Origin: a virus
IMG/VR virus record: IMGVR_UViG_3300047510_001757
Span: 1 to 36,277 of that record
Reading direction: 5' to 3' (one strand)
DNA length: 36,277 nt
Part shown: in pieces, positions 1 to 36,277 of the stretch
How positions within the stretch are numbered: position 1 is the first letter of the stretch
How the letters are laid out: the number at the start of each line of letters is the position of its first letter
Position numbers and translations under genes: made by a program
Notes under the pieces: generated by a model
The model's database searches: none
The model's input: the letters and a program-made list of their open reading frames with translations, nothing else
Told to the model about the DNA's origin: nothing

Positions 1-32
1 CTTCCCCCCTGATTTCCCCTATGTCCGCGGAT

Positions 33-46
33 TTAGGACGTCCTAA
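33..46. promoter_or_regulatory. Perfect 14-bp palindrome, possible operator
   Basis: The sequence TTAGGACGTCCTAA reads the same on both strands and the symmetry stops at both edges. It lies in non-coding DNA near the left edge of the window. Perfect 14-bp dyads outside genes are typical of binding sites for dimeric regulators, but no cognate protein can be assigned. Confidence 0.35.
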
Positions 47-386
47 CTTATAGCCACGCCCTCGCCATTCCCGGTGGTAGTTCGCGTTTGAAAACGTTTC
101 GCGAATTACCCAACGGATTTACACCAAATCAAACCGCAAGCCAGCAGAGGGCGTCGTCTGCAATTCCGTATCGGGCGTTTACGGATTCCCTCGACGAGTT
201 ACCCTTCGGTACTGCTGTTCTACCGTCCAACTCCCAAACGCGCGCACATCACCACCGACCACGTTGCAGGCAGGCAGAGCGTGGATTTGTTTCTGCTATG
301 CGCCGTCTAGCACGGTTAGGATTGATGACGTACGCGCGGGAACGTACGCGACGGGGAAACCGAGACTAAGCCCCGCCTAAAACAAT

Positions 387-465
387 CGCCACCGCCGGAA
401 TCGAACCGACGCGCCTACCCCCGTAGAAATTGAGGCGATTCCAACGTGACGGAAACGAAGTGGCC
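387..465 (-). other. tRNA-like 3' half, possible degenerate tRNA or attachment core
   Basis: On the minus strand, 410-394 forms a canonical T-arm: stem GTCGG, loop TTCGATT, stem CCGGC. The next bases (GGTGGC, 393-388) pair with GCCACT (464-459) to give a six-pair acceptor-like stem. Between them a CTAC/GTAG mini-hairpin (426-415) sits where a class II variable arm would be. No acceptable D-arm is found. The best anticodon stem, GGAAT/ATTTC, has a loop with G instead of the invariant U33, and the first acceptor pair is G-G. A working tRNA is therefore unlikely. It could be a decayed tRNA, or the copied 3' end of a host tRNA as in an attP core, although no integrase is present. Confidence 0.3.
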
Positions 466-525
466 CCGGCAGAGCCCTATGGGTCAACCCACCGGAGAAA
501 GTGAGCATAGGGATACCGGGGCCAT
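460..525. ncRNA. Strong structured hairpin, candidate non-coding RNA
   Basis: Bases 461-469 (TGGCCCCGG) pair perfectly with 516-524, plus a wobble pair outside. After a small internal loop, 475-480 (CCCTAT) pair with 507-512 (ATAGGG). Inside this, 481-490 can form a short GGG-TCAA-CCC hairpin. The 9+6 bp GC-rich arrangement in otherwise gene-free DNA is hard to explain by chance. No T-run follows on either strand, so it is not a standard intrinsic terminator. The left arm overlaps the acceptor-like pairing of the adjacent tRNA-like sequence, so the two structures may be alternatives. Direction of transcription is unknown. Confidence 0.4.
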
Positions 526-605
526 CTCTCTTCGATTGTGTGATGAGGTTGACCGCCTCACCCTTCTAACTCTACACCGATTTACTCACGACGCAACGTA
601 ACTAC

Positions 606-1004
606 CTATGTCGATCCCTCTTCCTTTAATCGCTTCGTGCGAAAAAACTCCGCATGCTCCGGGTAATCCTTCATGAACAACCGCGCGTAATACGGCGCGT
701 AATTGTTGTTCATCTTGAACTCTTCACCCGCCGTCTCAATCTCCGTATGCCATCGGATACGCTCGATGATGGCCTTGCTTGAATACTGCTTGAATCCGCG
801 TCGAATGACGTCGAGCGTGAATCGCGTAAACAATTCGTACACGTGCGGATTCATTCGATGCCATCGCCACCATTGTCGTTTTATCGTATCTGATTCCTCG
901 ACCTGCTGAACCGCCGCCGCGAACAAACCATCACCGAACGGCATATCCGCGCGTAACTGATACTTGCGCTGTATCTCGCGCTCCTCTTCGTCGCCGTACG
1001 TCAT
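606..1004 (-). CDS. Conserved hypothetical phage protein
   Basis: This 132-aa acidic/aromatic protein carries a segment around residues 55-120 with YELFTRFTLDVIRRG, AIIERIRWHTEIET and NNNYAPYYARLF. From memory this pattern recurs in uncharacterised proteins of many phages and mobile elements, where 'RIRWHT' and 'NNNxxxxYAR' are the most conserved parts. No catalytic motif is evident. The ATG overlaps the stop of the upstream gene by four bases (ATGA), so the two are translationally coupled. It is the last gene before the non-coding left end, downstream of the SSB-like gene. Existence is secure; function is unknown. Confidence 0.8.
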   Translation of the reverse strand: MTYGDEEEREIQRKYQLRADMPFGDGLFAAAVQQVEESDTIKRQWWRWHRMNPHVYELFTRFTLDVIRRGFKQYSSKAIIERIRWHTEIETAGEEFKMNNNYAPYYARLFMKDYPEHAEFFRTKRLKEEGST

Positions 1005-1249
1005 GATTCGTCACCCTCATCCGTTCCCAACGCCGCCGCCTCGCAGATATGACACGGTTGCGCAAGCAAATGAAACGGGCAGAATTCCATCCAATCCTCT
1101 TCCGTTTCGTACCCACGTTCCGTGCGCTCACCATCCGGCAGATACCGACCGCGCCATTCCCCAACGCCACCCGTATCCGGGTGACGTTGAGGCCACGGTG
1201 CAAAAGACAGACGCACAATTTTTTCCCACCACTCTTCTTTGCGATGCAT
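1001..1249 (-). CDS. Small protein with a possible zinc-binding C-terminus
   Basis: I place the start at the ATG at 1249, preceded by GGAG seven bases upstream, rather than at a longer frame whose N-terminus is low-complexity basic sequence. The 82-aa product begins MHRKEEWWEKIVRL. Near its end it contains C-x2-H-x5-C-x2-C (CPFHLLAQPCHIC), which could bind one zinc ion, followed by an acidic tail. The stop overlaps the next gene's start by four bases. I recognise no family. It is one of several small Cys/His-rich proteins in this genome. Confidence 0.7.
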   Translation of the reverse strand: MHRKEEWWEKIVRLSFAPWPQRHPDTGGVGEWRGRYLPDGERTERGYETEEDWMEFCPFHLLAQPCHICEAAALGTDEGDES

Positions 1250-1277
1250 TGAAAGTTCTCCGGTGTTGTTCGCGTGA

Positions 1278-1952
1278 TTAGAACGGCAGGTCGTCGTCCG
1301 TCGGGGGCGGGAAGTTGCTGAAATCCGGCGGCTCATGCGCCGACGGTGGTGCGATGCGCTTCCCACTTGGTTCCGGCATCTTTACCTGCGGCGCTTTCTC
1401 GACCGCCTTCACATCCGACAACCCATCCGGCTGTATCCCCTTATCCTTCCACGAAATCCAAACCGTTGCAGTCGCCGCCTGAATCGCCGCCGCATCTAAC
1501 CCATAACCATACTTTTGCGACGTCTGTGCAAGATGCATCGCCACCGCATCCCACAACATAAGGTACTGCGCTAGAATCGCATCGCGTCGCGCCGACAATT
1601 GATTTGACGTTGACGGTGCAACCTTCGCCACACTCGACGGCGCTTCCATGCGCTTACCCGACGATGGTGTCTCTGGCGTCGCGGGTGAGATATTCCAGTA
1701 CGGAGCCGCGCCCGGACGCTTGTTGTTCGGCGTTCTATAGAACTTCAACGAATTCCCGACCGCATCCGTATACGCGAAATCGTCGCCAAAGATTCGCTTT
1801 AACTGCATATCCGCCGACGTCAACGGTAGATACACCGTATCGACGCCATCACTAAACAACACCTGCTCACCATACGTTCCCGTATTCCGTTCGCATACGG
1901 TAACCTTCATGGTGTGTTCATCGCCGACGGCTGGTAGTTTGATGGTAGCCAT
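1278..1952 (-). CDS. SSB-like single-stranded DNA-binding protein
   Basis: The chosen ATG at 1952 has a good ribosome binding site (GGGAGAGG, eight bases away); a longer TTG-started frame lacks one. The 224-aa product ends PTDDDLPF, which closely matches the acidic, Phe-terminated tip of bacterial SSB (DDDIPF) that recruits replication and repair proteins. Residues 1-85 alternate beta-like stretches (IKLPAVG, MKVTVCERN, EQVLFSDG, VYLPL), compatible with an OB fold. A Pro/Ser-rich linker, a helical middle segment and a Pro-rich linker before the tip follow. The role, protecting ssDNA and recruiting host partners, is inferred from the tail and layout; the OB fold itself is not proven from sequence. 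Confidence 0.6.
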   Translation of the reverse strand: MATIKLPAVGDEHTMKVTVCERNTGTYGEQVLFSDGVDTVYLPLTSADMQLKRIFGDDFAYTDAVGNSLKFYRTPNNKRPGAAPYWNISPATPETPSSGKRMEAPSSVAKVAPSTSNQLSARRDAILAQYLMLWDAVAMHLAQTSQKYGYGLDAAAIQAATATVWISWKDKGIQPDGLSDVKAVEKAPQVKMPEPSGKRIAPPSAHEPPDFSNFPPPTDDDLPF

Positions 1953-2020
1953 AATGCTTGCCTCTCCCTCTTGCGTGTGAACTTCAATCACCGACCGCCG
2001 AATTGCGGCCCGTGTCCTAC

Positions 2021-2260
2021 TCAATCGCGCGCGCCTTCTCCCAACCAGTTATAGCACGAACGGCATACTAATTCTGTATCCGATACAACGTCCCCCGCAT
2101 GACGATACGTGACCCGATACGAATACAACTTGACGCGCTCACCATCCCGACAATAGAAGCACTCTCCGTACGTATCGCCGTACGTTACGACACCAACGGA
2201 TGCACTTTCCACCACTCTAATCTGCATACGCTCTCCGGTGAAGTTGACCGATACCGACAT
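2021..2260 (-). CDS. Small zinc-ribbon-like protein, first gene of the leftward operon
   Basis: The start is set at the ATG at 2260, preceded by GGGGGC. The 79-aa protein begins MSVSVNFTGERMQIRVVE and carries two Cys pairs, CFYC near residue 33 and CRSC near residue 66, spaced as in zinc ribbons. It sits directly left of the divergent control region and upstream of the SSB-like gene, so it is probably expressed early. A nucleic-acid-binding or regulatory role is plausible but not shown. The longer upstream frame is possible but overlaps the inverted repeats of the control region. Confidence 0.65.
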   Translation of the reverse strand: MSVSVNFTGERMQIRVVESASVGVVTYGDTYGECFYCRDGERVKLYSYRVTYRHAGDVVSDTELVCRSCYNWLGEGARD

Positions 2261-2286
2261 GGTATCGCCCCCAAAATGATACATCC

Positions 2287-2330
2287 GCAACGTTTCCGCA
2301 AGCCCCCGTCCCCTACTTGACAAACGTTGC
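2287..2330. promoter_or_regulatory. Inverted repeats in the divergent control region, likely operators
   Basis: GCAACGTTT (2287-2295) and AAACGTTGC (2322-2330) form a 9-bp inverted repeat with a 26-base centre; each half contains the palindrome AACGTT. The 8-bp palindrome TTACGTAA follows at 2331-2338. These sites fill the gap between the leftward zinc-ribbon gene and the rightward promoter. They fit operator sites for the HTH protein encoded at 2412-2666, as in phage immunity or Cro-type switches. No protein-site match can be shown from sequence alone. Confidence 0.45.
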
Positions 2331-2356
2331 TTACGTAACTACGTCCCACCCGGTAC

Positions 2357-2385
2357 TTGCGTTTTCCTCTGAAACCGTGTACTAT
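2357..2385 (+). promoter_or_regulatory. Rightward sigma70-like promoter
   Basis: TTGCGT (2357-2362), a 17-bp spacer and TACTAT (2380-2385) make a well-spaced promoter. Transcription would begin near 2392, twenty bases before the TTG start of the first rightward gene. The -35 lies within ACTTGCG, the same seven bases that open the three leftward early promoters at 35-36 kb, and TACTAT is identical to the -10 of the copy at 35.25 kb. Confidence 0.65.
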
Positions 2386-2411
2386 GGGGAACACCTTACT
2401 AGGAGCGTCTA

Positions 2412-2666
2412 TTGCCACTTGGTAGTGCTACACTTCGGAAGGCAATCAAGGTATACGGCGGTCCCGTCAACGGATTTGCCGCCGACGTATTAGGTCGGTC
2501 GCGCGTCTCCGTATGGCGATGGATAAACGACCGCGAAACCATTCCCTTAATTGTCGTGCATCGACTAAAGATGTATTTGCGTTTCCCGCATCCCACCCAC
2601 GCCGACGTCATCGCGCTCGGCACCACGCCTGAACCCATCATCGAGGAAGAGTCAACCAATGAATGA
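2412..2666 (+). CDS. HTH transcriptional regulator, Cro-like
   Basis: The 84-aa product starts at TTG, with AGGAG six bases upstream and a promoter ending at 2385. Residues 8-52 look like a Cro/XRE-type helix-turn-helix: TLRKAIKVYGGPVNGFAADVL, then GRSRVSVWRWINDRETIP, where SRVSVWRW would be the recognition helix. An acidic tail follows. It is one of only two genes read rightwards and faces the SSB operon across possible operators, so it probably regulates the early switch, as repressor or Cro analogue. With no integrase in the window, lysogenic control is not implied. The start codon is the least certain point. Confidence 0.7.
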   Translation: MPLGSATLRKAIKVYGGPVNGFAADVLGRSRVSVWRWINDRETIPLIVVHRLKMYLRFPHPTHADVIALGTTPEPIIEEESTNE

Positions 2667-2907
2667 GAACACCGGAACCCTATACACCGTTAGCGATATC
2701 GTGCGCGACTTTGAGACTACGCACGGCAAGGTGTATCGTATGATTCGCATGGGTATGATTCCCGCGACCGCAATTACGCAAGAAAAGTATAAGGGTCGCA
2801 AGGGCTGGCGTCATCGCATTACCGCCGCCGCCGTATTTGCGCTCAATCTTTCACCGCGAACCGTCGTGATGTCGGAGACACCGTATACAGAATCCAGCGT
2901 CGCGTGA
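2659..2907 (+). CDS. Small HTH DNA-binding protein, excisionase/MerR-like
   Basis: The ATG lies inside the end of the upstream regulator gene (eight-base overlap) with GAGGAAGAG as ribosome binding site. The 82-aa product has YTVSDIVRDFETTHGKVYRMIRMG followed by a basic wing and HRITAAAVFAL. This resembles helix-turn-helix 17 / excisionase proteins, which pair 'VYRxIRxGxIPA' with a C-terminal Arg-Ile turn. It could be a second regulator or a directionality-like factor; no partner integrase is seen. Its 3' end overlaps the convergent minus-strand gene ending at 2851 by 57 bases. Confidence 0.65.
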   Translation: MNENTGTLYTVSDIVRDFETTHGKVYRMIRMGMIPATAITQEKYKGRKGWRHRITAAAVFALNLSPRTVVMSETPYTESSVA

Positions 2908-3066
2908 ACCGCGCGGTTCCCACTCCCGACAATACGCGCACCACTTTAACACGATATCACTTTCGTAGTAATCCGTGACGGTATCGCGCATAAGGTGCGC
3001 CAATTCCTCATCCGACAGCGGGGCGAGCAACGATGGCATCTGTTGTTTGCCCCGCTTCTTTTTCAT
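2851..3066 (-). CDS. Small Cys-pair protein
   Basis: The 71-aa product has a basic N-terminus, a helix (LSDEELAHLMRDTVTDYY) and two Cys pairs, CAYC and CIRC, about 17 residues apart, followed by a basic HHDGSR end. It probably binds one zinc ion. The ATG overlaps the upstream stop by four bases, which supports translation as the last gene of the long leftward transcript. Its end runs 57 bases into the rightward HTH gene, so the two transcripts converge and overlap. The function is unknown. Confidence 0.6.
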   Translation of the reverse strand: MKKKRGKQQMPSLLAPLSDEELAHLMRDTVTDYYESDIVLKWCAYCREWEPRGSRDAGFCIRCLRHHDGSR

Positions 3067-3359
3067 ACAAATCCCACGCGCTTGACCGCTTCAATTGGAA
3101 GCACAAAGTCTTCGCCGTCCTCTTCGTCCGGCACTTCGATAACTCCACCGTGAACACTTCCCGCATCGTTTACTAATTCGACGTAACCCACGCGCACTAA
3201 CTCGCGCACCACATCGAGCAAACACTTTGCGACGACGCTCGCGTCTACCGCTGGCACCGAATCGATTTCGATTGACAATCCGTTGCGATGTATAGACACC
3301 GATGCGGTACGGTTTGATAGCACATTCGCACCGCGCGCAGGTCGCTTTTTACTTGGCAT
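3063..3359 (-). CDS. Hypothetical protein
   Basis: The product is 98 aa from the ATG at 3359, with GGAGG just upstream; a GTG at 3362 is an alternative. A basic N-terminus (KKRPARG) precedes a mixed alpha/beta segment (VSIHRNGLSIEID, VVAKCLLDVVRELVRVGYVEL) and a very acidic stretch (VPDEEDGEDFVLPIE). No known domain is recognised. Its start overlaps the metallophosphoesterase stop by 11 bases, and it shares a four-base overlap with the next gene. Confidence 0.6.
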   Translation of the reverse strand: MPSKKRPARGANVLSNRTASVSIHRNGLSIEIDSVPAVDASVVAKCLLDVVRELVRVGYVELVNDAGSVHGGVIEVPDEEDGEDFVLPIEAVKRVGFV

Positions 3360-4689
3360 CACTCCTCCGCATATCGGGGTTGGTCATTGACATGCCAACG
3401 AGTCCGCCGTCGCCGTGATAGTGAAATGACTGCATCCCACGAGCCGCACCGACAAAACCTTCCGACGCATGCCATCCATCCGGTGGACACAACGCCGGAT
3501 GCGTACGCACCACGACGCCACTCAACGTTTCAACTTCCGCCATCGAATGAAGATGTCCCGTATGTATCTCTCGATACGACGCACCACCCCACGCCTCGCG
3601 CGCCTCGATTGCCATCAACTCATGCAATCGCTTTCGCGCCTTATCGCCGTGCGTCAATCCAAACAAGCACTTGCCATACCTCACGTATTTGCGCGCCGTG
3701 TTTCTTGCATCTATCGTCACATTGCGCGCGCGCCTAAACTCCGCCGACAAAATCTGACTGAGCGCCACCGTCATTACCGCATCATGGTTGCCGGGAACCA
3801 ATACGACATCAACGGGACCACGCATCGCCATGTCAGATATGACATCGCACAACGTCGCGACCGCCTCCTCTAACATCTTCTCCACGCGACCATCGCGGTC
3901 GAGTGGCGTTCCCTTTGTCGTCGTTCCATGTGGCGTATCGTAATGCAACAAATCGCCAAGACACCACAACGCGCGACGCTCGACAGGTACCGACGTTTCT
4001 AACAACTCCGCAACCGATTCGCGAATCAATTGCGTTGCGATAGAGATGTCGTAATCCCCCCATCCCGTTTCGCGACTCCACGCATATTTCCCAATGTGTG
4101 GGTCCGACAACACTAGCGCCTGCAATGTCTTCGACGTATTGCTCTTGGTCTTTGACTGACCGTATACAATAGGTTTGCGCATCTCAAACGCACCGCGCAC
4201 CAACGCCTCGACCGCCTCCAATACTGACGGCCCCGCCTTTGGTTTAAGACGAACAAAGACGCGATGTAATTCCGTCGTCTTTACTTTACCCGTCGTTACA
4301 TCTTTCGTCGCGACTTCGTACTTCGTCGCTTCACTTCTATCAATCTCAAACCGCGTCATATCCGCTTCGATATGTCGAAGCAAATCATCCACCGTTTTAA
4401 TTCGCGCACCATTGGCACGCGCCTCAATACCGTTGGGTCCGTTTGTTGCCTCGACCGTTTGTTCCGTCTCGACAACTGGCACAATGTTCTTGGGTTTCTC
4501 TCCAACCTTAACGCCTAACTTGCCACGCTTTAATGCCACCGCGGATTCCGTACGCACCGCATGTCCACGGTGAAACTCTTTGTTGAGTTCTTTTGCAACA
4601 CTACCCGCGCTCATTCCACGCGCTGACAGTTCGCACAATCGCGCGGCCTCTTTTGCGCTCCACTCAGCGTAATCGTGTCGTGCGCCCAT
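3349..4689 (-). CDS. Metallophosphoesterase with N-terminal HTH-like domain
   Basis: The 446-aa product carries the full calcineurin-like metallophosphoesterase set: SDPHIG (D196, H198), GDLLHYD (D246), GNHD (300-303), THGD (H347) and GHLH (H379, H381). These residues bind the two metals. Such phage enzymes act on phosphodiesters, possibly nucleic acids or nucleotides. Residues 5-57 (WSAKEAARLCELSARGMSAG, later RTESAVALKRGKLG) resemble a GcrA/SANT-like DNA-binding helix bundle, which would target the enzyme to DNA. The start at 4689 follows AGG closely and lies six bases from the previous stop; a longer frame to 4752 is less likely. The substrate is unknown. Confidence 0.85.
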   Translation of the reverse strand: MGARHDYAEWSAKEAARLCELSARGMSAGSVAKELNKEFHRGHAVRTESAVALKRGKLGVKVGEKPKNIVPVVETEQTVEATNGPNGIEARANGARIKTVDDLLRHIEADMTRFEIDRSEATKYEVATKDVTTGKVKTTELHRVFVRLKPKAGPSVLEAVEALVRGAFEMRKPIVYGQSKTKSNTSKTLQALVLSDPHIGKYAWSRETGWGDYDISIATQLIRESVAELLETSVPVERRALWCLGDLLHYDTPHGTTTKGTPLDRDGRVEKMLEEAVATLCDVISDMAMRGPVDVVLVPGNHDAVMTVALSQILSAEFRRARNVTIDARNTARKYVRYGKCLFGLTHGDKARKRLHELMAIEAREAWGGASYREIHTGHLHSMAEVETLSGVVVRTHPALCPPDGWHASEGFVGAARGMQSFHYHGDGGLVGMSMTNPDMRRSDAK

Positions 4690-4694
4690 ACTAC

Positions 4695-5138
4695 CTATCG
4701 AATAAAGGTGACGCCCAAAGACACCGCTAACACACTTGCCACCCATCGCCATCGCTGACGCGACGCGCTTTCCGCATCAACGATGTGACGCAATTCATCA
4801 ACCTGTTCTCGCAAATTTGCGACGCGCGCGTTGCACGTTTGTACCACCGCATAACACGACGCGATTGCAGAATCCGCAACATCACGTCGCATATACACCG
4901 TATCCGCGCGCATCACCGTATCCGTCACGCGCGCCGTGTCGTATTGCATCCGCCACCGCTCCGCCGTTACGACGCGCGCTTTATAGACCGTATCTAATCG
5001 CGCCTCAACAACGCGCAACGTATCAATACGATATTCCGCGCGCGCGCGTGACGACGGCATGACGCGCGACGTTATCATGTGTCCAACCACTACACCGACG
5101 CAAAAAGCAACAAAGCGTAGTACGCTCGAACTACGCAT
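4695..5138 (-). CDS. Spanin-like membrane protein of the lysis cassette
   Basis: The 147-aa product has a hydrophobic N-terminal segment (about residues 7-24), a periplasm-like middle with repeated DTV/DTVY units, a short predicted coiled coil (about 105-125) and a hydrophobic C-terminal segment (about 130-145). It follows the amidase gene with an eight-base overlap, the usual place for an Rz-type inner-membrane spanin. Classical Rz has only one N-terminal anchor, so the C-terminal membrane segment is unusual. Similar DTVY-rich proteins are, from memory, seen in phages of less-studied Gram-negative phyla. The role is inferred from position and topology. Confidence 0.5.
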   Translation of the reverse strand: MRSSSVLRFVAFCVGVVVGHMITSRVMPSSRARAEYRIDTLRVVEARLDTVYKARVVTAERWRMQYDTARVTDTVMRADTVYMRRDVADSAIASCYAVVQTCNARVANLREQVDELRHIVDAESASRQRWRWVASVLAVSLGVTFIR

Positions 5139-5583
5139 AGTCTTCTAACCGAAATCCCGGCACCTGCTCCGGGTCATTCTTCCGACCCGGAGCAATCTTT
5201 GCATGCGTCGTCACCGGAATGTTGCCATACTTGGTTCGCACCTGCCTAATCACTTCTTGCATCGCCACCTTTTGTTTCTCCGTCAACGCTTCCTTGCCGT
5301 CGTTCCGGTTCGAAAAGCTCAAACCAATTGAAACCCCATTCACATCTTTCTTGCCATTCCATTCCGACTTCCCGGCATGCCACGCACGACGGTCGTACGG
5401 CACACACGTATACACCGTACCATCGCGACCGATGACGACATGGTAGGAAACCTTGGAGACGGAAGATTGTATCCATGAAAGGCACCCGCGCTCCGTTGGT
5501 GAGGCATCAGCGTGAAGCACAATGACTTCGACTTCATTACTTCCACGCGAATTGTGGTTTGGTGACGGGTGACTGCAACTCAT
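5131..5583 (-). CDS. N-acetylmuramoyl-L-alanine amidase (endolysin)
   Basis: This 150-aa amidase_2-family (T7 lysozyme-like) enzyme cleaves the lactyl-amide bond between MurNAc and the stem peptide in the periplasm. Zinc ligands appear as H24 (VLHADAS), H127 (TTHAKIAPGRK) and D137 (KNDP). SYHVVIGRDGTVY and AWHAGKS are typical core segments. The ATG at 5583 overlaps the holin-like stop by four bases; the longer frame starting at 5658 reads through that gene and is rejected. There is no signal peptide, so release should depend on the holin. Confidence 0.9.
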   Translation of the reverse strand: MSCSHPSPNHNSRGSNEVEVIVLHADASPTERGCLSWIQSSVSKVSYHVVIGRDGTVYTCVPYDRRAWHAGKSEWNGKKDVNGVSIGLSFSNRNDGKEALTEKQKVAMQEVIRQVRTKYGNIPVTTHAKIAPGRKNDPEQVPGFRLEDYA

Positions 5584-5882
5584 TTCCGCACCTTTAGTAC
5601 GCCAAACTTTTTTCCATGCCACGCCGCCGCCCACATAAACAAACCACCGAATCCGCAATTCATCACCACTTCCGTAAACGGTGGCACACTCATCATCAAC
5701 ACATTCAACAACGCGCCAGACACCACCAACGCAAGCGATACCTTAATGATGTAATAGCTCGTCTTGCTAAACTGGTCAATCTGTTTTACGCCATCACCAA
5801 TAGCTGTAAACAACATGATGTAAAACGCCACGCCACCAAACGTGATAAGTCCATTGGCAATTGCATTAATCAGTCGGAGCAT
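5580..5882 (-). CDS. Holin-like membrane protein
   Basis: The start is the ATG at 5882, six bases after GAGG; an in-frame upstream start lies inside the preceding gene without a ribosome binding site. The 100-aa product has three hydrophobic segments (about residues 6-28, 45-66 and 70-88) and a basic end (HGKKFGVLKVRK), the pattern of a class I holin. It directly precedes the amidase with an ATGA overlap. Its role, forming membrane lesions at the lysis time, is inferred. Confidence 0.65.
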   Translation of the reverse strand: MLRLINAIANGLITFGGVAFYIMLFTAIGDGVKQIDQFSKTSYYIIKVSLALVVSGALLNVLMMSVPPFTEVVMNCGFGGLFMWAAAWHGKKFGVLKVRK

Positions 5883-6156
5883 TTTTTGCCTCGGGAAAAA
5901 TTTTTCCAATGATAAGTTCGACGCCGCGCTGTCCTAGCACACCGAGCAAAAAAGCCATCGCGCTCATCGTTTGCTGACTTGAATTCGTTCCCGTCACAGA
6001 AAACACAAGCGGCGTAAGGAAGTACGCGCTCGACGTTCCCGCAGAAATTGCCAACACGTTGTCGCGCATATTGCCATGTGACGCTTTGCCAACAGCAATG
6101 AGCGAACCAAAGAATCCAGCAACGAGTAGCATAAGGTTAGATTTGTCGTTCGCCAT
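5866..6156 (-). CDS. Second holin-like or antiholin-like membrane protein
   Basis: The 96-aa product has three hydrophobic stretches (about 8-24, 38-54 and 63-82), a short basic loop (KASHGNMRD) and a charged C-terminus. It lies immediately upstream of the other holin-like gene and overlaps it by 17 bases. Paired small membrane proteins in a lysis cassette are often holin and antiholin; which is which cannot be told here. The upstream ribosome binding site is weak. Confidence 0.6.
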   Translation of the reverse strand: MANDKSNLMLLVAGFFGSLIAVGKASHGNMRDNVLAISAGTSSAYFLTPLVFSVTGTNSSQQTMSAMAFLLGVLGQRGVELIIGKIFPEAKNAPTD

Positions 6157-6162
6157 AAAGCA

Positions 6163-6687
6163 TCAATAAGGAAAGGGTGGGTACGCCGTTAGGGGTGACG
6201 TCGGAACTTCAACGCCACTTGCCCACGCGCGAAAACGAAAGTACGTGTTGTCCAACGAAGTGAATCCCGGCAAACCTTCCAACGAGTCTGGTCCGTATGA
6301 CGTCGTGCTTGTCCCACTAAACGATGCGATTTGCACCCATGTGCTACCGTAGTCAAACGAGTAATACAAAATGCTGTCGGTCACCGACCCACTACTACCC
6401 GCCGTGTATGTCCAATACGCTGTGAACACACCATAGATAGGGTCGCCCGTTCCGTTCACATAGAAACCGCTAATGCTCGGTGCAGTTGCCGCATGATTGT
6501 ATCCGTACCAACTCGCCAACGTATACAACCCATAAGGTGACGTCGATGGACGCGCCGCCGACCATTGATTGATTGGCACATAGCCACCAATCGCGGCAAA
6601 ATCGAACGCAAACGGTGCCTGCGTTGGAATACCCAACTCAATGCGCACATCGTTCGCAGAGATGGTGCCGCTTGTTGGCAACGTCAT
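6163..6687 (-). CDS. Tail-associated structural protein
   Basis: The 174-aa product begins MTLPTSGTISANDVRIELG. From memory this opening (LPxSGxISxxDVxxELG) is common in small phage tail or receptor-interaction proteins. The rest is rich in Gly, Ser, Thr and Tyr, with beta-like stretches (ILYYSFDYGSTWVQIASFSG, YFRFRAWASG) resembling an immunoglobulin- or Fn3-like fold. It starts in a four-base overlap with the giant hub-fiber gene, so it is probably made with it and may attach near the fiber tip. Confidence 0.55.
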   Translation of the reverse strand: MTLPTSGTISANDVRIELGIPTQAPFAFDFAAIGGYVPINQWSAARPSTSPYGLYTLASWYGYNHAATAPSISGFYVNGTGDPIYGVFTAYWTYTAGSSGSVTDSILYYSFDYGSTWVQIASFSGTSTTSYGPDSLEGLPGFTSLDNTYFRFRAWASGVEVPTSPLTAYPPFPY

Positions 6688-9600
6688 GTCTTTATCATCC
6701 CGCGCAACGCCGTGACCTCATCCTGCAATTCCTTAATTGCTTCAATGAGTAGAGCCGTGATGTTGCCATAAGCCACACTCTTCATGCCATCATCATTGTC
6801 GCTAATGACTTCTGGCAATACCGCTTCAATTTCTTGCGCAATGACACCCGCATGTCGCTTCGCCGTGTCTTGCATATCGGTTCGCGTAAACGTCACGCCG
6901 CGGATTGCTCTCACTCGCGCCAACGCATTGTCGATGACGCGCACGTTTTCTTTCACGCGCGCATCGGAGTACGCAACCACGTTGCCCGTCACCGTCCAGT
7001 TGCCATCGATACTCAGCGTTCCCTTGATAGACGCCGAACCGTTGGTCATGAAATACAACGGCATTCCCGTCTCTGAAAACAACGACGGCGACAGGTTGGA
7101 ACCACTACCCGTGATGGTTTTGTAGAAATACAAACCACCACCAGTTGACGTTCCATCGTTCAACTGAAACGCACCCAAACGACTCCGAACCGTTCCGTTT
7201 ACATCGAGTGAAACGTTTGGGCTGGTCGTTCCAATACCTACCTGACCATCTCTCGCAAAGGTTACCGTTCTTGCCCAATTACCCGACGTATTGAACTGCC
7301 ACAAATCCCAACCACGACTTGCGTTGTACTGCAACGAAGCGCCACCCGTCGTAGAACCGATATACAACGATGGAGCTAATGTAAATGTGTCGGAACCAGC
7401 ACCACCCAAATCGTCATCGATTCGAATGTTTTTGTTGACGGTAAATTTTGCGTTGGTCGTCGTCGTGGTTCCAATACCAAAACCACCATTGTTGTCCATG
7501 ACAAAACCACTACCAAACGTACCCGCGCCCGTCGTCACATAGAACACATTAGATGCTGGTCCCGCTCCAACACTACGAAATCCAATCAGTCCACCGTTGC
7601 CGCTGTGCGCAATTGTAACCGATGAATCAGTTGTCGCACTTGCCATGCGCGCAACCGTACCGGAACCCGCAACATGCAATGTATTACTTGGCGTTGCCGT
7701 TCCAACACCGACGCGATTGTTTACGCTATCGACGACAAACGTATTTGTGTCGACGATTAAATCTTCCGTGATACGCGCTGACCCCGCAAACGTATACAGA
7801 GTGCCAGGGAACGTACCCGCCGTAACGTTGTTTGCGCTTATCGTCGTCGTCGTTGGTGGTGCCGCCCACGTTCCATCCGCGCGCAGAAAGTTTGTCGTGC
7901 CACCGCCAGATGCCGGAGCATACCCCGCCGTACTCGATGTAAAGTTTGGCGGCGTTGCCCACAACACATCGCCCGTCGTCCCAGATGACCGAAGGAATTG
8001 CCCCGACGTACCCGCCGACACGACATCAAACGCGCCCGTGCTTGGGTCATACACCAACACACGAGTACCCGTACCCGATACCGTGTAACTCGTCTTGTTG
8101 GTTCCGCCGTTCGCAATCGCAACGATACCCGTGACGTTCGCCGCGCTTCCGCTGATGTTGCCAGTAATTTTGCTCCCGGCAAGCGACGTAATCCAAGACG
8201 GGTTCGCATAGGAACCGCTTGTCGAAACCGCATCCGTAATCCCGTAACCCGCAATCGTGGTAGGCGTTCCCGTAATCTTCGACCACGCCAACGATGTAAT
8301 CCACGACGGATTTGCATACGAGCCACCCGTCGATACGCCGTCCGTAATACCGTACCCCGACAACGTAGTCGGCTTGCTTGTAATACTAGAGAACGGAAGC
8401 GACGCCGTGAGCGTACCCGAAACCGTTAGGTCATTCGTAATCGTATACGACGTGCCACTAAACGTTCCCGCCGTGACTGACGACGCCGGGATGCTTGGCG
8501 TTTGGAATCGCGCGGTAGTCGCACCCGTCGCCTGTAGAATCATTCCCGCCGTCAGTCCGCTGACCGTATGGTCGGGACCGAGCGCCGTCGTCGTCGCGAG
8601 TACGTGAGGTCCGGGAGCCGGATTCCCCCACGCCAACGCGCCACCGATATACATCAACGCCTGACCATTACTCCCGGATGGCGCGATAAAGAACGAACCG
8701 CCGACGCCATCATACGCCATCACCCGTTCATTGATGATGCCGCTAAACGTCGCCGCATTGAATCCCGTGCCGCCGTAATTCTTCGCGACGCTTGACCCCT
8801 GCCACGTACCCGTCGCAATTGTTCCCACACTTGTAAGCGATGACGCCGTGACGTTCGCCGCCAACGTTGTACCCGTCAATGACCCTGCCGGAGCGGACCC
8901 ATTGAGCGTTGCCGTCACTACGTTTGCGCTAAAATTTCCAACCGCATCACGCGCGACGACCTTGTTGTTTACGCTATTCGACGTCGCATCGACCGCCACC
9001 GTTTGCGCCGACGTTCCATCGTAAAACGAATCTGGCGTCCCCGTGAGATACGTTCCAAACGTAAGACTCGACCCACCCGAAATGATGGATGGTCCCTCAC
9101 TCAAAATGAGGTCATCGGGAATCGCAATAGGTGACGCTGACCGCGACGGTCCTGGCGCTCCGTCAAGAAAACCAGAAAGACGATAGAAAACTCGGTACCA
9201 TCGCGTCACGTTATCCGACGGCAAGATATCCGCGAAGTATCCCGTGAGTGGCAGAAGCACCGCAATATCTTCAAACGTACCCGGAGAACCGCTAACATTT
9301 GGCGCGCGCTGTATGACGACGTTGTATCCTTCAATCGCGCCAATCGACAACACCACGCCCGTCGTGGCTCCCGCATTTTCGAATGAGGTAATGACCTTCA
9401 TTCGCGGAGGTGCTGGACATGACGTTGTATTGATTGCCGCCGTCGTTGCCGTCGTCGTTGTAATCCCCGAATACGCGCCCGTCGTCGTATCCTTAAACGC
9501 GACGCCAAACGTATACTGCGTTGACGGCAATAGGTCGCGCACAATTTGCGTAATAGAACCAGCCGACGACGTACCGATACGATACGCCGTCCAATCCGCA

Positions 9601-11867
9601 GGGGCTGACGCTCCGGGATATGCAAAGATATCCATCGGGTCGAGCGTATTACCATTCAACGACCACGTGAGCGTCATTGAATTTGCTGTTGCAACACTCG
9701 CGGTCAATCCGGTTGGCGCAACCCAACTGCCTAACGTGACGTCTTCCCAATTCGTCCACAACGACGCGCGTAACTCCGCCTTCTCCGTGCGCATACGCAC
9801 CCATACACGACTTCCGGGAGGCGCAATAGGGAGAAGGAACGCTGACGTCGGAATCGTACCCGGACGAAACCGCGTATACACCGTTCCCGTTTTCGTCGGT
9901 GACGTTGGTGACACTTGATACTGCACCGCCAACGTAACCTGTGCGGAATTGAGCGTCGTCGCATTGTCTACTGTTACCGTCGCAATACGTCGCGGGTCTC
10001 CGCTCCACGCTCCGACGGTGAACGTTGGCATCGCTGGCTGTTGGTCTACACCAGAGTCGACCATCTTAAAGATGGGTCCTTCCGGCATTTCCGTTCGCCG
10101 CACAATCTGCGCGATGCGCGTCCCGACGTTCGACTCGCCGATGCGATAGTTCTTATTCGGGTAGTACGGGATATCGATGATAACTTCATCACCAATCTGC
10201 AAGTTTGCCGCCGCAGAATTCGCGAGTACTTGCACCTCACTCACAATCGCGCCACGCCCAAACCTATCAAATCCTTCTTCAACAATTCCATCAAAGAATT
10301 TCGTAACCACATCCGGGGACAACACAAACGCCGTTGTAAGAACCGTCGCTGACCCGTCGTGTACCATACCCGGAAACGTGTATGCAACCTCTCTCGTTGC
10401 CAACGTTGTATTGCCTACATTCTGTCGCAACAGCGACGCCTCAACCTGCACCATGCCATCCGCAGGTGGGTCCACTTTGTTGTCCGGGTCCGGTACAAAT
10501 GGCACCAACGCTTTAGACGTCAACTTAAAACTTGTTACCAGCGTCGCCTCATCAACATCAAACACCACGGGTGGCGTGTCGCCGACAATATCGTTTGCGC
10601 CAATCGTCACGCTTGGTGCAATGCTTCGCGCAATTCGCGTCGGAAAAAATTCCTGTTGCCCATTGCTATTTGTACGCGCAGAAAATCCGAACGGTCCGAA
10701 CAACGACTCGGACAGAAACTCACTCATGTTGACAGGTACGGTAATCCGCAACGCAAGCGTAACGTCATCACCGATTGCTTGCTTGGTATTGTTGAGCGAC
10801 GACGTACTGTACGGAATACTCACCGTGCTATACAACTTTGCAACGATATCGACCGGATGCTCGTTGATATACAACGGGTTAATCTCTGACACTTCGCGCT
10901 CTAGAATACGAACGCGCACTCGCTCATTTGTAGGTGGATACGACACCGACTGTCCGGGGTCTAGCTCCACGTATACAAAATTTTGACGACTGATATCGGG
11001 TCCAAGATTTCTATCACCCGCACCCGACGAACTGTAAAACGCCGGAGTAAACGCCGCGCGCACGGAACCGTACCACGTTCCCGTGCTACCCACCACCATA
11101 GCCACCAACTTCGGATATGCAAAGACGTACTCACGATTGCGCAACTGTTCATAGTTTGCGCCAGTTAACGACGCAATGGGTGGCAACCTTTCGAGAAAGT
11201 TGCGCGCGTCATACATGAATCTCCCAAACGTCGGGTATGGGTTTCGCGCGTATGACGGTGGGTCATACGCCGCCTGAAACGCCAACGCCAGATATCCGCT
11301 TTGCACTTCGCGCCACAGAAATTCCCAACCGCCAGACGCGCGCAACGGTCCGAAGTTTTCAATGACCGGACCACCCAAAATACACCCGCGATTAGGAAAC
11401 TCTAGACGCTCACTTACTGTCGACCACGTAAACGCCGTATGCGTAGACTCTACGCGACGCGAATCGGAAACCGTCAACGCATACGTAATAGCATCCGTTT
11501 GACGAATGTTTGTCAGATATCCAAACATCCAAATACTCCACGACGACCCACCATCGCGCGTACACTCTAGCTTCGCGCGACGCGACAACAACTGTTGCCG
11601 ATAGTTGTTGTCTTCGAGTTTGTTCGTAATAAGACGAACCGTTCCCGTCGCCGTGCTACCCGTGACGACATCCGCCACTTCGACAACATACGCACCCGAG
11701 CGCACACCGCCCGTCAGTAAGTCAACTTCTTGCCCATCGCCATTCGGAGCGTTGACGATATACGGATTGTCGTCGCCACGAATAGACGTGATGTACGGTT
11801 CGCCATTGAACAACTCTGGCGTCACACCATCTGTCTGGTAAATCGTAAGGCGAAAAGCGATGTTCAT
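6684..11867 (-). CDS. Tail hub-fiber fusion protein with C-terminal S74 chaperone
   Basis: The 1727-aa protein is the largest in the genome. Residues 1 to about 700 form a non-repetitive region whose position after the tape measure suits a baseplate hub or central fiber base. An Fn3-like domain follows (about 716-800: APTGLTASV, MTLTWS, STQYTFGVAF). The next ~800 residues are Gly/Ser/Thr-rich with fiber repeats (TLSGYGITD, ANGGT, VGIGT). Residues 1634-1727 are an intramolecular chaperone of the S74 type: SDARVKENV, then GVIAQEIEAVLPEVI and a C-terminal coiled coil. In this family the Ser of SDxRxK is where the chaperone cuts itself off after trimer folding. It likely binds the host surface. 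Confidence 0.85.
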   Translation of the reverse strand: MNIAFRLTIYQTDGVTPELFNGEPYITSIRGDDNPYIVNAPNGDGQEVDLLTGGVRSGAYVVEVADVVTGSTATGTVRLITNKLEDNNYRQQLLSRRAKLECTRDGGSSWSIWMFGYLTNIRQTDAITYALTVSDSRRVESTHTAFTWSTVSERLEFPNRGCILGGPVIENFGPLRASGGWEFLWREVQSGYLALAFQAAYDPPSYARNPYPTFGRFMYDARNFLERLPPIASLTGANYEQLRNREYVFAYPKLVAMVVGSTGTWYGSVRAAFTPAFYSSSGAGDRNLGPDISRQNFVYVELDPGQSVSYPPTNERVRVRILEREVSEINPLYINEHPVDIVAKLYSTVSIPYSTSSLNNTKQAIGDDVTLALRITVPVNMSEFLSESLFGPFGFSARTNSNGQQEFFPTRIARSIAPSVTIGANDIVGDTPPVVFDVDEATLVTSFKLTSKALVPFVPDPDNKVDPPADGMVQVEASLLRQNVGNTTLATREVAYTFPGMVHDGSATVLTTAFVLSPDVVTKFFDGIVEEGFDRFGRGAIVSEVQVLANSAAANLQIGDEVIIDIPYYPNKNYRIGESNVGTRIAQIVRRTEMPEGPIFKMVDSGVDQQPAMPTFTVGAWSGDPRRIATVTVDNATTLNSAQVTLAVQYQVSPTSPTKTGTVYTRFRPGTIPTSAFLLPIAPPGSRVWVRMRTEKAELRASLWTNWEDVTLGSWVAPTGLTASVATANSMTLTWSLNGNTLDPMDIFAYPGASAPADWTAYRIGTSSAGSITQIVRDLLPSTQYTFGVAFKDTTTGAYSGITTTTATTAAINTTSCPAPPRMKVITSFENAGATTGVVLSIGAIEGYNVVIQRAPNVSGSPGTFEDIAVLLPLTGYFADILPSDNVTRWYRVFYRLSGFLDGAPGPSRSASPIAIPDDLILSEGPSIISGGSSLTFGTYLTGTPDSFYDGTSAQTVAVDATSNSVNNKVVARDAVGNFSANVVTATLNGSAPAGSLTGTTLAANVTASSLTSVGTIATGTWQGSSVAKNYGGTGFNAATFSGIINERVMAYDGVGGSFFIAPSGSNGQALMYIGGALAWGNPAPGPHVLATTTALGPDHTVSGLTAGMILQATGATTARFQTPSIPASSVTAGTFSGTSYTITNDLTVSGTLTASLPFSSITSKPTTLSGYGITDGVSTGGSYANPSWITSLAWSKITGTPTTIAGYGITDAVSTSGSYANPSWITSLAGSKITGNISGSAANVTGIVAIANGGTNKTSYTVSGTGTRVLVYDPSTGAFDVVSAGTSGQFLRSSGTTGDVLWATPPNFTSSTAGYAPASGGGTTNFLRADGTWAAPPTTTTISANNVTAGTFPGTLYTFAGSARITEDLIVDTNTFVVDSVNNRVGVGTATPSNTLHVAGSGTVARMASATTDSSVTIAHSGNGGLIGFRSVGAGPASNVFYVTTGAGTFGSGFVMDNNGGFGIGTTTTTNAKFTVNKNIRIDDDLGGAGSDTFTLAPSLYIGSTTGGASLQYNASRGWDLWQFNTSGNWARTVTFARDGQVGIGTTSPNVSLDVNGTVRSRLGAFQLNDGTSTGGGLYFYKTITGSGSNLSPSLFSETGMPLYFMTNGSASIKGTLSIDGNWTVTGNVVAYSDARVKENVRVIDNALARVRAIRGVTFTRTDMQDTAKRHAGVIAQEIEAVLPEVISDNDDGMKSVAYGNITALLIEAIKELQDEVTALRGMIKT

Positions 11868-11880
11868 CTATGCTCTCTAT

Positions 11881-12321
11881 TTAGTATTCGCAAATCATCG
11901 CGCTTGGCGATGCATCGACATTGATTAGCACGAACGTCATCGAATACAACAGCAACGCCTTATCTTGAAGCGCAATTGACACATCGCCACCCGGAGCTAA
12001 GCAACACGTATCGTATACATTGTTGTTGCTATCTTCCGTATCTACTTCCACCGTTCCGCCACCAAGCAACCATGCCTGACACCGCAACATGTCATCCATC
12101 TTGGTATTCGGAATCTCGTTCATCGTAAACGACGCGCCGTAATCCGTACGAAATGCAAACTGATATCGCATCCCCGTACCGAGTGCTGTGGTCGCGGGAC
12201 CAATGGGCTTTTGAAATGGCGTCCAATCCGCAAAGCGCGAACCAAGTCCGTCGCTCACCGCCGTCGTGCCATTGTCGAGCGTGACGCTTCCAACGTCATC
12301 TGTGAAAGAGATAGAAGCCAT
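11881..12321 (-). CDS. Tail protein in the distal-tail position
   Basis: The 146-aa product is beta-rich (ISFTDDVGSVTLDNG, YQFAFRTDYGASFTM, LLLYSMTFVLINVDA) with a CC pair near residue 106. It lies between the tape measure, overlapping its stop by one base (TAATG), and the hub-fiber gene. In siphoviruses this is where the distal tail (Dit) protein or a tail-tip adaptor is encoded. The length is short for Dit, and no family is recognised by sequence. Confidence 0.55.
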   Translation of the reverse strand: MASISFTDDVGSVTLDNGTTAVSDGLGSRFADWTPFQKPIGPATTALGTGMRYQFAFRTDYGASFTMNEIPNTKMDDMLRCQAWLLGGGTVEVDTEDSNNNVYDTCCLAPGGDVSIALQDKALLLYSMTFVLINVDASPSAMICEY

Positions 12322-14093
12322 TACGGAAGTCTCCCACGATTGTTGGCCTTATTCATCAATTCTTGAATAGCGCGCTGTGCCGACGGGTCATTCGGTCCAA
12401 TGACGGTGACGTTCATCGGGGTCATCGGATTCATACCCGAACCCGTCGTTGCAGACGTAGAACCAAATACCAACTGTGTCGTGGGTAATCCGGGTGCTAC
12501 ACTATTGCCACCGAACGACCGCACACTCGACGCCGCTCCGCCTTTCTGACCGCCAAACATTCCACGCGCTACACCCTTCAACGCCGACCCCGCCGCAATC
12601 AACGCAATCGCCGCGACGAGTGACGTCTCGGGATTCAAGAAGGTGAGACCATCCATGATGGTTTTCATCAATCCCGCAAACGTCGCCGACTGCGTACCGA
12701 ACGCAATCATCGCGTCACCAAGTCCCGCGAGCATCATTGACGACATCGCTTTAAATCCTTCACTAATACTACCCGACGCAATCGCCTGTTCGATGCCACC
12801 CGTAATACCGCCAACAAGGGCCGCACTCATGGTTTGCTGAAATGTCGTTTGCATTTCCAACGCCAACGCCTCAGCTTCACTTAAGATAAGTGGCTTTGCC
12901 GCAGGGATTAGACCAGCCAGCTTTGCCCGCAAATCTTGCAAAAATGCACCACGTGGCTGTGGTGTAAAAAACGTCATCCCCTCGCGCTGACCGAGTTCCT
13001 CAATTGTCGGCTTCTTGCGACCACCCGAACCAAATGCGTCGCCCATTCCACCAAGTGCGCCCGACATATCACGTGCGGCACTCGTACCCATCACCACTTC
13101 CGTTCGCCAATCCCTTAAACGATTCTGCAATCCTTCAAAATAGGTATCGTTTTCCGATACCTTCTCGTTCATATCATCAACCATCCTCCCAATATCATCG
13201 CCAATACCGGGAAGCAGAGTGCCAAACGCACCTATAAACGTCAATGCCGCCGCACCAATTGCCGCAAAGAATCGCACAATGGCTAGGCCAACTTGAGCAA
13301 CCAATGAACCAATGGTGACGATACCCTTTATAAAATTCTCGAAGACAAACTGAACTGGTCCTTTTAATACGCGCACCATGTCATTGATGGCGTTGATTGA
13401 ACCAACCATCGAGTTACCAGTTTTTTCATTTGCCTCAAACAAATTCCCGAACTGTTCGCGCAATGCCGCCAATGCACCGCCCAACGTATTGCGATACGCC
13501 TCCGCCGCTCCATTGAGGCGACCTTCCAACTGTTTAAGAATGATGCCTTGCGCTTCCGTAACGCGCCCAGACTCCGCCAACGCTTTGATATACTTCTGTT
13601 GGTCTTCAGAAAAGAGGCGCGTCTGTCTATTGAGCGCCGTCAGTCCATTCGCAGGGTCTTGCAACGCCTTACCAACCATCGACGCCGCGCTCGACAAATC
13701 AATGCGCAACTTGGTTGCAAGGTCAAGAATCGCTGGCAAACTCTGTTCGTAAATCGCACCACTAATGTTGGTATACATCAACAATAGTGCTTGCGCCGAG
13801 CCAATGGCTTCATCGCCAAACGCGCTGACATTCATCAACGCTTCCGCTTGCTTGTTCAACGACTCAATGGTTTGACCGCTCGCGCCATTCGTCGCCGCTA
13901 ATGCGCTCGCCAAATCCGCCTGTACGCGCTGTGACTCCGCCGTCTCTGCAACAAACTTATTGAGCGCATACGTCACCGAAGCAAACGTCGCTACCGTCTT
14001 TGCAACTTCAGCACCAAGAGTGCGCAACGATGCTTTGAGCGTTGCCGACCCCTCTTCCTTCAACAACAGCGAGAGTGCCATCACATCAACCAT
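12321..14093 (-). CDS. Tail tape measure protein
   Basis: The 590-aa product has the standard features: an Ala-rich helical N-terminal half (EVAKTVATFASV, SLNKQAEALMN, a KALQDPANGLTALNR segment typical of lambda-like tape measures), a hydrophobic central region (about 245-300) and Gly-rich C-terminal segments with further hydrophobic helices. It sits directly after the frameshifted tail chaperones. It sets tail length and is expelled with the DNA. By the usual ~1.5 angstrom per residue, 590 aa suggests a tail near 90 nm, which is an inference. Confidence 0.9.
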   Translation of the reverse strand: MVDVMALSLLLKEEGSATLKASLRTLGAEVAKTVATFASVTYALNKFVAETAESQRVQADLASALAATNGASGQTIESLNKQAEALMNVSAFGDEAIGSAQALLLMYTNISGAIYEQSLPAILDLATKLRIDLSSAASMVGKALQDPANGLTALNRQTRLFSEDQQKYIKALAESGRVTEAQGIILKQLEGRLNGAAEAYRNTLGGALAALREQFGNLFEANEKTGNSMVGSINAINDMVRVLKGPVQFVFENFIKGIVTIGSLVAQVGLAIVRFFAAIGAAALTFIGAFGTLLPGIGDDIGRMVDDMNEKVSENDTYFEGLQNRLRDWRTEVVMGTSAARDMSGALGGMGDAFGSGGRKKPTIEELGQREGMTFFTPQPRGAFLQDLRAKLAGLIPAAKPLILSEAEALALEMQTTFQQTMSAALVGGITGGIEQAIASGSISEGFKAMSSMMLAGLGDAMIAFGTQSATFAGLMKTIMDGLTFLNPETSLVAAIALIAAGSALKGVARGMFGGQKGGAASSVRSFGGNSVAPGLPTTQLVFGSTSATTGSGMNPMTPMNVTVIGPNDPSAQRAIQELMNKANNRGRLP

Positions 14094-14445
14094 CTGTATC
14101 CCCTCGCGTGACAGGTTGCAACGACTGATGCGCTTGCATCATTTTTTTCATACGCTCGCGCGCATCATCCATCATATGCGATAACTGTCCCGCCGCCTTT
14201 AGATATCGCATCTCCATCTTTTGTAAGTCCGCAGGTTGGTGGAACGCTATGGCAATCATGCCAGCCATATCCGTACGCTCCCCCAACCGTCGCACCCTTT
14301 CCTCTTCCTCCATCGACATCAACTCATAATACGTCCACAACATCAACGCGAACGGACTCTTCGCAATCACATCAATACGTTGTCCCAACTCTTTCGCACA
14401 TACGACAAGAACTCGTCGCACATACTGTTCATACGTCCACTCCAC
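14086..14445 (-). CDS. T part of the G-T tail assembly chaperone, made by -1 frameshifting
   Basis: This 119-codon frame begins at a GTG, but the open frame extends to 14484 and joins the upstream chaperone in the -1 frame with no stop. The fused product is about 237 aa: 105 from the upstream gene, 13 bridging residues (LKTATEQKGGSVA) and 119 from this frame. The sequence is helical and charged (YYELMSMEEEERVRR, MMDDARERMKKMMQ). Lambda gpGT-type fusions coat the tape measure and recruit tail tube subunits. As the GTG lies at the base of the frameshift hairpin, independent translation is unlikely. Its end overlaps the tape measure start by eight bases. Confidence 0.8.
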   Translation of the reverse strand: MEWTYEQYVRRVLVVCAKELGQRIDVIAKSPFALMLWTYYELMSMEEEERVRRLGERTDMAGMIAIAFHQPADLQKMEMRYLKAAGQLSHMMDDARERMKKMMQAHQSLQPVTRGDTDG

Positions 14446-14491
14446 CGCAACGGAACCACCCTTTTGCTCCGTTGCGGTTTTTAGTTTTTTT
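14444..14491 (-). promoter_or_regulatory. Programmed -1 ribosomal frameshift signal
   Basis: The minus strand reads GA-A-AAA-AAC-TAA: the slippery heptamer AAAAAAC (14490-14484) lies in the correct A AAA AAC phase just before the stop of the G-like gene. After a five-base spacer, ACCGCAACGGA (14478-14468) pairs perfectly with TCCGTTGCGGT (14454-14444), giving an 11-bp stem, 12 with a G-U pair, around an 11-base loop. Slip site, spacer length and stem match classical -1 frameshift elements, and the -1 frame is open into the next gene. Confidence 0.9.
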
Positions 14492-14798
14492 CAATCGCCT
14501 TTGCAATCATCGCTTCGACTTCTTCCACCGAATTGCGCGACAATTGCACCACCGCCGTCAACTGCTCCAACGACAACCGCCGAACCTCATCTTCCGTCAA
14601 ATCGGGACACGATGACCGAACCACTTCTAGCAATGCCTCTAGAAGAAGCGCCCCGCTTTCATCCTTCGTTCCGTATACCGACGCAACCTTATGCGCTGAT
14701 GTACCAGACAGAGGATGTACCACAATCTCGCGCCCGAACAACTTGACGCGCGGCAAACGTGACGGGCTGACTAGACTATCGAGGTCGATGAGTGACAT
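14481..14798 (-). CDS. Tail assembly chaperone, G-like
   Basis: The 105-aa product begins MSLIDLDSLVSPSRLPRVKLFGREIVVHPLSG and continues with an alpha-helical region (ALLLEALLEVVRSSCPDLTEDEVRRLSLEQL, EEVEAMIAKAIEKN). This short beta-then-helix design is typical of lambda gpG-type chaperones. It ends on the AAAAAAC slippery site, so most ribosomes stop here while some shift to make the longer GT form. Its place between the tail tube and tape measure genes is the standard one. Confidence 0.85.
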   Translation of the reverse strand: MSLIDLDSLVSPSRLPRVKLFGREIVVHPLSGTSAHKVASVYGTKDESGALLLEALLEVVRSSCPDLTEDEVRRLSLEQLTAVVQLSRNSVEEVEAMIAKAIEKN

Positions 14799-14819
14799 TG
14801 GTTGGTTAGTAGTGGAATA

Positions 14820-15389
14820 CTACGGGTTGACCGTCGCGAGGTACTCAATACGATACGGCGCAGTCCCGGTGCCGTCATAGCCAGCCCACTCGGTATCAAG
14901 GCGAGCTTCGACTTCGATTGCAATCGCAATCTCGGCACCATCCTGTGAGGTGATGTCATACTTCGTCACCATCGCCGACGGGAACCGAACCTGCACATAC
15001 TCACCGTTGCCACGGAGCCACAACGCGCGCACATCAGCGAGGTACGACGTCATGAGTTCACCCGCCGCCACCGGAGCGTAAGACGACTGCGCGCCCGTCC
15101 ACTCCCCCGCCGCCGTATCCGTCGCCCCCGGCTCAACCTGCTGAACGTTGGTCGTCGAATACTGGATGCAGGTGCCGGAAATCTTTGGCATCATCATCGT
15201 CTTGCGGTCGAGTCCCTTCACGGGCGAACGCTTGCCATCAAAATCAATGTTGCGATACGTGATGCCGGGGTCAAACTTCAGTCCGCCAGCAAACGCGCCG
15301 AACACCGTCGTGCCAACATACAGCACACCGGAGTCGAGTACGACGTCATCCGGGAACGCCGTGGTAAAACCAGTAAGAGGAGCAGTCAT
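14820..15389 (-). CDS. Major tail tube protein
   Basis: The 189-aa product lies immediately upstream of the tail chaperones, the usual place for the tail tube gene. It is beta-rich (DDVVLDSGVLYVGTTVFG, YRNIDFDGKRSPVKGL, YVQVRFPSAMVTKYDITSQDGAEIAIAIEVEA). The FDGKRSPVKG segment matches the style of phage tube proteins, where 'G(K/R)xxxVKG' lies in the first strand pair. Codons are more strongly C/G-ending than in neighbours, as in the capsid gene, fitting a protein made in many copies. Confidence 0.8.
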   Translation of the reverse strand: MTAPLTGFTTAFPDDVVLDSGVLYVGTTVFGAFAGGLKFDPGITYRNIDFDGKRSPVKGLDRKTMMMPKISGTCIQYSTTNVQQVEPGATDTAAGEWTGAQSSYAPVAAGELMTSYLADVRALWLRGNGEYVQVRFPSAMVTKYDITSQDGAEIAIAIEVEARLDTEWAGYDGTGTAPYRIEYLATVNP

Positions 15390-15418
15390 CGCATTACCCT
15401 ACGTAAAAAGTGAACCAC

Positions 15419-15925
15419 CTATTGCGCTTCCGCGCGGGACGTCAACACTACAGGCCACAAAAACAAATCGTACACACCAACTACACCCACCACATTGCTA
15501 TCGGCTGGCGTAGAGAATTGCGGAAGCGTTTGTCGATTCCTCGACCGCCCAACCGTCAACCCCGAACGCGCATCCGTTAGCGATGTAAGGCATTGGTCGA
15601 CGATATCCATCGCAGATTCCACCAACGGCAACTGCGACTCCGGCTTCCCAATGCATTGCACCTCTAGCGTTGCAATCTCCCTATATCCATTATAAGCCGA
15701 TTGGCTCGTTCTATTCAATAGCAACGTGATATACGGGAATACAACGGGCGATGGCACCGCGCGAACGTATACGCGCTCCTGTTCCCCAATGAAGTCGCCC
15801 AACCGCTCGCCACACGACGACGTATACGCGAGCAACGTATTACGCAACGTCGCGTAGATTTGCACCGTCGATGCCGTCGATGGCAACTGCAACGTATTAG
15901 GTACGACGTATTTCGGCTTACTCAT
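15419..15925 (-). CDS. Tail terminator/completion protein
   Basis: The 168-aa product has an N-terminal helix (TVQIYATLRNTLLAY), a strand pair around PYITLLLNRTSQSAYNGYREIATLEVQCIGK, a helix (SAMDIVDQCLTSLT) and a final strand region (VVGVYDLFLWPVVLTS). This alpha/beta plan suits the tail-terminator or tail-completion family (DUF3168-like) found just before the tail tube gene. It starts in an ATGA overlap with the gp10-like gene. The family assignment rests mainly on order and secondary structure. Confidence 0.55.
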   Translation of the reverse strand: MSKPKYVVPNTLQLPSTASTVQIYATLRNTLLAYTSSCGERLGDFIGEQERVYVRAVPSPVVFPYITLLLNRTSQSAYNGYREIATLEVQCIGKPESQLPLVESAMDIVDQCLTSLTDARSGLTVGRSRNRQTLPQFSTPADSNVVGVVGVYDLFLWPVVLTSRAEAQ

Positions 15926-16329
15926 CCAAGTTTACCTAAAGAACGTTTGACAGTCGCCGCGAACAACTTTCTACCGTTTTCACGTTGTTCAAGTGCGGTC
16001 GGCATCCAAATCTTCACGGGCGGTTCCTCTTCACCCGTAAACACATTGTAATGCCCCATCTCCCAATACAGCGCCTCGATGAACTTGGTGCCGACTCGTA
16101 TCTCATACGAATCGTTTACCTTTTCCGGCTCCGTGCGATTGATACTCGCGCGCACTCCCAACGTGTGACGAAACGCTCCGCCTTTATAGTAATCAGCTTC
16201 AAGGTGCGCTCTTTTAACTTCACGTACGAGCATATTCGCTACCGCCGTAATACCATCACGCGACGCCTTATCGTACGCCGCAAGCACTTGCCGCGACTTA
16301 TCGACTAGGGTATACATCGCTCGCTTCAT
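15922..16329 (-). CDS. HK97 gp10-like head-tail/neck protein
   Basis: The 135-aa product has a long N-terminal helix (ITAVANMLVREVKRAH), then GGAFRHTLGVRASI, YEIRVGTKFIEALYWEMGHY, a Trp-Met-Pro segment and a basic C-terminal helix. The 'TKFIEALYWEMGHYNVFTG' region resembles the conserved 'YAxxxExGT' core of HK97-gp10-like neck proteins. These connect the head completion ring to the tail. It overlaps both neighbours by four bases. Confidence 0.6.
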   Translation of the reverse strand: MKRAMYTLVDKSRQVLAAYDKASRDGITAVANMLVREVKRAHLEADYYKGGAFRHTLGVRASINRTEPEKVNDSYEIRVGTKFIEALYWEMGHYNVFTGEEEPPVKIWMPTALEQRENGRKLFAATVKRSLGKLG

Positions 16330-16682
16330 TGCGCGTACCGTGGCTCCGTCACAACCAGAGGCGTCACGACTCGCAAATCGTTAAACGCTCCCGCCATCAC
16401 AATCTGATAGATAGTCTGTCCAACATATGGCGTGAGCGCAGGTTGAAGCAACGGCGCATGCACCACTAGGAAATAGATACCCGGATGATTCTCTGCCTCT
16501 GACATCACCAACGAATCAAGCGTCGCAATAGGCGTATTGCCATCCGTATCCTCCGCGAAGGTGACCGTCGCATCCTGTTCCGTCCACAACTCGTAGCAAT
16601 TCGTCGCGTCGTCGTAATACCGCAACTCCTGACGCACTAGGTAGCTATTGTCCGGCTGAATCTGCTTGCTAATCGTTGTCAT
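16326..16682 (-). CDS. Hypothetical structural protein
   Basis: The 118-aa product alternates beta-like segments (YLVRQELRYYDDATN, DATVTFAEDTDG, GIYFLVVHAPLLQPALT, QIVMAGAFNDLRVVTPLVVTE). This is reminiscent of small beta-sandwich virion proteins in which a modified-function or 'cost' parameter strand set is followed by a PG turn. It sits between the neck protein and the repeat protein and overlaps the latter by one base (TAATG). I do not recognise the family. Confidence 0.55.
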   Translation of the reverse strand: MTTISKQIQPDNSYLVRQELRYYDDATNCYELWTEQDATVTFAEDTDGNTPIATLDSLVMSEAENHPGIYFLVVHAPLLQPALTPYVGQTIYQIVMAGAFNDLRVVTPLVVTEPRYAQ

Positions 16683-17878
16683 TACGGCCTTCCCTCCGAC
16701 CTATCAAAAGCAATGATGTACGGTCCGCTCTCATCATTCGACCGCACGTAGGCACCCGACCCCTCAATCAACTGCACGTACTCGTCTGACAGGTCGCGAC
16801 CGCGCGCGCGATACACCTTTTGCTTTAGGAGCGTCGCATCGTATCCCGTAAACGTGAACGCACCCGCGCCGTGTACAATAGACCACTTTGCCGCCGCATC
16901 CTGACCGCTTAATGCAAACGCACCGACCGCCGACTTAATCGAGATGTGGGCGCGCAACGTGACCGCTTCACCAACCAACGTGTACGACGTACCCGCACTT
17001 GCGCGCACAATACCCCGTGCCGCCGTACTACCCGTCAATACAAACGCGCCGACATCGCTCACTCGCGTCGTGTCATACGTCGCCGCCTGACCCGTCAACG
17101 TATACGAACCCGCATCACTCGCGCGCGTAATACTACGCGACGCAACGTATCCACTCAACGTATACGACGTTCCCAACGACGCGCGCACAATACTCTGTGC
17201 CGCCACTCCGCCAGCCAACGTATATGCTCCCGCTCCATTGACGCGCGACCAATGAGCCGCCGCGCTTTCTCCGGTAAGCACATACGCCGCGCCATTTGAC
17301 GCGCGCGTCAGTACCGCATAACTCTCATGCCCCGTGACCGCATACGCGCCATCATACGCGCGCAGATACCGCTCCGACGACAACAACGCCGCCTGACCCG
17401 TAAGGTAGAACACCATCGGAATAGGATTGATATCGTACGATACCGCCAATCCCGCAGGCAATCCCGCATACGTAAACAAACCAACGCCGCCGTATCGCGA
17501 CGTATGATAGAGATTTGGATATCCCGTCCACATGAACGCGCCGGAATCGCTCACAACGACGCGCTGTGTATTGATACTTGCCGCTTCGCCCGTCAACGAA
17601 TACGACGTCGCGTTACCGTATACAACGCGCGCCGTCTCGACGGTTGCGTCGTAACCAGTAAGAACAAAAGATGCGGCACCACTCGCGCGCGTTGTTTGCT
17701 GTCGCGCCACTTGGCCCGACTGCACAAACGTGCCAACCGCCGCGCTTACCTGACGCGACGTATTGAGTGATGCCGCCTCTCCCGTCTGATTGAATACCCC
17801 CGCCGCGCACGACAACGCAAACGCGACACCGCCTAGTGCCGATATTGGTGCCGCGCTAATCGGGAGTAATCCGAGCAT
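16682..17878 (-). CDS. Repeat protein with ~20-residue GAYTLTGQAA units
   Basis: After a hydrophobic opening (MLGLLPISAAPISALGGVAFAL), most of the 398-aa product is a run of about sixteen diverged repeats of some 20 residues. The core is R-A-S-x-G-x-[SA]-[YF]-x-L-[TS]-G-x-x-A, with 60-bp DNA periodicity. Each unit supplies two short strands, so a beta-solenoid or extended beta fibre is likely. The last ~45 residues (RARGRDLSDEYVQLIEGSGAYVRSN) are non-repetitive. From memory similar xSFTLTGxDA repeat proteins occur among phage structural genes without known function. It may be a virion appendage. No signal peptide cleavage site is convincing. Confidence 0.6.
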   Translation of the reverse strand: MLGLLPISAAPISALGGVAFALSCAAGVFNQTGEAASLNTSRQVSAAVGTFVQSGQVARQQTTRASGAASFVLTGYDATVETARVVYGNATSYSLTGEAASINTQRVVVSDSGAFMWTGYPNLYHTSRYGGVGLFTYAGLPAGLAVSYDINPIPMVFYLTGQAALLSSERYLRAYDGAYAVTGHESYAVLTRASNGAAYVLTGESAAAHWSRVNGAGAYTLAGGVAAQSIVRASLGTSYTLSGYVASRSITRASDAGSYTLTGQAATYDTTRVSDVGAFVLTGSTAARGIVRASAGTSYTLVGEAVTLRAHISIKSAVGAFALSGQDAAAKWSIVHGAGAFTFTGYDATLLKQKVYRARGRDLSDEYVQLIEGSGAYVRSNDESGPYIIAFDRSEGRP

Positions 17879-17881
17879 CTT

Positions 17882-18082
17882 TTACTTCGCGCCCTCTGCG
17901 GGAGCGATATCGGGCTTCACGTACGCACCCTGAAAGATGTCGAGCCGCCATCCCTCTTCCTTGTCGATACCGTCAGTCTCAAACGCAATCTGACCAAGCT
18001 GTTCCGCCTTCTGCTGAAACTCGGCGACCAACTGCTGGCAAAGGACAAGAACAGCGGGGGATGGCTTCTTCTGGTCGGACAC
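17882..18082 (-). CDS. Small hypothetical protein
   Basis: I place the start at GTG 18082, five bases after AGGAG and only two bases beyond the upstream stop. A longer in-frame reading overlaps the preceding gene and has a Cys/Arg-rich, shadow-like N-terminus. The 66-aa product has one amphipathic helix (VLVLCQQLVAEFQQKAEQLGQIA), an acidic segment and an Ala/Pro end. It may be a small tail accessory factor; no family is recognised. Confidence 0.6.
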   Translation of the reverse strand: MSDQKKPSPAVLVLCQQLVAEFQQKAEQLGQIAFETDGIDKEEGWRLDIFQGAYVKPDIAPAEGAK

Positions 18083-18084
18083 AA

Positions 18085-18513
18085 TCACTCCTGTGAAGTT
18101 GGTGAAACGGGTGGTGTAACGGGAACAAGCGGGAGAGGCGTCACCGACACCGGAGGCACGGGTGCAGGTTCCCACGGCGCAGGCAACGTCACAACAGGCG
18201 GATGAATCTGCGCTTCGATTCCCGCCGCGATATTCTCTTCCATCTTCGCAAACTGTTCGGGCGGAATTGTCGCTTCCATCCACCCCGCAACAATGTCCGA
18301 CGTCAGTTCATCGAATGGCACGAACGGCGTTCCCTCCTGATACTGGAACGTTTGCGCTCCGCCCCACGACGACGAATAGAATCCGCCCTTCGGATTCGGA
18401 ATATCTGACGTCCCAATGTAGTTGTAATTCACTTGGAATACAACATCCGTATATCCGTCCTTCACCGGATATGCAACAAACTGCCAGAAATTCCACGTGT
18501 ACGTAATAGCCAT
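18085..18513 (-). CDS. Fiber-associated small phage protein (DUF7936-like)
   Basis: The 142-aa product starts MAITYTWNFWQFVAYP and has YTDVVFQVNYNYIGT, a Trp/Gly turn, PFVPFDELTSDIVAGWMEA and a Pro-rich tail (PPVVTLPAPWEPAPVPP). From memory this order (MAITYxW, DVVFxVxW, PYxxLTxxxVxGWVxA, PPxVxxPLPW) defines a family found next to tail fiber genes in many phages, now DUF7936. GGAGAG lies five bases before the ATG. It directly follows the S74 fiber gene, so a role in fiber assembly or host interaction is plausible. Confidence 0.65.
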   Translation of the reverse strand: MAITYTWNFWQFVAYPVKDGYTDVVFQVNYNYIGTSDIPNPKGGFYSSSWGGAQTFQYQEGTPFVPFDELTSDIVAGWMEATIPPEQFAKMEENIAAGIEAQIHPPVVTLPAPWEPAPVPPVSVTPLPLVPVTPPVSPTSQE

Positions 18514-18514
18514 G

Positions 18515-21500
18515 TTAGCTCTCCAATTGCGCGACGCGCGCTTCGAGTTCCTTAATTGCCTGTACCAACACCGGGACCAACCTATGGTAATTCAACGTAA
18601 GGTATTCTTCGCCAGACTTTGAATACCGCCGCGGATTCATCGGGTCGCTATTGTCATGCTCCGTATCGAATGGGGCAAGCTCCACCAACTCCGGGAATGA
18701 CCGCTGAACTTCCTGTGCGCTCAATCCGACCTGCACCTTATCATTGTATAGATTGTGCTTTTTCGCAAGGTCACTATCGCGATACTTAAACGGCGTCCAC
18801 GACACGACCGCAGACAACGCGCCATCCAACGTAGCTACCTTATCCTTCAATCGTTCATCCGAGTAATACTGCACCACATCTTGCCACACGAACAGGCGCT
18901 TATCGCCCGTAAACAACGCGCCCGTCTGTCGATTCCACGGATACCCAGAACCTATGAACCCCGTTTCCATTGACGTCGCAATTGACGCAATCGTCAATCC
19001 GCCGCCCGGAGTGAAATACAACTGTGCGTCATTCGTCCCGTCGCCGCTCTGGTCCTGACCCTCGAATCGAACGCGCCCCGTAAACGTCATTTGGTACAGA
19101 CGCGACGCATTGTTCGGGTAGACATAGAAACTCGACGGCTCATCGCGGTCTAGGAATCCATACGACCGCGTGTATGCGTTGTATTGATTCCCATCGCTTC
19201 CCGCATACTTGTCACCAATCCACTGGTCTTCCACCAACACGCGACGGTCATTGCCACCGTACGAGTTGATGCCCACATACATCGCGCCATTGTTCCAATG
19301 ATACTGCCACCCGTACGACTGATTATGAACGCCCGTAACGTTGCCATCCGTGCGCGTCATGTACGCAACGAAACCATTGCTATTGTCTAGCGTGATGCCG
19401 CAATAATTGCCGCGTGAACCAAGCAATGCCGCCGAACCGTAGGTATTGGGATTCGGATACCAATGGAAACTATTCGTGCCAGAATAAATTCCGTAATGAC
19501 CGTCAACACGAACCCACGAATTAAACACGCCGTAATTAGCACCACCCTGCGAAATCTGAAAGCCGTTGTTCCAGTTGATAGCCCCGGTGTTATACAACGT
19601 GTTGTTGTTGAGGTACATCGTCCCATACAACCAATTCGTACCCGTGCTATAGATACCCGACGGATGATAAGACGCTGACCCCGTACCTCCGACGTTTGAC
19701 GTTCCGTAAAACGCATACGCATACGAACTACCCGCCAACGTCTGGTTGCCCGACATATCCAACTGCCAACGATTCGCACCCGCAGACCATCCGCCGATAC
19801 GCATCACGTTGTCGCTATCTAATCCAAGGTTGACAGCGTAATAGTTGTCACGATGGAACGCCATGACCGCACCGTTGCCACTTTGCGAAAACACGTTTAA
19901 GCCGACAGCGGCAACAGATGCGGTGTTGCCATTACCGTAGATATAAACGGGATATGAACCTGCTGTAAAACGTGTACTTCCGCTTACAATCCCACCGCTC
20001 AACGGCAATGCATACGACGAATAGTTACTTGTCGTAATCAACCCAAGATTGCTAATGAAATGCGCCGGGGTCGACTTGCGTAGATAGTTATCGCTTGTGT
20101 TTTGCGTCCAGATTTGACCGATAGACGGGTTCTCACCATTTCCCGCCGACGAATTGAAATAGGTACCAAAGATATATCCGCTTGAATTGCGACGAACGAT
20201 AGTGCTACCAGATGCTGATTCATCCGCCGTAATCGTAGCCGAATTTGCTTGACCCGTAATTGACCCCGCAACATCTGCATAAGCAACCCGCACCGCCGCC
20301 GGAGTAGCTGGCGACACCTGAAAGAGCCACCGCGAACCGTCGTATGTCAGGTAGCCAAAATACGGCGCGCCAGAATCATAGTTGTACGCGGCATCGGTAG
20401 AATACAGTCGCTGACTTCCAGCGTTTGCAAACCCTGTAATACGAATACCCCACGTACCGCTTGCACCACTACCCGTTAGTGACGGTGAGTACGACGTGTA
20501 ATTGCTTGAATCGAGAACTGTGCGCCACGACTGAAACGAACCGGACTGTTTGCCTCTGATTGCAATCTGACCCGTGCGGTAGTCGCCGAAGATTTGATGT
20601 TGCCAATCACTATTGTACGCTTGCGAATACAACGCACCATCGGTCTGACCAAAGAGTGCAATACTACCCGTGACGTATGAAATGCCGTTCGCCGCAATCG
20701 TATTGGCGTTGGTTCCGCTATTGCTTCCCGTGTTGACGAACTCCACGCCGTCAATCTGGCTCGCCGTTGTCGCGCTCGATGCGCTCGTCGCCGTCGCCGC
20801 ATTACCGGAGATAGAGATGCCCCACGTACCCGACGCACCGCTTCCCGATGTCGAAGGCACCGACAGATTTGACCGCGCCGTCGTTGCATCCGTCGCACCC
20901 GTTCCGCCGTTTGCAATCGCTACCGTTCCCGTCACATTCGCGGCATTACCCGTGATGTTCCCGGAAATCTTCGACCCCGCGAGTGACGTAATCCATGAAG
21001 GATTAGCGTACGACCCGCTTGTCACTACGGCATCGGTGATACCGTAGCCGCTCACCGTCGTCGGTGTTCCGCTAATCTTGCTCCACGCAAGAGAAGTAAT
21101 CCAAGAGGGATTGGCATAGGAACCGCTCGTACTGACGCCATCCGTGATGCCATATCCAGACAACGTAGTTGGCGTACTCGTCACGCCCGACCACGCCACA
21201 TTGGTTGCCGTCGTCGCCGTGGTAGCCGTCGTCGCGCTCGTTGCCGTCGTCGCGTTACCCGACAGGTTTGCGGTAATCGTACCCGCCAAAAAATTTCCTG
21301 ACCCATCGCGCAACACCAACGTGTTGCCAGTATTCGTTGTTGACTCAACATATTTCGGTGCCTCAATCTGCACCGCCAACACGCCCGTGTTCATCTGCTG
21401 ACGAAGCACCGACGCAACTGGTTGATACGTTCCCGACAGGGGCTTTGTCGCCGTAAGCGCACCACCCGTTGTTGGATAAAGTATCGTACCAATTGAAAAT

Positions 21501-22075
21501 CCGTTGGTATCAACATTTCCAAGTTCGCCCGTAACAACACACGTGCCGAACTCACCAGTTACCAGCGTATCATCTGACAATCCAACCGCAATGTCAGAGG
21601 CCGCTGACCACTTGACTACCTCGACCGCATCGTTGCCCGGATTGAAGCCAACAACTTTCAGAACGTTGCCGCGTTGTATATTTTCGTTTGCCTTGATTCG
21701 AAAATGAACTTGGTCTGCGGCTACGAAGTTGCTAATGTCATCAATCGTCTTGTTAGTTAGCGTCGCCGCATCACTCGTCGTGACCGCGCGCCCCGCCGCA
21801 TACGTGCAAAAGACATCTTTGATGCCGCTAGAGAACGGCACCAACGCGCCGCCATTACTAGACGCCAGCACGGAACTACGGGTCAGCGTTCCCGCACCCG
21901 TAGTTCCGATACCGACTTCCCACTCATCGCCCCCGGCAATCGCGTAATACACCGCAATGCCATTTCCAAACGCATTGGTAAACGTCTGGTACCCCTCGTA
22001 CGCCCCGAGTAGCGTGAGCGTCCCGGTACCCGTCGTCGAGGTACTTTCTTTTACGCGGTCAGCAAGTAGGGGCAT
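18515..22075 (-). CDS. Tail fiber with C-terminal S74 chaperone
   Basis: The 1186-aa product begins with a domain common at the start of phage fibers (LLADRVKESTSTTGTGTLTLLGAYEGYQTF). A middle region carries GYGITD, SYANPSWITSL and ANGGTGATDATTARSNL repeats, and a long Gly/Asn/Tyr-rich receptor-binding part follows (about 600-1050). Residues 1072-1186 form an S74 intramolecular chaperone: SDERLKDK with the expected self-cleavage Ser1072, then VGLSAQEVQRSFPELVE and a helical end. The protein probably forms trimers that contact the host surface. Its central module is shared with the 1727-aa fiber. It sits apart from the other fiber, between head and tail genes. Confidence 0.85.
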   Translation of the reverse strand: MPLLADRVKESTSTTGTGTLTLLGAYEGYQTFTNAFGNGIAVYYAIAGGDEWEVGIGTTGAGTLTRSSVLASSNGGALVPFSSGIKDVFCTYAAGRAVTTSDAATLTNKTIDDISNFVAADQVHFRIKANENIQRGNVLKVVGFNPGNDAVEVVKWSAASDIAVGLSDDTLVTGEFGTCVVTGELGNVDTNGFSIGTILYPTTGGALTATKPLSGTYQPVASVLRQQMNTGVLAVQIEAPKYVESTTNTGNTLVLRDGSGNFLAGTITANLSGNATTATSATTATTATTATNVAWSGVTSTPTTLSGYGITDGVSTSGSYANPSWITSLAWSKISGTPTTVSGYGITDAVVTSGSYANPSWITSLAGSKISGNITGNAANVTGTVAIANGGTGATDATTARSNLSVPSTSGSGASGTWGISISGNAATATSASSATTASQIDGVEFVNTGSNSGTNANTIAANGISYVTGSIALFGQTDGALYSQAYNSDWQHQIFGDYRTGQIAIRGKQSGSFQSWRTVLDSSNYTSYSPSLTGSGASGTWGIRITGFANAGSQRLYSTDAAYNYDSGAPYFGYLTYDGSRWLFQVSPATPAAVRVAYADVAGSITGQANSATITADESASGSTIVRRNSSGYIFGTYFNSSAGNGENPSIGQIWTQNTSDNYLRKSTPAHFISNLGLITTSNYSSYALPLSGGIVSGSTRFTAGSYPVYIYGNGNTASVAAVGLNVFSQSGNGAVMAFHRDNYYAVNLGLDSDNVMRIGGWSAGANRWQLDMSGNQTLAGSSYAYAFYGTSNVGGTGSASYHPSGIYSTGTNWLYGTMYLNNNTLYNTGAINWNNGFQISQGGANYGVFNSWVRVDGHYGIYSGTNSFHWYPNPNTYGSAALLGSRGNYCGITLDNSNGFVAYMTRTDGNVTGVHNQSYGWQYHWNNGAMYVGINSYGGNDRRVLVEDQWIGDKYAGSDGNQYNAYTRSYGFLDRDEPSSFYVYPNNASRLYQMTFTGRVRFEGQDQSGDGTNDAQLYFTPGGGLTIASIATSMETGFIGSGYPWNRQTGALFTGDKRLFVWQDVVQYYSDERLKDKVATLDGALSAVVSWTPFKYRDSDLAKKHNLYNDKVQVGLSAQEVQRSFPELVELAPFDTEHDNSDPMNPRRYSKSGEEYLTLNYHRLVPVLVQAIKELEARVAQLES

Positions 22076-22084
22076 CGTGAGTGA

Positions 22085-22510
22085 TTACTGAAGGGTGAGA
22101 ACGCCCGTGGTCGGGTCGAAGTCAACGGTAAACGTATCGCCTGCCGAAAGACTGATAGACGACCCGTAATCCCACCACCCAAGCAGTCCCTTGCTTGCCG
22201 CCGTGTCATTGTACAGCACCGCATACCGAAACGGCCCAAACCCCGCACCGCTCGCCGTCCACGTTGCCGGGTCACCAAGCACCAACTTGTAGAGGCCACC
22301 CGTCTGCGACGAACTCGTCTGCGTCGCCGTATTCCCACCCGCCGTATACCCGCCGCCCGTTGAAAGGTCGGTGATGTCAGTATACGACGCATCGCCTGCC
22401 GCGTTTGGCGTGTCGTTGGTCAGAAACACCTTCAGCGTATTCGTCGCTAGGTTATGCTCCTGTTCCGCCAACTGCTCCACGAACGCATCGAACTTGTTAA
22501 AGGCCGCCAT
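22085..22510 (-). CDS. Phage structural protein, widespread small family
   Basis: The 141-aa product opens MAAFNKFDAFVEQLAEQEHNLATNTLKVFLTNDTPN and continues TDITDLSTGGGYTAGGN, QTGGLYKLVLGDP, FRYAVLYNDTAASKGLLGWWDYG and DTFTVDFDPTTGVLTL. From memory, 'FNKFxxFVExL', 'GNGYTAGG' and 'RYAVLYNDT' recur in virion proteins of many siphoviruses next to fiber or head genes. The precise role (decoration, adaptor or fiber base) is not established. It lies ten bases ahead of the fiber gene. Confidence 0.7.
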   Translation of the reverse strand: MAAFNKFDAFVEQLAEQEHNLATNTLKVFLTNDTPNAAGDASYTDITDLSTGGGYTAGGNTATQTSSSQTGGLYKLVLGDPATWTASGAGFGPFRYAVLYNDTAASKGLLGWWDYGSSISLSAGDTFTVDFDPTTGVLTLQ

Positions 22511-22525
22511 TGCTGTCCTCGGCTT

Positions 22526-22780
22526 TTACGCCACTTGTGAATTGTGAATCCGAATTTGTTCTTTCAATTGGCGAATAGCTGAAGCAAACGTTTCCGCTCG
22601 CGCCGTCACCTCGCCCAATCCCAACCACGAAACCATCGCTCCACGTTCGGACGATTCCATTCGAATCGTGCCGCCGTATTCAGCCACGACCGATTCCGCG
22701 CGCGCCCTATCTTCCGGTGACAACCGTGGCACCCGTACGACTTCGCCATCAACGATTCGAATATCATCGCCGATACGCAT
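22526..22780 (-). CDS. Small hypothetical protein
   Basis: The start is the ATG at 22780, five bases after GGAG and overlapping the upstream stop by one base. The 84-aa product has a short strand region (IGDDIRIVDGEVVRV) followed by two charged helices around a WLGLGEV turn. The absence of Cys and the charged composition suggest a small globular adaptor. Its place between head-completion and structural genes suggests a minor virion or assembly role; no family is recognised. Confidence 0.5.
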   Translation of the reverse strand: MRIGDDIRIVDGEVVRVPRLSPEDRARAESVVAEYGGTIRMESSERGAMVSWLGLGEVTARAETFASAIRQLKEQIRIHNSQVA

Positions 22781-23190
22781 CACGACTCCGGGTCCACTAG
22801 ATGCACCCCATCCAATACTTCGACCTCCTCATATAGCACGAACGTCTCGAACTCTTCGGGGCCGATTTCTTCCAACTTGATTTCCTTCGTTCGCAACGCG
22901 CGCACCGTATACACGCCGCGAATGTAATTCATCGTATCGCTTCCAACGACGCGAACCACGCCCATCGGGTCCACCGGGACGTAATCATATACCGTCGCCT
23001 TCATCTCGTACGCCGTATCCACGTGCGCCTGTGGAGACGTCGCGACCGTCTGTGAACTACTCATCACATCCAGACGACCCCACCACTCGCCCGTAAACAC
23101 GTACACGGGACGCATAAACCCATCCGACCCACCCTCTTGTCGCGCATAGAATCGCAACCGTTGGTCGAGCAATCCAGGTGCAACCGTCAT
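22780..23190 (-). CDS. Head-tail joining (head closure) protein
   Basis: The ATG at 23190 overlaps the connector stop by four bases; the longer frame adds 24 unlikely residues. The 136-aa product has the plan of the phage head-tail joining family (SPP1 gp16 / HK97 gp7-like): 'LLDQRLRFYARQEG', 'EWWGRLDVMSSSQTV', 'YEMKATVYDYVPVDPMGVVRV', 'YIRGVYTVRALRTKEIKLE'. The RLxFYxR opening and the late IxGVYxVRxL strand are characteristic. It forms the ring that seals the portal vertex and docks the tail. Confidence 0.75.
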   Translation of the reverse strand: MTVAPGLLDQRLRFYARQEGGSDGFMRPVYVFTGEWWGRLDVMSSSQTVATSPQAHVDTAYEMKATVYDYVPVDPMGVVRVVGSDTMNYIRGVYTVRALRTKEIKLEEIGPEEFETFVLYEEVEVLDGVHLVDPES

Positions 23191-23747
23191 AGCACGACCG
23201 GAAACTTCAACGTGCGAAGCGTCTTCATAATACGCGCCACCGTCTCGCGACTTGCATCCCACGTAATACTCGTTCCCGCCGAGTTCTCACTCGACGCTCC
23301 CGGCGTACGCCGCTGATACAAATCCGCCGCAAGGTCGATAATACACTCCGACAATACGGGTTCCAATCGCGCATAGTTTGCCATCAACGACAACCCGCAC
23401 GACGCCGTAATCGTGTACGGTCCATACGGAAACGTCACGCCTTCCTTCGCGTAAATCATTCCCGCCACACCGTCCACCGTATACGTCATCGCGCCAACCG
23501 TCGTGCCATTTACATCGGTAATAGACACCGCCCCAATCGGTCGCCGAGGAAAAATCAGCGACCGAATAGGGGTACTCTCCGTCGTTGCCCTATCTACTGC
23601 CGTTTGCGTTTCCGCCGTAATCGGCACATCAATCCACGCTTCCAACATCGCCTTTGCCCGCGCCATGAGCGCAGTCAAGAGCGCGTCTTCCGCATTGGTT
23701 TCGATGCGTAGATACGACTTTAGGTCAGCAACAGTAGGTAGGGCCAC
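23187..23747 (-). CDS. Head-tail connector protein (HK97 gp6-like)
   Basis: The 186-aa product opens with a helical hairpin (TVADLKSYLRIETNAEDALLTALMARAKAMLEAWI), the signature of HK97 gp6-type adaptor proteins that bind beneath the portal. A beta region follows (SLIFPRRPIGAVSITDVNG, YGPYTITASCGLS) and then a helical part with DLYQRRTPGASSENSAGTSITWD, matching the 'AxxLYxxRxxx' pattern. Position after the major capsid gene is standard. Confidence 0.8.
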   Translation of the reverse strand: MALPTVADLKSYLRIETNAEDALLTALMARAKAMLEAWIDVPITAETQTAVDRATTESTPIRSLIFPRRPIGAVSITDVNGTTVGAMTYTVDGVAGMIYAKEGVTFPYGPYTITASCGLSLMANYARLEPVLSECIIDLAADLYQRRTPGASSENSAGTSITWDASRETVARIMKTLRTLKFPVVL

Positions 23748-23769
23748 GATTCGGAAAGGTTAGTGTGTA

Positions 23770-25116
23770 TTACTCTTCGTCGCCGAGCACAACGAACGGC
23801 GAGTGCGGATTCACCTTCGCCCCAGCCCCGTCAACCTTGTACGCATAGGTCGAGGTCGGGAGCGGGATGCCACCGCCACGCGCAACGAAACGATACGTGG
23901 TGATGTCGTTGGTGAACTTGAAGTGAATCGACGACTCAACGGTGAGCGCCTGACGGAGCCCCATCGCGTAGAAGTCACCGTTCACCAGCGCCACATCGCC
24001 CTGCGTCCCGAGCGACGGGAGCAGGTCGGTCACCACAACCGGGAGCCCGAGAAGAAGCATCTGCGGCTTATCGCGCAGGTTGCTAATCCAAGTGACCATC
24101 GTGTTGTTAGTGGTCTGAAGCGCGAAGAGCTGCGGCATCACATTACGCGACACCATCCACACGCTGTTCGGCCCGTGGGTGTGCTTCGTATACATCTCGA
24201 ACGCATCCGCCGCGCCAAAGGCGTTGGCGTTTGCGCGCGGGACGACGATGAGCGCACCGTTCGACGCATTGAGCGCGCCAAGCGGCTGGCTCGACCCGGT
24301 GCCGTCGATGGTGATGTCTTCGTTCATCTTGTTGACAATCTGCCCACCGACCGCCGTGGTCACCTCCGACGGAAGCTCCCCGGTGAAGTCATCGGCAAGA
24401 ATTTCGTCGCCGAACTCGGTGATAGCGGCATACTTGTACATGGTCAGCAGACGCTGACCGAACGACGGCTCGCGCGACGGCTTCAGGTCACCTTCACCGA
24501 CGATGGTGACGTTGGCAATCTTACCAGCCATCGGGCGGTTAAGGGTCGACGTCCCCTCGTCCTGAATAAGATACGGAATCCGAAGGGTGCGGCCCGGAAC
24601 GTTGTACTTCTTCGCGAACTGGAACAGACCGACCTGCGTGTTTGACACGCTAAAGATGTCGGGCTCCTGCGTCAGCGGGAGAAGGAACTCGCCGCCATTG
24701 GTCGAACCCGTAATGGTACGGGTCATGACATCGAGCTTGCGAAGCGCCTCGGCCTCGACATTGTTCGCCGCACCCTTTGCCACCGCGCGGATGTACGAAC
24801 CAATCGAACCGAACGACTTAATAACCTCACGCCGCATCTCACCCTTCGCATCCTTCATGTTGCGGAACTCATTCTTATCCGCGACATCGAAACGGGTAAG
24901 CTCCGCGTCGCCACCCTGACGCGCAATCTCGGCATCGGGAGTGAACTCAGCGGCGGCCTGCGCGCGCATCTCGAGCGCACGAATGTCGGAGGTGCGCTTC
25001 TCCACTTCCTCGGCAGTAAACTGCACGGAAGCATCCATAAGCTCGCTCCGGAGCTTATGCGCCTGCTCGCGAAGCTCATTCGCCACGCGATTCTTGGAAA
25101 CCATCGGGGTCTTCAT
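23770..25116 (-). CDS. Major capsid protein, HK97 fold
   Basis: The 448-aa product has a charged, helical N-terminal delta/scaffold region of about 100-125 residues (KNRVANELREQAHKLRSELMD, EEVEKRTSDIRALEMRAQAAAEF). The HK97-fold core follows (NGGEFLLPLTQEPDIFS, RIPYLIQDEGT, EPSFGQRLLTMYKYAAITEFGDEIL, VWMVSRNVMPQL, LPVVVTDLLPSLG, DVALVNGDFYAMG). The delta region should be removed by the upstream protease. I choose ATG 25116 over GTG 25131 because only the former has an SD-like GTGAGA at usable distance. Codons are markedly C/G-ending, as expected for the most abundant virion protein. Confidence 0.92.
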   Translation of the reverse strand: MKTPMVSKNRVANELREQAHKLRSELMDASVQFTAEEVEKRTSDIRALEMRAQAAAEFTPDAEIARQGGDAELTRFDVADKNEFRNMKDAKGEMRREVIKSFGSIGSYIRAVAKGAANNVEAEALRKLDVMTRTITGSTNGGEFLLPLTQEPDIFSVSNTQVGLFQFAKKYNVPGRTLRIPYLIQDEGTSTLNRPMAGKIANVTIVGEGDLKPSREPSFGQRLLTMYKYAAITEFGDEILADDFTGELPSEVTTAVGGQIVNKMNEDITIDGTGSSQPLGALNASNGALIVVPRANANAFGAADAFEMYTKHTHGPNSVWMVSRNVMPQLFALQTTNNTMVTWISNLRDKPQMLLLGLPVVVTDLLPSLGTQGDVALVNGDFYAMGLRQALTVESSIHFKFTNDITTYRFVARGGGIPLPTSTYAYKVDGAGAKVNPHSPFVVLGDEE

Positions 25117-25127
25117 TGTATTACGTC

Positions 25128-25937
25128 TCACTTACAAGGGGTTGCAAACGATTGACGCACCGCCCTAATGCGGTCCGTCATACTTACGCCTCGCATCTCG
25201 TCCGATGCCGGAACGGACAGCGTATCTACAACAGGTGTAGACGCGGCCTCCGGTGTGGGCTTCGGGAGGGGAGCAAGGTACTCCGCCAGAAGTGCAGTAC
25301 GCATCTCTGACGACAACGCATCCAACGCCAACCGTGCCGCCAACATAAGCACACGCATCGGGTCGGACTCTTCCAACATCTCATCATCATCTTCCATCGG
25401 CGCGATATCATCCTTGCGCGCTGACGTCACCGCCGCCCCCGGTACCGCAGGCATTGGCGTAATAGACACTTCGCGCAACTCAATCTCCGTAAACCGCTCG
25501 ACGTTCGCGCCATCAACGACAACAATTTCCGACTTGCGCGGCATGAATCCAATTGAGAATCCCGTCGAAGCACCCGCCGCCATTACCGCCTTGACGTATT
25601 CCATCGCCGCGCGTCCCTCTTCCGTATCAAACACTTCCGCCGTCATCACAACCGCATCACCCGCATCGGACATTGCCGACACCACGCCAACGTGCGCGCG
25701 TGTTGACGCCTCATGGTCCATAAGGAGTGGCACCTTGCGAGCCGCGACGCGCTGGTCGATAGACCGCTTCGCACATCCACGCGCGAACATCGTGCCGTAA
25801 CTATCTACGACGTCATACGTAACCGCGACGCCGTTTACCCGGCCCGCAATTCCGGGCGGTAGATTCTCTTCCGCGCGCACCTGAAGCGAAGAATGGGCAA
25901 CGTGCCACACCTTTGTCACCGTATTCGAAGCGGTCAT
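25128..25937 (-). CDS. Prohead protease (HK97 gp4-like, U35)
   Basis: The 269-aa product carries the herpesvirus-protease-like triad pattern of phage prohead proteases: H75 in LLMDHEAS, S128 in STGFSIGF and a supporting acidic residue near E156 (IELREVSITPMPA). The protease domain spans about 20-175. An acidic linker (PMEDDDEMLEESD) and a helical tail follow. It cleaves the capsid delta domain and itself during head maturation. It begins in an ATGA overlap with the portal gene and precedes the capsid gene, the canonical order. Confidence 0.9.
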   Translation of the reverse strand: MTASNTVTKVWHVAHSSLQVRAEENLPPGIAGRVNGVAVTYDVVDSYGTMFARGCAKRSIDQRVAARKVPLLMDHEASTRAHVGVVSAMSDAGDAVVMTAEVFDTEEGRAAMEYVKAVMAAGASTGFSIGFMPRKSEIVVVDGANVERFTEIELREVSITPMPAVPGAAVTSARKDDIAPMEDDDEMLEESDPMRVLMLAARLALDALSSEMRTALLAEYLAPLPKPTPEAASTPVVDTLSVPASDEMRGVSMTDRIRAVRQSFATPCK

Positions 25938-28891
25938 ATCTCATCCTGTGTGTAATACACTAACGTGCAACGGCAGTTGATTACTTCGCTTGCATCGCCG
26001 CTCGGGTCCAGAGGATACGCCAACCCATTGTTGAACGTCTCGCCAATCGGAATAATACCTTCCGCCATCGCCAACAAATGCGTGTCGCGCGTCTTGTCGT
26101 CATCAAACGACAGCCACTCCTTCGCGACAAAGATTCCCGCCTCTTGCGCTTGGTCCCAACTGCCTTGCGACATTGCGCCCGACGACTCCGTGCGAGCAAT
26201 CGCCATCGCGCGCGCCTCCGTATTGGCGCGACCGAACGCCGTCTGTTGCACAAGGTCCGCAATCTCACGGAACGACAACCCCGCGCGCTCTCCCGCCATA
26301 ATCGCCGCCGATATCTGACGGTACGACGTCTTGCTTACTTCACCCGCCAAACTATTTGCGCGGTTCTTAATAGCGCGCTGTACCGCCTTCGACTGCAACG
26401 TGAAGGATACCGTAACATTCGGCACATCCTCCGCCCCGCGCAAATACGTCGGGCCAATAAGACGCTGGTACCTCTTGTCCCATCGCTCGCGATACTCACC
26501 ACCGCGCGCGTACTTCTTACGAATTTCGTCTTTTGCCTTTTTCAACTTCGCATCCGCGCGCTGATTCGCATTGAAGATGCGCTCGACGTCAACGGATTCG
26601 AAATCGAACAACGTCTTGGCTTCCGCCTTATACGCCATTTCTTCGGCGTCCAATACCTTTTGCACCCGCTCCCACTTCGCGCGCTTCGCATCCGTCATCG
26701 TGATGATTTCATCGGACGACGTATTGCGCTCCGTCTTGTCCTTCGCCTCACGAATGACCGCGCGCATGTGGTCGAGGCCACGCGACCCGACTGCAAGCCA
26801 CTTGATTTGCGCCACCACTCCCGCGAGTTGGAAGTCGCCCTCATGTCGCGCGACCCACGCTTCACGCAACCGAATAGCGTTCTCTTCCGCTTCGCCATCG
26901 GGAACGCCGCCACGCTTTGCGATTGGCGCGAGCTTCGCGAATTGCTCGTTGCCCTTTACGTTCCCACCCTTTGACCAAATCTCGGGCCAGTTTTCTTTCA
27001 GGTCCTCGGCCTCTCCGACCGGGAATAGCGACCATTGCGAATTCCGGAGCGACACCTTCTTATCGTCCCCATCGCTCGGAAAGTTGCTCTTTTCTTCCGC
27101 GCGCACTCCGACGCCTTCGACTTCGGACTCTTCCTCGATTTCCTCTTCGTCGTCGTCGCCCTCTTCCTCACTCTCTTCCGCCTCACGCGCTGGCACCGAT
27201 GCACCAACCGCTGTAACAACTTCGCCCGTGGTATCGACCACGTTCGGCGTCGTCGCCGCACCCGTACCCGCCGACCCCATCAACGCTTCCGCAACGTCGG
27301 ACGCAAGGTTGAAGAATACCTTTAGCATCGCCACGCCAGCATCGCGCGGCATTTGACCCGCCGCGACCGCCAATACGATATCCTTTGCGCTCGCAATCTG
27401 CGCGCCATTGAGCACCGTCGCCTCCGTCGTCTGAATCTCGCCAGACGGTGGCACCGCACCCTCAATGTTTGCGCTCGGCATTGGCGCGGCATCCAACTCC
27501 GCGGATTCCTCCGCCGTCAATGTCGGAGCAATTGCCAGAGCCGACGGCACCAACGTAGACGCCGGAGTAATCATCAACGACTCGACGGGCTCCGGTACGG
27601 GCGACAACTTCAACGCGCGACGCGATTCCTCGAACGTACGCAACGACGCCGCAAACTCCGCGCGAATACGATTTGATGTCGTCTCGTCATTCTCAACCAA
27701 ATCGCGAAGTACGTTCGCATCATACGCGACGTATACGTCACCGAACTCTGGCGCGAGCCAGTTGTTAATCTCATCTTCGAATACAACGAGCATTGGTTCG
27801 ATGGTATGCTGAACCAATCGCGCGCGCGCCTCCGCATACTGAATCCCAGAGAGTCCCGCATCGCTTGACGCCGACCCGATACCAATCATGCGCGGGTCCA
27901 CGCCAAACGCCGCGCAGATATCTTCACGCGACACCCGCCGCAGGTCGGGAAACTCTAGGTCATTGAGCGTGAAGCCCAACGGTTTGATGTCCTTTACCGA
28001 ACCAAAGAACGCAGGCGCACCACGCTTGCCACGCTCGACCGTGCGCGCCGTATATCGCTGTTGCATCGACAGCGCATCATCCGCCGTCGCCTCATCGGAA
28101 AGAATCACCGCGAACGTCGGGGTTCCGTCATTCGACACGACCTGTCGAACGTAATTCGTCGCCTCGTTATCCGCGACGATGGATTGAATTGCCGTCGCTC
28201 CGCGCGGATATCCAAACACATCCGGGAAATACGGGCGCGGCATATCGAGGTCGCGGAAATGCAACACATCCTCAACGGGTGCGTTGCGCACAATGCCCGA
28301 CCAATCGCTGTAATCGTATCGCGCGGGGTCACCATCCGCATCGACCCACACCGACTGCAATGCTTCGGGATTGATAGAACGCAAACTAATGATGCGACCC
28401 GTTCCGCTCGCACCCGCGCGCTCTAGATGAAACATCGAGTTGCCGTATCCAAGAAAATCAACCGCGAATCGTGCGCGCAACTGACGCGCCGTAATCTTTC
28501 CGCCCGGATGATTGAGCAACTTTTGTAGCGGATGGTTATCGCCCACCGCCGACTCACGATTTCCGCGCTCTTTCAATACGACCAGAGGAACCGACGCAAT
28601 GATATCTGCCACCGCGCGGATACACGCATGCACGACGGGATGCTCATTGAATCCACGCGCGCGAACATTTGCGCCGAGTGGCTTATACTCTTGCGGATTT
28701 GCCGACCGTACCATCTGCAAGCCAGCAACACCCGTTCCCGGAAACGTCGTCGGTATCACACTACGCGCCTCACCCTCCGGCGCATTAAACGTGCGAAGCG
28801 CATGAGCGACGCGCGAGATAATGGAACGACGACTATCTGTCGGCAATACGCACTCGGCGAAGAGAGTTTTTTGGTACTCTATATGCACCAT
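25934..28891 (-). CDS. Portal-MuF fusion protein
   Basis: The 985-aa product joins two virion proteins that are usually separate. Residues ~60-440 form an HK97-type portal (FNEHPVVHACIRAVADIIASVP, FLGYGNSMFHLERAG, VSREDICAAFGVDPRMIG, IQYAEARARLVQHTIEPML). A Pro/Ala linker and an acidic patch (about 565-590, EESEEEGDDDEEEIEEE) follow. Next is an unrecognised segment with a Trp/Gly-rich motif (ENWPEIWSKGGNVKGNEQF, RLREAWVARHEGDFQLAGVVAQIKWLAVG). The last ~180 residues are a Mu F / SPP1 gp7-type minor head domain (LSFREIADLV, AIARTESSGAMSQGSWDQ, HLLAMAEGIIPIGETFNNG, EVINCRC). Each capsid would thus carry twelve MuF copies inside the portal vertex. Confidence 0.88.
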   Translation of the reverse strand: MVHIEYQKTLFAECVLPTDSRRSIISRVAHALRTFNAPEGEARSVIPTTFPGTGVAGLQMVRSANPQEYKPLGANVRARGFNEHPVVHACIRAVADIIASVPLVVLKERGNRESAVGDNHPLQKLLNHPGGKITARQLRARFAVDFLGYGNSMFHLERAGASGTGRIISLRSINPEALQSVWVDADGDPARYDYSDWSGIVRNAPVEDVLHFRDLDMPRPYFPDVFGYPRGATAIQSIVADNEATNYVRQVVSNDGTPTFAVILSDEATADDALSMQQRYTARTVERGKRGAPAFFGSVKDIKPLGFTLNDLEFPDLRRVSREDICAAFGVDPRMIGIGSASSDAGLSGIQYAEARARLVQHTIEPMLVVFEDEINNWLAPEFGDVYVAYDANVLRDLVENDETTSNRIRAEFAASLRTFEESRRALKLSPVPEPVESLMITPASTLVPSALAIAPTLTAEESAELDAAPMPSANIEGAVPPSGEIQTTEATVLNGAQIASAKDIVLAVAAGQMPRDAGVAMLKVFFNLASDVAEALMGSAGTGAATTPNVVDTTGEVVTAVGASVPAREAEESEEEGDDDEEEIEEESEVEGVGVRAEEKSNFPSDGDDKKVSLRNSQWSLFPVGEAEDLKENWPEIWSKGGNVKGNEQFAKLAPIAKRGGVPDGEAEENAIRLREAWVARHEGDFQLAGVVAQIKWLAVGSRGLDHMRAVIREAKDKTERNTSSDEIITMTDAKRAKWERVQKVLDAEEMAYKAEAKTLFDFESVDVERIFNANQRADAKLKKAKDEIRKKYARGGEYRERWDKRYQRLIGPTYLRGAEDVPNVTVSFTLQSKAVQRAIKNRANSLAGEVSKTSYRQISAAIMAGERAGLSFREIADLVQQTAFGRANTEARAMAIARTESSGAMSQGSWDQAQEAGIFVAKEWLSFDDDKTRDTHLLAMAEGIIPIGETFNNGLAYPLDPSGDASEVINCRCTLVYYTQDEI

Positions 28892-28929
28892 ATGTAAAAA
28901 CTCTCAATAGCGCAACCCCCCCTAACTCC

Positions 28930-30174
28930 TTACACGACAAACCCTCCGCCGCCTCGCAACATTGTCCACGACACCGCCCACACCATCGCATCCATGCGGT
29001 CGGGACTAAACGACGTCTCATCCGGCGTCCACGACGTCATCTGTTGTTCCAACTTCGCAAACGTTCCCACGTGATGTATTAGCCCTCTCTCATACAACGC
29101 CGCAACAGGTTCCGCGCGTTTCGCTTTACCGCGCGACGCATGAACCGAACGGTACGGTATACTCGCATCGACCGCGCGCAACGTCGCTTCGACCATATCG
29201 CCACCGTTGTTTGATTCTCCGATGATTCTATCCGCGCCGTATTGTCTATACAACGCGATAGCTTTGTTCGCCCATTCGTGTGGCTTATACCTTCCGCTCC
29301 CGTCGTGTAATACGTATCCGTGTCCATCCTTACCCAATCCAAGTACGACGATACCCGTTTCATCACTATCCGGCCCCGACGTCGCCGCAGGGTCAATCGC
29401 TACAACCACGCGCCGGAAATCTTTAGTCGATTCCGCGACGCGATTCTCGATGATGAGTTCCGGTGTCCACAACGCTCCCGGTGCCGCCGACAACGAATCC
29501 CAATCTCCTAATACAAACCGCCTATATTCTCTTTCCGGCAGATTCTTCAACGCCTCGCGGTATTCGTCGGAGATGTGCGGATTGTCTGCCACCGTCGCGG
29601 GTTGAAAGTAATACGGCTCGCGCAACGTCCCCGCCTTGTGCGCGTCGTAAAACGTTTCCTTCACCCACCCCAACCCCGGATTACACGTGAGTAGAATCAA
29701 CGGCGACGGCTGTTCCCCATTCGGAACAACCCATGACCCCGCGCGCTCGACTGCTTTATACCACGCCGCTTGCGATAATTCGTTCGCCTCTTCCAATACG
29801 AAACCGTTCACCTCCAATCCCTTCCACGCATCGAGGTCCGGGTCCGCCGTGATGTTTTCGTTTACGAATAAGATTTCGGAACCGTTAGAACACTCCATCG
29901 TCCACGACGCAAAATTGATAGCGCCCGTGAACCCCGGTATACGAAACTTACTTATCGCTGGCAATACGTTGCGACGAATACTCGGTATGTCTTTACGAAC
30001 AATCGCCCACCGCGACCGAGGATAGATTCGCGCCAACGCCTGAACAATCATAAGAGCGAGCGACGTCTTCCCACTTCGAATCCCACCGCCATATAGCAAA
30101 TAACGAAAGCGACCAGAGAAGGCCGCTTCCGCGAATTGCCGCTGTGCTGGCGTCTCCTCAAAGAATCGCGTCAG
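28930..30174 (-). CDS. terL: Terminase large subunit, apparent CTG start
   Basis: This is the ATP-driven packaging motor and nuclease. Walker A is LYGGGIRSGKTS, Walker B is FVLEEANE. The RNase H-like nuclease shows AIDPAATSGPDSDETG, IIGESNNGGDM and SPDRMDAMVW as acidic motifs. A TTG at 30099 would cut off the 25 residues containing the adenine-binding-type segment TPAQRQFAEAAFSGRFRYLL, typical of TerL. The frame is open to a stop at 30178 and contains no ATG, GTG or TTG before 30099. A CTG at 30174-30172 overlaps the TerS stop (CTGA) and lies eight bases after AAGGAG. I therefore call CTG 30174, giving 414 aa. Confidence 0.88.
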   Translation of the reverse strand: MTRFFEETPAQRQFAEAAFSGRFRYLLYGGGIRSGKTSLALMIVQALARIYPRSRWAIVRKDIPSIRRNVLPAISKFRIPGFTGAINFASWTMECSNGSEILFVNENITADPDLDAWKGLEVNGFVLEEANELSQAAWYKAVERAGSWVVPNGEQPSPLILLTCNPGLGWVKETFYDAHKAGTLREPYYFQPATVADNPHISDEYREALKNLPEREYRRFVLGDWDSLSAAPGALWTPELIIENRVAESTKDFRRVVVAIDPAATSGPDSDETGIVVLGLGKDGHGYVLHDGSGRYKPHEWANKAIALYRQYGADRIIGESNNGGDMVEATLRAVDASIPYRSVHASRGKAKRAEPVAALYERGLIHHVGTFAKLEQQMTSWTPDETSFSPDRMDAMVWAVSWTMLRGGGGFVV

Positions 30175-30527
30175 AACTTAATCTCCTTGCCGCCAATCAC
30201 GATGGTTTGCGTTCCGATGGTCTGCTCATTGCTCGTCACATCGTACCGCTCGATATATCCGCGCGACTTCCCCTTGGTCTTCAGGTAGAAGATGGTCGCC
30301 GCCGTATTGTTATCCGCAATCTGCGAGTGCAACTTCGACTCCGCGAAATCCAACGCCATGTCCGCGATACTCTCTACCTCCGCGCGATACGCTTCGTCTT
30401 TCTCCATCCACACGTAATGCGTCGCGCGCGAAACTCCCGCCATCTTACACGCCGTCGTGACGACGCCTAACGATTTCTCGAGCGCCGTAATCATCGCCTT
30501 TTTCTTGTGTCTATTACCGTCCGACAT
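30171..30527 (-). CDS. terS: Terminase small subunit-like HTH protein
   Basis: The 118-aa product starts with a basic segment followed by a helix-turn-helix (VVTTACKMAGVSRATHYVWM, about 21-41). A long charged helical part (AYRAEVESIADMALDFAESKLHSQI), a 'NNTAATIFYLKTKGKSRGYIE' segment and a beta-like C-terminus come next. This matches small terminase or terminase-like HTH proteins that bind the packaging site and feed TerL. It sits directly before TerL and carries TerL's ribosome binding site in its last codons. Confidence 0.8.
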   Translation of the reverse strand: MSDGNRHKKKAMITALEKSLGVVTTACKMAGVSRATHYVWMEKDEAYRAEVESIADMALDFAESKLHSQIADNNTAATIFYLKTKGKSRGYIERYDVTSNEQTIGTQTIVIGGKEIKF

Positions 30528-30539
30528 ATATAAGTTTTG

Positions 30540-31256
30540 CTATACGTTGAGTTCGATGGTGAACGTATTCGCTTTGCGCTTGGCCTTGCGAATCATTCCG
30601 GGGTATTGCTTGATAAGTTTTTTAATCGCATCACGTTCCATTTCTATCGTTCGATAGTCCTTGCATCCTCCCTCCGTCGTCCAATGTTCATTTTGCCAAT
30701 GCATATAGCGGATACCGTATATCCCGCCGTATTTCTGCATATGTCTTAAACATATCTCGTAATCCTCTTTCACGCGATATGATTCGTCGAAATAGAATTC
30801 GCCATCGTTCACCATCCCCATGCACGACGCCGTGAGATAGGTTCGCGTAAGGAATGGCTTATACGGATAGACGGAACGCAACGCCGCTTCCGTCTTTAAT
30901 CCCCACATCTTATAGCCCATTTGTACCGTAACGTCAAACGCTTTGACGAACTCATCAACCCAAAACTGTTCGTCCTTTATCTGAATCTGTTTCCCGTTGC
31001 GCATAAGCAACTTGGTATATCCCGTCGCCATCGCATCGTCATCGAGGAAGACGACCCACTCATCCCCCGCATTGCGCAGAATCCAATTGCGCGTCGCCGT
31101 AATACCGCGCACTTCCTTCGGTACTGCGACAACGTTTCGCACGTAATTGTATTGGTGAGCTTCCGACTCCGGCACGAAAAACGTTCCCGCCGTAGGAACG
31201 ATTTTGTCCGTCGTCGTATTCCCCGCCCTACTCTTGCTTGGTATTGCGATGAGCAT
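30540..31256 (-). CDS. Glycosyltransferase resembling TET-associated (TAGT) type
   Basis: The 238-aa product has a GT-A-like plan: MLIAIPSKSRAGNTTTDKIV, then FVPESEAHQY, VVAVPKEVRGITATRNWIL and VVFLDDDAMATGY, where D72-D74 form the metal- and sugar-nucleotide-binding DxD. Later come WGLKTEAALRSVYPYKPF and EDYEICLRHMQKYGG, containing the acidic ED pair typical of catalysis. From memory, 'IPSKGR...GI..ARNWI' and 'DDD' are features of TAGT glycosyltransferases that sugar-modify oxidised thymine or cytosine in phage DNA. No TET/JBP oxygenase is present here. A cell-wall or virion substrate is the alternative. It overlaps the ParB-like gene by 29 bases. Confidence 0.7.
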   Translation of the reverse strand: MLIAIPSKSRAGNTTTDKIVPTAGTFFVPESEAHQYNYVRNVVAVPKEVRGITATRNWILRNAGDEWVVFLDDDAMATGYTKLLMRNGKQIQIKDEQFWVDEFVKAFDVTVQMGYKMWGLKTEAALRSVYPYKPFLTRTYLTASCMGMVNDGEFYFDESYRVKEDYEICLRHMQKYGGIYGIRYMHWQNEHWTTEGGCKDYRTIEMERDAIKKLIKQYPGMIRKAKRKANTFTIELNV

Positions 31257-31854
31257 CGTATCTCTCTTGAAAGTCAGGCCACTTTAACACGCGCTCTAAT
31301 CCCAACGCATCAAACGGGCTTCCCTCTTTATACCCGCCACGCCTTACCATTTTGAGTTTCAACGTTTCTTTGATGTCTTCCCACTCTAGAGAATTCGGGT
31401 CCGCGATTATGACGATGTATTCGCGCGGCGGTTCCAACTGCACCGACTGTTCTACTTCGACTTCCTCGCCATCCTCCGCCGTATCAATCGGGTCCGGTAC
31501 ATCCAATCCCCACTCCGCCAACTTCTCAACGTCCCAAATATTTGCGAGTGTTTCCCACTCCCACTCACCATACCCAACGTTGTCCTTAATGATGAACTCG
31601 CGCTGTTGCTCCTCCGTCAACGACGACGCGCGCACGACCGGGACGTCCACCAATCCCGCCGCCTCACACGCGCGCAACCGCATATTGCCACCCAATACAA
31701 CGCCGTCTGCATTGACGACCAATGGGCGCAGTTCCAACATCTCCGGGAACTCACGAATCGACCGCACCAACTTTTGAAACGATTCGTCGCGAATAAATCG
31801 CGGGTTGTCCGGGTTGGGCTTGATTTGCCCAAGAGGTACGCGCGTCCACTCCAT
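31228..31854 (-). CDS. ParB-like domain protein
   Basis: The N-terminal ~110 residues form a ParB/sulfiredoxin-like domain: VPLGQIKPNPDNPRFI, SIREFPEMLELRPLVVNADGVVLGGNMRLRACEAAGLVDVPVVRA, then EEQQREFIIKDNVGYGEWEWE. The 'NPRxI' and 'GGxxRLRAxxxxG' signatures are those of ParB-type nucleotidase or DNA-associated domains. An acidic linker (AEDGEEVEVEQ) and a C-terminal domain (PREYIVIIADPNSLEWEDIKETLKL, GLERVLKWPDFQERY) follow. In phages such proteins often accompany DNA methyltransferases or modification genes, not partition loci, and no ParA is present. The start is ATG 31854 or GTG 31857. Confidence 0.8.
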   Translation of the reverse strand: MEWTRVPLGQIKPNPDNPRFIRDESFQKLVRSIREFPEMLELRPLVVNADGVVLGGNMRLRACEAAGLVDVPVVRASSLTEEQQREFIIKDNVGYGEWEWETLANIWDVEKLAEWGLDVPDPIDTAEDGEEVEVEQSVQLEPPREYIVIIADPNSLEWEDIKETLKLKMVRRGGYKEGSPFDALGLERVLKWPDFQERYDAHRNTKQE

Positions 31855-32063
31855 CACTCTTTGTCCTTTCGCTTCGCCGCAATAAGACGACGCGCCGTAT
31901 CGTTTTCCTCTCGCGTGACGCGACGAACCTTTATCGCTGACAACGCGCGCACCTTCTCCAACGTCTCATCGACGTACGTAAAGATAAGCGCCACCAATCC
32001 CAACACGATGAGCAATAACACAAAGAACACCGACGCCACAATATGCAACGCTTGACCCTGCAT
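31854..32063 (-). CDS. Small single-TM membrane protein
   Basis: The ATG at 32063 follows GGAGG by seven bases. The 69-aa product has one strong transmembrane segment (about residues 7-31, VASVFFVLLLIVLGLVALIFTYV) and then a charged cytoplasmic-type tail rich in Arg and Lys. Its stop overlaps the ParB-like start. It could be a membrane-acting early inhibitor or accessory protein; no family is recognised. It is not in the lysis cassette, so holin function is unlikely. Confidence 0.65.
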   Translation of the reverse strand: MQGQALHIVASVFFVLLLIVLGLVALIFTYVDETLEKVRALSAIKVRRVTREENDTARRLIAAKRKDKE

Positions 32064-32065
32064 GG

Positions 32066-32257
32066 TTAATCCTCCGAACGAGTGATGTGATGGGAATCTC
32101 TTTGTCGCCACTTGCCCCCCACGGGATACGCTCGCTCTCCGTGACACGCCACGCGAAGATTGTGAACGTATATCGCCTCTGTATTGGTGAATCCAATTTC
32201 ACACACCAAGCAATACGATTCGCAATAACACTTGGTTGGCGTTTTCTTTTTACCCAT
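32066..32257 (-). CDS. Small zinc-finger-like protein
   Basis: The 63-aa product starts at ATG 32257 after GGA and has a basic N-terminus, then CYCESYCLVC, a His (YVHN) and ACHGERAYP. This cluster of Cys and His could bind one or two zinc ions, resembling a C2H2-like or treble-clef finger. The start overlaps the VRR-NUC stop by eight bases. It is one of several such small proteins in this operon. Confidence 0.6.
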   Translation of the reverse strand: MGKKKTPTKCYCESYCLVCEIGFTNTEAIYVHNLRVACHGERAYPVGGKWRQRDSHHITRSED

Positions 32258-32666
32258 CACTAATTCCAAGGTGAGATGTTACGACGCGCCACGCATCCGC
32301 CGCCGTCGTCACAATCTCGACCCGCCACCCCGCATTGCGCAATAGCTCATGCCAACGTTTTTGGTTATCGCTTACCCGCCCCTTACCCGTCGGTGACTTA
32401 AACTCTATCGCCAATCCGACCGCGCGCTTATCGAAGGAAGGCCAGAAACACAACCAATCCGGTACCCCCGCCTCGACTCCTTCCGCCTTCATCAATGACG
32501 CCTCACGCGCCGAACGCCGCCCCCCATTCGGCACCGCACACGCCGGATGCGCGCGCGTACGTGGGTCCGTCCTCCATCGCTTCACGAATAAACGTTGCTC
32601 AATCGCTTCAAGGTGTTGCGGCTTGCGACGTATTGCCTGTTTATAAAACGTTGCCATCTTCCCCAC
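32250..32666 (-). CDS. VRR-NUC domain nuclease
   Basis: The 138-aa product has the PD-(D/E)xK core of the VRR-NUC family: EAGVPDWLCFWP (D70), GLAIEFKSPTGKGRVSDNQ (E88, K90, Q102) and a following WRVEIVTTAADAWRVV strand-helix. Stand-alone phage VRR-NUC enzymes act on branched or flapped DNA and are thought to be Holliday-junction or structure-specific nucleases, which would help process replicated DNA before packaging. I choose GTG 32666 because GGAGG lies six bases upstream; an internal ATG at 32657 is the alternative. The start overlaps the upstream gene by 26 bases. Confidence 0.85.
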   Translation of the reverse strand: MGKMATFYKQAIRRKPQHLEAIEQRLFVKRWRTDPRTRAHPACAVPNGGRRSAREASLMKAEGVEAGVPDWLCFWPSFDKRAVGLAIEFKSPTGKGRVSDNQKRWHELLRNAGWRVEIVTTAADAWRVVTSHLGISDG

Positions 32667-33114
32667 GCTTCGCCTCCTCCAATCGTTTACGCTCGTAATA
32701 CTTTTTCCACCGTATCGCGTTTGCTTTCTTTGCGATTTCCTTCACGCGCTCCGCTCCTAAACTTTTGACCCTCGCCGCCGCTCCCAACTTTCCGCCAATC
32801 TTCCCGGCCTCCGAACGAGTCATTGGTCTATCCGGCATCCTCTCTCCCTTTTCTTTCCATCGCCGCTTCCGCGCACCCAATGCCACGCGATTCAGATTGT
32901 TTTTTTGCCATCGCATAACGTCCTTGCGTTTCCGCTTGACCTTACAATCATTGCAATAGAACGCCATCCCTACCGTGCCGTATACGGGTCGAGGACAGAG
33001 TTGGCATATACCGCGCTTCCTCCGTTCGCATTGTTCACACACGAATGTCACGCGCCCCAACCTATCCGTGTATTCTGCCAACCTTCCGCGACACGTGCGA
33101 AAGGCGCATCGCAT
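32641..33114 (-). CDS. Zinc-finger protein with basic C-terminal region
   Basis: The 157-aa product has CAFRTC, CEQC, CQLC and CNDC pairs within the first 57 residues, enough for two zinc sites. A very basic stretch follows (KRKRKDVMRWQKNN, ARKRRWKEKGER), then a helical segment with SEAGKIGGKLGAAARV and ERVKEIAKKANAIRW. The latter resembles the small KGG-type stress or DNA-binding repeats. The combination suggests a nucleic-acid-binding protein, possibly a host-takeover factor. It lacks the catalytic His pattern of HNH nucleases. Its ATG overlaps the preceding stop by one base. Confidence 0.65.
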   Translation of the reverse strand: MRCAFRTCRGRLAEYTDRLGRVTFVCEQCERRKRGICQLCPRPVYGTVGMAFYCNDCKVKRKRKDVMRWQKNNLNRVALGARKRRWKEKGERMPDRPMTRSEAGKIGGKLGAAARVKSLGAERVKEIAKKANAIRWKKYYERKRLEEAKRGEDGNVL

Positions 33115-33293
33115 TACTTACCGTCCTCTGAATCAAGAGTGAAGGCATCACTTAACGTCGCGTGAGCAATGACCTGCATACGCTCACGATGCAACTGTGC
33201 CAGCTTCGCCGTCGTGCGCGCGATTTCCTCATCCAATTCGCGCAACGTATTGTCGGCGTGGTCGTGTATAATCAGCGGAAAATTTATCGTCAT
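33114..33293 (-). CDS. Small 59-aa coiled-coil protein
   Basis: This short gene fills the gap between two others. It has an ATG at 33293, a GGGAG site nine bases upstream inside the end of the previous gene, and a TAA that overlaps the next ATG by one base. The product starts MTINFPLIIHDHADNTLR and has a helical heptad-like part (LDEEIARTTAKLAQLHRERMQVIA) and an acidic end. The tight coupling to both neighbours is the main evidence. The function is unknown. Confidence 0.65.
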   Translation of the reverse strand: MTINFPLIIHDHADNTLRELDEEIARTTAKLAQLHRERMQVIAHATLSDAFTLDSEDGK

Positions 33294-33566
33294 TTACATC
33301 ATCTCCCGATGTGAAGAGTAATCGCCGTACATCTCGCGCGTAAACGCTTCCGCGCACTCAAAGCACCCTGACATATGGTCCGTAAATGTCCATCGCTTAA
33401 TGTAGGAACCGCACGGCATCGCGATGTAATCAAACACGTTTCCCATCATCGCATCCGGCAAAATTTCTTTTGCCGATTCGTGCATATCTTCGCATCGCAT
33501 CGCGTGTTGTAACATCTCCACACCGTCAACACATTGTCCACAATATCCACAGACGCGCCCGTCCAT
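33294..33566 (-). CDS. Small Cys-rich, zinc-finger-like protein
   Basis: The ATG at 33566 follows GGAGGGG by six bases. The 90-aa product has CGYCGQC at residues 6-12, an H and C near 21-25, and a second CFEC pair near 68-71, all compatible with zinc binding. The C-terminus (REMYGDYSSHREMM) ends in the ribosome binding site for the next gene. It lies three bases from the upstream stop. The function is unknown. Confidence 0.65.
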   Translation of the reverse strand: MDGRVCGYCGQCVDGVEMLQHAMRCEDMHESAKEILPDAMMGNVFDYIAMPCGSYIKRWTFTDHMSGCFECAEAFTREMYGDYSSHREMM

Positions 33567-33569
33567 CGC

Positions 33570-33776
33570 TCACCCCTCCCGTCGCAATTCGTCGCGCACC
33601 TTTCGCACCGCATCCAACGCGCGCGGCCCCATCTTGCGCCGTCCCGCGCACCAATGCAACACCGTTTGTGGGCAATACTTAATCGCCAACGCGAGCCGTG
33701 CCTTCGCCATAGAGAACCCCTTCTCCTCCGGCATCCGCAACAATTCCAACGCCTCTTGCAATTCCTTCGCCATCAT
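33570..33776 (-). CDS. Small HTH-like protein
   Basis: The 68-aa product begins MMAKELQEALELLRM, and the segment AKARLALAIKYCPQTVLHWCAGRRKMGPRAL looks like a Cro/XRE-type helix-turn-helix with QTVLHWC as recognition helix. AGGAGG stands ten bases before the first ATG. That ATG overlaps the upstream stop (ATGA). The longer frame to 33836 lies inside the previous gene. It may regulate the early-to-middle operon. Confidence 0.55.
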   Translation of the reverse strand: MMAKELQEALELLRMPEEKGFSMAKARLALAIKYCPQTVLHWCAGRRKMGPRALDAVRKVRDELRREG

Positions 33777-34000
33777 ACGCCGACCCCCTCCTTGTGAGAA
33801 TACTTCGCAATACATACCCGACTGACCGACCGCCAAAACATCGCGCGGAACGCATACTCGTTGCGTGTCAATCGCCTACGGTCTTGCACCTTCGAATCAG
33901 CTAACGCGCTGTAATAATTCGCGCGCGCCTCTAATTTCTTCGCACCCTTATACGCTCCGTGCGCTTCCGCCATGATTCGCGCCAATCGTGTGATGTTCAT
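33773..34000 (-). CDS. Hypothetical basic protein
   Basis: The 75-aa product is helical and basic (MNITRLARIMAEAHGAYKGAKKLEARANYY, RRRLTRNEYAFRAMFWRSVSRV). No domain is recognised, but the basic, aromatic composition suggests nucleic-acid or ribosome contact. It overlaps the next gene by four bases and follows the Cys-pair gene after three bases. Confidence 0.55.
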   Translation of the reverse strand: MNITRLARIMAEAHGAYKGAKKLEARANYYSALADSKVQDRRRLTRNEYAFRAMFWRSVSRVCIAKYSHKEGVGV

Positions 34001-34003
34001 TTC

Positions 34004-34195
34004 TTAATCCGTTGAGTCGATGTGGTACGTCATGTTACACCCCTTGCACTTTAGCGTACGATGTCCCGCGCGCGCATCGAGCCAATACGATACATCGTCC
34101 CAATCGTGGCTCTTAAACCATCTGTCCGAATCCATCCACGTGCCGGATTCATCCTTGCCGTATTTCAGGCAGACTTCCCCCTGTGCGTTGCTCAT
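34004..34195 (-). CDS. Small Cys-pair protein
   Basis: The 63-aa product contains Trp-rich segments (GTWMDSDRWFKSHDWDDVSYWL), a basic turn and a C-terminal CKGC followed by TYHID. Together with C9 and the late His it may bind zinc. It begins in a four-base overlap with the 268-aa gene, which suggests both belong to the same early transcript. The function is unknown. Confidence 0.55.
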   Translation of the reverse strand: MSNAQGEVCLKYGKDESGTWMDSDRWFKSHDWDDVSYWLDARAGHRTLKCKGCNMTYHIDSTD

Positions 34196-34998
34196 GCCGC
34201 CACCGCCTCACGACGCATCTGCCGGAACGATTCGATGCGCGCGCGCTCCGACTTATTCTGCTCCGCACACCAGTTCATTGCGTACTGCATTACTTCAATC
34301 GCGCGACGATTCTTCTCACCATCATTCGACGCGCTCGGCCAATGGTTCACCTGCCAATTACCAACCTTGTTCCGAAACACATTCGCCGTAATCGTCTCAA
34401 ACCGCGACGCGACGCGCATATGCTTGCCACACCCTGTATACTTCCACGATTCCACCCGCATCTGCACCGTGCGCATTACGTTGACCTTCAGGTGCTTGTC
34501 GAGTCGCGGATTTTCAAATCGACCAAGCTCGTAGGCCACCACCTCAATCGGATGCACCACGGGCTCGCGCTCGACAAGGTGCTTGTTGTTGACCTGAAAA
34601 TTCTTTTCCGCCTCCAACATCTCCGCCCACTCCCGCGCATCGCGCGCACGCTTTTCCGCGCGATTCGCAACCGCCTGAGCAAATTCCGCCACTTCTTCCA
34701 GCGTCGCTTCGTCTTGCTTGACAAGATAGTTGCTCCACTTCACGCGCCCGGACTTGAGCCGCACCTTGCACACATCAAACGAATCCCGCTCGACCGTGCC
34801 GTCCCGCTCATTCGCATACGTATACCGGACCCGATAGTCCATGCTGGTGAGATATCGCACCCCGGTGATGGTCACCAAGATTCCAAACTTGCTCCAGTTA
34901 TTCCCGCGAACCAGCGTCGGGTCCTTCAGGTACACCTTGTCACCCTTCTGCGGCATCCCGATGGTGTGAAGCTCGACCGTCATCTCATTGTTCTGCAT
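34192..34998 (-). CDS. Early protein of unknown function (268 aa)
   Basis: GGAGAG precedes the ATG, which lies about 30 bases after the predicted start of the promoter at 35037-35065. Residues 15-90 are beta-like with MPQKGDKVYLKD and a VRYLTSMDYRVRYTY stretch, resembling an SH3/KOW-type barrel. A long charged helix (about 95-135) and a mixed region with CGKHMRVASRFETITANVF and NWQVNHWPSASND follow. Codon choice is more strongly C/G-ending than in adjacent small genes, hinting at high early expression. I recognise no family, although its promoter and size mark it as a main early gene. Confidence 0.75.
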   Translation of the reverse strand: MQNNEMTVELHTIGMPQKGDKVYLKDPTLVRGNNWSKFGILVTITGVRYLTSMDYRVRYTYANERDGTVERDSFDVCKVRLKSGRVKWSNYLVKQDEATLEEVAEFAQAVANRAEKRARDAREWAEMLEAEKNFQVNNKHLVEREPVVHPIEVVAYELGRFENPRLDKHLKVNVMRTVQMRVESWKYTGCGKHMRVASRFETITANVFRNKVGNWQVNHWPSASNDGEKNRRAIEVMQYAMNWCAEQNKSERARIESFRQMRREAVAA

Positions 34999-35036
34999 TG
35001 TTCTCTCCGTTGATTGTGGTTGACCCTACACAGCGA

Positions 35037-35065
35037 ACAGTATCTACCTTTGTACCTACCCGCAA
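35037..35065 (-). promoter_or_regulatory. Early promoter copy A
   Basis: On the minus strand TTGCGG (35065-35060), 17 bp and TACTGT (35042-35037). The spacer begins GTAGGTAC, as in copies B and C. Transcription would start near 35030, with a ~32-base leader to the 268-aa gene. CTGTGTAGGG around the start is shared with copy B. Confidence 0.7.
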
Positions 35066-35068
35066 GTC

Positions 35069-35209
35069 CTACTTTTTTTCCGTCAACTTGTCGTGCAAAT
35101 CAGCGACAAACTTCTTAAACTCCCCCGCCCCTAGAACCGCATCCCACGCCGCATCAACCGACTTGCCATTGTTGATTTCCCGAAGAATCCGCGCCAGTAC
35201 CTTTTCCAT
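35069..35209 (-). CDS. Small 46-aa early protein
   Basis: The frame begins at ATG 35209, seven bases after GGAG and about 31 bases beyond the start of promoter copy B. A longer reading that includes the promoter is rejected. The product is an amphipathic helical peptide: MEKVLARILREINNGKSVDAAWDAVLG, then AGEFKKFVADLHDKLTEKK. A dedicated promoter for such a short gene suggests an early regulator or host-takeover peptide; no family is recognised. Confidence 0.65.
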   Translation of the reverse strand: MEKVLARILREINNGKSVDAAWDAVLGAGEFKKFVADLHDKLTEKK

Positions 35210-35246
35210 TTCGCCGCTCCCTTTAGAGGTTCGCCCTACACAGTTG

Positions 35247-35275
35247 ATAGTATTTACATACGTACCTACCCGCAA
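35247..35275 (-). promoter_or_regulatory. Early promoter copy B
   Basis: On the minus strand TTGCGG (35275-35270), a 17-bp spacer beginning GTAGGTAC, and TACTAT (35252-35247). It has the best -10 of the three leftward copies. It would start transcription near 35240, just ahead of the 46-aa gene, and could also feed the downstream early genes. Confidence 0.7.
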
Positions 35276-35306
35276 GTGGGAACTTAAGCCATTGAAATTC
35301 AACGAC

Positions 35307-36185
35307 TTACGCCGCCGCCGCGACGGGGGCCACCTTCTCCCCCGTCACGAAATCAGCCGCCGTTTGCGCCATCGACGCCGCGCGCGCCAACATCTCCGGG
35401 TGCGCTTCGCAAGCCTTTGCCCACGACTGTAGGTAAGCCGCCGATTGCGTCACGGATTCCATACCAAACCGCGCAGAAAGAAACGCCGCTCCGATTTCCG
35501 CGACCAACTCTTCGAAGGCGTAATCGGGGTTTCCATACTTGCCGGAGAGATTGCGATTGCAACGCCGCTCTGTTCCCGTCCAATGCGACAACTCATGAAA
35601 GAGCGTTCCGTAGTATCCCGAGGTCGAGGTGAAGGCCGTGACGCGCGGCATATTGATGTAATCCGACGAGTGGTCGTAATACGCGCGCATATCATCCGTG
35701 TGGCAAATCGACGCGCCCGTTGCGCTGACCATGCAATCCGCCTCGGCGTTGCGCTCCAATTCCGTTCGCGTATCCTCCGCCCCCTTCAACTTTGCGAGCG
35801 CCCCTTCCTCGACTTCCTCCAACTGTTCCACGTTGAACACAACGAAAGACTTTGCAAAGAAATAGAACTCCTTCTCCTCCTTGCCCTTGCTGTCTTTCTT
35901 TTCCGCGCGGCTCATGAAGTAAACGTAGGTCCCTTTCTCACCCTTCCGAACCATGCACCCTGCCGCCTGAGCTTGCTTGAACGTCACGAATCCCAAATCA
36001 GTCCACCCCTTCGCCATCGCCTTAAACCACAACGCCACGACGTTGCCACCGCTGTACGCGCGCTTGGTCACCGCATTGACCGGGAAGCCCGACCCCTTCC
36101 ACGGGCGAGCCCACGGCAGGTTTCCCTTCTTCATCTCTTCGACAATCTCGCCGAACACCCGGGCATACACATCGTTGTTAGTCAT
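35307..36185 (-). CDS. ArdC-like antirestriction/ssDNA-binding protein
   Basis: The 292-aa product matches the two-part ArdC design. The N-terminal ~125 residues form the DUF1738-type ssDNA-binding domain (VFGEIVEEMKKGNLPWARPW, NAVTKRAYSGGNVVALW, FVTFKQAQAAGCMVRKGEKGTYVYFM, SFVVFNVEQLE). The rest is a zincin-like peptidase domain with HELSHW (HExxH) and a downstream acidic helix (YAFEELVAEIGAAFL) supplying the third ligand. Plasmid ArdC blocks some restriction systems and protects incoming ssDNA. As the first gene after promoter copy C it is probably made at once on entry. Confidence 0.88.
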   Translation of the reverse strand: MTNNDVYARVFGEIVEEMKKGNLPWARPWKGSGFPVNAVTKRAYSGGNVVALWFKAMAKGWTDLGFVTFKQAQAAGCMVRKGEKGTYVYFMSRAEKKDSKGKEEKEFYFFAKSFVVFNVEQLEEVEEGALAKLKGAEDTRTELERNAEADCMVSATGASICHTDDMRAYYDHSSDYINMPRVTAFTSTSGYYGTLFHELSHWTGTERRCNRNLSGKYGNPDYAFEELVAEIGAAFLSARFGMESVTQSAAYLQSWAKACEAHPEMLARAASMAQTAADFVTGEKVAPVAAAA

Positions 36186-36232
36186 CTCTTCATCTCCGGT
36201 GAAGCGGCGACGTCATTGTCGCCGACCCCTAG

Positions 36233-36261
36233 AGAGTATCTACCTATGTACCTACCCGCAA
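36233..36261 (-). promoter_or_regulatory. Early promoter copy C
   Basis: On the minus strand TTGCGG (36261-36256), a 17-bp spacer beginning GTAGGTAC, and TACTCT (36238-36233). Transcription would start near 36226, about 41 bases before the ArdC-like gene. Only 16 bases lie upstream within the window, so upstream activating sequence is at the other end if the genome is circular. Confidence 0.68.
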
Positions 36262-36277
36262 GTCCCCCTCCAATCCT

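Follow-up and report, generated by a model that had tools for sequence, protein, structure and literature searches.

Near-complete loss of GATC from a tailed-phage genome and its gain and loss among relatives

Why should a phage genome contain a single GATC? The window analyzed here, by which we mean the whole stretch of DNA under study, is a 36,277-base virus record from a tailed phage. Nearly all of its genes lie on the minus strand, and they include genes for terminase, portal, protease, head, tail tape measure, fibres, amidase and exonuclease (Table 1). A relative with 79% identity to the window (G892/L007), itself free of GATC, spans the joined ends of the window, and the window is thus nearly complete and circularly permuted. 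The window has no tRNAs and no Rfam matches, and a near-identity search of a phage collection with the window returned no near relative. Several of the relatives used below come from metagenomes whose numbers we take to be those of lakes; 'freshwater-type' is a loose label for the phage. Positions 8101-8390, in the longer fibre gene (ORF 6684-11867), also match at ~75% a region in G892 and G891 whose homology lies otherwise with the head/fibre side of the window; the two fibre genes may have undergone exchange.

Table 1. Features of the window, with their positions, strands and the matches or counts attached to them
Feature	Position	Strand	Matches and remarks
Sole GATC	613..616		Codons GGA-TCG (Gly-Ser), 5'-3' minus strand, in ORF 606-1004 (minus strand)
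DNA repair exonuclease	3349..4752	-	phrog_704 7e-76; tree of relatives built on this gene
Tail tape measure protein	12321..14093	-	phrog_27166 1.4e-27
Sole CASTG site	19221..19225		38 expected by codon shuffle
Major head protein	23770..25131	-	phrog_10 1.1e-27
Sole GCWGC site	24129..24133		56 expected by codon shuffle
Portal protein fused to head-morphogenesis domain	25934..28891	-	phrog_2662 8.7e-78; phrog_2468 8.8e-34
Terminase large subunit	28930..30099	-	phrog_979 1.6e-57; PF17289
TET-associated/HMC-type glycosyltransferase-like protein	30540..31256	-	PF20691 4e-12; phrog_842 1.2e-19
ParB-like N-terminal domain protein	31228..31857	-	phrog_498 3.2e-25, residues 2-147; PF02195 slightly under cut-off
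VRR-NUC protein	32250-32666		PF08774; resembles resolvase/endonuclease families
ArdC-like anti-restriction protein (ArdcN + zincin-like metallopeptidase domain)	35307..36185	-	PF08401 1.3e-32; PF18818 1.1e-38; PHROG 7245

An exact count finds one GATC in the 36,277 bases, in agreement with a preliminary description of the sequence, which had also placed it across Ser and Gly codons. From base composition alone, 134 sites are expected. The Markov-model count of palindromic tetramers that the same description had proposed as a check raises the expectation to 159 (maximal order; O/E 0.006), and bears out its remark that other palindromic tetramers are common: ACGT, TGCA, TCGA and CGCG have O/E values of 0.89-1.05. 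Among all 256 tetramers GATC has the lowest O/E, the second-lowest being that of GGAC at 0.38. The depletion also goes beyond what composition, protein sequence and codon usage can account for. When synonymous codons are shuffled in 38 ORFs, with every protein and the codon usage held fixed, 139.5 GATC are expected and one is observed (z -15.8); this null is blind to codon-pair context beyond synonymous choice, a gap that is immaterial for GATC itself because of the very large z and the comparison of sister phages given below.

The way in which the sites are missing can be read in the codons. Asp codons ahead of a C are GAC in 70 cases and GAT in none, whereas elsewhere GAT is used 337 times and GAC 148 times (Fisher 1e-32). 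Similarly, none of the 150 Ile codons that follow a G is ATC, compared with 178 of 342 elsewhere, where the other 164 are not (Fisher 1e-37). Across the three codon frames, GAC is used in place of GAT-C, ATT or ATA in place of G-ATC, and NGA-TCN has been left once. The loss of GATC in the window is selection on DNA words, neither on proteins nor on codon usage.

The preliminary description had held that only the exact tetramer is depleted. This stands as far as tetramers are concerned, but GCWGC and CASTG are equally near zero, with one site each against 39 and 32 expected by the Markov model (codon-shuffle expectations are in Table 1). CCWGG (3 observed, 32 expected), CTNAG (8 observed, 40 expected) and the 6-bp sites RCCGGY (0 observed, 17 expected) and ACGCGT (0 observed, 14 expected) are strongly depleted as well. 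GATC is the recognition site of MboI and Sau3AI, and CASTG that of TspRI; DpnII recognizes GATC and TseI recognizes GCWGC (both in PMC6329791). The words purged from the window (GATC, GCWGC and CASTG) are thus orthodox Type II recognition sites, and all three lie within the limits used for site elimination in PMC6286503 (O/E <0.1, with >=15 sites expected).

Host Type II restriction of GATC specificity is very probably the process by which GATC was eliminated from the window. Restriction is the agent that we infer from these sequence patterns, and the enzyme would be one that cuts unmethylated GATC. Hosts would carry a GATC-cutting Type II system (MboI/DpnII/Sau3AI specificity), the phage would shed GATC one base per step, mostly by synonymous changes, and site-free genomes would escape cutting on entry; further Type II systems would purge GCWGC and CASTG and thin CCWGG, CTNAG and some 6-bp palindromes. 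The MboI, DpnII and Sau3AI systems recognize the very tetramer that the window has eliminated, and their connection with it is a presumptive one. Of the two causes named in the preliminary description, selection by GATC-cutting restriction is supported by the codon-level loss and the co-elimination of other Type II sites, and also by two properties of the relatives detailed below, namely the reversal of GATC state at 83-87% identity and the purging of other palindromes. The other, GATC-methylation control, is disfavoured as the sole cause, as it fails to predict the loss of GCWGC, CASTG and CATG.

Two further explanations bear on the same pattern. In some bacteria, methylated GATC takes part in regulation, and on that general ground GATC might be avoided owing to Dam-dependent host processes (replication control, mismatch repair or transcription) and not to cutting. 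We consider this very unlikely, since it predicts neither the parallel purge of GCWGC, CASTG, CATG, CCWGG and CTNAG nor a whole-genome avoidance of GATC that is gained and lost at 83-87% identity. Alternatively, a nuclease encoded by the phage might cut host DNA at GATC and spare the phage, which has no site; the window does encode a VRR-NUC protein and an exonuclease. However, no 4-bp specificity is known for the families that the VRR-NUC protein resembles, and the purge takes in several unrelated words at once, in a set that varies between relatives, so that a phage nuclease seems extremely improbable as the cause.

Comparison with related phages, also proposed in the preliminary description, reveals a loss of GATC that close relatives share and that sister phages reverse. 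Among terminase relatives with 93-97% protein identity, GATC is absent from L002, L003 and L005-L007, with 4 sites of 70 expected in L004 and 1 of 41 in L008; it is also absent from L123, another close relative of the window. At 87% TerL protein identity, L009 and L010 lack both GATC and CATG, and at 85%, L011 lacks CATG and has GATC at 21 of 41 expected. The palindromes eliminated in one or other relative are ACGT, AGCT, CATG, GCGC, GTAC, TCGA and CCGG, and in more distant relatives the loss, as of ACGT, AGCT and CATG, is complete. In the distant TerL relatives L048, L051 and L054, the words ACGT, GCGC, GTAC, TCGA, CASTG and GGWCC are all missing together, a pattern that suggests hosts with many restriction systems. 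Since different Type II sites are purged in different lineages, the relatives fit the prediction of restriction and not that of mutation bias. GATC is kept in a high-GC branch (L106-L122) that has the head gene in common with the window (76-83%), and TerL relatives inside cellular genomes (prophage-type) keep nearly all of the palindromic sites named above.

The sharpest contrast comes from a branch defined by the exonuclease gene. Three of its phages (G910, G911 and G912) have no GATC, with 153, 155 and 128 expected, respectively. G914, with 84-87% nucleotide identity to these three, has 120 of 209 expected, and G915, with 83-86%, has 125 of 223. At positions where the keepers have GATC, the homologous site in the avoiders is GATC in 0 of 1443 cases, compared with a conservation of 0.27-0.56 for sixteen control tetramers, and the replacements are mainly one-step neighbours such as GGTC, AATC, GATT and GACC. 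In an unbiased scan of all testable 4- to 6-base words and degenerate palindromes, GATC is the sole word lost in G910-G912 yet kept in G914; almost every phage of the branch, keeper or avoider, has GCWGC and CCWGG close to zero. The exonuclease tree requires at least five changes of GATC state among its 23 rows. As a separate observation, CGCGCG is strongly over-represented in the window (119 against 53 expected by codon shuffle), and in G910-G912, which are 70% identical to the window, it is absent (63 expected); GCGCGC is absent from them too.

Both states can be found in one metagenome (3300032116), where L127 has no GATC and L129 has 120, and a library artefact is thereby excluded. More broadly, we give practically no credence to the view that the pattern is an artefact, whether of sequencing and assembly or of mutation bias and codon usage: no point in its support was found, and it is contradicted by the codon-shuffle null, the neighbour-dependent codon choice and the conserved-position test, and refuted by L127 and L129.

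What, then, would allow some sisters to keep the site under GATC restriction? The GATC-bearing sisters would be either protected by methyltransferase cassettes or infecting hosts without a GATC cutter. In 38-39 records, the phages with methyltransferase domains are G914, G920, G915, G903 and G901 alone, all of them GATC keepers. None was detected in the GATC-zero phages and loci, an absence that is firmest for the window and for records of ~26 kb or longer, the completeness of several relatives being uncertain. The window itself has no match to any of the five DNA methyltransferase families searched in Pfam (PF01555, PF02086, PF00145, PF05869 and PF02384), and in this respect it is not a self-methylating phage, i.e. 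one that encodes its own enzyme. In G914 the methyltransferase gene (L178:2934-4322, minus strand) is a 1.39-kb insertion adjoining the terminase. G910 is ungapped at this place (G914 22928/24323 corresponds to G910 4205/4207), the site is empty in G911 and G912 too, and G920 has the same gene in the same place as G914. G915 has no terminase-side cassette, and carries a C5 methyltransferase elsewhere (G915:30680-32182, L182). G915 is also the only sister in its group that keeps CASTG (23 of 40) besides GATC.

In raw counts the association of methyltransferases with kept GATC is strong: across 33 terminase-sister loci with a readable site, GATC is kept in 15 of 15 cassette carriers versus 9 of 18 non-carriers (15:0 versus 9:9, p 0.0014), and with any methyltransferase counted the split is 19:0 versus 5:9 (p 5e-5); on the tree, both figures come down to no more than 2-4 contrasts that are independent. 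Because close kinship leaves so few contrasts, the association of the cassette with GATC retention is suggestive only. In a wider set of 80 loci with kin of the G914-type enzyme, GATC is eliminated in none, and non-carriers have likewise rarely eliminated it (1 of 47 and 4 of 66). The target site of the sister methyltransferase is not readable from solved structures or family models. Keepers in which no methyltransferase was detected (G919, L228-L230 and G926) have GATC at about half of expectation or more, so that not every phage of the group has lost it, and may show the part of the picture in which hosts have no GATC cutter.

The distribution of methyltransferases also bears on the type of cutter. 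With a DpnI-type enzyme, phage DNA would be GATC-methylated in one host and cut in another, and the sites would be purged on that account; GATC is indeed under-represented in phages of hosts with GATC Type IIM enzymes as well (PMC6286503). However, the sisters that have GATC carry methyltransferases and the GATC-zero phages carry none, and if the sister enzymes, whose specificity is unproven, act on GATC, their methylation would be harmful under DpnI. We regard a DpnI-type cutter as unlikely, and the finding of methyltransferases only in GATC-bearing sisters leans toward the MboI/DpnII type.

Loss of sites need not be the only defence of the window. Its ArdC-like protein is a possible second anti-restriction layer, and its glycosyltransferase-like protein, kin to TET-associated/HMC glucosyltransferases, could modify the bases of phage DNA, as judged from domain matches. 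The ParB-like protein resembles the front of ParB-methyltransferase fusions, with no methyltransferase domain of its own. The idea that it is half of a fusion present in the sisters was dropped, as no ParB domain occurs in the enzymes of the sisters.

Protein searches with the portal, TerL, exonuclease, head and fibre genes indicate mixed hosts. TerL was also searched for in genome contigs and 388 genomes from the phylum of a Lentisphaeria locus (which we take to be Verrucomicrobiota in GTDB), where full-length matches reach only ~34-42%; the Camelimonas phylum yielded matches to the C-terminal half alone, and the Flavobacteriaceae phylum almost none. Prophage loci tested for other window genes gave no match besides TerL, and no host is therefore claimed. 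The motifs GATC, GCWGC and GGCC are reported in one published Microcystis methylome (PMC4730716), which may serve as a lead and no more.

Type II systems and non-temperate phages are the setting in which the elimination of restriction sites is established (Rusinov 2018, PMC6286503); (near-)complete elimination has been reported in ~1/10 of viral genomes, mostly non-temperate ones and mostly for orthodox Type II sites (PMC6286503). The window is a strong case of this known phenomenon, and like the dsDNA phages of Rusinov et al. 2018 (PMC6286503), it has near-completely lost a Type II site (O/E <0.1). Unlike those cases, it has several specificities near zero at once, and GATC has been gained or lost wholesale between its relatives at 83-87% nucleotide identity. 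A known alternative to site loss is an orphan methyltransferase of the phrog_67 type, common in mycobacteriophages; sister G914 has one beside its terminase, and the window and all GATC-zero relatives have none. The newer part is that sister phages alternate between purging and methylating, an alternation that we infer to concern GATC.

Tentatively, and with rather less than even confidence, the GATC purge and the terminase-side cassette can be regarded as interchangeable ways of meeting the same GATC restriction, between which lineages switch quickly. If so, GATC would be the methylation target of the G914 cassette enzyme; a lineage that lost the cassette would be forced into a genome-wide purge, and one that gained it could let GATC return. 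Phages are usually taken to have site elimination as a fixed property. The sisters at 84-87% identity, however, differ in one word only, by >100 sites, which amounts to a natural experiment, and the contrast between one phage with a cassette and others whose site is empty bears on the speed and route of adaptation to restriction. The purged words may in turn be read as the restriction specificities of uncultured hosts, and could thus provide a lead to those hosts.
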